Shown: positions 1-64,000 of the stretch, piece after piece
Position numbering within the stretch: the first letter of the stretch is position 1
Layout of the letters: every line of letters starts with the position of its first letter
Source: Pontiella sulfatireligans
Lineage (GTDB): Bacteria; Verrucomicrobiota; Kiritimatiellia; Kiritimatiellales; Pontiellaceae
Length of the DNA: 64,000 nt
Assembly (NCBI RefSeq): GCF_900890705.1
Contig: NZ_CAAHFH010000001.1
Coordinates: 2,046,001-2,110,000 of the forward strand
Reading direction: 5' to 3'
Notes under the pieces: model-generated
Seen by the model: the letters and a program-made list of their open reading frames with translations, nothing else
What the model was told of the DNA's origin: nothing
Database searches by the model: none
Made by a program: the position numbers and the translations under genes

Positions 1-81
1 AGCACGGTCAACACGCTGAAATCCAGAGTGAAATCCCGGTTCAAAATCGAATTGCAGCAACTCAAGGAAGAGCTGGAGTGA
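1..81 (+). CDS. C-terminal end of an ECF/sigma-70-like RNA polymerase sigma factor (partial)
   Basis: Frame 1 is open from the window edge to a TGA at 79-81 and encodes 26 residues beginning STVNTLKSRVKSRF. This matches the end of sigma region 4, where the recognition helix of the helix-turn-helix is followed by a basic helix and an acidic tail (LKEELE). The rest of the gene lies outside the window. It converges on the kinase gene. Sigma factor and Ser/Thr kinase genes often lie near each other in planctomycete-like bacteria, but nothing here proves a functional link. The fragment is short, so the class assignment rests on the motif alone. Confidence 0.6.
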   Translation, partial: STVNTLKSRVKSRFKIELQQLKEELE

Positions 82-92
82 GGAAAAATAGC

Positions 93-321
93 ATGTAGTC
101 CCGCCTTTAGGCGGCCAGTCCTCTAGAGCCGCCTTGTTTGGGACTTCATGACTTATGGTGGAGGGCGACGGTTGTCTTGCGTTCCTCAGACTCGCTTTGC
201 GTCGTCGGAGCCATTCCGTGCACTGGCTCGGACAGAGCCTCGCCCTCCAGTCCCGTTCATGAAATCCAGCGCAACTGGCGGGGGGCCCAAAGGCGGAACC
301 TTTCCAAAGGCGGTACTACAT
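93..321. repeat. MITE-like element with 16-bp inverted ends
   Basis: The ends at 93-108 (ATGTAGTCCCGCCTTT) and 306-321 are inverted copies with 15 of 16 positions matching. The left end continues into a small hairpin, CCGCC-TTTA-GGCGG (101-114). The right side carries a direct repeat of AAAGGCGG at 293-300 and 306-313. The interior has no plausible gene. It fills the gap between the sigma factor and the convergent kinase, and its right end contains the kinase stop codon (TAG, 316-318). The hairpin might also end transcription, but no T-run follows. Mobility is inferred from the shape only. Confidence 0.45.
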
Positions 322-2385
322 ACTGCTTCCTTGTTCCTCCACCCGAACAAACTCCACCCCCGGCGCATGCTCGGCCAGATACTCATCGGAATGTTCCAAG
401 GTGTGGAAAACCCGCTCCACGCCCAGCCGAGTGAACGCATAGAATTTATGGGGAGGGATGCTTTTAATCCCGGCAATATTCAGCTCCTTGACCGATATCC
501 CATGCAGGCGCTCAATATCGTTGAATCCCGAATAGCTCACGTCCAGCGAATAGAGCCGCAGGGGTTTCAGCACGTTGGATTCATATAGAGGAACCGCGAT
601 GGGGAGTTGGAACAACGCATACTGCGTACCCGAAAGCGAAAGGTGCCAGCCCCTTGCATCTTCGGTTGCGTGCAGGGAGTGCTCTCCTACATCCCTATAC
701 GATTCGTAGTTCAGGATATCGAGCATTGTTTCCACCACGGGCAAAATTTCATCAGCCGGCCGCTTGATCGATTTATTCAAATAATAATAGGCGAGATAAT
801 AGTTCACCGCCCGGATATGCCGCTTCACCTCGAACAGCAGGTCGCACATATCGGACGGTTCAAGCCACTTGTGGTCAAGCGGCTTGATTACGGCATACTT
901 CTTCGCGAGTTGTTCGCAATCCTGATACCGTTTCACAACCTCGATGCGCCCAAAATATTCAGATGCTTTATTAAAGTCCTGCATCACAAAATGCAGCAAC
1001 GCCAGATACTCCGTCAGCGCATAAATCTTTTCCGGGTCGGTTTCTTGAGAGAGGTGGCTTTCAATGGCCTTGATCTTGCCCTCGGCGTGGAGAAAGTCCT
1101 CGGCGTTAATCAAGTCCATTGCCGTTGCTCGGATGCTGTCGCTGAGTGCGCGGGAATGCTCAGTCTCTTCAATGTAGAGGCGCAGATTATCTTCAGCCAC
1201 CTGTTTTTCGCCAACAACCTTTACGAAGGCAAAAACCACAATCATGCAAAGCAGCACAAACGAAAACATGGCTACGCGGAATGCTATCCGGCGCCGCTTG
1301 ATCAAAAGCTTGAATTGCGTGACCCACCCCGCATGCTGCGCCTCGGTGGCAAAGCCGAGCAGATAGCGATCCAGCTCATTGCGAAACTTACCGACCGATG
1401 CATAGCGTTCAAATGGATCCAGTTTCAGGGCCTTCATAACCACGGCTTCCAGCCCGAATTGGATGCCCTTCACCAGCTTCGATGGAGAAACAATGCCCCC
1501 TTTGAGCGTTTGCTCCGCGACATCGGCCATGGAGTCGCCCGTAAAAGTCGGGCGATGCGCGAGAATATAATACAGCAAGGCACCAAGCGAATAGATGTCG
1601 GTCTTTGCCGACACCTGCTGGCTCTTGCCCACCTGTTCGGGCGCCATGAAACCGGGGGTGCCTTTAATGGTTCCCCGGCGAGTCAGATCGTTAAGGATAT
1701 CGCCATTGGGCAGCTCTTCTTCCGGGATTCCCTCGATTCGCTGAGTATGGGGCTCATCCGACTGTATGATTTTTGCCAACCCCCAGTCGCATACAAGCAC
1801 TTCGCCGAATGGGCCGATGAAGATGTTAGAGGGTTTTAAATCCAGATGAACCACATTGCGCGAATGCGCATAGGCCACGGCATCGCAAATCTTCACGAAC
1901 AACTCCAGCAAGCGGAGCCTCGGAAAACGCCGCTCGTAGTCAGGATCGCCGGTTTCCAGTTTATCGACAATCTCCTTCAAAGTGCTGCCGTGGACAAACT
2001 CCATCGTAAAAAAGGCTTCGCCGTCCGCATCGAAGCCAATGTCATGGACCGAAATAATATTCGGGTGCTGCAGGCAGGCCGTAAGGCGGGCTTCGCGCAG
2101 GAATCCTTCTTTCTGTTCGGCCGATGCTCCTTCAATAGGACGCGCCAAGGCAACAACACGATCCGTGCGCAGGTCGCGCACCTTGAAAATCCGCTTTTCC
2201 CCGCCGGCCTTGACGAAAGTTTCCTCGCCATAGTGCTCTGGCACCTCCGACAGCATTTTAGAAATCGGATAGAGAAACTCTTTCTCCTCCTCGTCTGCGT
2301 CCAACCAGTCGCTGTCGTAAAGCTTTTCCAAACCGGCGATCTTTTCCGGCATTCCGTTGCTATCAAATGTTGGGTGGTGTTTCAT
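316..2385 (-). CDS. Membrane-anchored Ser/Thr protein kinase with atypical nucleotide-binding lobe
   Basis: The 689-residue protein has a kinase domain at about 55-355, a membrane segment near 365-390 (FSFVLLCMIVVFAFV) and an extracytoplasmic region with TPR-like helices and an LRR-like end. The catalytic loop HLDLKPSN (180-187), the magnesium motif as DWG (200-202) and TPGFMAPE in the activation segment are present. The glycine loop is not recognisable, and the VAIK lysine position reads VALAR (alanine 81, arginine 82). Glu98 of helix C is present. The ATG at 2385 is preferred to the upstream TTG at 2442, because neither has a strong ribosome site and the extra residues look non-coding. The stop lies in the end of the flanking repeat element. 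Substrates are unknown. Confidence 0.85.
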   Translation of the reverse strand: MKHHPTFDSNGMPEKIAGLEKLYDSDWLDADEEEKEFLYPISKMLSEVPEHYGEETFVKAGGEKRIFKVRDLRTDRVVALARPIEGASAEQKEGFLREARLTACLQHPNIISVHDIGFDADGEAFFTMEFVHGSTLKEIVDKLETGDPDYERRFPRLRLLELFVKICDAVAYAHSRNVVHLDLKPSNIFIGPFGEVLVCDWGLAKIIQSDEPHTQRIEGIPEEELPNGDILNDLTRRGTIKGTPGFMAPEQVGKSQQVSAKTDIYSLGALLYYILAHRPTFTGDSMADVAEQTLKGGIVSPSKLVKGIQFGLEAVVMKALKLDPFERYASVGKFRNELDRYLLGFATEAQHAGWVTQFKLLIKRRRIAFRVAMFSFVLLCMIVVFAFVKVVGEKQVAEDNLRLYIEETEHSRALSDSIRATAMDLINAEDFLHAEGKIKAIESHLSQETDPEKIYALTEYLALLHFVMQDFNKASEYFGRIEVVKRYQDCEQLAKKYAVIKPLDHKWLEPSDMCDLLFEVKRHIRAVNYYLAYYYLNKSIKRPADEILPVVETMLDILNYESYRDVGEHSLHATEDARGWHLSLSGTQYALFQLPIAVPLYESNVLKPLRLYSLDVSYSGFNDIERLHGISVKELNIAGIKSIPPHKFYAFTRLGVERVFHTLEHSDEYLAEHAPGVEFVRVEEQGSSM
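394..408. repeat. TTCCA-N5-TGGAA motif copy 1
   Basis: TTCCAAGGTGTGGAA, about 80 bp before the stop of the kinase gene, read there as codons for FHTLE. Confidence 0.8.
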
Positions 2386-2545
2386 AGTTTCCGTCAAAGG
2401 TACGTGAACCGTATAAGAATGGAACCCCGCCACCGACTCCAAATTTTATTCATTTTGCGAACCAAACGATAAAAAGCATCAAACCTTCAGCGCTAAAGAG
2501 TGTTATAGAGGAGAAGCGACTTCCTCAATAAACGGAGAATTGTTC

Positions 2546-4111
2546 ATGAAACAATGCAAAACCGTGGTCAGCCTGTTGACCATCTGCGCACTGGCCACCG
2601 GCATGGCCAATGCATCTAAACGCCCCAACATTCTATTCATCGTGACCGACGACCAGTGGCGGACGGAGTTTAATTTTCTTCAGGAAGGACGAGACGCCGA
2701 AGGGAAATCGCTGAATCTGACTCCGACCATCGACCGCCTCTCGAGCGAGGGCATTATTCTCGACCGGATGTATGCCGCGTCCACAGTATGCACCCCGAGC
2801 CGCTACAGCGTACTGACCGGCGAATATCCCAGCCGCAGTCAGGACAAGGGCTTCTTGAACGACATGGCAGAATTCGGCAACCAGCCCAACCCGCATTTCA
2901 ATGTGCACATAACTCCCGGAAAACCCAATATGGGCAACGTACTCAAGGCCAACGGATACTTTACAGGTTTCGCGGGAAAGAACCACGTGCTTAACGACGG
3001 AGCAATCAAGGTTCCGAGCATCACGAAATGGCGCGAGGCCGATCCGTTCGATCCAAAAACACAGGCCTTCCTGCAAAGCAAGCAGGCCGCCGAAGTTCAG
3101 AGCGTCCTCAACAATGGCTTCGACTATGCCGCCAGCATCTATGCCGGCAACGTCCCCGGCCATATGCCGATCAAGATGGAAGCGCACAACCAGGATTGGA
3201 TCACCAAGGGAGGAATCGACTTCCTCGACCTCGCCGCCAAGCAGGACAAGCCGTTCTATCTCCACTTTTGTTCCACCCTCAACCATGGTCCCGGCCCTGC
3301 CGGGCACAAGTATTCCGCGAATCCCCTTTTCACGCCCGGCGGCGTTTTAAAAGAGGAACTGAATGTCCAGCCTGGACGCAACACTATTCCGAAACGGCTC
3401 AAGGCTGCAGGTTATAACATCAAGGGCGACCACGCCGATGCCCTGTGGCTTGACGATGGCATCAATGCCATCGTTTCCAAAATCGAAGTCATGGGCAAAC
3501 TCGACAACACGATCATCTTTTTCTTTGTCGACAACGGAATGGAAGCCAAAGGGGCGCTGTACGAAGGGGGCGCGCATGTCCCTGCGTTTGTGTGGGCAAA
3601 AAACCTCAAGGGCGGATGGCGGACGGAGCAGCTGCTGGGCAACATTGACTTTGCCCCAACCGTCTACGACCTCTGCGGTATTCCCGCAACCAGCCAACCC
3701 AAAATGGACGGCAAAAGCTTTGTCGAAATCCTCAACAGCGTAAACAAGCCGATCCACGATGCAATCCATCTGCAGATCGGCTCCAGCCGCGCGGTGCTGA
3801 AGGACGGTTTCAAATATATTGCATGGCGTGTACATCCCGACCGCGAGGCCAACTTTGATATCCCAACGTCTGGAAAACCAAAATCGCTCTACCACATTGC
3901 TTCCACGCGCGGCGGGCGCAGTTTGGAAAAAAAGATTCCCAAAAACTATGCCTGCTACTGGGACGCCGACCAGCTCTACGATCTCGAAAAAGATCCCAAC
4001 GAACAGAACAACCTCGCCAAGAATCCGGAATACGCCCCAAAGCTGGCGATGATGAAGCGACTGCTTTCCGAGCAGTTAAAAGGACAACCCGGAAGCTTTG
4101 GCGAGTTCTGA
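2546..4111 (+). CDS. Secreted type I sulfatase
   Basis: This 521-residue formylglycine-dependent sulfatase hydrolyses sulfate esters, probably on a polysaccharide. A Sec signal peptide (MKQCKTVVSLLTICALATGMANA) is followed by the metal-binding RPNILFIVTDDQ. The modification signature is CTPSR, with Cys82 to be converted to formylglycine. The ATG at 2546 sits 8 nt after GGAG (2534-2537); the TTG at 2540 is less likely. It is divergent from the kinase, and its last 36 bp overlap the end of the convergent beta-helix gene. The length is typical for the family. The exact substrate and sulfatase subfamily cannot be set from the sequence alone. No maturase gene is present in the window. Confidence 0.93.
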   Translation: MKQCKTVVSLLTICALATGMANASKRPNILFIVTDDQWRTEFNFLQEGRDAEGKSLNLTPTIDRLSSEGIILDRMYAASTVCTPSRYSVLTGEYPSRSQDKGFLNDMAEFGNQPNPHFNVHITPGKPNMGNVLKANGYFTGFAGKNHVLNDGAIKVPSITKWREADPFDPKTQAFLQSKQAAEVQSVLNNGFDYAASIYAGNVPGHMPIKMEAHNQDWITKGGIDFLDLAAKQDKPFYLHFCSTLNHGPGPAGHKYSANPLFTPGGVLKEELNVQPGRNTIPKRLKAAGYNIKGDHADALWLDDGINAIVSKIEVMGKLDNTIIFFFVDNGMEAKGALYEGGAHVPAFVWAKNLKGGWRTEQLLGNIDFAPTVYDLCGIPATSQPKMDGKSFVEILNSVNKPIHDAIHLQIGSSRAVLKDGFKYIAWRVHPDREANFDIPTSGKPKSLYHIASTRGGRSLEKKIPKNYACYWDADQLYDLEKDPNEQNNLAKNPEYAPKLAMMKRLLSEQLKGQPGSFGEF

Positions 4112-6319
4112 TCGTCCTTCGCCCGTCGTAAACTTCCAGACATTGGAAAGCCGTTCACTTTCACCGGTATTGGCACCAACCCGCCAGTAGTAGGTCTTGT
4201 CCGGCTCTAGTTCGGGGGGATCGACTATGTTGGAGAAGCCTTTGATCTCTGCAATCGGCTTTAAAGCATCCGGGGACGTACCGAAGTAGATCTTGTGGGA
4301 ATCCATCTTGTACGCATGGAGAAACATCAGGTCAGTATCGAGAGGAACATGCTGCGCCCCATTCTTCGGTACTGGTGTAGCGGCGGTTTCCATTCTGCAA
4401 CCAGGAATCCAGTAGGTAGCGGCTCCGGCTTCATAGGCGCCGATATCGGGCTGACCCACGGCCTCGATTCCCGGAAACCGGATTTTCTCTCCGGGAAGAT
4501 CAGCGCGGCAAATGTTCACGCCCTGATCGATAAGCCCCGTCACATTTTTTTTTGGCCGAAAATCGAAGTTGTCGGGATCGCGGAGCAGGCGACGCACAGA
4601 TCCTTCGCCAGACATGTTAGCCATCATTTCTGCAGGAATACCGTTCGTCCGGCTTTTCATATTCCATTCAACCAAGTGGTCCACCAGATTGTTGCAGACC
4701 AGCGTATGTTCGTTGTGGACATCGGTTGCGCCAAATCCTTTCGGGATCGCCACGAAACAATCAAATGCCGTATTTTTCGCGAACAACTGATAATCGCCCT
4801 TAAACTTGTTGCCGCCAGTTCCATCTTGAACATTGAAAAAGACGTTCTCGACAACGGCCGCATCGGTGCCGAATGTGCTGGTGGTTGAATCGAACCGCAT
4901 CGCCTGCTGTTTGGTATCGTGCACCCAGTTGCGCCTGGCCACCGTGCCGGGTTGCGAAGGCGTGCCGATGTTGATGGCCGAGCCGTCGTGCTGCAGCAGG
5001 CTGGTGTTGTAGATATGGTTCCCTTCAATCGTTGATCCAGCTCCAAGACGAATGCCTTCCGACGCACCCGTGGTGTGTAGGGTGCAGTTTTTGACCGTAA
5101 CCCGATCGCCCCCTGCCAGCGCCCCTGCTCCCCCGCTGGAATTAACGACCCATTCAACATCGTGGACATAGCAGTTTTCCAACACCGCGCCGGAACTAAA
5201 CAGCCCAATGGCCGGGGAGTTTGGATATTCAATAGAACAATTCCTGACTACATTGCCGCAATCGCCCTCGCCCGAATTATAAATGAGCGTCATGGCGTTG
5301 CCGCCATCCGCCGGCGGCTTGTTGCTGAACCAGCCCAACTCTCCCAACACGAACTTGTGCGTGCTGGGATAAAGCAGCTGACTATCTTCGATCAACATGT
5401 TCTCACACTCATCCAACAGAAACGTGGTTGCAAAAAAATCGATCCCGATAAATTGCACATGCGCACAATTGCGGGCAACCAGGTTAAAATCGCGAACCTT
5501 GCCGCGCAGATCCGGCTTCTGCCCCGGTGCAGGCTTAAAATAGAGGGTCTTTGTTTTCGCATCGAACCACCACTCATTTTCATGATCCAGCGCCGGAAGA
5601 CCATAGAGGCAATATTCCAGAAACTTCAACATGCGCGTGCCTTCAGGATCATACGTAAACTGGTTGCTGCCCGCCTTATGCTCCAGCACCGGCCGCGCCC
5701 AGGTCAGCCAATGGCCAATATTCAGAACGGCAATCGCTCCTGAAAAATCTTTCCCGGTTTCAGCCAGCGTCTGTGCCCCGAAGCCCTCATGATTGCGGTC
5801 AAAAACAATACCCGGCTGCGTAACGCTCTCGGAACGCCCCAGTTTGTTGTCCCATTTCCGGTCGGTTGACCGCATGGATTTATGTACGTCCCAGATCGAA
5901 CCGTCACTGACCGACGCATTCGGCCACCGGGCAAGATCAACCGGTGTATTGCCCTCAAACAGCTGCCACATATCCTGCTCGACGGCTGTTTTGACGATGC
6001 CGTCTTCCCACTCATCCCAGTCCGGTGTTATGGAAGCAGTCCCATCCAACACCACGGTTTCATTCTGATAGGCCCGAAAAATGAATGGATGGTCGGCTGC
6101 CCCTTTCATCTCTTCGATTTCCAAGGGTTGGAAATAGGTTCCCCCCCGCACAAAGCAAATGTCCCCCGCCGACATCTTTTGAGCAGCAGTCTGCAATGAT
6201 GCAAAAGGCCGTTCTAAGGTTCCTGGAGAAACATCACTCCCTGTAGTTGCCACATAAAACTCTGCAGCATATGCCGATGCTGTGCAGAGCATTCCCGCTA
6301 TAATCGTCAAATTCTTCAT
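4076..6319 (-). CDS. Secreted right-handed beta-helix carbohydrate-active enzyme with Fn3-like tail
   Basis: This protein of 747 residues has a signal peptide (MKNLTIIAGMLCTASAYA). The N-terminus, EFYVATTGSDVSPGTLERPF, is typical of secreted parallel beta-helix glycosidases and lyases. DLARWPN near residue 135 and many N/D-rich turns (ENCYVHD, VKNCTLH, IEGNHIYN) support the fold. The last 90 residues resemble a fibronectin type III or Ig-like domain (PDKTYYWRVG). The fold resembles GH141, GH120 and PL6 enzymes, but I cannot choose among them. The ATG at 6319 follows AGGAAAACAG; an upstream ATG at 6343 would add eight residues before the signal peptide. The 3' end overlaps the convergent sulfatase gene. 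The fucosidase context makes a role in fucan breakdown plausible. Confidence 0.75.
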   Translation of the reverse strand: MKNLTIIAGMLCTASAYAAEFYVATTGSDVSPGTLERPFASLQTAAQKMSAGDICFVRGGTYFQPLEIEEMKGAADHPFIFRAYQNETVVLDGTASITPDWDEWEDGIVKTAVEQDMWQLFEGNTPVDLARWPNASVSDGSIWDVHKSMRSTDRKWDNKLGRSESVTQPGIVFDRNHEGFGAQTLAETGKDFSGAIAVLNIGHWLTWARPVLEHKAGSNQFTYDPEGTRMLKFLEYCLYGLPALDHENEWWFDAKTKTLYFKPAPGQKPDLRGKVRDFNLVARNCAHVQFIGIDFFATTFLLDECENMLIEDSQLLYPSTHKFVLGELGWFSNKPPADGGNAMTLIYNSGEGDCGNVVRNCSIEYPNSPAIGLFSSGAVLENCYVHDVEWVVNSSGGAGALAGGDRVTVKNCTLHTTGASEGIRLGAGSTIEGNHIYNTSLLQHDGSAINIGTPSQPGTVARRNWVHDTKQQAMRFDSTTSTFGTDAAVVENVFFNVQDGTGGNKFKGDYQLFAKNTAFDCFVAIPKGFGATDVHNEHTLVCNNLVDHLVEWNMKSRTNGIPAEMMANMSGEGSVRRLLRDPDNFDFRPKKNVTGLIDQGVNICRADLPGEKIRFPGIEAVGQPDIGAYEAGAATYWIPGCRMETAATPVPKNGAQHVPLDTDLMFLHAYKMDSHKIYFGTSPDALKPIAEIKGFSNIVDPPELEPDKTYYWRVGANTGESERLSNVWKFTTGEGRSELAKASGLSF
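4134..4148. repeat. TTCCA-N5-TGGAA motif copy 2
   Basis: TTCCAGACATTGGAA, 58 bp before the stop of the beta-helix gene, read as LSNVWK. Confidence 0.8.
6119..6133. repeat. TTCCA-N5-TGGAA motif copy 3
   Basis: TTCCAAGGGTTGGAA near the start of the beta-helix gene, read as FQPLE. Confidence 0.8.
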
Positions 6320-6378
6320 CTGTTTTCCTATAAAACTGTTCATACAAGGAAACTCCGCCGAACCGTTTTCTTTGATGA

Positions 6379-6384
6379 ATTATA
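6379..6384 (-). promoter_or_regulatory. Candidate -10 box for the beta-helix gene
   Basis: TATAAT on the minus strand, 60 nt before the ATG at 6319, in the AT-rich divergent spacer shared with the GH29 gene. I see no good -35 hexamer at 16-18 bp, so this is a weak call. Confidence 0.35.
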
Positions 6385-6483
6385 GTTTATTAGCTATTTT
6401 CCCGTAGAATGATCAAACAATCACCCGGTAGCGGGGTTGAATGGTTAAAGCACTTTATGAAAGCAATCCACAGGAGGAATTTG

Positions 6484-7986
6484 ATGAGAAAAATAATCAC
6501 TGGAATGGCAATCGTTGGTTGCATGGCAACGCTCAGTACGCATGCCGGAGCCAGAGCCAGACCCATGTTCGAAAACACCGTGGAATCGTTGCAGCAATAC
6601 GAATGCGCCGACTGGTTCCGCGATGCCAAGTTCGGCATCTACCTGCATTGGGGCGCGTACTCCGTCGCTGAACAGGGGGAATGGTATGCCCGCAAGCTGT
6701 ACGACGAAACCACGCCCGAATATGCCCATCATATAAAAACCTATGGCCATCCTTCCGAATTCGGCTATGCCGACTTTATACCAATGTGGAAGGCCGAGAA
6801 CTTTGATCCCGATGCCCTGCTCGCACTCTTCAAGCGCTCCGGCGCCAAATATTTCACGCCCTGCGCCGTGCACCACGATAACTTCGACCTGTGGGACTCC
6901 AAATACCAGGAATGGAACGCGGTCAACATGGGGCCGAAAAAAGACCTTATCCGCATGTGGAAGGATGCCACGCACAAAGCCGGCCTGCGCTTTGGCGTCA
7001 CCACCCACCTTTCCCGTTCCTACAGCTGGCTGAACACCGCAAACCAGGCCGATACCAAAGGCCCGAAAAAAGGCGTCCCCTACGATGGAGCGCAAGGTAA
7101 GGCCAAAGGACTCTATCCATCCAACGACGGACAAAGCACGCATCCGCGCGCACCCTACGATGCTCCGGCGGAATGGCGCAACCTCTGGGCCAAGCGCGTC
7201 AAGCAGCTCATCGACGATTATGAACCAGACACCCTCTATTTCGACTGCGCCGTGCCCTTCCGCGGCAGCGACGCAGGAAAAACCGGCATGGATGTCATCG
7301 CCCACTTTTACAACCAGCGCCCCGAAGGCGTCATGGCCATCAAAGAACGTCCATGGCAGGGCCTCTACGCCGACGGCATCGCCACCCTCGACTACGAGCG
7401 TGGCAAAGCCGCCTCGATTCTTGATAAGCCATGGCAGACCGACGACTCGATCGGCTCCTGGGGCTACAACCCGGCCAAGCCCTACATGAAGCCCGGCCTC
7501 GTGGTCGACAAGATCATCGACATTGTCTCCAAGAACGGCAACATGCTGCTCAACATTCCGATCAAGGCCGACGGCACACTGGACAAAGAAGCCACCGACC
7601 TGTTGAACAACGTCGGCGAATGGTTCGACGTCAACGGCGAAGCCATCTACGGCACCCGCCCGTGGTATATGTTCGGCGAAGGCAAAGGAGAGATCGGCGC
7701 GCACGACCTCGAATCGGCGCTGACGTCACGCGATATCCGCTACGTAACCAAAGGCGACACCCTTTATGCTTTCGTCATGGATTGGCCCAATGCCAAGAAA
7801 AAACCGGTTGTACTCGAAAACATCACCGCCATGAACACCCGCGTCGCCGAAGTGGTTTCCGTGGAACTGCTCGGACATGACGGCAAACTCGACTGGGAAA
7901 GCAGTGGGGACGGGCTCCAGATCTGGTTCCCGAAAGAAAAACCCTGCGAGCATGCATACGCACTCAAAATTGGATTTAAAAAATAA
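6484..7986 (+). CDS. GH29 alpha-L-fucosidase (secreted)
   Basis: This exo-enzyme would release terminal alpha-L-fucose by a retaining mechanism. It is 500 residues with a Sec signal peptide ending near STHAGA. GH29 hallmarks are KFGIYLHWGAYS (49-60), the AVHHDNFDLWDS strand (128-139) and LYFDCAVPF, where Asp254 is the expected nucleophile. The ATG at 6484 follows a strong AGGAGG (6472-6477), which rejects the longer reading from 6409. A hairpin with a T-run follows the gene, and a sulfatase on the same strand begins 87 bp downstream, so the two may be co-transcribed with attenuation between them. The linkage acted on cannot be told from sequence. Confidence 0.93.
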   Translation: MRKIITGMAIVGCMATLSTHAGARARPMFENTVESLQQYECADWFRDAKFGIYLHWGAYSVAEQGEWYARKLYDETTPEYAHHIKTYGHPSEFGYADFIPMWKAENFDPDALLALFKRSGAKYFTPCAVHHDNFDLWDSKYQEWNAVNMGPKKDLIRMWKDATHKAGLRFGVTTHLSRSYSWLNTANQADTKGPKKGVPYDGAQGKAKGLYPSNDGQSTHPRAPYDAPAEWRNLWAKRVKQLIDDYEPDTLYFDCAVPFRGSDAGKTGMDVIAHFYNQRPEGVMAIKERPWQGLYADGIATLDYERGKAASILDKPWQTDDSIGSWGYNPAKPYMKPGLVVDKIIDIVSKNGNMLLNIPIKADGTLDKEATDLLNNVGEWFDVNGEAIYGTRPWYMFGEGKGEIGAHDLESALTSRDIRYVTKGDTLYAFVMDWPNAKKKPVVLENITAMNTRVAEVVSVELLGHDGKLDWESSGDGLQIWFPKEKPCEHAYALKIGFKK

Positions 7987-8012
7987 TCCTCTCCCCCATG
8001 CCATTCCGGCAG

Positions 8013-8027
8013 TTCCAATCTCTGGAA
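8013..8027. repeat. TTCCA-N5-TGGAA motif copy 4 (intergenic)
   Basis: TTCCAATCTCTGGAA, the only exact copy outside a gene. It forms the left arm of the terminator hairpin. Confidence 0.8.
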
Positions 8028-8051
8028 ACATCCAGAGATTGGAGAGTTTTT
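8013..8051 (+). terminator. Rho-independent terminator or attenuator between GH29 and sulfatase
   Basis: A perfect 12-bp stem, CCAATCTCTGGA (8015-8026) with TCCAGAGATTGG (8031-8042), has a 4-nt loop and is followed by AGAG and five T (8047-8051). Each arm is built on the window's TTCCA-N5-TGGAA motif. Confidence 0.65.
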
Positions 8052-8072
8052 CGAAACACCAAGGAGCGCCTC

Positions 8073-9539
8073 ATGCTGAAACATCTCTTCGCAATCGCCA
8101 TTTTGGGATCACTGACAACGGTTCATGCCAAATCCGATAAGCCTAACATCCTCTTTATCTTCGCGGACGACATGTCATACGAAACCATCGGGGCATACGG
8201 CCTGCTCGATATCGACACCCCACACCTCGACAAGATGGTCGAAGCCGGAACAACCTTTACCCACGCCTACAACATGGGTGCATACAACGGCGCCGTTTGC
8301 GTGGCAAGCCGAGCCATGCTCAACACCGGGCGCTTTGTCTGGAACACCTATGCCCACGACACCGGCCCTAAAATGAAAAAGGAAGTCCAAGACAGGCGCA
8401 TGTGGTCGCAGCTAATGAATAAAGCCGGCTACCGCACCTATATGACCGGCAAGTGGCACGTGAAAGCCAAACCGGAAGACATCTTCGATGTTGCGGTACA
8501 CGAACGCCCCGGCATGCCCAACCAGACGCCGGAAGGCTACAACCGTCCCGTTGATGAAGAAGATTACAAAAACGGATGGAAACCCTGGGAAACCAAATAT
8601 GAAGGCTTCTGGAAAGGCGGCAAACATTGGAGCGAAGTCGTTGCCGACGACAGTATCAATTTCCTCAACGATGCCAAAACCCACGACGAGCCCTTCTTCA
8701 TGTATCTGGCCTTTAACGCCGCCCACGACCCGCGCCAGGCGCCAAAGGAATACGTCGACCGCTATCCGCTCGACCGCGTCAAGCTGCCAGAAAACTTTGT
8801 TCCGAAATATAAATATCAGGACGAGATCGGCTGCGGCGAAGAACTGCGCGATGCACGCCTCGCCCCGTTCCCTCGCACCGAATATTCCGTGAAGGTCAAC
8901 CGGCAGGAATACTTTGCCCTCATCACCCACATGGACGACCAGATTGGCCGCATCCTCCAGGCCTTGGAAGAAACCGGCCAGGCCGATAACACCTACATTG
9001 TCTTCACCGCCGACCACGGCCTGGCCATCGGTCACCACGGCTTGATCGGCAAGCAGAATATGTACGACCACAGTGTCCGGGTCCCGTTCATGGTCGTTGG
9101 CCCCAACGTCAAAAAGGGCGAAAAGAATAATGCGCCGATTTATCTGCAGGACATCATGCCCACCGCGCTCGACCTCGCCGGCGCTCCAATCCCGGACGAT
9201 GTAGAATTCAAAAGCCTGTTGCCCATGCTCAAAGGCGAAAAGAAACACTACGACTCCATCTACGGCGCATATAAAGGGCAGCAGCGCATGATCTGCAAAG
9301 ACGACTGGAAGCTCATCCACTACCCCACCGCCGACGCCAACCGTCTCTACAACATGAAGGCCGACCCGTTCGAGCAGAACGACCTGGCCACAAATCCGGA
9401 ATACGCATCAAAAGTTAAGGAGCTGAAAACCGCCCTGCTCACACTAAGCGCCGACCTCAGCGACCCGCTCGACTATAACAACCCCGTCGAAAGCTGGAAG
9501 AAAGCCGCCTCGGCAAAGAACAAGAAAAGTACGCACTAG
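8073..9539 (+). CDS. Secreted type I sulfatase with CxAxR signature
   Basis: This 488-residue sulfatase has the signal peptide MLKHLFAIAILGSLTTVHA. Metal ligands lie in KPNILFIFADDMS, and the modification motif is CVASR (Cys76), with alanine in place of the more common proline, a variant the maturation enzymes accept. TAFHG-type active-site strands are seen as FTADHGLAIGHHGLIGKQ. The overall pattern resembles the choline/iduronate-2-sulfatase branch. The ATG at 8073 follows AAGGAG (8061-8066), so the 7998 start is rejected. It lies just after the GH29 terminator hairpin. It probably removes sulfate from fucose or galactose residues. Confidence 0.92.
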   Translation: MLKHLFAIAILGSLTTVHAKSDKPNILFIFADDMSYETIGAYGLLDIDTPHLDKMVEAGTTFTHAYNMGAYNGAVCVASRAMLNTGRFVWNTYAHDTGPKMKKEVQDRRMWSQLMNKAGYRTYMTGKWHVKAKPEDIFDVAVHERPGMPNQTPEGYNRPVDEEDYKNGWKPWETKYEGFWKGGKHWSEVVADDSINFLNDAKTHDEPFFMYLAFNAAHDPRQAPKEYVDRYPLDRVKLPENFVPKYKYQDEIGCGEELRDARLAPFPRTEYSVKVNRQEYFALITHMDDQIGRILQALEETGQADNTYIVFTADHGLAIGHHGLIGKQNMYDHSVRVPFMVVGPNVKKGEKNNAPIYLQDIMPTALDLAGAPIPDDVEFKSLLPMLKGEKKHYDSIYGAYKGQQRMICKDDWKLIHYPTADANRLYNMKADPFEQNDLATNPEYASKVKELKTALLTLSADLSDPLDYNNPVESWKKAASAKNKKSTH

Positions 9540-9877
9540 ATGCTGTCAGGCAGGCGTTCTAGACTTTGACATTCACTTAATTACACCACTCTTTTGGCGG
9601 GGCCGTGAGGACAGGCATCCCGTAGACAGCACAACCACCTAGCCTTAAAATACTTACAAATCTACCGCAACAGCCAGACACTCCACACGGGACATCCGGG
9701 TTGACGGAGGGGAACCGACCGGGCTATATTTAAAATATGATTGCTGGAGATAATTAAGGGGGGTCCTAAACTCCCGCCACCAAAACTACTCTATCATCCT
9801 GATTGGAACAGTGCTCCAAAGATTAGTGTTTTGAAGTTTGCCCCCACCACCATATGATTAAAACTGAAAGCATCGTA
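9540..9877. other. 338-bp convergent gap without a gene
   Basis: This lies between the sulfatase and the convergent GH2 gene. No ORF longer than a few codons looks real. It holds one well-formed plus-strand promoter (9701-9730) and a weak inverted repeat TTGGA-N7-TCCAA (about 9804-9820). Nothing else is recognised; it could encode a small RNA or be left over from a lost gene. Confidence 0.5.
9701..9730 (+). promoter_or_regulatory. Orphan sigma-70-type promoter
   Basis: TTGACG (9701-9706) and TATATT (9725-9730) are 18 bp apart. No gene follows on this strand; a transcript would run antisense into the end of the GH2 gene. Confidence 0.45.
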
Positions 9878-14504
<4,627 letters not shown>

Positions 14505-14560
14505 CGCATTTTCTCCGCTAAATAAATCAAGGCGCCAACCAATGGCACCCATTCCTACAC

Positions 14561-14599
14561 TATAAACGCCGGCTCATCGCAAAAAGTGACGCGCCGGCG
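14561..14599 (-). terminator. Weak terminator after the GH95 gene
   Basis: On the minus strand CGCCGGC (14599-14593) pairs with GCCGGCG (14573-14567) across a 19-nt loop, followed by TTTATA. The loop is long and the T-run short, so read-through into the sulfatase-GH2 pair is likely. Confidence 0.35.
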
Positions 14600-14661
14600 A
14601 AGAAAGGATCAGACCTAAACGGCAAGAATTACTGTCACCGATGGTTTCTCATTCGCAATCC

Positions 14662-17064
14662 TTATCGTAAAATCGTTGTTAAGTCGTAAGTGCCGTTCTT
14701 TTGGGTTTTTAACGCAGCTGTTTTGTCGCCGTAGCGAACTGTGCATGGGTTGCCCAGTTTCGAACGCAGCGTGGCCGTGACGAGCGTTCCGTTTTCCCAC
14801 GCCATGTCCACCTCAAACCCGCCTCGGGCGCAAAGGCCGCTGACCGATCCGTCCGCCCAGGCTTTCGGCAGCGCGGGAAGCAGTTCAATAAGGCCGGCGT
14901 GCGATTGCTGCAGCATCTCAGCCATGCCGGCCGTGCCGCCAAAGTTGCCGTCGATCTGGAAAGGCGCATGTTTGTCGAACAAGTTGTTGTAGGTGGATTT
15001 CTTGAGTAGCAGGCCCATGTTTTCATGCGCCTTTTCAGCGTCCCGGAAACGCGCCCAAAAGTTGATGATCCACGCCCGGCTCCAGCCGGTATGCCCGCCG
15101 CCTTTTGACAGGCGGTAATCAATAGTCTTTCTGGCGGCAGCGACCATTTCCGGGCTGTTGTATACGTTGTACTGGCGGCCGGGATGGAGCCCAAACAGAT
15201 GGGAAATATGCCGATGACCGGGCGAAGGTTCCTCAAATTCTTCCGTCCACTCCATGAGCCGGCCGTCTGCTCCAATTTGCGGAAGCGCCAAATTGTCGAG
15301 CGCGTGCTGAACGTTACGGGTGAATTCATCCCGTATGCCGAGAATTTTCGAAGCTTCCAGCGTATTTGAAAACACATCCCAGATAATTTCCTGATCCATC
15401 GATGGCCCCATGGTCAGGTTGCATTTCGTTTTTGTTCCGGGCGCGAAAAATACATTTTCCGGCGAGGTGCTCGGCCCAGACACCAGCTTGCCTGTCTTTG
15501 GATCCTTAACCAGCCAATCCAGAAAAAAGAGCGATGTTTCCTTCAGGATCGGATAAGCCCGATCCATCAAGAATTCCTGATCGCCGGTAAAGCGGTAGTG
15601 CTCCATAAAGTGCTGGGTGCACCAAGCGCCGCCAACAACCCACTGGCCATACTGGACCTTGCCGAACGGCACAGTGAAATGCCAGGCATCGGAGGTGTGG
15701 CCGGCCAAGAATCCCCGACAGCTATACAGATCTTGTGCGGTCTTCTTGCCCGAAGGCACCAGCTGTTCAATATAGTCCATAAACGGCAGATGGCACTCCG
15801 ACAGGTTGCAGGTTTCGGCAGGCCAATAGTTCATCTGCATATTAATGTTTATATGGTAATCGCTGTTCCAGGGCGCCTCCAGATCCTTGCACCAGATGCC
15901 CTGCAAATTGGCCGGCATGCAACCCGGGCGCGACGAGGTGATCAGCAGATAGCGGCCATACTGAAAATACAGCGCCTCAAAATTCGGGTCATCCTCGCCT
16001 TTGCCATAGCCTTTCAGCCGATCAAGGGTCGGCCTGCTTGAGGGTTTTCCAAGATTTAAGACGACCCGCCGGAACAGCGCCTGATGCGCAGCAACGGCAT
16101 CCGCCTTCAGCTTGTCGCAGCCTTTTTTCTGCGCGGCAGAAATGATATTATTGCATTTTTCAACCAAGTCATGCGTAAACGGTTGCGCGGTATCTTCCCG
16201 GTTGTAATCGGTCTCCGCCACAATATAGAGGATGGCGGAATCCGCCGATTCGATCAATAGCACCCCGTCTTCAATCCGAGTGGTGCCGTTTTCGGTCTCC
16301 ACCTTATAGACGCTGGCAAACTTGACGCCCATATGCTTGTCGCCTTGCGACGCCTGGCCGGAAGCAATCAGAGTATCGTTTCCTTCCGCCGTAACCGCAA
16401 AAACCCCATCCCGTTCAACCCGGGCACGGAAGGACACGGAACCGGGTTTATCCGCCGTGATTTTGATGGCAATGACATCATCCACCGCACTTGCCGTCAC
16501 TTCGCGGGTAAAGGTGGTGCCCCCTACTTTGTAACGCGTGGAAGCAATTGCCGTGTCGAGATCCAGATCTCGGCGGTACCCGCTCGCGGTATTGGTGTGC
16601 CCAAAATCGAGGCGTAGCTCCCCCATCGTCTGGTAGCTTCTCGGCGAGATGCGCTCGGCCATAACCGCCTGCTGCTTTTTCTGCGCCTCTACATATTTCC
16701 CGTCGAAGAGAAGCTGCCGAACGTCATCGATGGTGCCTCGGATGTTTTCCTTAACCACTGGAACCGGCGGGCCTGCCCAGATGGAATCCTCGTTCAGCTG
16801 GATGAGTTCCTGCGAAACCCCGCCATAGACCATCGCCCCCAATCGCCCGTTGCCGACCGGCAGCGCTTCTTCCCAATGCGTGGCCGGACGGTTATACCAT
16901 AATGACAAAGAGCTGGACGGCGCTTGATTCAGCGGCTGGACTTCCGACGCTTCCGAATAATTAAACTTGCTCTTCTTTTTCTGCTTTGGGGCAGCATCGG
17001 TTTCGAGCGCGAACATCATGCCCATAAGGACAACAAGTCCGGAGTTGACTAGAATTTTTTTCAT
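14662..17064 (-). CDS. GH95 alpha-L-fucosidase (secreted)
   Basis: An inverting alpha-1,2-L-fucosidase or alpha-L-galactosidase of 800 residues, the usual family length. After the signal peptide come [19 protein letters not shown] (55-73) and the conserved [10 protein letters not shown]. The active-site asparagines fall in [14 protein letters not shown] (Asn406 and Asn408). The acidic residue lies in [11 protein letters not shown], and the late catalytic aspartate in [16 protein letters not shown] basic linker (KQKKKSK) follows the signal peptide. The ATG at 17064 overlaps the TGA of the upstream M60 gene (ATGA, 17061-17064), which points to translational coupling of a peptidase with a fucosidase. 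Confidence 0.93.
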
Positions 17065-18965
17065 TTTCTCACCCCTTCGTCAAAATATTGATCAATAATC
17101 TGCTGCAAGGCGATCTGCGTCGCCCTGCCGTGTTCCTCGCTATACCGATCCAGCCAAACCGAGTACCAGCCCTCGCCATAAAGCAGATTTTTCGGTTTGC
17201 CCAGCCCCTTTGGGTATATGGTTTCCGTATGCCTATTAAAGGCGGCATTATCCATCGGAATCATGGTTTTATAGTATTGCAGACGCTCATATATTTTGCG
17301 CGATGATTTCAACCCTTCTTTTCGCATCCGTTTTGCTAGCGCGTCAGGATTCTCCGGTTGCACACCCCAAAAGTGGATCAGCGGCGTCAGGTCGGCTCCC
17401 GCGGCTTTCGAAAGCCGAAGTATGCGATCATCAGTGGGATCGTTGTTCTGCGGCACTTTGTCACCCGGTTGATAGCGCTCGTTTTCCTCATTCCAGAAGC
17501 GGCCGAGCACCTCCCACCCGAACAGGTTGGCAATCTCCACATACCGCCCGAATCCGCGGTGCTGGTATTTGGTTTCATCGCCCGGACGGTTGGAAATATT
17601 CATAGGATTGCCCAGCCGGAAGTTTTCAGTAACCATCCACATCACCGCCACCTCATCGATGGCGAGATATTTCATATTGTTCACCGCATCGCCGAACGCC
17701 TGATCCAGGCTCCAGTCAAACTTGCGATTCATAACGGCAACATGCGGCAGGTTCACCGCGGCCTCAACCTCGCCCTTGAACTTGGAAAACAGCTGGGAGT
17801 GACCCACCTCGTGCAATACCGTCCAGTTGGCATACTGCGGCCCCTTAATCATCCAAGAATGTCTGCACTGCGCGGGATTATTCGGGTCGTAGGCATAGTT
17901 GGACTGCGGGTATCCAGGAAAATTGGCATTGCCACGCAACGTTGCATCCACCTGTAAATACAGCACGGTTTTAGACCGCACGAGCGGGCGACCGAACAGC
18001 TCGGAAACCCCGTCCATGGCTTTGTCCCAGTCCTGCATCAGGGTCGTCGGATCGTCAAGATTGCAAATCCAGCTCGTCGGCACCTGCATCATGAACTTGT
18101 CAGACTCAAAGTCCGTCCACGGCCCTGGGTGCTTCCGCTCCGTTTTACTCCAGTCGGCCAAGGTCGTTTTATCAAAGTTTCGCGCCGAGAAAAACGGTGA
18201 ACGGACAACGTTCTTCATCTGTATCGTCACGATACCCGCATCCGCTTCGTACGGCACCTCGATATAGATTCCCCCGCCCAAAGGATTCGCAATCAGCGTC
18301 CGGGACTCCGTGATTGGATACACCAGCGACACACGATCCAACCGTTTGATCACGGGCTTCTTTTCCAAATCCCACGAGTGCGCACCGACACGCACGGAAT
18401 AGCCCTTGTTCACCATCGAACGCGGCACCGCCACCTCAGCAATACAGCCCGGTGCCAGATAGCATCCCGTCGGACGACGTGCAGGATCAGTCTGATAGGC
18501 TACCGGACTTCCCGCCATCGCCGGTTGCGAAGCGTTAATGCGCACCGTCTGTATCCTATCGGGGCGGGATGGCGGCTCGACCGCTCCGGGAAAATAAGCG
18601 GAGGTTTCAAATTTAGCACCCTCGAGCGTGCGTTTGAACTTTTTCAGATTCTCTGGGGTGTAAGCATAATCCATCAATCCCTGCTGAATGGAAAAAATGG
18701 CTCGTTCTAATTTCAATCCGCCCGCAGGTTTTCGAGGGAAACCTCGTTGGGTTTCCGGCGTCATGAAAAGCGGACCGACCGTGCTTTCATATTGATGGAC
18801 AAGCTCGAATGCCGCAGCGATGGCAGACTCATCTCGTCCCAACCGTTCCAACTCCCGCTGCATCTCCACCGTCTTATCAAGCAATGGCTCGAAAGCGTGC
18901 ACGACACCGGTCATTGAAAAAACAAGCAATAGACTCACCGTTGAAACTATCCCGAATCGCATCAT
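17061..18965 (-). CDS. M60-like (enhancin family) metallopeptidase, secreted
   Basis: A 634-residue zinc peptidase with signal peptide [24 protein letters not shown]. The gluzincin motif is HEVGH (385-389) with the third ligand Glu399 in KFKGE, matching HExxHx(8-28)E of the M60 family, whose known members cleave mucin-like O-glycoproteins. Other conserved blocks are [16 protein letters not shown] and GYPQSN, all shared with the second M60 protein at 54375-57818. The ATG at 18965 is chosen because the signal peptide begins there; the longer ORF runs into the sulfatase upstream. It overlaps the GH95 start by 4 bp. No carbohydrate-binding module is attached. Confidence 0.88.
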
Positions 18966-19011
18966 GGCATCTGCACCTGATTCCTTCATATATCTTTCGT
19001 TTGCAGAATGC

Positions 19012-20577
19012 CTAGTCCGCGGCGGAGCTGCCCCACCAATCGGCATTGGGCTTCCAACCGGGTTCCAGATACCGGGCATGATCTTTTTCGAGGCCCTGTT
19101 GTTTTTTTGTGCGGGCATTTTCGACTTTTGCTTCGAATTTTTCTGTCGAGAAACGAGGGTCGGGTTTGGGCATAACGGCACCGGCATCGCTCAGCCAGGC
19201 ATTGAGTTTGCTTTTCAGGTCAGCCGCCTTTTCAGGATACTTCGATGCCACATCAGCTTGCTCTCCAAGATCGTCGGAAAGATTGTAGAGCTCATAGCGC
19301 CCGTCCTCGTGGTAGTAAATCAGCTTCCAATCCTTGGAACGGATGATGGACGAGGGCTCACCGCCCTGATTGCCATAGTGCGGATAGTGCCAGAACAGAT
19401 CGCGATCGGCAATGGTTCCGCCCTTGAGCACGGGCACAAGGCTAACGCCGTCAACGTGCTGCTTCGGCATCAGTGGCAGACCGGCCAGTTCGAGCATCGT
19501 CGGAAAAAAATCCATTCCGATTGCGGGCACCGGAGTAATCGACCCCGGTTTGGTCATGCCCGGCACTCGGATGTAATAGGGTTCACGAATGCCCCCTTCC
19601 CACTGGCGGCCCTTGCCCCCTCGGTATGGCAACAGGCTGGTCGCAAAAGCATCGCCCGAAGAAACGCCGCCGTTGTCGCCGGTAAAGATGACCACCGTGT
19701 TTTTATCGAGCCCTGTTTCCGTAAGTTTATCGAGCACAATGCCGACGGCATCATCGAGCGTCTCCATCATACCGGCATAAATCGGGTTGTCCTGTACCTG
19801 CCGCACCGGCAGCCGCCGATCGAACATAAAGCGCTCATCGTTATCATCCAGCCCCATCTTCTTCGCCTTCTCACGATATTTATTGCACAGCTCTTCAGTG
19901 GTCTGAACCGGGGCGTGCACAGCGTAGAAAGAAAGATAGGCGAGAAACGGCTTATCCTTGCTGGATTCAATAAAAGAGGCGGTTTCTTCGGCCAGACGCA
20001 AGGTCAGCGATTCGCCGGCGGGGCCGTTTTCGAGGCGAGGATTTTTCCACGGAGCGAAGAATCCACCCATGGGCGAACCCTTGCTCCATCCCCCCTTGTT
20101 GATTTCGAAGCCGTGGTCTTCCGGCCACGAACCTTCGTCGCCCAGATGCCACTTCCCGGCAAAAAACGTGGCGTAGCCTCCGGCGCGCAGCGCTTCCGCC
20201 ATCGTCGTCTCGGAAGCAGGCAGGTTGTGAACATATTCGGTCGGCATGACAGGATCGCCCCGATTGTAGGCCATGCCGGACTTGGCGCCTATATATTGAG
20301 TGATGCCATGGCGAGGCGGTGCCGTACCCAGCATAATGCTGGCACGCGATGGGCTGCAAACCCGGCAGGCCGCATAGCCGTTTTCAAACCGCATGCCCGA
20401 ATTCGCCAACACATCAATATTCGGCGTCTCGTAAAAAGTGCTGCCCTCCACGCCGATATCGCGAATTCCGAGATCATCTACAAGAATGAACACAAAATTT
20501 GGTCGCGCTGAAGCGAGAGCGACCGATCCCAATGCTAGAAACAACAGACCTGTGATTATGGATTTCTTTACGTTCAT
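19012..20577 (-). CDS. Secreted type I sulfatase
   Basis: A 521-residue sulfatase with signal peptide MNVKKSIITGLLFLALGSVALA, metal site RPNFVFILVDDLG and signature CSPSR (Cys74). IFTGDNGGVSSGDAF and WHLGDEGSWPEDHGF are typical active-site strands of arylsulfatase A-like enzymes that act on galactose or fucose sulfates. The C-terminal 50 residues are charged and end in two tryptophans (ADWWGSSAAD). GGAAG 8 nt before the ATG supports the start. It lies 46 bp before the M60 gene in the same unit. It carries one motif copy. Confidence 0.92.
   Translation of the reverse strand: MNVKKSIITGLLFLALGSVALASARPNFVFILVDDLGIRDIGVEGSTFYETPNIDVLANSGMRFENGYAACRVCSPSRASIMLGTAPPRHGITQYIGAKSGMAYNRGDPVMPTEYVHNLPASETTMAEALRAGGYATFFAGKWHLGDEGSWPEDHGFEINKGGWSKGSPMGGFFAPWKNPRLENGPAGESLTLRLAEETASFIESSKDKPFLAYLSFYAVHAPVQTTEELCNKYREKAKKMGLDDNDERFMFDRRLPVRQVQDNPIYAGMMETLDDAVGIVLDKLTETGLDKNTVVIFTGDNGGVSSGDAFATSLLPYRGGKGRQWEGGIREPYYIRVPGMTKPGSITPVPAIGMDFFPTMLELAGLPLMPKQHVDGVSLVPVLKGGTIADRDLFWHYPHYGNQGGEPSSIIRSKDWKLIYYHEDGRYELYNLSDDLGEQADVASKYPEKAADLKSKLNAWLSDAGAVMPKPDPRFSTEKFEAKVENARTKKQQGLEKDHARYLEPGWKPNADWWGSSAAD
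19325..19339. repeat. TTCCA-N5-TGGAA motif copy 7
   Basis: TTCCAATCCTTGGAA in the sulfatase gene, read in a frame that gives SKDWK. Confidence 0.8.
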
Positions 20578-20634
20578 TGAACAAACTTCCTTTTGAGGGG
20601 CAGACCCTGATTCTCGTTGTGCAGCAGGCCGTCT

Positions 20635-21885
20635 TTATCGATTAATCTTAAAGGCAAACACATTGACGGTGCGCGGAGCAAGATCAACACGAAAACTGCT
20701 CCGAGTAAAAGGACTAAACGATCTAACTTTGCCTTCGGCGGGACCCCCATCCGCCCATTGCCGCCCTTCAACTTCTCCAACAATGCGGCCGGAGGCGAAC
20801 TTGAAGCGAAGATCCTTCCACGCTTTGGACGGATCTAAATTAACCGCGTAAATCGTCAGCGTGTCATCCTGAAGAAATGCCCGGGTGTGCAGTTCCATTT
20901 CATCAACCGTTTCCGAGCCGTCGGGATCGATCACCTTAATCGGCCAGGCGTTGACAAGCGGCGCCGTGACCGCATGCATCAGATGGTTTCTCAATCCTTT
21001 TTTTGGATTCAGATCCCACCACATGAATGCATTCATCCCGTTATCCGTGCAATCCCAGAGCGCCAGATAGGCCTTGGTGGCGACCATAAACGGATCGTCG
21101 GCGGGTTTGGAATCCCAGTGCAGCTCAGTGTGCCATTTCTCGCGCTTACCGGCATATTTGAGATCAGACTTGAGGCGGTCGAGATGGCGCCATTCGGGGT
21201 AGTAGTGCCCCCCGAAAATATCCATGGTGTCGTCGCCCTCCTTTTCGAACCGTTTCATCCAGTCGTCGCGCCCCATGGCAAAATCTTCGTGCCCGATGAT
21301 TTTGGGCATGTGCAACCCGCGCTTCTTCATCAGTCGGCGTAGTTCCTCCACAATCGAACGATGCTTGTCCGGCATAATATCGCCTTCGTTGAAGCGGCGT
21401 TCGTTATCAATGGCGAGCACATCAACCCTCAGTCCCTCCTTTTCCATGTATTCCAGATAATCGGTGACGAGAATCGCATATTTTTCGGGGATGACTCCAT
21501 TACCGTCCTTGGTCCATTCGGGAAAGGATTCGGTTCCATCGAGTTTTTTACTGGCAAAAATGATCAGGTCCGGGCGGATTTTTTGGGCCAGCTTCAACCC
21601 GTCAGTCTCCCCTCTGTAGTACTCTTCCAACACCACCCCGGGTTCCGGATGAGCCGGCTTTTTTCCGGTACCGTAGATTGAGGTGCGAATGCCATGGAAC
21701 CCATAATCCTCCAACAGCGTTTTCGCAAACCCGTTCTGGGAAAACTTCCTGGGAGCGGAAGGTGATTTGAAATCATAAAAGAAGCGGTTGATCTTCACCC
21801 CCTTCTCCTTTGGAAACACCACTACCTCGTCGTATGCATTCGCACTAACACACAGACCTAAAACTGTTATCGCAACTCTCAACAT
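20635..21885 (-). CDS. GH30-like clan GH-A glycosidase, secreted
   Basis: This 416-residue protein has a signal peptide (MLRVAITVLGLCVSANA), a (beta/alpha)8 barrel and a C-terminal beta-sandwich (RAFLQDDTLTIYAVN to FAFKINR), the layout of GH30. The likely acid/base is Glu162 in AIDNER and the nucleophile Glu254 in WHTELHW. The barrel is closely similar to the N-terminal 430 residues of its upstream neighbour (ASKKL, WTKDG, IIGHEDF, WHTELHWD shared), so the pair are paralogues, one bare and one modular. The ATG at 21885 follows AAGGTG at good spacing; the GTG at 21903 would overlap the neighbour. The family is a best guess; the substrate is unknown. Confidence 0.65.
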   Translation of the reverse strand: MLRVAITVLGLCVSANAYDEVVVFPKEKGVKINRFFYDFKSPSAPRKFSQNGFAKTLLEDYGFHGIRTSIYGTGKKPAHPEPGVVLEEYYRGETDGLKLAQKIRPDLIIFASKKLDGTESFPEWTKDGNGVIPEKYAILVTDYLEYMEKEGLRVDVLAIDNERRFNEGDIMPDKHRSIVEELRRLMKKRGLHMPKIIGHEDFAMGRDDWMKRFEKEGDDTMDIFGGHYYPEWRHLDRLKSDLKYAGKREKWHTELHWDSKPADDPFMVATKAYLALWDCTDNGMNAFMWWDLNPKKGLRNHLMHAVTAPLVNAWPIKVIDPDGSETVDEMELHTRAFLQDDTLTIYAVNLDPSKAWKDLRFKFASGRIVGEVEGRQWADGGPAEGKVRSFSPFTRSSFRVDLAPRTVNVFAFKINR

Positions 21886-21899
21886 AATTGGCACCTTAC

Positions 21900-24800
21900 T
21901 CACTCACTCACTTCAATTCGTACAAACTTGTTCGTCCCTTCGAGCGACAGGAGTACAGCCCATGTTTCGACATCGCCGCTTTCCCCGATTTTCGACGTTA
22001 TCATGTCATCGGTTCGCCAATCAGGATCGGTCAAAGAACAGCTCCAGCTCGCGCCCACCGTATAGAAGCCGTTCAAACGCTGTTTATAGCTGGCAATGAA
22101 ATAAGGGTCACTGATGGTCGGGGTCATGGCCGGCCGGTCTGCCACAAGAGGATCGGTCACCAACGTCCACTCGAGTTCGTTGCTTAGCGCATCCCCATCC
22201 GGATTCGCCACATCACCCGCAATGGCGGGATTTGCGGCATTGGCCCCAAACTCCTCGGCGCGCCACGCATCCATGGGGTGATCAATGATGGCAATGATTC
22301 CACTTGCGGATCCGGCGATGTAGTAATTAGTCGATGGGATCAGATCCAGGACAATGTGCTCTGTCCCTTCTTCGATAAGGTCGGCGACCGGCACGATGGC
22401 ATTCGTTCCCATAACCAGCAGCGAAGGCAGTGCATCGTAATCATTTGTCGGCGTCGCAGTACTCCCGGCAAGATCATACTCAATCAGTGGCCAAGGTTCA
22501 GAACCCGTTTCAGCCGGGATAAAATCAATAATAAGCGGCCCATCGAAAGCGGCCGTAGTTTCTGGGATGCTGGAGGACGGTTTACGGAAAAGAAACCCCA
22601 GCTCTCTTCCAATCATAGGGGAATTGGTCGGTACGGTGTAGTCGATGCCCCATTGCATCCACTGGCCATCACCGGGTACAGCGGTCACATTGAAGTTTAC
22701 CGTCACCGCTGGATCAAGATAGTGCAGCAGCGAGTTGACGGAAGCATTCATGTCGGGCAGCACCGGGTTGACCGGATCGGTAGCGGTGAGGCCGACGTGG
22801 TTTCCGGCGACAGGAAGATTGGTATCGCCCGCCGAGCAAAACAGCACGTTGGTATCGGCGTCGCCGACGTAGAAGCTCACGGTGTAGGTGCCCGCCTCGA
22901 CCAGCAGGTTGTCAAGTTGTGGCTTGTTCATGCCGCGCCACCAGCTTCCGGTCGTGGTCTTGAAATACTGGCTTCCTGCGTTTGGAGGCAATGCCGGATC
23001 GCTCGCCGTTGCGGTGGCCATATTACGTTTTGTCGTCCCGTTATAGCCGGGCAGCCATGATCCGTCATCTTCAACCAGATCTATATAGGGGTAGTCCGAG
23101 CCAGCTGGACATTGCGTCAATGCAACAAAGCTTTCGACTGGCCCCCTTTCCTCGGCATTGCCTCCCACATCCAGCAGAACAGATGGAGCATAAAGATTGG
23201 AGACATCGTTGGACTGCAGCGCACGGTCATAAAATTTGACTTCGTCCAGCAGCCCCGCAAAACCACCCAGCACGAGGCTGGTTTCGCTCAGCGCTGCGCC
23301 CGCACCGTTGCCATAGGCTTCGAGACGGCCATCAACATAGAGCCGCATTTCGCCGACGGCCACCGTGCGTTCGGCAGCCACATGATGCCACCGTCCGTCG
23401 TTGATTGGCTTGAACGAAGTGACCGAATTCGTGCCAATGGAAAAGACCACGTTCGAAGCCGCCAAATCCACGGTCAGCTCATCGCCCGCAATCAGGGCAC
23501 CGCTGGAGACATCAGTCTTCAGCCAGAAGGCGGCGAGCAGATCATCGAACGAGGCAAAAGGAATACCGATGGTGCCGGATGCCGCGAAGCCGGCGCGCCC
23601 TGCCGGATAGGACACGCCACCGATTTCTGTGCCGTGCAATGCATTGGGCGAAATGTCATCGGCATCGCCTTCGAACGGATAATGCGAAAATAAGCCGCCG
23701 GGCGCATACGTGAAGGTGAACGAGCTGATAGAGCGGTCCGGCAGCGTGAACTCAAAGGATTGGCCATCCAGCGGAACCATTGCTGAAACCGTTCCCGACG
23801 TCTGATTCGTGCTCGTCCACTGCTGCGCCGAAACATGGCCGAGGATGCGGCCACTGTCGATGCGGAAAACCATATTGGAATAATCAGAACCGGAATTGAC
23901 GTTTAACGCATAGATGGTCAATTGGCTGCCCTTCAGAAAAGCGCGGGTTTGCAGTTTACCCAGCGTTGAAATTCCCGCCCCGTCAAAATCGTCCACGGCA
24001 AGAGCATGCGCCTGAGTGATCGGAACAGAGCAGGCCTTCATCAGGCTTCCCCGGAATCCTGTACGAGAATAACTCCACCACATGAACCCGTTCATTCCAT
24101 TGTCAATACAATCCCACAAAGCGCAGATGGCCTGTTCGGCTTCGTCCATATCATCATTTTCCGCTTTGGTGTCCCAATGCAGCTCGGTGTGCCACTTTTC
24201 GCGGGACCCCGCCCATCCAAGATCCGACTGCAGATTGGCCAGCGGGCGGGAATTGGGATAGTAGTGCGTACCAAAGAGATCGAGCCGGTCGCCCCAACCA
24301 TTATTCATCAGATTGGCCATCCAGCTGTTGCGGTTCGGCTGGAAGTCTTCGTGGCCGATGATCAGCGGCATGGGAAAACCGCGTGCCGTAGAAAGCGCCT
24401 GGAGTTCATCAACAATATCCTTGTGGCGGCTCGGAGTGATGTTGCCTTCGTTGTATTGCCGTTCGTTGTCGATGCCTAGCACATCGATTTCGATGCCTTG
24501 TGTGGCCATGTATTCAATATAGTCCGCCAGCATTTCGGCGTAGGGCGTGGCCAGAACGCCGCTCCCATCCTTCGTCCAGTCCGGAAAGGAATCGTCGCCA
24601 TTGAGTTTTTTGCTGGCGAAAACAATCAGGTCGGGATTTCGCTCTTTTGCCCGCAGGATGGTATTCACATGCCCCGTGTAATAGGAACTGATTACGACCC
24701 CGTTGGTCGGGTGTGCAGGCTGGTTAATATTGCCCCAGATCGGCGTGCGGATACCGTTCAAGCCGTCGTCGATAAACAGATCATCCAACGCGCCGTTACT

Positions 24801-24953
24801 GGGATTGGGATTGTTTCCTGATTTATAATCCTTAAAGAATTTATCAATGAAAACACCTTTATTCTCCGGGGATACGACTACATCTCCGGACGTGGCAGCA
24901 TGTGCAACGCCCGAAACGGTAAGACATAGTGCAATTATCATGAGTTTCTTCAT
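21900..24953 (-). CDS. Modular GH30-like glycosidase with LamG domain and shared C-terminal tail
   Basis: This protein of 1017 residues begins with signal peptide MKKLMIIALCLTVSGVAHA. The barrel has Glu164 (GIDNER) and Glu257 (WHTELHW) as likely catalytic pair. A LamG/concanavalin-like domain follows at about 430-600 (GLFSHYPFEGDADD, RWHHVAAERT). A beta-sandwich that may bind sugar lies at 600-870, and the C-terminal tail module ends NKFVRIEVSE. The tail contains a calcium-binding-like NPDGDALSNELEW stretch. Repeated GTGAG at the 3' end leads directly into the bare paralogue downstream. The LamG domain suggests binding to the target polymer. The glycosidase family is inferred from the fold pattern. 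Confidence 0.7.
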   Translation of the reverse strand: MKKLMIIALCLTVSGVAHAATSGDVVVSPENKGVFIDKFFKDYKSGNNPNPSNGALDDLFIDDGLNGIRTPIWGNINQPAHPTNGVVISSYYTGHVNTILRAKERNPDLIVFASKKLNGDDSFPDWTKDGSGVLATPYAEMLADYIEYMATQGIEIDVLGIDNERQYNEGNITPSRHKDIVDELQALSTARGFPMPLIIGHEDFQPNRNSWMANLMNNGWGDRLDLFGTHYYPNSRPLANLQSDLGWAGSREKWHTELHWDTKAENDDMDEAEQAICALWDCIDNGMNGFMWWSYSRTGFRGSLMKACSVPITQAHALAVDDFDGAGISTLGKLQTRAFLKGSQLTIYALNVNSGSDYSNMVFRIDSGRILGHVSAQQWTSTNQTSGTVSAMVPLDGQSFEFTLPDRSISSFTFTYAPGGLFSHYPFEGDADDISPNALHGTEIGGVSYPAGRAGFAASGTIGIPFASFDDLLAAFWLKTDVSSGALIAGDELTVDLAASNVVFSIGTNSVTSFKPINDGRWHHVAAERTVAVGEMRLYVDGRLEAYGNGAGAALSETSLVLGGFAGLLDEVKFYDRALQSNDVSNLYAPSVLLDVGGNAEERGPVESFVALTQCPAGSDYPYIDLVEDDGSWLPGYNGTTKRNMATATASDPALPPNAGSQYFKTTTGSWWRGMNKPQLDNLLVEAGTYTVSFYVGDADTNVLFCSAGDTNLPVAGNHVGLTATDPVNPVLPDMNASVNSLLHYLDPAVTVNFNVTAVPGDGQWMQWGIDYTVPTNSPMIGRELGFLFRKPSSSIPETTAAFDGPLIIDFIPAETGSEPWPLIEYDLAGSTATPTNDYDALPSLLVMGTNAIVPVADLIEEGTEHIVLDLIPSTNYYIAGSASGIIAIIDHPMDAWRAEEFGANAANPAIAGDVANPDGDALSNELEWTLVTDPLVADRPAMTPTISDPYFIASYKQRLNGFYTVGASWSCSLTDPDWRTDDMITSKIGESGDVETWAVLLSLEGTNKFVRIEVSE

Positions 24954-25024
24954 ATAATCTTTAACGTTCGTGAGGGCTTAGGAATGACATGCCACAGCAC
25001 TTATTCTCTCTGGGATGAATGCTC

Positions 25025-28000
25025 CTATTCAAACACGGAGGAGTAGAAGCGCTGGTCGGGCAATGGATATTCCAGCGGAAAGCTGGTTTCGACCGTTTCC
25101 CATCCGCCGTAGCCCGGCAGTATGGATTCCTTCAAGACAGGGGCATTGATCCAGCCGTTGGTTAAACTGTCCGTTTGCTTGTAGACCCAGCCTTGCTTCG
25201 CACCGCTTTGTCGGGTCTGGATCAATTGCTGGCTTCCAACCTTTGGATCAACCACCAGTTTCGCCAACGCCACTTGCGCGGCCACTCCGTGCAGGCGGAA
25301 GCTGCCGAACTCGGCGGTTCCGACCGGCGACTGGCAGCGCACCTGCGCCACGTTCGACATCCCGGCTGGCGACGAAAGCTGAACAATAGTCCCGCCAACA
25401 TCCACATGGCTCAGCCCATTCGGTTCCCAAACCAATGTAGCCGTCCATGCTCCATCGGCGTCGGGAACAGGCAACGCACCGGATGTGCCGTTCAGCCGGA
25501 AGGTTCCCGTTGCTTCATCAATTTCCAAAGTCAGGAAAACAGTTGCGCTATCATCCGTCAGGGCAAAGCTCCCCTGCTCCCCGGCATCAAGTTTCATGCG
25601 GAGCGTGATGCCGATCGCATTAGACTGCGCCACAGCCAGCGGCGTCCAGGTGGCCATTCCTTCGTCGAGAATGAAACCCACGGTTCCCTTTGCCAGCTTT
25701 TGGTCGCCATCGGCCAGCGCCACTTCGTCCGTCGCCCGGAAGTTTTCAAAACCGACATCGTGGCAGTAGGGATCGTCCATCATATTGGCGAGCTGCGCGA
25801 ACATTTCTGGCTCGGTCAATACCAGATTAATCGATTCCTGGCGGTTTGCGGTCAGGTTGTAGAGTTCATAGGTATCGGTTGCATCCGTCTTCGAACGCAG
25901 GCGGCGCAGTTTCCAATCGCCGTAGCGCAGTGCGCGCTCCCAATAGTTTCCGCTCGCCCATTCCCAATAGAGCGGCCATGGGTCGAGCGATGCCGATGCG
26001 CAGCCCGTCAGCAGCGAGGCAAATGAGTGCCCTGTGAGGTTCCGATGGTTGGAACCGCCGCAAAGTTCCGCCAGCGTTGGATACAGATCATCCATCGCGG
26101 TCGGATGGTCGATGGTTTCGTTGGCCGGAATCAGTGCCGGCGACCATGCGATCAGCGGAACGCGGATGCCGCCCTCGTGCAGAATCCACTTATTGCCGTT
26201 TAAGTCGCCCACAAGCATCAGAGATGGATCATCCGCCCAAACCGCATCCGCCCCGTTGTCGGACGTGAACAGAATGATTGTGTTGTCAGCTATACCCTTT
26301 TCATTGAGCATCGTGATCAATCGCCCCATGTCGTGATCGATGGACGTGGTTTGAGAAGCGCGGATCGACTGGTCGCCGCCGAGGCCGGAACCGGAATAGA
26401 AGGCGTCAATCATGCTGCGCACCGAGGTGTCTGCGAGAAGACCGTCGCCATCGTCGAGATCGTCCGGATGTGCGCTTTCCTGCAGTGGCCCGTGCGGATG
26501 AATGGGATTCCAATAGGCAAAAAACGCCTCGTTGGTATGATCTTGAATGAAACAGAACAGCTCCTGTGTGATGAGATCGTGCGAATGAAGATTCCCACGG
26601 TTCGCTTCAAGGCTGCCGTTCATGATTCCCGAATTTCCAGACCCTGGAAAATCCAGTGCTTGGTCGCAGTGCTTCCATGCAGTTACTGGATTATAGAAGA
26701 CCGGATCAAGATCGCGCCACATGTAGCGGTGATAGTGGCGGTGGCCTTCCTGATGATCCACGATGCCGAAAAAGCGATGGAACCCGCCCTGCGTCGGCAT
26801 GCCCCCGTTGCCGGCGTCGCCGACACCCCACTTGCCGAACACTCCGGTATTATATCCGGCATCGCGAAGCATGGTGGCGAGAGTCTGGTCGCCGGGGCGC
26901 AGACGCACATTCCACGAGCGCAACGCGGCGCGCCCCGTGTGCTGCCCCATCAAAATGGAATAGCGCGTCGGCGCGCAGACGCAGCCACTGGCATAGAAAC
27001 TGGTAAAGCGGAGCCCTTCCGTCGCCATCTGATCGAGTACGGGCGTCTGCACGGCCGTATTGCCATAGCACCCCAGCTCGCCCCAGCCGGCATCGTCCGC
27101 CATAACCAGAATAATATTTGGCGCACTCGGCTGGCTTTCCGGATTAAGCGGATCGGTGCCGCGCAGCACTTCGCCGCCATCTAGGAAACGATCGCCATCG
27201 GAATTCGGGTTGAGAGGATCGGTTCCGGCTGCGAGTTCGTCGGGATCGGCCAGCCCGTCGCCATCGGCATCAGTCTTGAGCGGATCGGGATCTACACCGT
27301 CCAGGAGCGTATCGCCGTCGGTGTCCGGATTCGAAGGGTCGGTGCCTGCCCAATATTCACCCAACAGACCCAAGCCGTCACCATCCTCGGCACCTGCCCA
27401 GTTGGCTTTCCAAATATCGTCCATGCCGTCGTCATCGGCGTCGCGATGAACATTGATGACAAAACCACCGTTGGTCGGCGATACCGCCAGCGCACCGTCA
27501 GCAGAAATCATAGGCAGGTAATAATCGGTCACCTGATTGAATGTGGCCTGTGTAAATTCAATGGAGACGCCTTCGCCTTTCATGGTGACGACCGCATTGT
27601 CGAGCGCCTCAGTGACACTGCGCAAAACGGCTTTTCCTGTCCCGCTCATATGCAGTTCAAGCTGCCGTAGCCAATCGATTTCCAGCGTACCGCCGGAAAG
27701 ATGGAACGGATTGCGGTCATTACGCGCATTCACACCACCCACGATGCCGCCCCCGCCCTGCCCCTTCATTTTTCCACCGGTCATAACGATGTGGAACTGG
27801 TAGAGATTCAGGTTTACGCCGAATCCGCCGCCCCCCACGTTGCCGGATGGAATATAGAGCCCGGCCGGAGCCTTCTTCGTGCTGCTCCAATTATCCGTTG
27901 ACTGAGTGCCCGCTGTATCGGGATCCGTATCCCAGTTTGCGCCCTGATAAAGCGAAACGCCATCGCCGTCGCCCGTCCATTCATAGAAACAGGGTTCAAG

Positions 28001-28570
28001 GATGGTGTCCGAACCGGTATCGATCAGCCGATAGTTTTTGTTCCTGACCGGTTGGATTCCAAACACCGAAACGCGCAGGTTGGCCAGCGCCTCAACAGCG
28101 GCGGGTTCCAACCCTTGGAAAACCACCGAACAGTCCAGCGAGCCGAGATCGATCCACGCATCGCGCAGCGGGGAGTTCGTATTACGCAGCACCAGCGAGG
28201 CATCGCCTTCCAGCCCGCACATCACGTCTTCGAGATAGTCGGCCTCGACCGAGCCACCTTCAAGAATCATTCCGGCGCGACGGTCGGAGGTATCTCCATC
28301 AGCGGAAATCCCTTCCGCAACCAGCGAGCCGGATGAAATGCGCAGACGCTGAGCGCCTAGATAAATATTGGAAACCGCAACCGGCGCACCGCCCGCAATC
28401 CAAAGATCATTTGTCGCCGGAGAGGGGAAGGAAGATGGTGCAGGATCCCAGTTCAACGGATTGTCAAACGTGGTGCCATCGTCCGCACCCGTCCATAACC
28501 ATTCTTCCGCATGAGCCGAAGCAAAGGCGGAAACCAAAACAACGATTAAGCTGATTCTATTAATTTGCAT
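25025..28570 (-). CDS. Modular sulfatase with N-terminal beta domain and TSP3 calcium repeats
   Basis: A fusion of 1181 residues. Signal peptide (1-21); beta-strand-repeat region like autotransporter-associated repeats (about 25-370); thrombospondin type 3 repeats rich in DxDxDG (375-475, e.g. DADGDGLADPDE and NSDGDRFLDG); sulfatase domain from 482 with PNIILVMADDAGWGELGC and signature CAPTR (Cys532); then a beta-sandwich and a tail ending QRFYSSVFE. Ordinary sulfatases are about 500 residues, so more than half of this protein is accessory. The calcium repeats probably form a stiff spacer. It lies in the long minus-strand gene run. It carries two motif copies. Confidence 0.88.
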   Translation of the reverse strand: MQINRISLIVVLVSAFASAHAEEWLWTGADDGTTFDNPLNWDPAPSSFPSPATNDLWIAGGAPVAVSNIYLGAQRLRISSGSLVAEGISADGDTSDRRAGMILEGGSVEADYLEDVMCGLEGDASLVLRNTNSPLRDAWIDLGSLDCSVVFQGLEPAAVEALANLRVSVFGIQPVRNKNYRLIDTGSDTILEPCFYEWTGDGDGVSLYQGANWDTDPDTAGTQSTDNWSSTKKAPAGLYIPSGNVGGGGFGVNLNLYQFHIVMTGGKMKGQGGGGIVGGVNARNDRNPFHLSGGTLEIDWLRQLELHMSGTGKAVLRSVTEALDNAVVTMKGEGVSIEFTQATFNQVTDYYLPMISADGALAVSPTNGGFVINVHRDADDDGMDDIWKANWAGAEDGDGLGLLGEYWAGTDPSNPDTDGDTLLDGVDPDPLKTDADGDGLADPDELAAGTDPLNPNSDGDRFLDGGEVLRGTDPLNPESQPSAPNIILVMADDAGWGELGCYGNTAVQTPVLDQMATEGLRFTSFYASGCVCAPTRYSILMGQHTGRAALRSWNVRLRPGDQTLATMLRDAGYNTGVFGKWGVGDAGNGGMPTQGGFHRFFGIVDHQEGHRHYHRYMWRDLDPVFYNPVTAWKHCDQALDFPGSGNSGIMNGSLEANRGNLHSHDLITQELFCFIQDHTNEAFFAYWNPIHPHGPLQESAHPDDLDDGDGLLADTSVRSMIDAFYSGSGLGGDQSIRASQTTSIDHDMGRLITMLNEKGIADNTIILFTSDNGADAVWADDPSLMLVGDLNGNKWILHEGGIRVPLIAWSPALIPANETIDHPTAMDDLYPTLAELCGGSNHRNLTGHSFASLLTGCASASLDPWPLYWEWASGNYWERALRYGDWKLRRLRSKTDATDTYELYNLTANRQESINLVLTEPEMFAQLANMMDDPYCHDVGFENFRATDEVALADGDQKLAKGTVGFILDEGMATWTPLAVAQSNAIGITLRMKLDAGEQGSFALTDDSATVFLTLEIDEATGTFRLNGTSGALPVPDADGAWTATLVWEPNGLSHVDVGGTIVQLSSPAGMSNVAQVRCQSPVGTAEFGSFRLHGVAAQVALAKLVVDPKVGSQQLIQTRQSGAKQGWVYKQTDSLTNGWINAPVLKESILPGYGGWETVETSFPLEYPLPDQRFYSSVFE
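26635..26649. repeat. TTCCA-N5-TGGAA motif copy 8
   Basis: TTCCAGACCCTGGAA in the sulfatase domain, in the third reading frame, giving FPGSGN. Confidence 0.8.
28107..28121. repeat. TTCCA-N5-TGGAA motif copy 9
   Basis: TTCCAACCCTTGGAA in the N-terminal beta domain of the modular sulfatase, read as FQGLE. Confidence 0.8.
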
Positions 28571-28608
28571 ATTTAAGGTATGTCCTGGTTTAGACCTCTA
28601 CGTAATGC

Positions 28609-30819
28609 CTATTTGATGCACTCGGCGGAAAGCTCCTGAAAAGCGGTGTTTTCGCCGCCGCCTTTTTCAGTAATCGGTGAAACGGCCCAAATAATCCAGC
28701 GGAACTCACCAAGCGGCTTTCCGGCAGAGGCCCGCAGAGAGGCTGCCGTGAACGGCGCCTTGGCTTCTCCGGTCGTATCGATCAGGCCGAGCGGTGTAAA
28801 CCGGTTCAGATCCCACCCCGGATCGGCCGTTGCGTTGCATCCGTAAAGGGTCAGCTTTTGAGCCCCGCGGAATCCCTTCATATTATGAGACCAGCTGGTA
28901 ATGGCCGAAACCGATTTCACCGAACCCAAATCCATTTTATAGGCTCCATTTTGAATACCGTTTCCAAACACTGGACCAAACTTCGCGGCCACTTTTCCAT
29001 CCGTTAGTGACGCTAGTGGATCGTTGCCGGTTTTCTGGTTCGCGGTGACCTTCGCGCCCGAAGCGGACGGAGGAAGAAACTTCTGAAAACCATCGGCATT
29101 CGATGCGGTTTCGACCACGACCGTTGAGCCCGGAACGGCGCGTATCTTCGTTGTATCATGTCCTTCTAAATCGACCTCTTTCGTGCCTTGCAAGGCCTTG
29201 GTCGCGTTGTGTTGGATCACGTTCGGGTGGTGCTGTTCCTCATCGGTCACAATCTCGAAAGACCAGGCATGGTCACTCTGACCAAGATCCGCAGGTGGCG
29301 TGATTCTTAAACCTTGGGGCGTCATCTGCCAAACCACGCTGGCATCTGATCCGAGCAGGCGAACGGATTTAATCTTCTCCGCACCCCACGCTGCCGTGCC
29401 TGTAATGACGAATGGCGCGTCAGGCTTTTTGAACCTGATCGCATAGAGGTTTTTCCCATGTGTCGTGAAAGCCAATCGCGCATTTTTCTGCTCGCTCGCC
29501 TTCCAGTAGCGGGATCCGTAAATGGCTTCGCCGTTGACCTTCAGCCAGCTCTTCATCGCCAGCAAACGTTCCATTTGAGGCTCCGGAATGGTCCCGTCCG
29601 GCTTAGGCCCAATATTCACGAGAAAGTTCCCGTTGCGGCTGATCACCTCGACCATCTCGTGGATGATGCTCGGGATCGACTTGTACGTATCGTTCTCCAA
29701 ATATCCGAACGACGTTCCAAAGGTCGTGCAGCTTTCCCATTTTGGGCCGATCACTTTGAGCTTGAGGTTGTCTTTCTCCAAACAACCCACTCCATCCGGC
29801 CAGTTGCGGTTGCCGCCCTTGTTGTTGACGTAAACTTCCGCCCCCCGCGCCGCACCGTCGTTCATGAAATCGGTGATCATGAGCCGGCACTGATCGTAGA
29901 AATACTGAACTTCAGGTTTCGCCTGGCCAGCCAGCACCTTGTTTCCATCACGGGTCCAGATCGGGATATCATCTATCCACAGGAAATCCGGCTGATACTT
30001 CGTCTGAATCTCTTTCCAACGAGCCACATAATCATCGACAAACGCCGTGGAGATTCCGAACGGACCATAGAGAGAGGCCGCCTCGGGAACACGCCTGATC
30101 TCTTCGGCAATATCATCCTGAGGCTCCACATTCACAACGTAGAGTTTCTTTCCGAAGAATGAGGCGTGACGTTCACGATGATAGGACGGCGCATATTTAA
30201 GCCCCTGCTTCTTCAGGGCTTTTCCCAGATCGCCCACGAGATCCCGCTTCGGGCCCTTGTCCATTGCATTCCAAGGAGTGAGATCTGAATCCCAGTTTGC
30301 CCAGCCATCATGATGTTCAGCCGTCATAACGCAATACTTGAACCCGACATCCGCAAAGAGCTTCGCCCACGCCTCGGGATCCCAGTTTTCCGCTTTGAAC
30401 TCCGGAATAATATCTTTGTAGCCGAACTCCGGCGGTGTCGCTCCCCAGCGCTCCTTCAAATAGGGGTAGTAATGGTCCCGCCCGGAATAGATTTGCTTGG
30501 GGACGTGCTCGGCATAACCCCGTCCTCCCTGGCGATACCCGATGGCACTGTAAGGCCCCCAATGGATAAAGATGCCGATTTTCCCGTCATCAAACCATGC
30601 CGGAACCGGCATCTTCTGCAACGACTCCCAACTCCCGTCATAGGGCTCGCCCGCTGCCGTCAAGCCATTGATCTGACTGGCACTCTTGATGTCGCAACCC
30701 CGATCCGTGATCAGTACGCCGCGGATTTCCGGATCGATCTCCACCGTTTCTGCCGGTGCTGCGGCATAGATCAAGTGAGTTCCGAGTAACAATAAACCTG
30801 AAAGACCAATCCATTTCAT
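28609..30819 (-). CDS. GH29 alpha-L-fucosidase with C-terminal discoidin-like domain
   Basis: A 736-residue secreted fucosidase. Signal peptide MKWIGLSGLLLLGTHLIYAA; GH29 catalytic core with KIGIFIHWGPYS (80-91), TAEHHDGWANWDS (166-178) and FLWIDDIPIW, where Asp283 is the expected nucleophile. A beta-sandwich follows to about 560, then an F5/8 type C (discoidin) domain that should bind sugar (YKMDLGSVKSVSAITSW). It lacks the tail module found on several neighbours. It is the first gene of the long tightly packed minus-strand run. The upstream 230 bp hold a decayed coding remnant and no clear promoter. It differs enough from the GH29 at 6484-7986 to suggest a different linkage preference. Confidence 0.9.
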   Translation of the reverse strand: MKWIGLSGLLLLGTHLIYAAAPAETVEIDPEIRGVLITDRGCDIKSASQINGLTAAGEPYDGSWESLQKMPVPAWFDDGKIGIFIHWGPYSAIGYRQGGRGYAEHVPKQIYSGRDHYYPYLKERWGATPPEFGYKDIIPEFKAENWDPEAWAKLFADVGFKYCVMTAEHHDGWANWDSDLTPWNAMDKGPKRDLVGDLGKALKKQGLKYAPSYHRERHASFFGKKLYVVNVEPQDDIAEEIRRVPEAASLYGPFGISTAFVDDYVARWKEIQTKYQPDFLWIDDIPIWTRDGNKVLAGQAKPEVQYFYDQCRLMITDFMNDGAARGAEVYVNNKGGNRNWPDGVGCLEKDNLKLKVIGPKWESCTTFGTSFGYLENDTYKSIPSIIHEMVEVISRNGNFLVNIGPKPDGTIPEPQMERLLAMKSWLKVNGEAIYGSRYWKASEQKNARLAFTTHGKNLYAIRFKKPDAPFVITGTAAWGAEKIKSVRLLGSDASVVWQMTPQGLRITPPADLGQSDHAWSFEIVTDEEQHHPNVIQHNATKALQGTKEVDLEGHDTTKIRAVPGSTVVVETASNADGFQKFLPPSASGAKVTANQKTGNDPLASLTDGKVAAKFGPVFGNGIQNGAYKMDLGSVKSVSAITSWSHNMKGFRGAQKLTLYGCNATADPGWDLNRFTPLGLIDTTGEAKAPFTAASLRASAGKPLGEFRWIIWAVSPITEKGGGENTAFQELSAECIK

Positions 30820-30863
30820 ATTCTAACCGTCCCCGTCGTTCGAGCGCTTTACCCTGAACACAC

Positions 30864-30980
30864 TTATTTTGTTGCATCCATCGGAACCGACACCGCAATC
30901 GTATCCGAATCTCCATTCAATCCGATTGAACTCTCAGATATTCCGTCTCCGTCAAAGTGCCACTTGGGTTTGGTCAGCGA
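30864..30980 (-). pseudogene. Remnant of a coding sequence (38 codons and stop)
   Basis: A minus-strand reading reaches TAA at 30864 and encodes residues such as KPKWHFDGDGISES and VSVPMDATK, which look like a genuine protein end. No start codon or ribosome site serves it. Just upstream, another frame (SVATVKIYRCAPDGRSR) reads naturally and ends in TGA, as if a frameshift separated two parts of one gene. The family is not recognised. A TTCAATC-C-GATTGAA palindrome (30916-30930) lies inside it and might instead be an operator for the GH29 gene downstream. Confidence 0.3.
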
Positions 30981-31049
30981 CTACGTCCATCTGGCGCACA
31001 TCTGTATATTTTCACGGTCGCGACGCTCTTCTGTTCCCGATGCGGAGGC

Positions 31050-32873
31050 TTAGTGTTTTTCTGCAAAGACCTTCACACCTTTCAGGTGGAAATATTCCGG
31101 CTCAGAATTCACCAAACCGATTTTCACATAACGAGCCTGTTTCGGCTGGTGAAGATCCACCAACCACTGGCGTTCGGCCTTGTCGGTCTTGAATACCTGC
31201 TGCCAGTTTTTCCCATCCGTGGAAATCCAGACATGAAGATTGCGGGTTCGCCCGGCATGGCCATCGGGTCGGTTCAGGATTTCGAGTCCCACCACAGGTT
31301 GCGCCTGTTTGAGATCAATAATCACCCACGGCGCCTTTTCCGCATCGGTGTGAAACGACTGCTTGCCCTCCATCGTCGTCAGCAGCGTATGGTTGTGCGG
31401 CACACCCCATTCAGCGGACAACGAACTATGCGACACCGTGCCGTCGCGCGAAACCCATTTCCAATCGGACGGCACCTTAGCAAAAACCTGCTTCTCATTT
31501 GCAATGCCGGAAGCGTTACGGGCGGCGTCCACATTAAACATACGGTCGGGGAATGATTTATCCCACAACGGGCTGGGTTCATGCGAATCGTTCATAGCCT
31601 GACGGATGCGCTCCACCACCTCGGGGTATTCGTTCGCCAGATCCTTTTGCTCGCCTTCATCGGCGGTCAGATCGTAAAGCTCGATTTTCTGTCCTTTGCG
31701 CCGATCCACGACCACGCCTTTCCACTTGCCCATGCGCACCCCCTGATTCGGCACACGCTCGTAAAGTTCCCAATAGAGATAGTCGTGCTTTTGCGGCTGC
31801 GGCCTGCCCAGCAAGCTTGGCAGCATGGAGATTCCGTCCGTATCCCCACGCACCGGTTCGCCCGTCAGCTCGGAAAACGTCGACAGCATATCCCAGAATG
31901 CGGACATGTGGTCGCTGACCGTTCCCGCCCGGATGGTTCCGGGCCAATAGGCAAACATCGGCGACCGCACCCCGCCCTCGTACATGCTGCGCTTAATGCC
32001 GCGTAATTCGCCGGAGGTGTTGAAGAATTTTTCGGAACCCTGTTCGCCGTGCGCACCATTGTCGCTGTTGAAAATGACCAAGGTGTTTTCGGAAAGCTTT
32101 AACTTTTCAAGCTGTTGCATCAAGCGGCCCACATCACGATCCATGCGCGAAGTCATCGCGGCGTGTATCTTCATTTTTTCCGGCCAATCCTTATCGGCAT
32201 ACTGACCGAGATCCGGAACCTGATATTTGGTGTGAGGTATCGTATAAGCCAGATAGAGGAAAAACGGACGGGTCTTATTTTCGGAGACAAACTTGAGCGC
32301 TTCCTCTGTCATCAGGTCGTGACTATAGACCTTGCCGCCGAGCTGCACCTTCTCTTCGTTGCGCCAGAGGAATGCAGGATAATAGTTGTGTGCCCGGCGC
32401 TGGTCGGCATAGCCGAAGAAATAATCGAACCCCTGTTTGGTCGGGAATCCGTAGTTCAGCGTACCGTCCGGCTTTTCGCCGCCCAGCCCCCATTTTCCGA
32501 TACACGCGGTTTTGTATCCCGCCCGCTGCATCAGCTTGCCCAGTGTCTCCGAGTCGGCCGGAATGGGGGTTTGTCCATTGGGATAGCCCGGGCTGTTGGC
32601 TCGAATATAGCCATGCCCCGGATGCTTTCCGGTCATCAATGAACCGCGTGAAGGCGCGCAGACCGAGCTACCGCAATAGTGTGCTGTAAAACGCATGCCT
32701 TTGGCAGCCAAAGCATCCAGCTGTGGCGTCTGGATCATCTCCTGCCCGTTGTAGCCTACTTCGCCGCAACCGAGATCATCGCACAAAACATAAACTATGT
32801 TCGGCTTATGCGCATTGCCCATGGCCGCAAGGCTCAAGGCACAGAAAATGGCCAACCATTCGAATTGTTTCAT
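31050..32873 (-). CDS. Secreted sulfatase with C-terminal discoidin (F5/8C) domain
   Basis: A 607-residue protein starting MKQFEWLAIFCALSLAAMGNA. Metal site HKPNIVYVLCDDLGCGEVG; signature CAPSR (Cys72); IFNSDNGAHGEQG in the core. From about residue 465 an F5/8 type C domain follows (APWVIIDLKQAQPVVGLEILNR and HVWISTDGKNWQQVF), which commonly binds galactose- or fucose-type sugars. The ATG at 32873 has GGAG 11 nt upstream; the ORF extension to 32963 lacks a signal peptide and is rejected. It is the last gene of the second minus-strand series. The appended domain may hold the enzyme on insoluble polymer. Confidence 0.9.
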   Translation of the reverse strand: MKQFEWLAIFCALSLAAMGNAHKPNIVYVLCDDLGCGEVGYNGQEMIQTPQLDALAAKGMRFTAHYCGSSVCAPSRGSLMTGKHPGHGYIRANSPGYPNGQTPIPADSETLGKLMQRAGYKTACIGKWGLGGEKPDGTLNYGFPTKQGFDYFFGYADQRRAHNYYPAFLWRNEEKVQLGGKVYSHDLMTEEALKFVSENKTRPFFLYLAYTIPHTKYQVPDLGQYADKDWPEKMKIHAAMTSRMDRDVGRLMQQLEKLKLSENTLVIFNSDNGAHGEQGSEKFFNTSGELRGIKRSMYEGGVRSPMFAYWPGTIRAGTVSDHMSAFWDMLSTFSELTGEPVRGDTDGISMLPSLLGRPQPQKHDYLYWELYERVPNQGVRMGKWKGVVVDRRKGQKIELYDLTADEGEQKDLANEYPEVVERIRQAMNDSHEPSPLWDKSFPDRMFNVDAARNASGIANEKQVFAKVPSDWKWVSRDGTVSHSSLSAEWGVPHNHTLLTTMEGKQSFHTDAEKAPWVIIDLKQAQPVVGLEILNRPDGHAGRTRNLHVWISTDGKNWQQVFKTDKAERQWLVDLHQPKQARYVKIGLVNSEPEYFHLKGVKVFAEKH

Positions 32874-32978
32874 TTTTAAATCCACTCCGTATTTTGCAGG
32901 GCACTGCCGATAGCTCATCCGATATTTAAACTCCCCGACAGCCCTTAATGTGACGCCTAGCATGGGTAAAAAACGCTG

Positions 32979-34751
32979 CTATTTCCAAACTTCCAGCCTG
33001 TAAAACTGGTTTGTTTTTCCCGAATCCATGGGGATAGCAATTTGCAGCTCCCCCCCGTTGCCGGGAACAATTCTGGATGCGTCCTTCCAATCCGAGTTAA
33101 CCAGATCGTCCGCCCCTTGGATCCGATAATTATGCCCAAGGAAAGAATCAACGACCGAGAACGTGATGGTCTGGCCGCCAAAACCATCGTCTACTATTCC
33201 GCCCGAACTGATCTCCAGTTCATAGGTTCCTGCCACATATGGATAGCTCTGATACAGGTTACTCACGTCATTCGTCGACAACGCATAGTTATAAAGGCGA
33301 ACGTCATCCACACGGCCGTCGTAAAAAGTCCCATTCATTTCCGTTCCAATGGCCGCCGAAATGATCCCTGCCGGAACTTTCGTTTTTCCCGTACCGGAAT
33401 GCCAGGGTTCCCCGTTCACATAAACCTTCATGCTTCCCACGGCCGCATTCTTTGTAAACACCCAATGATTCCATGCATTCATAAACAGGTTCGATGCAGC
33501 CGTTTTGCTGATGCGATCATATCCATTGCCGTTCCCGACATCCCAATAGACCTTGGAATCGCTCCATGGCAGGTGAATATTGATGATGCGATTCCCCGAG
33601 GCATCCTCTGCATAAAAAACTGAATCGTCAGACGGTTGATTCGTGCCGCCAAACACCCACATGGCAACGGTGACCTCATCGCGAATGGTTCCGAAAGCCG
33701 CTGCGGGAATGGTGACCAGCGCATTGCTTCCATTCAGCAGCAATGCGTTTCCATCCATACCGTCAGTCCACGCAGCATTGGTCGTCACGCCATCAAACCC
33801 ACTGCCGGAATCATCCGGAACGGTGATACCCGATTCCTCGTTCATCGACCAATTCGCCACAAGACCAGGTGTTGATTTCAAATATAAAGCCATCTGAGTC
33901 TGGTTAGCCGAACTTACAGAACCATCGGTCAAACTGATGCCTTTCCATGAATCGTATAGCACCAAACCATCCACCTCATTTGCGATAGCAGCTTCCAAAC
34001 GAGTTCCTGTTCCGTACTTATCATAATGATTCACTTCGGAATCCCAAACGGGCAAATTCGCCGCATCGGCCAAAGCAATGAATGTTGACCAGGAGCTGTG
34101 ATGGAAACCCAAATTATGGGTTGTAGCGACGGCAATATAGTCTCTCATGTCGGTATTGTTTAACACCTGAATACTTGCAGGAATCCCCCACACACCAGGC
34201 CCGACCTGCTCTGCCCCATTCAAATTAGTATGCAGCGTGGAATAAATGGTATTCATCTGATCAGCACTCCAAACCGCTCCAGCCTGTCCATCTTCATTGA
34301 ATGCATTAATCCACTTGCATGGATATTCTGCCGCAAAATCCTGAATCCTATTGATCAGCGTTTGAGTGGCTACTGGATCATCCTTAACAGGATAACGATC
34401 ACCGCCTAAAACGCCACAGGCGATTCGGTGGCCTCCACTCGATTGGGCCGGATTGGCAAAAACCAGGAATCCCTGAGCCACGGCTTGTTGATAAAAATAA
34501 TCGAACATGGGTTTATTAGGATCAAGTCCTGTTGCAAAGATCGGCACGCGAATCCCATTCACCCCCATTTTCTGAAACCCAACCAGAAGATTGTTACACT
34601 GCGCCTCCGTAGAAATCTTATTTTGAATAAATGCCTGCTTAACATCACCCAGCACATAATCCATATCGTTCGTGTAGATCGACCCGAACGAACTCACGGC
34701 CATGGCAACTACGGTGATGCAGATAGACCTTGTTATACACGTTTGCATCAT
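32979..34751 (-). CDS. Barrel glycosidase-like protein with LamG domain and tail
   Basis: A secreted protein of 590 residues. After the signal peptide (MMQTCITRSICITVVAMAVSSFGS) a (beta/alpha)8-like region (30-300) includes GVNGIRVPIF, WINAFNEDGQ and VWDSEVNHYDK; the two glutamates are candidate catalytic residues of a clan GH-A enzyme. A LamG domain follows (VANWSMNEESG to DGRVDDVRLYNYALS), then a short tail ending NQFYRLEVWK. The start ATG at 34751 overlaps the TGA of the esterase gene (4 bp), with AAGG just before it. I do not recognise a named GH family. The position suggests cooperation with the esterase upstream. Confidence 0.6.
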   Translation of the reverse strand: MMQTCITRSICITVVAMAVSSFGSIYTNDMDYVLGDVKQAFIQNKISTEAQCNNLLVGFQKMGVNGIRVPIFATGLDPNKPMFDYFYQQAVAQGFLVFANPAQSSGGHRIACGVLGGDRYPVKDDPVATQTLINRIQDFAAEYPCKWINAFNEDGQAGAVWSADQMNTIYSTLHTNLNGAEQVGPGVWGIPASIQVLNNTDMRDYIAVATTHNLGFHHSSWSTFIALADAANLPVWDSEVNHYDKYGTGTRLEAAIANEVDGLVLYDSWKGISLTDGSVSSANQTQMALYLKSTPGLVANWSMNEESGITVPDDSGSGFDGVTTNAAWTDGMDGNALLLNGSNALVTIPAAAFGTIRDEVTVAMWVFGGTNQPSDDSVFYAEDASGNRIINIHLPWSDSKVYWDVGNGNGYDRISKTAASNLFMNAWNHWVFTKNAAVGSMKVYVNGEPWHSGTGKTKVPAGIISAAIGTEMNGTFYDGRVDDVRLYNYALSTNDVSNLYQSYPYVAGTYELEISSGGIVDDGFGGQTITFSVVDSFLGHNYRIQGADDLVNSDWKDASRIVPGNGGELQIAIPMDSGKTNQFYRLEVWK

Positions 34752-37744
34752 TGCCTTATGATCTTGAGACGAATGAACCGGTTGGTGGTTCCAAGGATTG
34801 GAACGTCGTTGGTGACCGACTCAAAGACATCGTCGATCGCACCCGCGCCGCTTTCGGTATAGCCGGTGCTTTTCCAGTCGTTGGAAATCAGGTTGTCGGT
34901 CAGCTCCAGGGAATAGGTAATACCGCTGTCAGCCGCCGTACGGCGGGGATAGATGTATTGCATCGCCTCCCCGTTTGTTCCGAAGGTTGGCAGCATTCCG
35001 GTATCCAGCGAATTGGTTGGATTACCGCCCAACCCATACTCATAGAGGTTGCTCAAATCATCGTTGTCATCGTTTCCGCCTTCTCCTTCAGAAAGATTAA
35101 ACGACCGTGCCCAGTTTCCATACCCAAGGTTGAAAACCCGATTGAGATGTTTTGTACACGCATACAGGGTTGGCAAATGCATCGCACGACCCGGGTTAAA
35201 AAAGGCGTGGACTTCATCACGATAAATCAGGGCCGATGCGTTTCCTCCGGCCAGCTGGATCTTGTCCCTATACCGCTCGCTTTGCTGATGCTCAATCGTC
35301 GTATCGGCGGACCCGTGCAGCAGCAAGGTATCGGGCGGATTTGCCCGAATATTAAGCGCTGCGGAATTCGCCGTATAGCTCGGCACATTTTGCTCGAAGC
35401 TGGTTCCGCCGCCGAATGACCACGTACCGGTGCGGGTCACAAAGTCGTACAGACCATTAAAGCCGATATAGCAGCTGATGTTGGTATTGAGCTGTGAGAC
35501 CAGCGCGGACGTCGGTGTTCCGGCCGACCCGCCATAGAGCCCCATCCGGGAGATGTCGATGCCATAGGTGTCTGCATGAGCGATCACATACTCAACGGCC
35601 AGACCGATATCGGTAACGGCCTTTGAGAAGGTTCCCTCGGAATTACTCGAACTGCGCCATGCAACGTCTGCCACCGCAACGCCCAGCTTTTCACTCAAAT
35701 AATCACCCATCATCCCCTCGCCAACCGCAGAGCGCTCCCATGTGCCGGAGTTCCCGCCCGACCACCCGCCACCGTTGACCCAGAACATGACCGGGCATGG
35801 CTCATCGGTGGCCGGAACAAACAGCTTGAGCGGAAGAATATGCTCATCCCCGTTGTCGTGATAAACGATCGACATCGGATCAATCAACGTGGTGGTAACC
35901 GGATAGGTCACCCCGTTTTCGATGATGAAGGCGTAGGTTTTACGACTCGACGTTGCATAGGCGGTTCCCCCGGCCGAAACCACGGCATTAGGAATCTCAA
36001 CCATGACCAGGTCACCGGGTTCAAACGCCGGGTCCGCCGTAAAGGCAAACACAGTATCGCCCGCCGAAGCCGTCCACTGCCCCGTGGCACGCACCCAGTC
36101 ACTGTTTTCCGGAAGACCGTCAAGACCTCCTATGCCGACCACGACATTCGTGACGCTTGCGGGGTTCATCGCAATATTAAACGTCACTTCAACGGAGGTG
36201 TCCGCCGGCACGTCATAACCGGAGGGCGAAAAGCTGTTCACCGTGATCGCCTGCTCTTCGGCTACGGCATATTTCGCCGATAGCTCGCCCCAAACCGCCT
36301 CCCGTTCGAGGTCGGAAAGCGCCCGGCCATAAATGCGGATTTCCGCCACGTCGCACTCAACCGCCTGATTGAAGGCCAACGATTGCCAGCCGCAAAACAT
36401 GCCAATGGAAATATCAACGCTGCTCGGGCTCGGTGTAAAGGGACTTGTTCCGAGCGTCGCTGGATTTTCGAGCAGGCTACTGAACAGTTCCATGGTTCCG
36501 GTTCCGTCGCCCTCGTTGGAATAGCGACCGTTGAGCAGCACAAAATCATCGCCAAGCAGGGCTGTTCCGCCCGCCACATCGTTCCAGGCTCCATTGCCGA
36601 CCAGAAAGTGATACGAGCCGTCCGACTGCGCACGCAAGTTCCAGCCGTTCTTGTAACTCGAACCGGTCTGGAAGTTGCCGACAAAACCACCGGTGCCGGC
36701 GAAGCTTCCGCCTGTTGTCCGACCCACATAAAACACAGTCACTTCGTCCTCAAAAAGCGCATTCCCTGCGGTGTTGGTCAGCGTCAGAATATCGTCTACG
36801 CCGTCGAAATGAATGACTTGATGGCCCGGCCAGGCTTCATACAAAAGCGCAGGGCGCTTGGAGACCGTAGTTTGCACTGCATCGAAGGTACCCTGTGCGG
36901 CCAGATTCGTCCAGACGGCCACACGTTCATCAACCAACCCGAGTCCCTGGCTGGCATCCAGCCAGATGTCCGGAAGGAGATCCGCCCCGGCGACAGACTG
37001 AATGGTGAGGTTGTCGAAATACGCCCCAGAAGCGGAACTTTCGCCGGTTAACTTAATGTAAGCGAGTTCCGAATGGATTCCACCGCCGTAGGTCGGCAGT
37101 GTGGTGGTTTGGGCCGTAGTGGTTCCGTCCTGCTTGACCGTGTAAAGAGACCAGCCCCATGAGGAGACGGTAATTTCGAAATGCGCGTCTTTGGTGGAGA
37201 GAAGCCCATCGGTAGGGTTGGTGTCCGCGCCAAACCAATAGCTGCCGGGACTCACGCCTGCAGCAATCAGGTTGGAGGTGAAAGCATAGGCCCCGTATTG
37301 GTCGGCATATCCGGGACGCTGGCGGTCGGCACCGCCGTTTCCAAATTCATCCAGATCCGCCATGACAAATTGAAAGATCATGTTGTCGCCGGAATCATAG
37401 CCGGTCACATAGTGGCTTTTCGCTCCATTGTTGCGCCACCACACCACATCCAGCGACACCACCGCCGATTGACCGCCGGCGAGCGATACCGCAGACATCG
37501 GCGTCCACGTAATATCCGTGGCTGCAGCCCCGTCTGAGGTTGGATCGGCCAGCAGCACCTGACTGCCCAGCGTCGCATCCGGCCCCGCGGTTACCGCCGT
37601 CTGGACATTGTAGCCCGCGTTATACGTAATCGTGCCGGTATTCGCGTTCGTCCCCGACTCAAAGTCCGCTTCGAAGAGAACAGCGCCCCAGGTACTCGCT
37701 CCCACAGCCAGCAACAACAAACCTATAATATAAATCCGTTTCAT
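34748..37744 (-). CDS. Modular alpha/beta-hydrolase esterase with LamG-type domains and tail
   Basis: A secreted protein of 998 residues. Signal peptide MKRIYIIGLLLLAVGASTWG; an N-terminal beta-sandwich beginning LFEADFESGTNANTG that is nearly identical to the one in the 40210-45174 protein; a LamG domain (LPDIWLDASQGLG to ECDVAEIRIYGRALS); an Ig-like domain (SPSGYDVPADTSVEVTFN); then an alpha/beta hydrolase with an oxyanion-type WVNGGGWSG, nucleophile GGSAG, acid in HGSADTTIE and histidine in DEVHAFF. The tail contains NDDLSNLYEYGLGG and ends NRFIRLKIIRQ. It probably removes acetyl or similar groups from a polysaccharide. ATG 37744 follows AAAGGA. It carries two motif copies near its end. 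Confidence 0.8.
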   Translation of the reverse strand: MKRIYIIGLLLLAVGASTWGAVLFEADFESGTNANTGTITYNAGYNVQTAVTAGPDATLGSQVLLADPTSDGAAATDITWTPMSAVSLAGGQSAVVSLDVVWWRNNGAKSHYVTGYDSGDNMIFQFVMADLDEFGNGGADRQRPGYADQYGAYAFTSNLIAAGVSPGSYWFGADTNPTDGLLSTKDAHFEITVSSWGWSLYTVKQDGTTTAQTTTLPTYGGGIHSELAYIKLTGESSASGAYFDNLTIQSVAGADLLPDIWLDASQGLGLVDERVAVWTNLAAQGTFDAVQTTVSKRPALLYEAWPGHQVIHFDGVDDILTLTNTAGNALFEDEVTVFYVGRTTGGSFAGTGGFVGNFQTGSSYKNGWNLRAQSDGSYHFLVGNGAWNDVAGGTALLGDDFVLLNGRYSNEGDGTGTMELFSSLLENPATLGTSPFTPSPSSVDISIGMFCGWQSLAFNQAVECDVAEIRIYGRALSDLEREAVWGELSAKYAVAEEQAITVNSFSPSGYDVPADTSVEVTFNIAMNPASVTNVVVGIGGLDGLPENSDWVRATGQWTASAGDTVFAFTADPAFEPGDLVMVEIPNAVVSAGGTAYATSSRKTYAFIIENGVTYPVTTTLIDPMSIVYHDNGDEHILPLKLFVPATDEPCPVMFWVNGGGWSGGNSGTWERSAVGEGMMGDYLSEKLGVAVADVAWRSSSNSEGTFSKAVTDIGLAVEYVIAHADTYGIDISRMGLYGGSAGTPTSALVSQLNTNISCYIGFNGLYDFVTRTGTWSFGGGTSFEQNVPSYTANSAALNIRANPPDTLLLHGSADTTIEHQQSERYRDKIQLAGGNASALIYRDEVHAFFNPGRAMHLPTLYACTKHLNRVFNLGYGNWARSFNLSEGEGGNDDNDDLSNLYEYGLGGNPTNSLDTGMLPTFGTNGEAMQYIYPRRTAADSGITYSLELTDNLISNDWKSTGYTESGAGAIDDVFESVTNDVPILGTTNRFIRLKIIRQ
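34789..34803. repeat. TTCCA-N5-TGGAA motif copy 10
   Basis: TTCCAAGGATTGGAA, about 40 bp from the stop of the esterase gene, giving VPILGT (third frame). Confidence 0.8.
34872..34886. repeat. TTCCA-N5-TGGAA motif copy 11
   Basis: TTCCAGTCGTTGGAA, 83 bp from copy 10 in the same gene, giving ISNDWK. Confidence 0.8.
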
Positions 37745-37799
37745 ATGTTCCTTTAAGGGATCACGTTCGACACGACTCCCCATGTTTCAGTGTTCAATT

Positions 37800-39989
37800 T
37801 TATTGTTCAACCCGTAGACGTATAAATTTATAATCCAGATCACAGGAAAGGAGCACAGCTACGGTTTCGACTTCTCCTTCGCCTCCGATGACCACTTCAG
37901 TGAGCCCGGTTGTTCCCCAGCTCGGGGCCGGCAGTTCGGGCGAAAATTCAGCATAGACGCTAACGCCATCGATGACACGACGGGTGTAGGTGATGATCCA
38001 GTTTGGATCATCAAACGACATCGAGGTGATCGGCGAATCGGAGACCAGTGGATCGGTGGCCAGAATCCATTCCAGCCCGTTGGCATTCGCATCGCCATCC
38101 GGATTGCCTTCTGCGGAGGCATCCGTTCCGCCCGCAGCTCCGGCAAACATATCGAGCCCCCATAGTTCGTAAGGGGTATATTCATGCTCCTGCACAAGAA
38201 TGTTGTCAATGGCCACATCGGAAACATGCCAATACCCCTCTTTGGCCCGGAAGCGGATGGTTACTTCATCATTTCCGGCATAGGCCGAGAGATCAGCCAC
38301 CGCATTCGACCAAGCGCTTTCGCTATTGGTGTGCACCGGCCCCGAACCCATCCAGACATTGGAAGTCCAGCTGGTGCCATCGGACACGTCGACGGCCAGA
38401 TAATCGATGTTTACTCCATACATGTGGTAGTCGAATATCAGTTCCGGATGAGTAGCCGTGCTGAAATCGAAAATGCTTTCAATCTGCGCAATCTTGTGGT
38501 GGCCGTTGTAATCATCATTCCCCTCAATGTACAGATACCCTGTTCCATCCGAAGCGGCGCTGGGGCCTGTGTTGGTGGTCGGGGTGTAGCCGCTCCAACG
38601 CGTCCAGTCGAAATCATCGTCCGCGGACTGCGTCCACGCGCCGAATCCGCTTTCGAAGCTCTCGGCATACGGCACCCCGGGAGTACCGATATTAAAGATG
38701 TAGCAGTTCAGGCTTTCCGCAGGAATGGATGCAACAAAACTACTGCCTGAAGCCGGATGCGAACTTGCCGATCCTGTGATACTCGTATCCGCAGTCCAAA
38801 AGCTCCCGTTCACGGATCCACTGATCGCTGATGCGTCCAATGCGATCGGGACGGAGTTGAAGGAGTTTGTGCCTTCATTGATAACCCAGAGGACAATTTG
38901 ATCATTCTTTCGAAAGGCCATGGTGTGAACATCGCTCATCGACTCAACATCGGACGTAATGTAGGTGCTGTCCACCGCATGATTGGCGAACAGTTTCATG
39001 ATGTAATATCCACGCTTCCGTACCCCGGTTCCTCCTGAGGGGCAGTAGATCGGCCGGGTTTCCCGGTTTATGCCGCGCGACCAGATTTCGAACATCATCT
39101 CCCCTTTTATCCCGGCGGCATACATTTCGCACTTACCCACGTAGGCACCTATGGGCTTTGAAATTTCGGGTTCTTCGCCATAGGTCGGGCCACCGCCACC
39201 GTGGCTGCTTTCATCATTGTAGACCGATTTGCTCAGAGCTGCTGCCTTTGATTCAACGGTCATCCAGTATGAAAGACCCTGGTTTTGATAATCATGGCAA
39301 CTGAAGGACCAATAGAGATCTTCCGTTCCCAAACTCGCGACATCTTCGATATAGCTGATGCAGCCACTTAGATTCCAGAATCCCTGATCACTGATTAAGG
39401 GCACGGCAACGCCGCGTGCGTTTAGTTCACTGTTGAGTTTGATAATCACGTCTTTGGCAACCGCCGCCGGAAAATAAGCTTTCCATTCCTTGGCGATGCA
39501 CATCATGTCGACGGGAACTCCCTGCTGACTCATGTATTCCACATAGTCGGCCAGGAAAATTCCATATTTGTCCGTATCGACTACTTTGGTGGAATAGTTG
39601 CAAAACCAGTCAGGCAGATTGTTGTTGTCGCCATACCCATCGTAATCAGACCGCAAGGTGGCAAAAAAACGGATGTCTGAATTGACTGCTTTAATCTGTT
39701 GCATGGTCGCCACTTGCTTGTCATAGAAGGCCCAGTTTTTAGTGCCTTCCTCCAGCTCCTGGTTCTTATCATATTGTACGCGACATGTATTAAAGGCAAT
39801 GTCGCCAAATCCCCACTGAATCATCTCAGCTTTGTTCGATGCATTCTGGATGGCCTTGGAGCTTCGCTCCATGTCCCCCCCCATCATATCAATGACTTGC
39901 CGGTAATTAGTTGGGTTAACGGTGATCGACTGCCCCCAGCCCAGTGACGCCCCCATCAACAAGGCCGCCACCCATATGGAACGCCTCAT
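37800..39989 (-). CDS. GH30-like glycosidase with MAM domain and tail
   Basis: A secreted protein of 729 residues (signal peptide MRRSIWVAALLMGASLGWG). The barrel starts with VIDMMGGDMERSS, as in GH30, and is followed by ADYVEYMSQQGVPVDMMCIAKEW, where Glu168 is the likely acid/base although the usual NE is KE here. YNDESSHGGGG may hold the nucleophile. A beta-sandwich closes the GH30 unit (residues 345-435). A MAM domain (YAESFESGFGAWTQS to AIDNI) and the C-terminal tail ending YKFIRLRVEQ follow; both are near copies of modules in the next two genes. The ATG at 39989 follows AAAGGAG. The upstream transcript ends at the 40147-40193 terminator, so it needs its own promoter in 39990-40146. Confidence 0.72.
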   Translation of the reverse strand: MRRSIWVAALLMGASLGWGQSITVNPTNYRQVIDMMGGDMERSSKAIQNASNKAEMIQWGFGDIAFNTCRVQYDKNQELEEGTKNWAFYDKQVATMQQIKAVNSDIRFFATLRSDYDGYGDNNNLPDWFCNYSTKVVDTDKYGIFLADYVEYMSQQGVPVDMMCIAKEWKAYFPAAVAKDVIIKLNSELNARGVAVPLISDQGFWNLSGCISYIEDVASLGTEDLYWSFSCHDYQNQGLSYWMTVESKAAALSKSVYNDESSHGGGGPTYGEEPEISKPIGAYVGKCEMYAAGIKGEMMFEIWSRGINRETRPIYCPSGGTGVRKRGYYIMKLFANHAVDSTYITSDVESMSDVHTMAFRKNDQIVLWVINEGTNSFNSVPIALDASAISGSVNGSFWTADTSITGSASSHPASGSSFVASIPAESLNCYIFNIGTPGVPYAESFESGFGAWTQSADDDFDWTRWSGYTPTTNTGPSAASDGTGYLYIEGNDDYNGHHKIAQIESIFDFSTATHPELIFDYHMYGVNIDYLAVDVSDGTSWTSNVWMGSGPVHTNSESAWSNAVADLSAYAGNDEVTIRFRAKEGYWHVSDVAIDNILVQEHEYTPYELWGLDMFAGAAGGTDASAEGNPDGDANANGLEWILATDPLVSDSPITSMSFDDPNWIITYTRRVIDGVSVYAEFSPELPAPSWGTTGLTEVVIGGEGEVETVAVLLSCDLDYKFIRLRVEQ

Positions 39990-40146
39990 GAGACTCCTTT
40001 TCGGCTCTTGCAACAGCATGAAAGCGACAGCCCGGAGAAAGAATCTTCCCGGAGCGTCTCAACACGCCCAAAAACCGATTGTCTCTTTCCTTCTATCATA
40101 TCGTTCACGATTAAATCAGAGTGTTCCTCGTATTCAGCAGTTACGG

Positions 40147-40193
40147 AAAAAGAAAGGCGAAATGCCGACCACACATACCGTCAGCATTCCGCC
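40147..40193 (-). terminator. Rho-independent terminator after the giant GH128-like gene
   Basis: On the minus strand 40193-40180 pairs with 40169-40156 (14-bp stem with two G-U type mismatches, 10-nt loop) and is followed by TTTCTTTTT (40155-40147). This separates the 40210-45174 gene from the GH30-like gene downstream. Confidence 0.75.
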
Positions 40194-40209
40194 TCAATCC
40201 GGATAAATT

Positions 40210-43200
40210 CTATTGATCTACCCGGAGCCGGATAAATTTATAATCCAGATCGTAGGCGATCAGAACCGCCACGGTTTCAACTTCGCCGTCGTCGCCGATA
40301 ACCACCTCAACGAAACCAGTGGTCCCCCAATTCGGAGGCTCCAGTTCCGGCGAATATTCCGCATAGACACTGATCCCGTCGATTTTGCGGCGGGTGTAGG
40401 TGATGATCCAGTTTGGATCACTGAACGTCATCGCCGTGATGGGCGAATCGGCAACCATCGGATCGGTGGCGAGGATCCATTCCAGATTGTTGTTGTTTGA
40501 GTCCCCGTCTGGATTGCCAGTTGCAAAGGTGTCCGACCCGCCCGGGGCTCCGGCAAAGGCATCCTCGGCCCATTGCTCGTACGGGGAAAGCATGTTGTCC
40601 ACAATCTCAATGTTGTCGATGGCCGGATCGGCCGAATTCCATTCCAGATTCGCCGTGCGGAAACGAAGCGTCAAAACGCTGGTGCCCGCATAGGCGGAAA
40701 GATCAACCATTGCAGAGGACCAGGCGGCTGCGCTGCTGCCGTGCTGCTGGCCGTTCTTTTTCCAGACATTGAGCGTCCAGGTAGAGCCGTTGAAAACATC
40801 CAGAGCAAGATAATCGATGTAGCCGCCGTACATGTGGTAGTCGAATGTCAATTCGGGTGTACTCGCCTCACTGAAATCGAAACGGGCCAGCACGGAAGCT
40901 GTATTGTTGGAACCTCCGGCATCATGACCTTCAGCATAGAGATAATATGTGCCGTCGGAAGCTCCACTCGGGCCGGCCGCACCACTCGGCGTTCCGCCGC
41001 TGCGGAGCGTCCAGTCATAGTCATCAGCAGCAACCTGCTGCCAATCACCCATCCCCGCCTCAAAACTTTCTGCATAGGGCAGCGAGATCAGGATCGGATT
41101 AACGGTGATTGAAACCGTGACTTCCGGACTTTCGGCCAAACCGTCATTGACGGTGTAGGTGAAGCTGTCTGAACCATAAAAATCTCCACCGGGCGTGTAG
41201 GTTAAATCCGGAGCGGTGCCGCTCAGCGTTCCGCCGGAAGGCTGTGTTGTAACCTTGTAGCTGAGAATGTCTCCATCGGCATCACTGCCGGACAGCGTAG
41301 TCGCGACTGCCGTGTCTTCATCGATTACGAAGCTCAGCGGGTTGGCAACGGGGCTGTTGGAGTTGTCTTCATCAATGCGAATATTATCAATGGCCGGGTC
41401 GGCCGCGTTGAACTGCTTGTTCGCCGGGCGGAAGCGCAGCTTCACATTGCTGTTGCCCGCATAAGCTGAAAGGTCAACCGCCGCCTTCGTCCAGGCCTGA
41501 TCACGGCCGGAATGCTGCTGGTTGTTCTTTTTCCAGACATTGGAAATCCAGGTGGAGCCATCGAAAACATCCAGCGCCACGAACGCGATGTAGTTGCCAT
41601 ACATGTGATAGTCGAAACCCAGCTGCGCCGAGGAAACCGTGCTAAAATCAAAGGAACACTCCACTACATTCGTTACATAGGATCCGGCATCATGCCCCTC
41701 AGAGAAGAGATAAAAATTGCCATCCGCCGCGCCATTCGGGCCCGATGCCGCAGTCGGTGTTCCGCCGGAACCCACTTCCCAGAACCGGTCCTGCTCATCA
41801 AACTGCCGCCAGGCGCCGATGCCCTCTTCAAAACTTTCCCGGTATGGAAGCGTCTGCACTTCCGTCAGGGTGATCGGCAGATAGTGCTTGATGAAACGGA
41901 AGTGCAGGTTGTCGTCCGTTATGGTATCATTCACGACATCAATCGCATTGGCGTTACTGATGCGCAGTCGTTTGCCCGTTGAAGGATGATCAATATAGAA
42001 CCATCCGTACTGATATTCGTTCAGCTCCCATTCAACCACCGTCCCGGTGGTGCCTTTCGCCGCGAGCCCGACGATGGAGCCATTGTATGAAAGGCGGCGG
42101 CCGTCGCTGAGACCGGTGATGTATTTATTTCCGCCCGGCGCAGCCTCGAGAATAAACTGTTCGGTGTCGGCGCGGTTTTCGACATCGGCAGTGCTCACCG
42201 TGTTGGAGGCCGGATGGTCGATCAGGCGCAGGAAACGTCCCTTGTTGTGAATAATGTATGACGTCTCATCCACGACATTGGCATTGCCGTCCCAGCCGGA
42301 CAGCAGCAGACCACACTCCGTCAGGTCTTCCCAGCCGGGATCCGAACTGTCGTTGTTAAAGTGCAGCGCCAGCCTCGGGGAATTCATATCGGTCGGGTCA
42401 TCACTGCCGGCATCCGTTGTTGCCGGATCCCCTCCGCCATTACCCCATTCAAAGAGGGACCATCTTTTTAACCACGGCAGGGTTTCCGCGCGCCATGCAA
42501 ATTCGGCTAGGAAGTTATAGTTGTGGTTGCGACTCCAGTTTGTCATCGTGCCGTTAAAATTGCGGGTCGAAAACTCCGTCAGCCAGATCGGCTTGCCGTA
42601 GAGGTTGTAGAGATACTCCATATTGCTGATGAGCGTGCTAGGGCTTCCGTCTTTTGCTCCTGCCGTCGAATACCAGTGCATCGCCATATATTCGGAGCGC
42701 AGGCCTTCCTTTTCGGCAATCGCCTCATAACCGGTTCGCCAGTAGTTTTTGTAGCCGGCCGGACAAGGGCCCAGCAACGGTTGCTTCATGCGTTCTAGGC
42801 GCGGCCATTGATAGGCCGCAACGTTCGTAGCCATATTCGCCTGATCATGCAGATCCGGCTCATTGAATCCCATCACCGTCGTCTGGCTGGCCCGGCCGTA
42901 CCATTCCGACTGATACTTCAGGATATCCAGCGCAGCGGCTCCGGCACCGCCCCACTGCATCGGCATATGCGGAAAATCTACAGGAACCTTTGGTTGATTT
43001 CTCCAGTCGTAGACCCAGCTGGGTTTGAACATGGAGCTAAAGTGGAAATGGGCCGCTTCGCCCTGTTTCGGGAAATGGGTTTCGTAGTTGATTTTCCAAT
43101 GTTTGGAAAACTCCGAACCGGCCGCCTGCTGCACCACATTGGTGCCGTCGAGACCGAGCACCATTCCGCTCCAGACATTTTTAATTTGGAAATACGTGCC

Positions 43201-45174
43201 GTCGCCGGTATCCACCAGCCGCCAGCGCTGATGCGGCATGGAGGAATAGTCACCTTCAACAATAGCCGCGCCGCCGGTCGTGGAAGCCAGCGACACCTCG
43301 AAGCAGCGCTCGCTGTCCTTGCTGACCAGACGGTAGGTGTCGGTGCCGATATTGAGCAGCACCTGGAACCACGGTTCGTTGGTCACGGTGGTCGACCCGT
43401 TGGTCGAAGAGGAAAGGCTCCAACCATTGGAACGGTTTTCAATGGTATAGTAGGCATCCTCATACTCCATGAAACTTCCCGTCGGCGGGGCTTCGTCGAG
43501 CACATCCGTCCAGAGCGGATATCCGCCCGCATTGTTTTCAGGCAGCACCACCAACTCGCGGATCACGGCCTGGCTGGAATCGAGCGACCGGATGCGGATT
43601 TTGGTGGTGGTTACCGCGGCACCAAACCAAAGATTCAGATCCAGCTCGGTGTTGTTTGAAACGGATCCGCCGTTAAAAAGAACCCAGCTGCCACCATCAT
43701 CGTAGGCCACCTCAAAATCCTGGATCTGCGTGCCCGTTGCGCCCTCATAGCCGGAGTAAAGCTGGATGCCGCGGATGTTCTCCCCTAGCGGAAGATGGAT
43801 TTCCAAATCATGCGGCCCGGCGACGTTGGTGCTGGCCCAGGCGGAAGCGTTGTCGGCATAGCCATCGATGGCCAAACGCGGATAATGCACACCGTCTACG
43901 GAGGAATATTCATACTGGCGCAGTTTAGCGATATTGAGGTCCACATCCACTCCAAACATCACATTCGATCCGACGAGCGTCGGCGGATAGAGCACCAGCT
44001 CCTTCACACTGGCCGTTGCATCCGTTGTGTAGAGGCGGAACGTCTGTGCTGTTACAGGCGCGTCGAACGCCAGGTTGAGGTTGGGGAGTGTGTTGCCGGA
44101 CACATCCGTGCCGGCAATATCGACCCAGCTTCCGCCATTGTCGTACTGCAGCACAAAATCGGCCATCGCTGAATCCGATGCCCCACCGCTGAACAGATGG
44201 GCGCTGCCGATCGCCATCGGAGCGGCCAACTCGATTTCGAGCCAGTGCGGTCCGTTCTCGGTGCTGACCCAGCGACTGTCCTGCGATACAAAGCCGTCGG
44301 TGGCAAACTGGACTGGATTGGCCGATGCGGATGAGTCCGCGGTCACCGACTGGTATTTGGCCAGATTAAAATAAAAGTCGTGCGAATCCGGCAGGATTAC
44401 CGGTCCGGCGACAGACTGAATGGTGAGGTTGTCAAAAAAGCCCCCGGCCGCTGCACTCTCACCGGTCACCTTGACATAGGCGAGTTCTGAAAACGTGCCG
44501 CTGTCGTAGGTCGGCAGCGTGGTGGTCTGCGCCGTGGTGGTTCCGTCCGCCTTTACCGTGTAAAGAGACCAGCCCCCCGAGGAGACGGTGATCTCGAAAT
44601 GCGCGTCTTTAGTGGCGTTGAGTCCGTCGGCAGCGTTCCCGTCACTGCCAAACCAAAAGCTTCCAGGGTTCGTGCCCGAAGCAATCTGGCCCGCAGAGAA
44701 GGAATGGCTTCCGCCACTGTCAGCATATCCGGGGCGTTGGCGATCAGCGCCGCCGTTTCCAAATTCATTTAATTCCCCCAAGACGAATTGAAAGATGATG
44801 CTGTCGTTTGAATCGTAGCCGGTCACGTAGTGGCTTTTGGTGGCTCCGTTGGTGCGCCGGATCGCCATATCCAACGATACCACCGCTGACTGTCCGCCGG
44901 CCAGCGATACCGCATTCGACGGCGTCAGTGTAATGTCCGTGGCCGCAGCCGATCCGTCAGTCGGATCGGCATAAAGTACATTACTGCCCAATGTTGCATC
45001 CGGACCGGCGGTGACGGCCGTCTGGACGTTGTAACCTGCGGTGTACGTGATCGTGCCGGACGTTGCGTTCGTGCCCGACTCAAAGTCGGCCTCAAACACC
45101 ACGGTTTGTGCAAAGGCGCCCTGAAGGGATAAAAGGCCACCTGCTAGTACTAAAACTGCTTTTTTCATTCTCAT
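40210..45174 (-). CDS. Giant multi-domain GH128-like glycosidase
   Basis: A secreted protein of 1654 residues. In order: signal peptide MRMKKAVLVLAGGLLSLQGAFA; FEADFESGTN beta-sandwich (about 25-240); two discoidin domains (255-390 and 400-535); beta-trefoil lectin (555-680); a GH128-like (Asl1-type) barrel (685-935) with MPMQWGG, VMGFNEPD (acid/base Glu) and PIWLTEFS (nucleophile Glu); a second trefoil (965-1110); MAM; a cadherin-like domain (DEDTAVATTLSGSDADGD); a second MAM; and the tail ending YKFIRLRVDQ. GH128 enzymes cut beta-1,3-glucans, but this one could differ. AGAGGAG lies 5 nt before the ATG at 45174. It carries two motif copies, and a strong terminator follows. Confidence 0.8.
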   Translation of the reverse strand: MRMKKAVLVLAGGLLSLQGAFAQTVVFEADFESGTNATSGTITYTAGYNVQTAVTAGPDATLGSNVLYADPTDGSAAATDITLTPSNAVSLAGGQSAVVSLDMAIRRTNGATKSHYVTGYDSNDSIIFQFVLGELNEFGNGGADRQRPGYADSGGSHSFSAGQIASGTNPGSFWFGSDGNAADGLNATKDAHFEITVSSGGWSLYTVKADGTTTAQTTTLPTYDSGTFSELAYVKVTGESAAAGGFFDNLTIQSVAGPVILPDSHDFYFNLAKYQSVTADSSASANPVQFATDGFVSQDSRWVSTENGPHWLEIELAAPMAIGSAHLFSGGASDSAMADFVLQYDNGGSWVDIAGTDVSGNTLPNLNLAFDAPVTAQTFRLYTTDATASVKELVLYPPTLVGSNVMFGVDVDLNIAKLRQYEYSSVDGVHYPRLAIDGYADNASAWASTNVAGPHDLEIHLPLGENIRGIQLYSGYEGATGTQIQDFEVAYDDGGSWVLFNGGSVSNNTELDLNLWFGAAVTTTKIRIRSLDSSQAVIRELVVLPENNAGGYPLWTDVLDEAPPTGSFMEYEDAYYTIENRSNGWSLSSSTNGSTTVTNEPWFQVLLNIGTDTYRLVSKDSERCFEVSLASTTGGAAIVEGDYSSMPHQRWRLVDTGDGTYFQIKNVWSGMVLGLDGTNVVQQAAGSEFSKHWKINYETHFPKQGEAAHFHFSSMFKPSWVYDWRNQPKVPVDFPHMPMQWGGAGAAALDILKYQSEWYGRASQTTVMGFNEPDLHDQANMATNVAAYQWPRLERMKQPLLGPCPAGYKNYWRTGYEAIAEKEGLRSEYMAMHWYSTAGAKDGSPSTLISNMEYLYNLYGKPIWLTEFSTRNFNGTMTNWSRNHNYNFLAEFAWRAETLPWLKRWSLFEWGNGGGDPATTDAGSDDPTDMNSPRLALHFNNDSSDPGWEDLTECGLLLSGWDGNANVVDETSYIIHNKGRFLRLIDHPASNTVSTADVENRADTEQFILEAAPGGNKYITGLSDGRRLSYNGSIVGLAAKGTTGTVVEWELNEYQYGWFYIDHPSTGKRLRISNANAIDVVNDTITDDNLHFRFIKHYLPITLTEVQTLPYRESFEEGIGAWRQFDEQDRFWEVGSGGTPTAASGPNGAADGNFYLFSEGHDAGSYVTNVVECSFDFSTVSSAQLGFDYHMYGNYIAFVALDVFDGSTWISNVWKKNNQQHSGRDQAWTKAAVDLSAYAGNSNVKLRFRPANKQFNAADPAIDNIRIDEDNSNSPVANPLSFVIDEDTAVATTLSGSDADGDILSYKVTTQPSGGTLSGTAPDLTYTPGGDFYGSDSFTYTVNDGLAESPEVTVSITVNPILISLPYAESFEAGMGDWQQVAADDYDWTLRSGGTPSGAAGPSGASDGTYYLYAEGHDAGGSNNTASVLARFDFSEASTPELTFDYHMYGGYIDYLALDVFNGSTWTLNVWKKNGQQHGSSAAAWSSAMVDLSAYAGTSVLTLRFRTANLEWNSADPAIDNIEIVDNMLSPYEQWAEDAFAGAPGGSDTFATGNPDGDSNNNNLEWILATDPMVADSPITAMTFSDPNWIITYTRRKIDGISVYAEYSPELEPPNWGTTGFVEVVIGDDGEVETVAVLIAYDLDYKFIRLRVDQ
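41531..41545. repeat. TTCCA-N5-TGGAA motif copy 12
   Basis: TTCCAGACATTGGAA in a MAM domain, giving ISNVWK. Homologous codons in sister MAM domains match only partly. Confidence 0.75.
43094..43108. repeat. TTCCA-N5-TGGAA motif copy 13
   Basis: TTCCAATGTTTGGAA in the first trefoil region, giving FSKHWK. Confidence 0.8.
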
Positions 45175-45416
45175 TAAAACTCCTCTTAAATCCGGATGCA
45201 GGAATGATCCACGGAATGACACAACCATCCCATTTATTCGACTATCCGCGTCCAACTCTGTTCATTCTTAGATTTTTTGCCCGTTAAGCGGATTAAAGCA
45301 CCGCACAAACCACCACTAAACCGGGAATAGCTGATCAGGCGGTTATAAGCTTTAACGCCGGTATTTAACGGGAAGTGACATGGGAACGGGCTGTCTGCCC
45401 AGGGCATCCCCCGCAA

Positions 45417-48400
45417 CTATTGCGCAACCCGGAGCCGAATAAATTTATAATCCAGGTCATATTCAATCAGTACAGCCACGGTTTCTACATCCCCGCTCGT
45501 CCCAATAACCCCTTCATAGACAATCCCGGCTGTTCCCCAGCTGGGGTCTGTCAGCTCAGGCGAATATTCGGCATAGACACTGACTCCGTCGATTTTACGG
45601 CGGGTGTAGGTGATGATCCAATGTGGATCATCAAACGACATGGAAGTAATCGGCGAATCGACCACCATCGGATCCGTGGCCAGAATCCATTCCAGTTCAT
45701 TGGCATTCGCATCGCCGTCCGGATTGCCTGCCGGGGTTGCGTCGGTCCCTCCCGGCGCGCCGGCAAAGGCCTCTGCTGCCCAGGTTCCGTAGGGACCGTA
45801 GAACACCGACGGTGTGACTGACACTTCCTCTGAAAGCTCAGAATCCATACTGTCCGCATCGGTTGCATAAACCACGTAATAATAGGTCATTTCATTGGTG
45901 ACGGCATTGTCGGTATAGCTGGTTGAAGACATTCCATTGGTCAATTCAGTATAGGTCCCGCCGGAAACCGTGCTGCGCTGGAGCGTATAAGTGATCGGGG
46001 GATTCCCCGAGCTCGCTGACCAACTGACCGTCACGGACGCATCGCCCGGCTCCGCCGTGGCCACAGGAACCGTGACGATTAAGCCCCCTGGATCCCCCAC
46101 CCGGATGTTGTCGATAGCCGGATCCGCTGAGTTCCACTGCTTGTGTTTCGTCCGGAAGCGAATCGTTACGTTGCTGTTTCCGCTATAGCCCGTCAGATCA
46201 ACCGTTGCAACGGACCATGGAACCGTACTGGTGGAGTGTTGCTGGCCCAAACGCGTCCAGACATTGGAAGCCCACGCCGAGCCGTCATGAACATCAACCG
46301 ATAAATAGTCGATGTACGTGCCATACATATGATAGTCGAAGTTCATCTCTGCGGAGGTTGCCCCGCTGAGGTCGAAGGAGCATTGAATCGTCGTAGCCTT
46401 GTAGGACCCGCCCGAATCATGCCCTTCGGCGTACAGATAAAAATCGCCGTCCGATGCACCACTGGGGCCGGCTGCCGGTGAGGCCGTTCCGCCACTGTTG
46501 CGCCGCCAGTCGTAGTCATCCACAACGGACTGAACCCAGCCGCCCATGCTTTCTTCAAAGCTTTCGGCATACGGCAGCGATTGTGTTTCCGCAATCCCGA
46601 TGGGCTGCGCCGGCTTGATAAACCGGAACTTAAGATTATCGTAAGCATTTTTGCCATCGACATTAATCACATTATCACTGGCAATGCGGAGTCGCTTACT
46701 GGTTGAAGGATGATCGATAAAGAACCATCCGTATTGATCCGCCGTAAGCTCCCATTCAACCGTCGATCCAGTGGTTCCGGCCGGCGACAGGCCGACGGTC
46801 GAACCGTTGTAATGGAGTCGGCGACCATCGTTGACGCCAACGATATATTTATTCCCATTCGGCGCAGACTGGAACATGAACTGATCCGTCCCTCCCCGGT
46901 GCAGGATATTGGCATGGGAAACCGTATTGCTTGCCGGATGGTCAATCAAACGCAGACTGCGCCCCTTGTTATGAATGATGTATTCTTTTTCGTCGCGTAT
47001 GGTGGTATCGCCATCCCACCCCGCCAGCAGCAGGCCGCACTCCGATAAATCTTCATAACCCGAGTTGGTCTTGTCATTGCGAACATGCAGCCCCATGGTC
47101 GGGCCGTCTCCAACGGTCGGGTCGGCATTGTTGTCCTCGGTGCCCCATTCGAAGATGGAATATTTTTCCAGATGGGCAATGCCCTCGGCGCGCCACAGAA
47201 ATTCGGCCAGCCAATTATAGTTGTCGTTCCGGCTCCAGGAGCCGGTTGCATACCAGTCCTTCACGGCAAACTCCGTGATCCAGATGGGTTTGCCATAGGC
47301 GTTGTAGACGCTGTTGATCACATTGATGATGTTCTGGGGGCTGCCGCCGTTGCAGCCGGCATACCAGTGCAGCGCCATGTATTCAGAGCGCAGGCCACGA
47401 ACCTCGGCAATCGCTTCATAGTTCTGGCGCCACGACCCGTTGTGCTGCGCCGGGCACGGCCCGACCAGCGGAAGGTTCATGCGTTCGAGCCGCGGCCACA
47501 TATCCGCGGCGGCTTCCTCGGCAATGTTCGATTGTGGATACGCCTTGTCCGGCTCGTTGAAACCCAGCACGGAAGTCTGGTTGGCCTTGGCATACCAGCC
47601 CGGCTGCCTGCGAAGAATGCCGGGCGTGCTTGAGGCGATCCCGCCCCACTGCATGGGCGCATACTGCCCGTATTCACACTCATCCTCCTGATTATGATTC
47701 CAACCGTAGAACCAGCTCGGCTGATACATGTAGTTGTAGTGGAAAAACGCCGCCTGCCCCTTCTTGGGATAGTGCGTTTGATAATTGAACGACCACTCCT
47801 GGGAGGCATCGGAGGTGATGCTTTTCTGAACAACCGCCCCGCCCTCGACATCGAGGGCCTTACCGCTCCAGATATTGACGATGCGGAAAGGTGTGCCGTT
47901 GCCGGAGTCGACCAGCCGCCAGCGCTGGTGCGGCATGCTGGAATAGACGCCCTCCACAACCGCCGCACTTTCGTTCGTGGCGGCGAGTAAAACCTCGAAA
48001 CATTCTCCGCTGTCTTTACTGCGCAAGCGGTAGGAGTCCGTTCCGATATTGAGCAGAACCTGAAACAACGGCTCGTCAGCTGTCACAATCGATCCGTTCG
48101 TCGAAACGGACAGGTTGAGTCCCGCATCGCGGTTTTCAATGGTATAGTAGCTATCGCCATAATCGATAAAGCTTTCCGTTGGCGGTGCTTCATCCAACAC
48201 GTCCGTCCAAAGCGGATAGCCACCCGTATTGTTTTCCGGCAGCACGGCCAGCTCGCGAATTCGAGGTGCAGCGGCATCCAGCGTCTGGATGCGGATTCGG
48301 GAGGTCGTCGCTGCGGCATCAAAGCGCACGTCCCGCTCCAGCGCGGTATTACCGGTCACCGAGCCACCGGAAAAGGTGACCCATGCAGCACCATCCCAGT

Positions 48401-49130
48401 AATCCACATTAAAACTCTGGATCTGCGTGCCGGTCTGGCCTTCCAACCCCGAATAGAGATGGATGCCGCGAATTTTTTCCGATTGAAGCCAGGAAATTTC
48501 CAGCTCTTGTGTTCCGGGTCCACCCACCCAGCAGGAGGTGTCGTCGGCGTAGCCGTCGATGGCAAGCTTGGGATAATTCACGCCGCTGATGGACGACGCT
48601 TCGACCTGCCGCAGCTTGGCCAGATTTAGATCCACATCGGTGCCGAAGGGAACCGGCGAACCGTCTGAGGTCGGCGGATAGAGCGCAAGATCAATGACGC
48701 GGGCGGTTCCATCGGTCGTGTAGAGCCGGAATTTTTGAGCCGTCACCGGAGTGGTAAACATCAGATTGAGTTCGGGCAGCGTGTTGCCGGACACATCGGT
48801 GCCGGCAATATCGATCCAGCTTCCGCCATTATCGTACTGCAGCACAAAGTTGGCCATGGCTGCATTCCAGGTTCCGCCGCTGAACAGGTGGGCACTGCCG
48901 ATCGTCATCGGAACCGCCAGCTCAATTTCGAGCCAGTGCGGGCCAACACCAGTACTTACCCAGCGGCTGTCCTGCGAGATAAAACCGTCGTTGGCAAACT
49001 GCTCCGGCTTGTCCGTTGCGTAGGAGTCCGTGGTGACCGACTGGTATCTGGCCAGATTAAACGTCTCCTGCGCCCAAATGCCCTGAATGGATAAGAGACA
49101 AACCGCCCAAACTAAAATTGCTTTTTTCAT
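45417..49130 (-). CDS. Large multi-domain GH128-like glycosidase, paralogue of the downstream gene
   Basis: A secreted protein of 1237 residues with signal peptide MKKAILVWAVCLLSIQGIWA. Two discoidin domains (25-155, 165-300) are followed by a trefoil lectin, a GH128-like barrel with YAPMQWGG, VLGFNEPD and PIWITEFA, a second trefoil, one MAM domain, a fibronectin type III domain (VSWSASSGNPPITYTLQRS) and the tail ending YKFIRLRVAQ. Compared with the 40210-45174 protein it lacks the first beta-sandwich, the cadherin-like domain and one MAM domain, and has Fn3 instead. Its ATG at 49130 overlaps the TGA of the GH36-like gene (ATGA). The substrate is inferred only from the fold. Confidence 0.8.
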   Translation of the reverse strand: MKKAILVWAVCLLSIQGIWAQETFNLARYQSVTTDSYATDKPEQFANDGFISQDSRWVSTGVGPHWLEIELAVPMTIGSAHLFSGGTWNAAMANFVLQYDNGGSWIDIAGTDVSGNTLPELNLMFTTPVTAQKFRLYTTDGTARVIDLALYPPTSDGSPVPFGTDVDLNLAKLRQVEASSISGVNYPKLAIDGYADDTSCWVGGPGTQELEISWLQSEKIRGIHLYSGLEGQTGTQIQSFNVDYWDGAAWVTFSGGSVTGNTALERDVRFDAAATTSRIRIQTLDAAAPRIRELAVLPENNTGGYPLWTDVLDEAPPTESFIDYGDSYYTIENRDAGLNLSVSTNGSIVTADEPLFQVLLNIGTDSYRLRSKDSGECFEVLLAATNESAAVVEGVYSSMPHQRWRLVDSGNGTPFRIVNIWSGKALDVEGGAVVQKSITSDASQEWSFNYQTHYPKKGQAAFFHYNYMYQPSWFYGWNHNQEDECEYGQYAPMQWGGIASSTPGILRRQPGWYAKANQTSVLGFNEPDKAYPQSNIAEEAAADMWPRLERMNLPLVGPCPAQHNGSWRQNYEAIAEVRGLRSEYMALHWYAGCNGGSPQNIINVINSVYNAYGKPIWITEFAVKDWYATGSWSRNDNYNWLAEFLWRAEGIAHLEKYSIFEWGTEDNNADPTVGDGPTMGLHVRNDKTNSGYEDLSECGLLLAGWDGDTTIRDEKEYIIHNKGRSLRLIDHPASNTVSHANILHRGGTDQFMFQSAPNGNKYIVGVNDGRRLHYNGSTVGLSPAGTTGSTVEWELTADQYGWFFIDHPSTSKRLRIASDNVINVDGKNAYDNLKFRFIKPAQPIGIAETQSLPYAESFEESMGGWVQSVVDDYDWRRNSGGTASPAAGPSGASDGDFYLYAEGHDSGGSYKATTIQCSFDLSGATSAEMNFDYHMYGTYIDYLSVDVHDGSAWASNVWTRLGQQHSTSTVPWSVATVDLTGYSGNSNVTIRFRTKHKQWNSADPAIDNIRVGDPGGLIVTVPVATAEPGDASVTVSWSASSGNPPITYTLQRSTVSGGTYTELTNGMSSTSYTDNAVTNEMTYYYVVYATDADSMDSELSEEVSVTPSVFYGPYGTWAAEAFAGAPGGTDATPAGNPDGDANANELEWILATDPMVVDSPITSMSFDDPHWIITYTRRKIDGVSVYAEYSPELTDPSWGTAGIVYEGVIGTSGDVETVAVLIEYDLDYKFIRLRVAQ

Positions 49131-51724
49131 TTCATCACATCTACTTTGGTAATCTCATATTCTTTAAGACGGTATTTCAAAAAAAGAAAATCGGCCGGCT
49201 GCTGGATTTGAAGGGGAGCACTTCCGTTTTCACCAAGGACAACGCGCCCTTTCCGGCCGGAGCGCAGGTCTACCCATTCGACCCTTTGCCCTTCCGCAAC
49301 GTTCATCAGCGGGATCAACTTATGGGTCTCTTTGTTTCCCCGTTCGCGGAAGATGAGCAGAAAACCCTCGGTGGAATCGGGTTCCAACCATTGGAAACCA
49401 CTCCATGCCGCTCCATTCGGATCATCACCAATGGCAAAGACATAGTGCTTGTACAACTCCTGCTGATACTTTTTGTAGAGTTGGACCAAACCCCGGACTT
49501 CGTTGCGCGCCTGACCTTCATAATAATAGGTTGTCTGAAAAAAGGTCGGGATGCCCATGAGTCCCAACGCGACTTCATAGGGGTGGCCATACAAATGCGC
49601 GTCGCTCTTCTGTTGGTTCACCCGCTGAAAATTTTGAATCGGCAGCTCAAACTTGTTGAGGTTAACGTATTTTGAAAGCTCGCGATTTTCGCGCAGCATC
49701 AGCGTCGGCTTCGGAATAGTGTTCGACGGATTTTCCGGTTTACGGTTCGAAAGCCAGACGCAGCCGAAATCGCGGGCCCAGAAATAGCCGAATCGCGGCG
49801 CATTTTCGGTCACATCCACCGCCATCCGGGCATTGTGACCCGTATAGAGCAGAAACGCGCGCAGCTTGCTCCAATGGCTGTAGAGATCGTTGTAGTTGGC
49901 AATGCGGGCGAAGTCATATTTCCACGTCACGAATCCGCCTTCGTCATAGTTGCGCTTCAGGTCATCCAGTCCGGCGTATGCCGCGGTCCAAAGCCCCAGC
50001 TTAAGATTTTTCTTTTTCGCTGCGGCGCGCACATTTTCCCAACCGGCGGGATACCAGTCCTCGCGGACATGCCAAGCCTGCGCTTTGTTCGAGGGTTGCT
50101 GTCTACCGCACTGCCAGCCGTCATCAATCTGCAGCACATCGATCCCCAGGTCGGCAACCGACTTGATCTCCCTGAGCACTTCCTTTTCTGAAGCCATGGC
50201 CATCGACTCTTCACCGCTGTTGCCGCTGCCCCAGGTATTGGCCTTCACGAACACATCGCGATTGGGATCGACCGGAAAGCGTGCACGGCCGAACCGCTTC
50301 ATCGCGAGTTGACGGGCATACTCCGTGTTTTCCGGATACAACACCGTCCAGGTGGCCCAGCACCAGCGGTATTCGTCCGGCATCAGATCAGCTGCCGAAA
50401 GTGCGGAGCCCGTGTTATGTAGTCCCGAAGCATCGGAAATAAATTCGCCGGTATCGACACCGGAACGGTTGACGCATTTGTGCGATTCCTTGACCCAGGC
50501 AATCCCGCCCTGCTTCTTTTCCACAAACAGGACACTGGCCCAATCCACCGATTTTCCGGAAAGCGCTTCTTCGCGAACCATGTGGTGATCCGGTGTGTGC
50601 CGATGCTGCGTATCGTTGAAGTATCCAAAGGCTGTTAATTGACTTCCAACCACCGGAAGAAAGTCCACGCGATTGCCATTGCCCGCCGATGCCGCCGGCG
50701 AGGGAGCAGACTTGCAGCCACAGTCAAGATAGGCCGCAAGACGGTAACCAGCGGGTGCTTTGCTTTTTAGTTCCGCCAGCCGTTTTTCATTGCCGCTCAA
50801 ATGTGGCTCCGAAGAAGCGTTTCCTTCTTCGTAGACCCAGAATTCAAACAGATGGGCATTCACGCCCTTTTCTTTCTGCACCTTAACTCGGACCATGTCG
50901 CCGATTCGGACTTCATCCGGAATATTGAAAACCACTTCCGCAGGCCTTTGCTGATCGCGGCTCGCCGGCAATTCCGTTGGCGGAACAACCTGCACCGCAC
51001 TTTCGCCATCCATACTTAAAACTTTAACGGACTGCGTACGCCTTTTCCCCGAGCCGGTATCCCACCAGGTCAGCATCGCTTTATAATTCCGGTCGCGCTT
51101 CATGCCCTCTATCTTCAGTTCAACTTCTTTCCCATGATAGAGAGTGGATGTGTGGTATTCGGGAGCAATTGAACATTCCGGCATGTTTGCAGGAATTCGG
51201 TGTGGCTTTCCTGAGGCCAACCCGATGGATACGCCATCGCCAGCAGCTTGCGTGATGTCACAACCTTCAGGATCACCCTTCAACCAAATCTGAGTGCGAA
51301 GTCCGGGAGCATCCGGATACGCCCAGATGACATATTTAAGAAAAGTTCCAGTGGCTGGATATTCGATCTCCGCCACCACTTCCAGATGCCGGGAGGTGAA
51401 ACCCTCATCGTCCGACTCTTCGGCGGTCAAAGAAAGTAGTTTGGCCCGGCCTTCGGCCAGCCCGGGAAAGTTCCAGTCAGCACGGATATCGACCGCCTGT
51501 TCAATCCACTCGTTTCCAGAGCGCAGATCGCGCAGGCCGCTGGTCGCCAGACCGCTTCCGGTCCATTTCCAGCGCCGCTCGACCAAACCCGACGAAACAA
51601 TAATCTCATCGTCGCCGGCCCGAACCGATGCCGCCCCGAGGGATTTTTCCAAGGGTTGGAAAACGCCTCCATACGAAGCCGACAGGGAGATGGATGCAAT
51701 AAGAAAGGTGATCAGCCGATACAT
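49127..51724 (-). CDS. GH36-like (clan GH-D) alpha-galactosidase-type enzyme
   Basis: An 865-residue secreted protein with signal peptide MYRLITFLIASISLSASYG. A large beta-sandwich (25-440) precedes a barrel with VLQIDDGWQ, LGLWTAAYAGL and FVTWKYDFARI; the aspartate in KYD matches the position of the GH36 nucleophile (usually KWDxN). A C-terminal beta-sandwich follows (GFLLIFRERGN). It has no tail module. The expected reaction is release of alpha-linked galactose or a related sugar; the family is inferred. Its stop overlaps the start of the GH128-like gene downstream, suggesting coupled synthesis. Two motif copies lie near its two ends. Confidence 0.72.
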   Translation of the reverse strand: MYRLITFLIASISLSASYGGVFQPLEKSLGAASVRAGDDEIIVSSGLVERRWKWTGSGLATSGLRDLRSGNEWIEQAVDIRADWNFPGLAEGRAKLLSLTAEESDDEGFTSRHLEVVAEIEYPATGTFLKYVIWAYPDAPGLRTQIWLKGDPEGCDITQAAGDGVSIGLASGKPHRIPANMPECSIAPEYHTSTLYHGKEVELKIEGMKRDRNYKAMLTWWDTGSGKRRTQSVKVLSMDGESAVQVVPPTELPASRDQQRPAEVVFNIPDEVRIGDMVRVKVQKEKGVNAHLFEFWVYEEGNASSEPHLSGNEKRLAELKSKAPAGYRLAAYLDCGCKSAPSPAASAGNGNRVDFLPVVGSQLTAFGYFNDTQHRHTPDHHMVREEALSGKSVDWASVLFVEKKQGGIAWVKESHKCVNRSGVDTGEFISDASGLHNTGSALSAADLMPDEYRWCWATWTVLYPENTEYARQLAMKRFGRARFPVDPNRDVFVKANTWGSGNSGEESMAMASEKEVLREIKSVADLGIDVLQIDDGWQCGRQQPSNKAQAWHVREDWYPAGWENVRAAAKKKNLKLGLWTAAYAGLDDLKRNYDEGGFVTWKYDFARIANYNDLYSHWSKLRAFLLYTGHNARMAVDVTENAPRFGYFWARDFGCVWLSNRKPENPSNTIPKPTLMLRENRELSKYVNLNKFELPIQNFQRVNQQKSDAHLYGHPYEVALGLMGIPTFFQTTYYYEGQARNEVRGLVQLYKKYQQELYKHYVFAIGDDPNGAAWSGFQWLEPDSTEGFLLIFRERGNKETHKLIPLMNVAEGQRVEWVDLRSGRKGRVVLGENGSAPLQIQQPADFLFLKYRLKEYEITKVDVMK
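49382..49396. repeat. TTCCA-N5-TGGAA motif copy 14
   Basis: TTCCAACCATTGGAA near the 3' end of the GH36-like gene, giving FQWLE. Confidence 0.8.
51647..51661. repeat. TTCCA-N5-TGGAA motif copy 15
   Basis: TTCCAAGGGTTGGAA near the 5' end of the GH36-like gene, giving FQPLE. Confidence 0.8.
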
Positions 51725-51813
51725 GAACTTTTACCTTCGTGTCTTGTATAATTCAATGGGCCGGAAACCAGCGTTCCGCCTGTCCCCGGCCCATCTTCAA
51801 CTACGAATTTCTA

Positions 51814-54198
51814 TTAGGGTGTTTGCTCAACAAATACTCCGAGGAAGTCCGTTGTTCCGTCCATTGGAATCCCGTTGGTGATTGTATCGTAGGTGCCATC
51901 AATCGTGTTGGTTCCCAGCACGGTAACACCTGCGGTTGTCCAAGTGCCAATCACCAGATTACCTGTTGTTTCGGCAGTTACAGTGACACCACTGTTGGTA
52001 TCGGAGCGGTAGCCGTAGGCGTAGGTCAACCAGTTCGTCGATCCATCCACAATCACTTCAGAGACGGGAACATGACCCTGTACAGCCGCATTGGTCGGAT
52101 CGCCGCCAAAGGCATATTCCTGAAGATTGTTGTAGTTATCGAAATCGGGATCGGCTTCGCCATCATCTTGACCATACTTAGTCAACCACTCACCGTATGG
52201 GGTATAATTACCCGCTACGACGGTCAGTAACACTACGCCGGTATCGATCGACAGCGTGCCTGTGGCACCTTTGGCGCCCACGGGGCCACTCAAATCGGTC
52301 GGGTCCAGAGTGCCCGAGACCGCATCGGCCACCATTACGGTGTAAACGCCATCGGCAATACCGGTCGTATCGATGAAGGTAAAGTCGGCAAAGCCTAAGT
52401 CGAAAAACTCATCGAAGGAGGGGTTGCTCATGTTGATGGTTCCATTGGCTGCGGCATTGGTTACGACGATCTGATCATCCAATCCGCCAAACGAGATTTC
52501 AATCCCTCCGGCATTGTCGTCGATCATTGCACTGAGATCCAGGTTGGCCAGGAACTTCAGTTTATTATGTCCGCCTTTATTTCCCGGTGCGATCCGTGCG
52601 CCTGAGTTTAACGCCGCGTCGGAAGACAAGGTACCGGTGCCGCCCAGGGTTCCGCCTGAATTCACGGTGGTCAAGCCGCTCGGTCCTTCGCCCGCATTCC
52701 AGGCCATGAAGCCATCGTTGATCGTCAACGAGGCAGGGTCGGTAGTAAATCCGGAGGTGCTGATCGTTTGTGTGCCGAGGCCATTCTTGACGAGATGGAT
52801 CGCGTCGGTTCCCGAAATAGCGGATCCATAGGTATAGTTTTTGCCATTCGCAACATTAATCGTCAGCGTCGCGTTCGTTCCGCCACCATCGTTTTTAATC
52901 TCCCGTGTATTGCTCCCTGCAGTATTCAATCCGGCGATGGTCTGATCATACCCGTTCATATACAATCTTGAGCTACCTGTACCGCCAATGGTCAGCAAGC
53001 TGTTGGTCGGAATGGCATTATCGATACCCATTGTGATCGATCCCTGCCAGATATGAGTTCCACCAGTATAATCGTGCGTGTTCGAGGTAAGCAACAGCGT
53101 ATTGCCGTCCGACCCGGAAGCACGTCCAACCTGCAGCGGTCCGGTTCCGGTGATGGTTCCGTCATAGACGGTAGCGCCACCATTGTTGATGATTATTCCG
53201 CCGTTATCGAGCGTGATTCCACGGTTCGGGTTGATGGTAATGTTCTGCACCTTCAGTTCGCCCATATTCATAAGCGTGATGTTATCGGGATCAAACGTTC
53301 CAGGAACCGCTCCAAAGGCAGCGTCGCTGCCGCTAAAGTTCTGAATCTCGGTACGGTTTGCTGCCGAGTCAACCACGATACCGCCACTGAATGTATTGTT
53401 GGTGTTGACCAGCTTCAACAACCTCGTTCCCAGATTTTGCGCTTTCAGAGTGCCCGCGCCGCTGATGACTCCATTCATTACTAAATTGCGTGAATAACGG
53501 TTGTCGAAGGTCACAATCCCTGCACCGAGCTCCCAATTATTGGCGTAACCCTGGTCGGTATTGCGTTCATGAATATATTTTGATCCACCCACCATCTTAA
53601 CAAGGTCAAACTTTCCAACGTTGGCCACGTGCCCTTTCAGGGTGCCCGGAACCTGAAAGTCCAGCGTACACCCGGCAACGCCCCAGTCCGCGCCGTTTGC
53701 CTTTTCACCCGCATCAAAAGTTCCGCCGGTGCCTCCGCCTTCGGTGATCGTCAAGGTGTCTCCCGAGGTCATCGTAAGACCGAGGTCGTTGGCTTGGTTT
53801 CCAAGTATTTCCAGAATTCGTCCGCCCAGCGCCCATGTTGCGCCACCCGATTTCACCGTCAATTGAGTATTGTCGAGCAATCCCGCCAGCGTGACCTGCC
53901 CGTTTCCATTGGTTGGAGAAACGGTAAGATTTCCAACGGTTATCCCTGAATCAACGGAAACGGTCGCAACCGTATTACTCGCATTCTTCGTAAAAACTGC
54001 GTCTGAGCCGTTCACCCATGTCGTATTGTTTACACCGTCATCCGACGTCCAGTTTGCCGTGCTGGTATCCCAAACCCCGTTCGAATGGGTTACAACACCA
54101 TCACCAGCCACTGCGTCCCAAGTTAATTGCGCCTGAACTACCGACGCCTGCAGTACCGCTATAACTGCACAAGTTGTAAGTAATTTAATCCTATTCAT
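51814..54198 (-). CDS. Autotransporter-associated beta-strand repeat protein with tail
   Basis: A secreted protein of 794 residues, signal peptide MNRIKLLTTCAVIAVLQASVVQA. The body is rich in G, N and T, with repeats such as NTFSGGIVVDS, HDYTGGTHIWQG and GGTLGGTGTLSSD that match the autotransporter-associated beta-strand (PATR) type and should fold as a beta-helix. No catalytic motif is seen. The C-terminus has the DxDNYNNLQEYAFGGDPT calcium-like stretch of the shared tail, but ends TTDFLGVFVEQTP, an atypical finish. AGGAGG precedes the ATG. It may be a structural or adhesive surface protein; the neighbours are all glycan-degrading. Confidence 0.78.
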   Translation of the reverse strand: MNRIKLLTTCAVIAVLQASVVQAQLTWDAVAGDGVVTHSNGVWDTSTANWTSDDGVNNTTWVNGSDAVFTKNASNTVATVSVDSGITVGNLTVSPTNGNGQVTLAGLLDNTQLTVKSGGATWALGGRILEILGNQANDLGLTMTSGDTLTITEGGGTGGTFDAGEKANGADWGVAGCTLDFQVPGTLKGHVANVGKFDLVKMVGGSKYIHERNTDQGYANNWELGAGIVTFDNRYSRNLVMNGVISGAGTLKAQNLGTRLLKLVNTNNTFSGGIVVDSAANRTEIQNFSGSDAAFGAVPGTFDPDNITLMNMGELKVQNITINPNRGITLDNGGIIINNGGATVYDGTITGTGPLQVGRASGSDGNTLLLTSNTHDYTGGTHIWQGSITMGIDNAIPTNSLLTIGGTGSSRLYMNGYDQTIAGLNTAGSNTREIKNDGGGTNATLTINVANGKNYTYGSAISGTDAIHLVKNGLGTQTISTSGFTTDPASLTINDGFMAWNAGEGPSGLTTVNSGGTLGGTGTLSSDAALNSGARIAPGNKGGHNKLKFLANLDLSAMIDDNAGGIEISFGGLDDQIVVTNAAANGTINMSNPSFDEFFDLGFADFTFIDTTGIADGVYTVMVADAVSGTLDPTDLSGPVGAKGATGTLSIDTGVVLLTVVAGNYTPYGEWLTKYGQDDGEADPDFDNYNNLQEYAFGGDPTNAAVQGHVPVSEVIVDGSTNWLTYAYGYRSDTNSGVTVTAETTGNLVIGTWTTAGVTVLGTNTIDGTYDTITNGIPMDGTTDFLGVFVEQTP

Positions 54199-54374
54199 CG
54201 TGTTCCTCCTGATGTTTGTTGATTCTCTCGCTCTTATTGGAAGTTCCGGCTCTAAAGGCTAACGAAACTCCCACCTACATAAGCTCTAACGCCTGCAACG
54301 GCGGGATGGTGACACGGAGGTGAAAAAAATATTCTTCGCCCGCGAAACCCATCAATAGGGTTGTCTGATGGCAC

Positions 54375-57300
54375 TTACTGCACTTCCATCCGGACAAACC
54401 GGTTTGTTCCTGAAAACGACACAATAGCCGCCATGGTCTCGACATCTCCATTTTGTCCAATGGAGACTTCGATCATGCCGGCTGTGCTCCAGTCAGCATC
54501 CACCAACGAATCTGACCAGCTTGCACTAACAGAAATTCCGCTGTTCAATCTGCGGTTGTATGTGACGATGAAATTGGGATCATCAAAAATCATATTCATT
54601 GCAGGACGATCACCAACCATGGGATCAAGGACCAGGGCCCATTCATGTTCGTTGTTGAACCGGTCGCCGTCCGGGTTGCCGGATGCGGTTAGATCCGTTC
54701 CGGGCGGGGCATTGGAAAAGGCGGTTACGGTCCATTGCTCAAAGGGGGTATATACCGCGCCCGTCACGGTAATGTTGTCAATGGCCGTATCGGCGGTATG
54801 CCACTGCTTCTGCTTGCCCCGGAAACGGAGGGTTACCTCGTCGTTCCCCACGAAAGCGGTCAGATCCACCACCGCATTTGACCATGCAGCTTCGCTGCTG
54901 AAGTGATGTTGGTTCGTACGAATCCAGACATCGAAAGTCCAAGTGGCTCCATCGAAAACATCGACCGACAGGTAATCGATGTATTCGCCGTACATGTGAT
55001 AATCAAAGGTCAGTTCCGCATGATCGACCGCACTGAGATCAAACAGGCATTCCACCGAAGCCGTTTTGTACTGCACACCGTTATCGTGTCCCTCCAGATA
55101 GAGATACTGGCCGCCATCCGAGGCTCCGCTAGGGCCGGTATTGGTCGTGTCGGTATATCCGCCGTTCAATGTCCAATCAAAATCATCTGCAACCGATTGC
55201 ACCCATGCCCCGAGGTCGGTTTCAAAACTTTCGGCATAAGGAAGAGACTGGACTTCTCCCGCGGCGGGGCGGCCATTGGGAAAATATTCATCGATGATTT
55301 CCTGCACACGGGAAACGGTCAATGCGCCGAGCGTTGCATTCCAATCTGTCCGCATGGCTTCATAGCGGTCGCCTTCTGTATTCTGCTTAATCCCGGATTT
55401 ATATTTCTGATAATGAGCCTCAAATCCGGCCGCATCCATTGGAACAACCGTTTGATAACGCACGAGGCGGTCGTAAATGAGTGCAGATTTAGGCAGACCT
55501 TCCGCGTTGATGGCGGCCTTGAGGTTGGACGCATTAACCGGGTGAATGCCCCAGAAATGAATCAGAGGAGTCAGGTCCACCCCGGCGGCCTTCGACATAC
55601 GCAGGATGCGGCTGTCGGCGGGATCGGTATTTCTTGGATATGTTTTCCCGTTCTCAGCGTCTACCGCCACCGAGTGCCAGAAATTGCTCAATGCATCCCA
55701 TCCGAAAATGCCAGCGATATCGACATATTTTCCATAACCGCGATGCTGGTATTTCATCTGGTTATTGGTCGTCGATGTTCCGTCCATCGGATATCCCGTC
55801 TGGAAGTTTTCAGAGAGTATCCACCCAAGAGCGGCCTGGTCGCGGCCGATGGTGCGGCTTCCATAGTCTCCGATGGAACGGCCGAAAGCTTCATCGAGGG
55901 AGACATTGAACATACGATGATGCACCGGGACGTAGAATAGATTGACCGCCGACTCCAATTCTCCGGTAAACTTGGTGATATAGGCGGCATGCCCGAACTC
56001 ATGCAGGTGGTGATATCCCGCAAACTTGGGCCCGTTGAGATAGTCGTGATCCTTGTTGCCACCCGCCGACGAAGTGGGGTTGTAGTTGTCGTTCGACTGT
56101 GGATAACCAGGCGAAAAGACGTTGGCATCCAGCGTAACATCGATGATGCAGTAAAGCACGGTTTTGGGGCGCACGCGCGGCAGCCCCTGCATATCGGAAC
56201 ACGCATCCATCGCCTTGTCCCAATCAGCCATCAGCGTTACAGGATCGTCATAGGCATAAATCCAGTCGGTGGGCACGGTGAGCATGAACTTGTCCGTCTC
56301 GAAGTCCGCCCACGCGCCGGGATGGCTGCGCTCCGCATTCTGCCATTCTGAAAGCGTGGTCTGGCGGGTGGAGGAGTTGGAATAAAACGGTGCACGAACC
56401 GTATTCTTGAACTCAACTGTTGCCAGCCTTTCCTCGATTCCGTACGGCACTTCAATATAGATACCCCCGCCAAATGGACTGGCGATCTCGACCGTGGTGC
56501 TGTTGATCGGATAAGTCAGCGAAACCCGGTTCAACCGCTTGTAGTTATTCGGGCGGTTCTTAAGATCGGCCACATGAGCGCCGACGCGGATCTCGTATCC
56601 TTGGCCGACGAGCGCGGTCGGAACCGTTACGGTGGCGATGCTGCCGGGAGCCAGGTAGGCCCCGGTCGGACGGCGCGCAGCTTCAAACTGGAACGACACC
56701 TCATAGCCCCACGCCTCAGGCTGCGAAGCATTGATCTGCACGGAATAGACGGCATTGGAGTCGGCGGGCGGGGTGACCGCGCCGGGGAAATAGTCAGAAG
56801 ACTCAAACTTGTAATTGTCCAGCAAGCTGCGGTGAGCCACCAGATTTGAGGCGTTATAGACATCGTCAAGTATGGCCTGGTAAACGTCGAACATTGCAAG
56901 ACGAAGCGCCTTCGCCGGAGTTGAAGCATCCGTGCGGGAAAATTCACCGGTGTTAAAGAGATACCCGGCAACGGACTCATAGGTTTCAACCAGATCGAGG
57001 GCCTGCACAATATTGGTTTCAGAGTCCCCCACCTCATCTGCATACGTGGCAAAAATTCCAGCCTGCGTTTTGATTTGAGCGGTCGTCAGGGTATTCGCTC
57101 CGGTAATATGGTTTTTCAGTGCCGCCATGGCGGCCAGCAGCAGATCGCCCGGCGTGCCCTGCCCCAGAACCGCAATATTATCCAGAGCCAATGCCTGAAA
57201 ATTGTTATTGGCGTTCGTGACAAAGAGACGGAATGCGGCGGTTTCACCGCTCGCCAACGTCTGATCAGCGAGACCAGACAATGACCAGTTGTAGTCCTGA

Positions 57301-57818
57301 TAGTCGCTCACATTGGCCAACCCGTTCGAGTTGACGCCCGCAGCGGAATTTATCTGGGTGTCATCGGCAACCGCCAGATCGCCGCTGTCGTAATAAAGAA
57401 TCAACTCCTGGGGGGCATTCAGCGAAACGCTGGCTAGATCAAAAACCACCTGCTCGAGCACCGCATCTGAACCTGTATTGTTCACCAGCGTAAGGTAAAT
57501 GTTTGGTTTGTCTGTGCGATGAGACATTGCACCGTCTGTCGCGGACGTTTCCACCACATTGGAGATCCCATAGGTTCCGTCGGTTGAACCCCACGCATCG
57601 CGGGTCCCGTCCCCGCCGTAAAGCGTGGCCGAAATACCGGTCAAAAACTCATCCGCCGATTTGGAAGAACCTGAGTCTCTATACAACTGCCAGCCGTCAT
57701 TAAAATCGTGCCACCCGGCGATAATCTGGTTGGAAGCCTTCGCCCTGCCATTAATTGCAAAGAACGCAATGGCGATCAATGTTACGGATATTTTGGTTCT
57801 AATATTCCAAAATTTCAT
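54375..57818 (-). CDS. M60-like metallopeptidase with MAM domain and tail
   Basis: A secreted protein of 1147 residues. Signal peptide (1-28), N-terminal beta-sandwich (about 30-220), M60 accessory and catalytic region (225-870) with HEFGH (606-610) and Glu620 as third zinc ligand in KFTGE, then a MAM domain (YAESFETDLGAWVQS to AIDNI) and the tail ending NRFVRMEVQ. The catalytic part closely resembles the plain M60 protein at 17061-18965 (RRPTGAYLAPG, RVGAH, GYPQSN). M60 members are known to cut glycoproteins, so a protein-linked glycan is a likely target. AGAGGAA precedes the ATG; possible operator repeats lie at 57871-57901. Confidence 0.87.
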   Translation of the reverse strand: MKFWNIRTKISVTLIAIAFFAINGRAKASNQIIAGWHDFNDGWQLYRDSGSSKSADEFLTGISATLYGGDGTRDAWGSTDGTYGISNVVETSATDGAMSHRTDKPNIYLTLVNNTGSDAVLEQVVFDLASVSLNAPQELILYYDSGDLAVADDTQINSAAGVNSNGLANVSDYQDYNWSLSGLADQTLASGETAAFRLFVTNANNNFQALALDNIAVLGQGTPGDLLLAAMAALKNHITGANTLTTAQIKTQAGIFATYADEVGDSETNIVQALDLVETYESVAGYLFNTGEFSRTDASTPAKALRLAMFDVYQAILDDVYNASNLVAHRSLLDNYKFESSDYFPGAVTPPADSNAVYSVQINASQPEAWGYEVSFQFEAARRPTGAYLAPGSIATVTVPTALVGQGYEIRVGAHVADLKNRPNNYKRLNRVSLTYPINSTTVEIASPFGGGIYIEVPYGIEERLATVEFKNTVRAPFYSNSSTRQTTLSEWQNAERSHPGAWADFETDKFMLTVPTDWIYAYDDPVTLMADWDKAMDACSDMQGLPRVRPKTVLYCIIDVTLDANVFSPGYPQSNDNYNPTSSAGGNKDHDYLNGPKFAGYHHLHEFGHAAYITKFTGELESAVNLFYVPVHHRMFNVSLDEAFGRSIGDYGSRTIGRDQAALGWILSENFQTGYPMDGTSTTNNQMKYQHRGYGKYVDIAGIFGWDALSNFWHSVAVDAENGKTYPRNTDPADSRILRMSKAAGVDLTPLIHFWGIHPVNASNLKAAINAEGLPKSALIYDRLVRYQTVVPMDAAGFEAHYQKYKSGIKQNTEGDRYEAMRTDWNATLGALTVSRVQEIIDEYFPNGRPAAGEVQSLPYAESFETDLGAWVQSVADDFDWTLNGGYTDTTNTGPSGASDGGQYLYLEGHDNGVQYKTASVECLFDLSAVDHAELTFDYHMYGEYIDYLSVDVFDGATWTFDVWIRTNQHHFSSEAAWSNAVVDLTAFVGNDEVTLRFRGKQKQWHTADTAIDNITVTGAVYTPFEQWTVTAFSNAPPGTDLTASGNPDGDRFNNEHEWALVLDPMVGDRPAMNMIFDDPNFIVTYNRRLNSGISVSASWSDSLVDADWSTAGMIEVSIGQNGDVETMAAIVSFSGTNRFVRMEVQ

Positions 57819-57870
57819 TCATTTCCTCTTTTAGCTTCCACAATCCCTTAAACGCCGACTGCAAACCCAA

Positions 57871-57901
57871 GGTGACGCTGAATTTGTGCAAATGGTGACG
57901 C
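57871..57901 (-). promoter_or_regulatory. Possible operator: direct repeats upstream of the M60 gene
   Basis: GGTGACGC occurs at 57871-57878 and 57894-57901, 23 bp apart (about two helix turns), with a small palindrome ATTTG-TG-CAAAT between them. It lies 53-83 bp before the ATG. No regulator gene is in the window. Confidence 0.35.
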
Positions 57902-58008
57902 AAAACCGGGAAATATGGAGCTACCCCTGCAATTGTAGACAGGAACGCCTTCTGGCCGTTCATTTGCGGTGTTAGAAGCATTTCCGGTTTAGTTTGACGC
58001 ATTGCAAT

Positions 58009-58093
58009 GGTAGGGCGCGTTCGCCGAATGTGCCCCTCAGTCGCAAAGCCACTCGTGTGGACGGACGCCCCGGCGGTAAGGCCCTACCTTACC
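58009..58093. repeat. REP-like palindromic element at the sulfatase 3' end
   Basis: The ends GGTAGGGC (58009-58016) and GCCCTACC (58081-58088) are inverted. Inside, GGGCGCGTTCG and CGAATGTGCCC form an imperfect hairpin (58013-58035), and GGTAAGG (58075-58081) pairs with CCTTACC (58087-58093). The sulfatase stop codon lies within it, so the last residues of that protein (about YRRGVRPHEWLCD) derive from the element. Confidence 0.45.
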
Positions 58094-58337
58094 CCTTCCC
58101 ATCCAGATCCCGTGAGGATGCGACAAATTTAACGAGGATATGCGTTTTCGGAACGCATTGCGGAACTCGATCATGGCCTTTGATTCTGATCGGCATTTTT
58201 TTCGAAGTTGTTCGAGGGTTTCCGGGAACGCACCGGTTTCCATCAGATTAACGCGTTCTTCCGGATCGCGCTCCAGATCAAACAGTTGTTCAAAGACCGG
58301 TGTTTGATTACGGAAGTCGACGTCTTTATCGTCGTAG

Positions 58338-58352
58338 TTCCACCCTTTGGAA
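58338..58352. repeat. TTCCA-N5-TGGAA motif copy 16
   Basis: TTCCACCCTTTGGAA in the interrupted sulfatase, giving HSKGWN. Confidence 0.8.
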
Positions 58353-59486
58353 TGATCGAAGTAGCGGACATATTTCCACTTCTTGAAACGAACGGCTTCG
58401 ACGAACGGGTTGTCGCGTCCGACAAACAGGTTTTCAATGAATACGGAATCGCGCCAAGGAATATCGGGATTCTGAACGAGCGGAACGAGACTCCTCCCTT
58501 GGCAAAAATCAAGTTCAGGAAGGCCGGCATAGTCCAGAATGGTCGGGGCAACATCTACATTCATAACCAAGGCGTCGAGTACCTCGCCACGACGGTCCTT
58601 CGGCAAGCTGGGATCGTACAGAATGAATGGCACCTTGGCCGTCAGGTCATAGGCCAGCGCTTTCCCACCCATTCCGTATTCGCCCATCAGCAGCCCATGG
58701 TCGCTGGAGTATATGATGATCGTGTTTTCGAGCAGGCCGCGTTTTTCCAGACCTTGGATCATTCGTCCGACAACGTGGTCGATTCCGGTGATCAGCTGGT
58801 AGTAGCGGTAATGCTGCTCCAAGCTGGTCTTGAGGTCATAGCTAAAGGAGTAGGTGTTTTTCCGGCCGTCCTGCTTCATCAGTTCCGACGGTATAAATTG
58901 TCCGGCGTCTGTAGCCGTCTCTACAGGAAGCTCAATCTTCACATCACGGTAGAGGTCGCCATAAATCGGATGTCCGGCCAGCCTCTTGTTTCCATTGGCC
59001 GGATGCTTCATGCGGCCTTTGCCCTGCTCCCACGGAATCATGGAACCGGTAATCGATCCATGCGGCGCAGAAAAACTGACCGATAGGCAGAAGGGTTTAT
59101 CGGCATCCTTCTGATTAAGGAAATTTTCAAAGGCCTCGCCCATCATGGGGGTGATGATGTCTTCCTTCAGGCCTTCATACGCAATGCAGTTTTTCTTTCC
59201 TTTCGGAAAGAATGCGGCCCACCCGTCGTGGGCGCACCAGAAGTCGAAGGTTTCTCCGCCGCGGCCGTTTTTGAAGGGATATTTATCGACGCCCAGCTTG
59301 CCGATAAAGCCGGTAAAATATCCGTTCTTCCGCAGCAGCTGCGGATAGGTTTGCTTCCACTGTTTCATGGAGAGCTCATGGCGGGATGAAAACCCCACGC
59401 CATGCACCCGTTCGTATTGCCCCGTCAGAAACGACACACGGCTGGGCATGCAAATCGGGTTGGAAATATAGGCATTGGAAAACCGC

Positions 59487-59496
59487 AGCCCCTCCC
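59487..59496. repeat. IS target-site duplication, left copy
   Basis: AGCCCCTCCC directly abuts the left inverted repeat; an identical copy abuts the right one. Confidence 0.9.
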
Positions 59497-59521
59497 TAAT
59501 GGGTGGGAGGTTAAGCATTTT
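59497..59521 (+). repeat. IS left inverted repeat
   Basis: Starts TAATGGGTGGGAGG and pairs with 61363-61387; 24 of 25 positions match. Confidence 0.9.
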
Positions 59522-59658
59522 GATGCTGAGTTGCGGCCAACCGCTACGCACCGATAAATGAACGTTGCAACTCCTCTTCTGAAGAGGGAACAGCCTCCTT
59601 AACTCGCCATCCTGTCAAGATTTCGCAGAACGCAGGTTGTTTTTTTCTGCGCCGTGTG

Positions 59659-59676
59659 ATATGCGTATACGCATAT
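59659..59676. promoter_or_regulatory. Perfect 18-bp palindrome upstream of the IS genes
   Basis: ATATGCGTATACGCATAT lies 24 bp before the DUF6788-like ATG, 17 bp after a possible -35 (TTGTTT, 59637-59642). It could be an operator that limits transposase expression. Confidence 0.45.
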
Positions 59677-59699
59677 TCAAAAAAAGGAGCGCGGCGGGG

Positions 59700-59999
59700 A
59701 TGGATGAAGTCGAAAAATTGAGGACACGACGCGATGTGCTGTTGAAGGAAATAGGTGAAGCGCCGCTTTGGGTGAACGGGTCGGTTGTTGAAACGACCCG
59801 AAAGACCTGCGGCAAGGAGAGCCCGTTCTACTACCTCTCCCATAGCATCAGGGGAAAAAACAAGATTACCTACATCTCGGCGGCGCATCTAAACCAATTC
59901 AAGGCGGCAGCGGCCCAGGGGGCAAGGATAAGGCTGCTGCACAACGAACTGAGCACGATAAACATGAAATTGATCAAGAAGGGAGGCCACGATGATTAA
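59700..59999 (+). CDS. DUF6788-like small protein carried by the IS
   Basis: A 99-residue protein starting MDEVEKLRTRRDVLLKEIG. A coiled-coil-like N-terminus is followed by VNGSVVETTRKTCG, a YYLS/GKNKITYIS block and a helical end, the pattern of DUF6788 proteins often found beside transposases. The ATG at 59700 has AAGGAG about 13 nt upstream; a longer reading from 59637 is possible. Its stop overlaps the transposase start by 8 bp, with GGGAGG serving the latter, so the two are coupled. The function is unknown; a DNA-binding or regulatory role in transposition is a guess. Confidence 0.65.
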   Translation: MDEVEKLRTRRDVLLKEIGEAPLWVNGSVVETTRKTCGKESPFYYLSHSIRGKNKITYISAAHLNQFKAAAAQGARIRLLHNELSTINMKLIKKGGHDD

Positions 60000-61361
60000 C
60001 ACCGACAAGTCCAACCGTCTCCTTGCAAGCTTCGGAGAGCTTGTGTCGAAAGAAACCTTCGATATGACGGCCCTAAAAAAAGGGCGTTTTCCAGATCGCG
60101 TGTTTTCCCGCTGGAGGTTGTTCTTTTCTCCCTTGTGCTCGATGCCCAGCAGGGCTTTGGGTGCGGCGTTGCCCGGCTGATCGCCAAACTGTTTGAACTG
60201 GGCATTGTCAGGGAGAGAGACGGGATGCTTCCTGCAAGGGAAGCGAATGATGAGGCATGCGCCAAACTGCCTGCCGATATCGTGCGGCAACTGCACGTGC
60301 ATAGCCATCGGAATGAATATGGAACGAACGGCCGCACATTCCATGGCCTAAAGGTCCTGATACCTGACGGAACCAAGGTTTCGTTCGCCGATACACAGCC
60401 GACAAGGGATAAATACGGAGCGGGGCAGGGTCATTATGTCCAGTCCCAAGCACTCGGCTTCTATGAGTTATCCACCGGTACGTTCGAGGATTTCAGGTTC
60501 GAGCACTGCAACACCCCGGAACGAGCCATTGCCATTGGGCATATGGGTTCGAATGCGACCCGATCCCTGTACATGGCCGATGCAGGGTACAACGGCATGG
60601 CATTCATCGCGATCAGCATGGATAAGAACCATGAATTGCTGATGCCGCTCAAGAACTGCGCACTTGCAAAGAAGTTCCTCAAGGCAAAAAAGCGCTCCGC
60701 TGTCATCGGCATCAAGCTGAGCAAAATCCATTTGGCCAACTATCCAGGCCACCATCATCTTTTGGGGACGTGCATAAAGGTGCGCCTGATCCGAACGCGC
60801 GGCACCTCCAAGCTCCGTTCGCAAGTATTGATTACCACCTTGATTGACGAAGTTGTCTTCGGGTGGCGGGAAGTGACGAAGCTATACCTGCAGCGCTATT
60901 GCGTCGAACTCGCCTTCCGTCACCTGAAGACAAGGATCGGGATTGAGAGAATCCGCAAACGAAAGCTCCTGCGAATTGAACAGCTTCTGTTTGCTGCGAT
61001 CGTACTGTTCAATCTGTCGGCGGCACTCAGGAACAGAATCAGACGCCCCAGCCTTCTTCCTGAAAAGGCAGGGATAAAGCTACACTGCTTCACATTATGC
61101 ATAGAGCTGGTTCATACCTTCCTTCAAGCCGCCCTGGGGCCGCGGCGCGGGATCAGGAAAAAGATGGATTCGAGCCTGAGGGCAATCAGAGGCTGCTGGT
61201 TCATCTATAAGCCATGGCGGGCAGAGCCACGGATTTGCCGCACGCCTCCGTCGGAATTTTCCGTTCAAAAAGGAGCTGAAATGCTAACGGAGGTTGAAAC
61301 AGCGAAATTCCTAAGCGTTGAGTACGAAATACTCGCGCAACAGTACGGCCAAAGGGAGTAA
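59992..61361 (+). CDS. IS4-family DDE transposase, split over two frames (-1 shift at A7)
   Basis: The first frame starts at ATG 59992 (MINTDKSNRLLASFGELV) and reaches CTA AAA AAA GGG. A -1 shift at the A7 run (60075-60081) continues as KKRAFSRSRVFPLEVVLFS and runs to 61361, giving about 456 residues. Catalytic acids fall in LIPDGTKVSFADT and LYMADAGYNG, and the IS4 signature Y-(2)-R-(3)-E-(6)-K is exact in YLQRYCVELAFRHLK. Without the shift the first frame gives only 62 residues. Either programmed frameshifting or a lost A in an A8 run explains this. GGGAGG precedes the ATG. Confidence 0.9.
60075..60081 (+). other. Slippery A7 heptamer in the transposase gene
   Basis: A AAA AAA followed by GGG, in the phase expected for -1 slippage of two Lys tRNAs. 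No clear downstream stem-loop is seen. Confidence 0.55.
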
Positions 61362-61362
61362 A

Positions 61363-61387
61363 AAAATGCTTAACCTCCCTCCCATTA
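61363..61387 (-). repeat. IS right inverted repeat
   Basis: The inverted partner of 59497-59521, ending CCCATTA at 61387, just after the transposase stop. Confidence 0.9.
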
Positions 61388-61397
61388 AGCCCCTCCC
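61388..61397. repeat. IS target-site duplication, right copy
   Basis: AGCCCCTCCC, identical to 59487-59496. Confidence 0.9.
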
Positions 61398-61575
61398 CGG
61401 CCAAACGGTCGAGGTTCGGGGTTTTGATCACCGGATGCCCATCGATGCTCAGCGTTCCTTCCCGTTGGTCGTCGGCCAACAGAAAGAGAATATTCGGCCG
61501 GGCTTTGGCGCAGACTCCGCTGTGGGCCAATAAGCCGAACAATACGGTCAGCACAGCACGATATCGAAGGTGCAT
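61388..61575 (-). pseudogene. Sulfatase, 5' part, cut off by IS insertion
   Basis: This encodes the signal peptide (MHLRYRAVLTVLFGLLAHSGVCA), the metal site RPNILFLLADDQREG and TPNLDRLAGEGL, where the IS interrupts. The ORF then runs into IS sequence until 61201. The start lies 2 bp after the stop of the GH29 gene. With the 3' part (58037-59496) the rebuilt protein is about 550 residues with CMPSR at 75-79. Confidence 0.88.
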
Positions 61576-61577
61576 GC

Positions 61578-62681
61578 CTAGGCCTTGAGCTTTCTGCCGA
61601 CTTCAGCCAGCGTCTTCACATCTTCCGGATGGATGGAGCCGTCCGGCAGCGGGCCGACATTGAGCAGCAGGTTGGCATCCATTTTGTTTGCCTTGCTGAG
61701 CATTTCCATGACCTGATCCGCCGTCTTATGCTTCCCGTCCAAACTTTTGTCGTATCCCCATTTCCAAGGTTGCAGCGTATCGCAGAATTCCAGGGGAACA
61801 TCAGATGTTCCCTTAAAATGACGTTCGGGGGCTTTGAAGTCCTCGGTGCCGATCAGACCCTGTTTATAGGAAACCAGAACCTGAGGCTGCAACGAATGGA
61901 TATGGTCGTAGAGCTCCTGAGTTTCGAACAGATGCAGCTTTCCTTTGCGGGATGCGGGGGTTGCAACCCCGTCAAGCCAGATGCCGCCGACCGGGCCGTA
62001 GTTGGTCAGCAGCTCGGTAATCTGGTTTTTCATGAACTCTACATAAATCTGGAGGTCCTGATCCTCGCCGTATTTATAGAACGGTTCTGGAGAATCATAT
62101 TTCGGCCGGGCGTTGCCTCCCCAGTCCCCGTTGTTGGGCGCATGTGGATGGCGCCAGTCGCGACCGTGTGAGTAGTAGAGGTAAAACCCGAGCCCCTTCT
62201 TCCGGCACTCTTCGGCCAGCTCCGCAACGAGATCCCGTTTGGCCGGTGAGTTGGTGCTCGTGAAGTCCGTGTACTTGGATTCGAAGAGACAGAAGCTGTC
62301 ATGGTGCCGGGTCGTGATGTTGACATATTTCATCCCGGCTTCGAGCGCCATATCGGTGATGAAATCGGCATCGAAGTTTTTCGCCGTGAAGTCGTTTTCC
62401 AGTTTTGCATACTCCCGAACAGGAATTTTACCCTGCAACTGCACCCACTCTCCCCGGCCCAGCAGTGAATATAGACCGTAATGAATAAACAGACCGAATT
62501 TTGCTTCTTTGAAATATTGCAGAGCAGCGGCACGCGGATCTTTTTTATACAGCGCCGCGTAGTCCTTCAAATAGCTGGGAACCGCGCTGTCCCCAAACAC
62601 CGACGGCGACACGGCCAAAGCTGCGGTGGTTGCGGCTCCGCTGCACAGGAGCGATCGACGGTTTATATTTTGAATCGGCAT
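61578..62681 (-). CDS. GH29 alpha-L-fucosidase with Tat-type signal
   Basis: A 367-residue fucosidase beginning MPIQNINRRSLLCSGAATTAALAV: NRRSLL followed by a mild hydrophobic stretch fits a twin-arginine signal, unlike the Sec signals of its neighbours. The core has KFGLFIHYGLYSLLGRGEW (61-79), TTRHHDSFCLFES (123-135) and GGIWLDGVATP with Asp237 as nucleophile. It is shorter than the other two GH29 proteins and lacks the C-terminal beta domain. The ATG at 62681 has AAGGAG about 9 nt upstream. It was probably co-transcribed with the now interrupted sulfatase. Confidence 0.92.
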   Translation of the reverse strand: MPIQNINRRSLLCSGAATTAALAVSPSVFGDSAVPSYLKDYAALYKKDPRAAALQYFKEAKFGLFIHYGLYSLLGRGEWVQLQGKIPVREYAKLENDFTAKNFDADFITDMALEAGMKYVNITTRHHDSFCLFESKYTDFTSTNSPAKRDLVAELAEECRKKGLGFYLYYSHGRDWRHPHAPNNGDWGGNARPKYDSPEPFYKYGEDQDLQIYVEFMKNQITELLTNYGPVGGIWLDGVATPASRKGKLHLFETQELYDHIHSLQPQVLVSYKQGLIGTEDFKAPERHFKGTSDVPLEFCDTLQPWKWGYDKSLDGKHKTADQVMEMLSKANKMDANLLLNVGPLPDGSIHPEDVKTLAEVGRKLKA

Positions 62682-62713
62682 AATAGTTCTCCTTGTTCGA
62701 CATTCAACATTCA

Positions 62714-64000
62714 TCACTCGGCCAGATAGACCCGGTAGAAGGCGTTGGTCTTGTCCATTTCTTCCGTAACTGAAATGGGCGCTCCAGAGCCTGGAATATT
62801 AGTGACCATTAGCCACGGGCCATCCACCAAATCTTCCGTTGCTTCAAGGACGTAGGTCGCACCAATCTGGCCATACCAGCTGAAGCCCAGCTCGGTTCCT
62901 CCCGGCTGAATCTCAAAATCGACATTGCCGATTTCCGTGACCGGCACAATGGGCACGAGCGAAACGCTTTGGATCGCAAACTGCGCATCCCGCTGCGTGT
63001 AGGCGGCAAAATGATAATCCTTCGTCAGATCCAGCGTGGTCGTTCCTGCCGTGGCCGGCGCACCGTCGATGCTGTAGGTAAAACTTCCATCGGCCAAAAC
63101 GGTCAGGTTAAAGGTCTTGTTCGTTCCGGCGGTCACAATCTGCGCATTGCTTAGATTTGTTCTGGAGCCAACGAATCCGGAAAACTGGTTCAGCCCCTGT
63201 TGCGAGCCATCGCCACCGGTTGGACGGGTGGTCAGGCTCATGCCAATGCCTTCCAGGATATTGTCCCCGATAAACAGGCCGTCGAGGTGCGAGGTGGTAT
63301 GCATCAAGCCAAACGAGCCTGAATCGGCGATCTCCGTATTTACGACGCCAATATCATACGTCACATCTAAACTGAATCCGTTGGTGAACGTAAATGCATT
63401 GGCCGTGTAGACCGATGCCCGGTGCGTACCATTACCGGATCCCGAAGCGGTTAAGTTCCCGTCATCCGAAAAGAAAGAGGTGGCAATCGTATGATTCACC
63501 ATGCCCCCGCCCTCGCCGAGGTTCAAGCCGAGTCCATCGTTGTCGAACGAATCCACAAAGCTCGTCGGTTCATTGGTTGGGCTTACCGAAATCGTGACCG
63601 CCGCTTCATTGGAGAGGACGCCATCCGACGCCGCATAGGTAAAATAGTCGTTACCGGTAAAACCTGTAACAGGCGTGTAGGTGAACGAACCGTCGCCCAA
63701 CAAAGCCAACGTGCCGTACGCCACGTCGGCAACCAGCGAAGCCGAGAGCGCATCGTAGTTCAGGTCCATGTCGTTTTCCAATACACCGTCCGCCGCCGGC
63801 ACCGCCAGCGTTTCGCCCTCAAGAATTCCATAGGCATCTTTCACGGCCATCGGAGCCTGAGCACCGAGCCCCGTCGCAGGCCAGTCATCCGTACGGAACG
63901 GCGCGGAGGGCAAGCCATCGCTGTTAACGAGGTTTACCGTGTTCACCGGTGCGGGCGACCAAGCATAGCGAACCGCCACCGGCGCAGGTTCCGAACTTGA
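62714..64000 (-). CDS. C-terminal part of a sialate O-acetylesterase-like protein with cadherin-like and tail domains (partial)
   Basis: Open to the window edge, 428 residues. The first residues, [20 protein letters not shown] and [13 protein letters not shown], match the end of the SASA/CE20 family of carbohydrate O-acetylesterases. A cadherin-like domain ([24 protein letters not shown]) follows, then a LamG-like beta-sandwich ([19 protein letters not shown]) and the tail ending [10 protein letters not shown]. The catalytic serine lies outside the window. The listed GTG-type start near 63979 is not real, since the reading continues upstream. The GH29 gene starts 33 bp downstream, so they form a unit. 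Confidence 0.75.

What the first reader, a model, noticed from the sequence alone, without database searches (positions are those of the whole stretch)
394..58352. TTCCA-N5-TGGAA: a palindromic 15-mer repeated at least 16 times
Exact copies start at 394, 4134, 6119, 8013, 10883, 10986, 19325, 26635, 28107, 34789, 34872, 41531, 43094, 49382, 51647 and 58338. With ten fixed bases, 64000/4^10 gives about 0.06 expected. About as many further sites differ at one fixed base (e.g. 8958, 12096, 25234, 43416, 51855, 62787). The middle tends to be R-N-N-N-Y, extending the palindrome. Copies lie in unrelated genes and in all three frames (FQxLE, SxxWK, PxxG), so selection on protein cannot explain them. 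Possible roles are an uptake sequence, a nucleoid-protein or chromosome-segregation site, or a modification target. I know of no described motif of this form in this group.
Basis: seen in the sequence. Interest (0 to 1): 0.85.

Follow-up and report, generated by a model that had tools for sequence, protein, structure and literature searches.

The report
Genome-wide repeated DNA palindrome, reader unknown
A 15-letter mirror-image DNA word occurs hundreds to thousands of times in many genomes of one little-studied class of bacteria, is held there by selection on the DNA itself, and in several genera sits in rows spaced by whole turns of the double helix, as expected of a site read by an abundant, still unidentified DNA-binding protein.

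Summary
The window holds 17 exact TTCCA-N5-TGGAA (16 were listed; chance about 0.08). The host genome (by size and G+C, Pontiella sulfatireligans) holds 829 against 9 for the reversed control; a congener holds 2,237. In 194 phylum genomes, enrichment is confined to the window's class and patchy inside it: 25 of 64 class genomes have at least 15 copies per Mb, and two species of the window's own genus have only 20 each. The fuller site is TTTTCCA-R-N-S-N-Y-TGGAAAA with a near-fixed C/G centre and a spacer of exactly 5. Shuffling synonymous codons within genes removes most copies (58 observed, 7.4 expected), so selection acts on DNA. In several genera copies form arrays, mostly 21-22, 31-32, 42, 52-53 or 63 bp apart: whole helical turns. 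Linkers are unrelated, so tandem duplication does not explain this. Copies do not favour promoters. Best reading: the binding site of an abundant dimeric protein that binds cooperatively on one DNA face, probably nucleoid-associated. A DNA-uptake signal is the main rival. Three paper searches found no description.

The parts
394..408 (.). exact site, in kinase-domain gene 316-2442 (-), phase 0 (FHTLE)
4134..4148 (.). exact site, in ORF 4076-6343 (-), SxxWK phase
6119..6133 (.). exact site, in ORF 4076-6343 (-), FQPLE
8013..8027 (.). exact site just after gene 6409-7986; 8013-8026 pairs with 8031-8044 in a hairpin followed by TTTTT, terminator-like. A longer ORF (7998-9539) covers it; the codon-trained caller puts it outside genes
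   Evidence: (-22.9 kcal/mol, z -5.1)
10883..10897 (.). exact site, FQSLE; all ten fixed bases kept in G214 while the spacer differs
10986..11000 (.). exact site, SxxWN phase; not kept in G214
19325..19339 (.). exact site, in ORF 19012-20577 (-) that looks like a sulfatase by eye (not searched), SKDWK
26635..26649 (.). exact site, FPGSGN phase; kept in G214, not in G005
28106..28120 (.). exact site, FQGLE; kept in G214, not in G005
34789..34803 (.). exact site; 83 bp from the next one (about eight helical turns)
34872..34886 (.). exact site, ISNDWK
41531..41545 (.). exact site, ISNVWK; not kept in G005
43094..43108 (.). exact site, FSKHWK; not kept in G005
49382..49396 (.). exact site, FQWLE; not kept in G005
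51647..51661 (.). exact site, FQPLE; kept in G005
58338..58352 (.). exact site in sulfatase gene 58037-59551 (-)

Best explanation
TTTTCCA-R-N-S-N-Y-TGGAAAA is the recognition site of a dimeric DNA-binding protein of this class (Kiritimatiellae, judging by record titles and genome sizes). Each half-site TTCCA lies in one of two successive major grooves, 10 bp apart. Dimers on neighbouring sites touch each other or a shared surface, so sites are selected at whole-turn spacings of 2, 3, 4, 5 and more turns. The protein most likely acts genome-wide as a nucleoid-associated (architectural) factor that wraps or bridges DNA, not as a promoter regulator. SHOWN: the motif, its fixed spacing and C/G centre, DNA-level selection, helical phasing in several genera, class-limited patchy distribution in the genomes sampled, no preference for promoters. 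INFERRED: that a protein reads it, that binding is cooperative, and that the role is architectural. UNKNOWN: which protein.
For: 829 copies against 9 reversed controls in the host genome; up to 2,237 against 3 in a congener. In a scan of all 5-mer gapped palindromes, it and its own sub-frames rank first in three positive genomes. Only spacer 5 is enriched: 65 against at most 4 at any other spacer 0-35 in the host samples, 104 against at most 6 in G016. Synonymous shuffle within genes: 58 observed against mean 7.4 (largest of 60: 13); G016 63 against 9.0; motif-poor G198 0 against 0.7. Helical phasing: G016, 65 site pairs with up to one mismatch per site, R=0.756 at 10.5 bp, best-fitting period 10.5, Rayleigh p about 8e-17; G030 (stretches taken after arrays had been seen there) R=0.87, n 84. 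Exact neighbours in the 117 array loci: 21-23 bp 22 pairs, 24-28 none, 31-32 bp 185, 34-40 none (a pair at 29-34 was the search condition). Pairs of three congeners: 40 of 64 within 1.75 bp of 2, 3 or 4 turns, 20.6 expected if even, binomial p 7e-7. Of 125 16-nt linkers 124 are distinct. No promoter preference: in G030 3.49/kb intergenic against 0.08/kb coding, convergent gaps as dense as divergent ones; sites lie towards the stop of the upstream gene. Some phage contigs carry helically phased ladders of 3-6 sites, two of them shortly before the terminase gene.
Against: No reader was found: PF04014 is absent from strong positives; PF00216, PF17762, PF03772 and TIGR01420 are near-universal and do not track the motif. 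In the window's own genome copies are mostly single, intergenic sites are not enriched (0.159 against 0.138/kb), and phasing of the 18 sampled pairs is not significant (R 0.28 at 10.5, best period 9.6). For the pooled congener pairs the best-fitting period is 8.65 bp, not 10.5 (R 0.45 against 0.36; spacing range only 20-50 bp). Sites turn over fast: 3 of 7 aligned window sites are kept in G214 and 1 of 6 in G005. An architectural role is inferred from distribution alone. Pairs inside one array are not independent, so the p values overstate certainty.
Confidence: 0.5

Rival explanations
1. DNA uptake signal: a competence receptor prefers DNA that carries the palindrome, and copies accumulate by biased uptake and recombination.
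For: Copy numbers and mixed coding and intergenic placement resemble those of Haemophilus and Neisseria (recalled; PMC1939737 passages, give coding shares of 65% and 35%). ComEC is found in 65 of 68 class genomes and PilT-type ATPases over the curated cut-off in 66 of 68. Copies sit in core genes of G016 (by eye) and in uvrB of many species. Copy number differs strongly between congeners.
Against: Known uptake sequences are not palindromes (PMC1939737, passages). Whole-turn spacing has no evident role in uptake. Competence genes do not track the motif: motif-poor genomes have them, and G132 with 418 copies has no ComEC hit. Ladders also occur in phage contigs.
Confidence: 0.2
2. Modification target like HIP1 of cyanobacteria, kept by an orphan methyltransferase and its repair effects.
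For: A highly iterated palindrome that varies between relatives; HIP1 tracks methyltransferases (PMC4390886, abstract and passages).
Against: A gapped 15-mer with degenerate spacer and whole-turn spacing is unlike HIP1. No replacement palindrome appeared in 200 kb of motif-poor G198. Methyltransferase genes were not surveyed.
Confidence: 0.1
3. Operator of a very large regulon: a transcription factor that works at promoters.
For: A dyad site with half-sites one helical turn apart is typical of dimeric regulators (established knowledge).
Against: Coding copies in all phases; in G030 convergent gaps (10 sites in 2.25 kb) are as dense as divergent ones (10 in 2.98 kb); sites thin out towards the start of the next gene in tandem gaps; no regulator family recurs beside arrays; the family most often found is sulfatases.
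Confidence: 0.1
4. Transcription terminators or RNA hairpins at gene ends.
For: Two arrays folded as RNA give z -8.3 and -7.7, and window site 8013 makes a hairpin followed by TTTTT; arrays sit nearer gene ends. In G016 the centre bases of neighbours are complementary in 8 of 9 pairs (p 0.04).
Against: Folding follows from the palindromes themselves. In the array loci the centre bases of neighbours 28-34 bp apart are complementary in 77 of 191 pairs, below half; neighbours' spacers resemble each other directly (3.78 of 5) more than as reverse complements (3.06), though both exceed the permuted 2.4. Single sites fold at -3.8 and -5.1 kcal/mol. Most host copies lie inside genes (59 of 65).
Confidence: 0.06
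5. Short mobile or duplicated repeat (REP or MITE type).
For: Hundreds of dispersed copies, some in arrays; some neighbours in arrays have identical spacers (62 of 196 in the array loci).
Against: Flanks are not clearly conserved beyond 2 bases a side in the host; linkers are distinct; 27 of 27 local alignments over a site in four comparisons are ungapped, so copies come and go by substitution; copies lie inside reading frames.
Confidence: 0.03

Closest known systems
Ss-LrpB and Lrp/AsnC-type multi-site operators
   Same: 15-bp palindrome of 5+5+5 build (TTGCAAAATTTGCAA) and centre-to-centre spacing of two or three helical turns with cooperative dimers that wrap DNA (PMC4046817 and PMC2995911, passages).
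   Different: Half-site TTCCA instead of TTGCA, a near-fixed C/G centre, hundreds to thousands of exact copies; the class's Lrp protein does not track the motif and its presumed recognition helix is not conserved among motif-rich genomes.
HIP1 of cyanobacteria
   Same: Highly iterated palindrome in one group of bacteria, patchy among relatives (PMC4390886, abstract and passages).
   Different: HIP1 is a contiguous 8-mer tied to methyltransferases; here a gapped 15 to 19-mer, in helically phased arrays in several genera.
DNA uptake sequences (DUS, USS)
   Same: Abundant, coding and intergenic, species-dependent.
   Different: Those are not palindromes (PMC1939737, passages); helical phasing of neighbours is not known to me for them.
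Noc-binding sites (NBS)
   Same: Palindrome with TTTCC/GGAAA arms scattered round the chromosome (PMC8429893, passages).
   Different: No gap of this kind between the arms, far fewer copies (recalled), and no extra strong HTH_ParB protein in motif-rich genomes.
AbrB sites (TGGNA pairs)
   Same: TGGNA-type half-sites about one turn apart (recalled; only a search listing seen).
   Different: PF04014 proteins are missing from strong positives such as G016, G009 and G080.

Membership tests
Lrp/AsnC (FFRP) operator | palindromic sites at two or three helical turns | tested here: met
   also 4, 5 and 6 turns; not significant in the host's own 18 sampled pairs
Lrp/AsnC (FFRP) operator | an Lrp/AsnC-domain protein in every genome with the motif | tested here: met
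   present in 25 of 25 class genomes with at least 15 copies/Mb and 33 of 39 others; the 6 without it are all motif-poor; Fisher p 0.07, not significant
Lrp/AsnC (FFRP) operator | recognition helix shared by motif-rich and different in motif-poor genomes | tested here: not met
   20 of the 66 genomes with a hit read: helix differs among rich families, and motif-poor G004 and G101 resemble rich congeners
HIP1-like modification site | matching methyltransferase or methylation | not tested
   no genome search was left; no raw long-read data
DNA uptake sequence | competence genes present | tested here: met
   near-universal, so they do not track the motif
DNA uptake sequence | uptake biased to DNA with the sequence | not testable with these tools
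   needs a bench assay
Noc-binding site | strong ParB-family paralogue besides ParB in motif-rich genomes | tested here: not met
   42 genomes: one strong HTH_ParB hit in 40, rich and poor alike; motif-rich G001 has only a weak hit and G018 none
AbrB-type site | AbrB/MazE-fold protein in every motif-rich genome | tested here: not met
   16 of 25 rich and 21 of 39 other class genomes (tally)
HU/IHF-type site | extra HU paralogue in motif-rich genomes | tested here: not met
   present in 68 of 68, mostly 2-3 copies in rich and poor
REP/MITE repeat | copies share flanks and arise by insertion | tested here: not met

The most novel reading that the evidence does not exclude
This class of bacteria has a sequence-addressed chromosome-organising system with no known counterpart: hundreds to thousands of 15 to 19-bp palindromes, placed by selection even inside protein genes and in several genera set in helically phased ladders, on which an abundant unknown protein builds regular nucleoprotein arrays; some phages carry such ladders too.
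Probability: 0.35. Interest if true: 0.88.

Novelty: new variant of a known kind. Interest (0 to 1): 0.76.

Why it matters
Few bacterial DNA motifs known to me are this abundant, this long and this exactly spaced. If a nucleoid protein reads it, the site positions give a readable genome-wide map of where that protein sits, in cultured species (Pontiella, Tichowtungia), and relatives that lack the motif serve as natural controls. If it is an uptake signal, it would extend that phenomenon to a palindromic signal in another phylum. Either way the motif makes a large, little-studied group experimentally approachable.

Tried and rejected
AbrB/MazE fold (PF04014), HU (PF00216), ParB/Noc (PF17762), ComEC (PF03772) and PilT (TIGR01420) were searched as readers or correlates; none tracks the motif. 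Lrp/AsnC (PF01037) is present in every motif-rich genome but not only there, and its presumed recognition helix argues against it.

Genes beside arrays: 1,259 proteins clustered, no regulator family recurs. Origin-terminus bias: 24 samples of G016 and 12 of G211 show no clear trend, apart from fewer sites in the six G016 samples from 3.0 Mb onwards (2.7 per 20 kb against 4.9 in the other 18). Hairpin or terminator: not general. Other palindrome 'dialects' in motif-poor genomes: none in 200 kb of G198; the hits in 200 kb of G135 are ordinary dispersed repeats with shared flanks. Residual sites matching the fuller pattern in G004 (8) and G101 (9) were located but their genes were not compared. 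An inverted array pair at a contig end of G005 first looked like an element; it appears to be a duplicated contig end. Its three duplicate pairs were in the 67 pairs and are removed (40 of 64 in place of 41 of 67). The first gene caller put many arrays inside ORFs; a codon-trained caller replaced it. In one search the 112 pairs of G214 and the 18 of the host were not all listed and are not in the phasing count; G008 and G012 had none.

Literature: exact string search 0 papers; Kiritimatiell+palindrom 4 papers, listing only, none on this by title and abstract start; TTCCA/TGGAA/Verrucomicrobi 157 papers, 15 listed, none relevant by title. The library holds open-licence papers only, so absence from print is not shown.
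Full report
What is there. The window contains 17 exact copies of TTCCA-N5-TGGAA against 0.08 expected, and 20 more with one mismatch. The host genome G000 has 829 against 9 copies of the reversed motif. Its size (7,395,795 bases) and the window's G+C (54.1%) match P. sulfatireligans F21 (7.40 Mbp, 54.6%); G005 (8.7 Mb) matches P. desulfatans F1 (8.66), G051 (4.4 Mb) matches P. agarivorans (4.44 Mbp, 12 contigs) and G016 (single 3,882,676-base contig, G+C about 0.53) matches T. aerotolerans (3.88, 53.1%). The paper values come from passages of PMC10880615 and PMC7356697. These names are inferences from size and composition.

Distribution. In 194 genomes drawn from the phylum, 64 lie in the window's class. 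Of these, 25 carry at least 15 copies per Mb (up to 414), 3 carry 4.5-15, and 36 carry fewer than 4.5 (tally). Among the 130 genomes outside the class the largest count is 30 (G179, 3.5 Mb, control 5). Controls are mostly 0-9, with one outlier (G076: motif 0, control 55). Rich genomes fall in ten families, three of them mixed. Inside the window's own genus, G001 has 2,237 and G009 1,554, but G004 and G101 only 20 each and G011 (1.2 Mb, 79% complete) 6. That scan cannot show absence elsewhere.

Anatomy. In 65 host sites, read on both strands, position 5 is A or G in 89%, the centre is C or G in 60 of 65, and A is avoided just before the site. In G016 and G030 the site tends to TTTTCCA-RNSNY-TGGAAAA, with C/G centres in 103 of 104 and 63 of 64. 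Spacer 5 is the only enriched spacer. A scan of all 5-mer gapped palindromes found this motif and its sub-frames far ahead in the host, G016 and G211, and nothing in 200 kb of motif-poor G198.

Selection is on DNA. With synonymous codons permuted inside each gene, the host samples fall from 58 sites to a mean of 7.4, G016 from 63 to 9.0, G211 from 19 to 3.7, G030 from 12 to 1.2 and the syntenic part of G214 from 10 to 1.1, while the motif-poor G198 has 0 against 0.7. The shuffled means still exceed the reversed control, which suggests that amino acids have been bent as well. At the UvrB Walker A motif, 38 genomes were read (G000 and G016 from earlier stretches). Among those encoding F-Q-x-L-E, 15 of 18 motif-rich genomes spell it as a site and 2 of 7 motif-poor ones do (Fisher p 0.017). 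The place was chosen because G000 and G016 both have it, and the genomes share ancestry, so this p is optimistic; without those two it is 13 of 16. G004 and G101 differ from a motif-rich congener (G051) within the 15-mer only by a synonymous leucine codon. The other 13 genomes (5 rich, 8 poor) do not encode F-Q-x-L-E and were set aside.

Turnover. The window region was aligned with syntenic stretches of G214 and G005. Of 17 window sites, 7 align in G214, 3 of them with all ten fixed bases kept (9.3% expected at random, p 0.02) although 6 of 15 spacer bases changed; 6 align in G005 with 1 kept (p 0.39). In the reverse direction 3 of 9 aligned G214 sites are kept in the window (p 0.04) and 0 of 5 in G005; of the 3 G005 sites one aligns to the window and is kept, none aligns to G214. 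All these local alignments are ungapped over the site: sites come and go by substitution. Conservation is thus weak to moderate.

Helical phasing. In G016 the spacing of neighbouring sites (up to one mismatch) peaks at 22, 31, 42, 52-53, 63 and 83 bp; best-fitting period 10.5 bp, R 0.756, n 65, and R 0.734 if pairs under 40 bp are excluded. In G030 R is 0.87 (n 84; its stretches were taken after arrays had been seen). In the 117 array loci exact neighbours of 31-32 bp number 185 and of 21-23 bp 22, with none at 24-28 or 34-40 (one pair at 29-34 was the search condition); a few one-mismatch pairs fall out of phase (27, 38 bp). In three congeners (G051, G005, G211) 40 of 64 pairs lie within 1.75 bp of 2, 3 or 4 turns where 20.6 are expected, p 7e-7; R at 10.5 is only 0.36 there and the best period is 8.65, over a narrow range of 20-50 bp. 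In the host's own samples (18 pairs) phasing is not significant. Linkers are distinct in 124 of 125 and match each other in their middle eight bases at 2.25 of 8, close to chance, so ladders were not made by tandem duplication of units.

Place in the genome. Intergenic density exceeds coding density 44-fold in G030 and 4.7-fold in G016, but not in the host (0.159 against 0.138/kb). Convergent gaps are at least as rich as divergent ones, and in tandem gaps sites lie towards the upstream stop codon. No strong origin-terminus trend appears in thin samples. Arrays neighbour unrelated genes. Gene calls are my own codon-based ones, not curated.

Phages. In viral contigs 19 stretches have a pair; several show whole-turn ladders with C/G centres. 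L243 and L244 encode a phage terminase, portal and (L244) a Mu-like protease, and carry a ladder of 4 and 6 sites that ends 0.6-0.8 kb before the terminase gene (L243 has one more single site). L256 has a Mu-type portal and a ladder of 4, and another part of the same contig (L252) a ladder of 3. Parts of contigs were seen, and the hosts are not known. Some other pairs there have A/T centres or odd spacing and look like chance.

Who reads it. Five families were tested as readers or correlates and none tracks the motif. Lrp/AsnC was tested because Ss-LrpB binds a 15-bp palindrome of the same build (TTGCAAAATTTGCAA) and Lrp-type sites sit two or three turns apart (passages). One or two Lrp/AsnC-domain proteins are present in all 25 rich genomes and 33 of 39 others; all six without it are poor (p 0.07). 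But the helix expected to contact DNA differs between rich families, and G004 and G101 have nearly the helix of rich congeners (20 genomes read); HTH matches are weak in several (6 proteins). So it works like an Lrp operator array, while membership is not established.

Verdict. The most economical reading is a cooperative protein-binding site of architectural type. The reader protein, and the choice against an uptake signal, remain open.

Noticed in passing
window 1-64000: The window is denser in sites than its genome: 17 where about 7.2 are expected from the genome mean (Poisson p 0.001). It is a region of sulfatase, GH95 and lectin-domain genes.
   Followed up: no
window 8013-8051: One site forms half of a 14-bp hairpin followed by TTTTT, 27 bases downstream of a stop codon: a site apparently co-opted into an intrinsic terminator.
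   Followed up: partly
window 60135-61361: DDE transposase gene (PF01609) without any exact copy of the palindrome inside it.
   Followed up: no
L243 3034-3164; L244 2786-2946; L256 650-767; L252 3429-3505: Viral contigs with Mu-like head genes carry helically phased ladders of the palindrome, in L243 and L244 shortly before the terminase gene.
   Followed up: partly
G076: Outside the class, G076 has no copy of the motif but 55 of the reversed control AAGGT-N5-ACCTT, far above the other controls: perhaps another iterated palindrome or a repeat.
   Followed up: no
L444 4344-9514: The end of G005 contig C4 is an inverted duplicate with a five-site array twice and repeated ORFs that look terminase-like by eye; probably an assembly artefact.
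   Followed up: partly
G038:C9:264390-265157; G025:C9:45551-46319: An HU gene lies beside the Lrp/AsnC gene in two genomes of family f3 (coordinates).
   Followed up: no
L462-L465, L467, L469 (G135): Motif-poor G135 has dispersed repeats with shared flanks in both orientations, around CGCACCC-N3-GGGTGCG.
   Followed up: no
L065 2706-2873: Arrays create spurious ORFs reading FPIIGK/FPNHWK/FQSLEN; gene callers may annotate such false proteins in this class.
   Followed up: no
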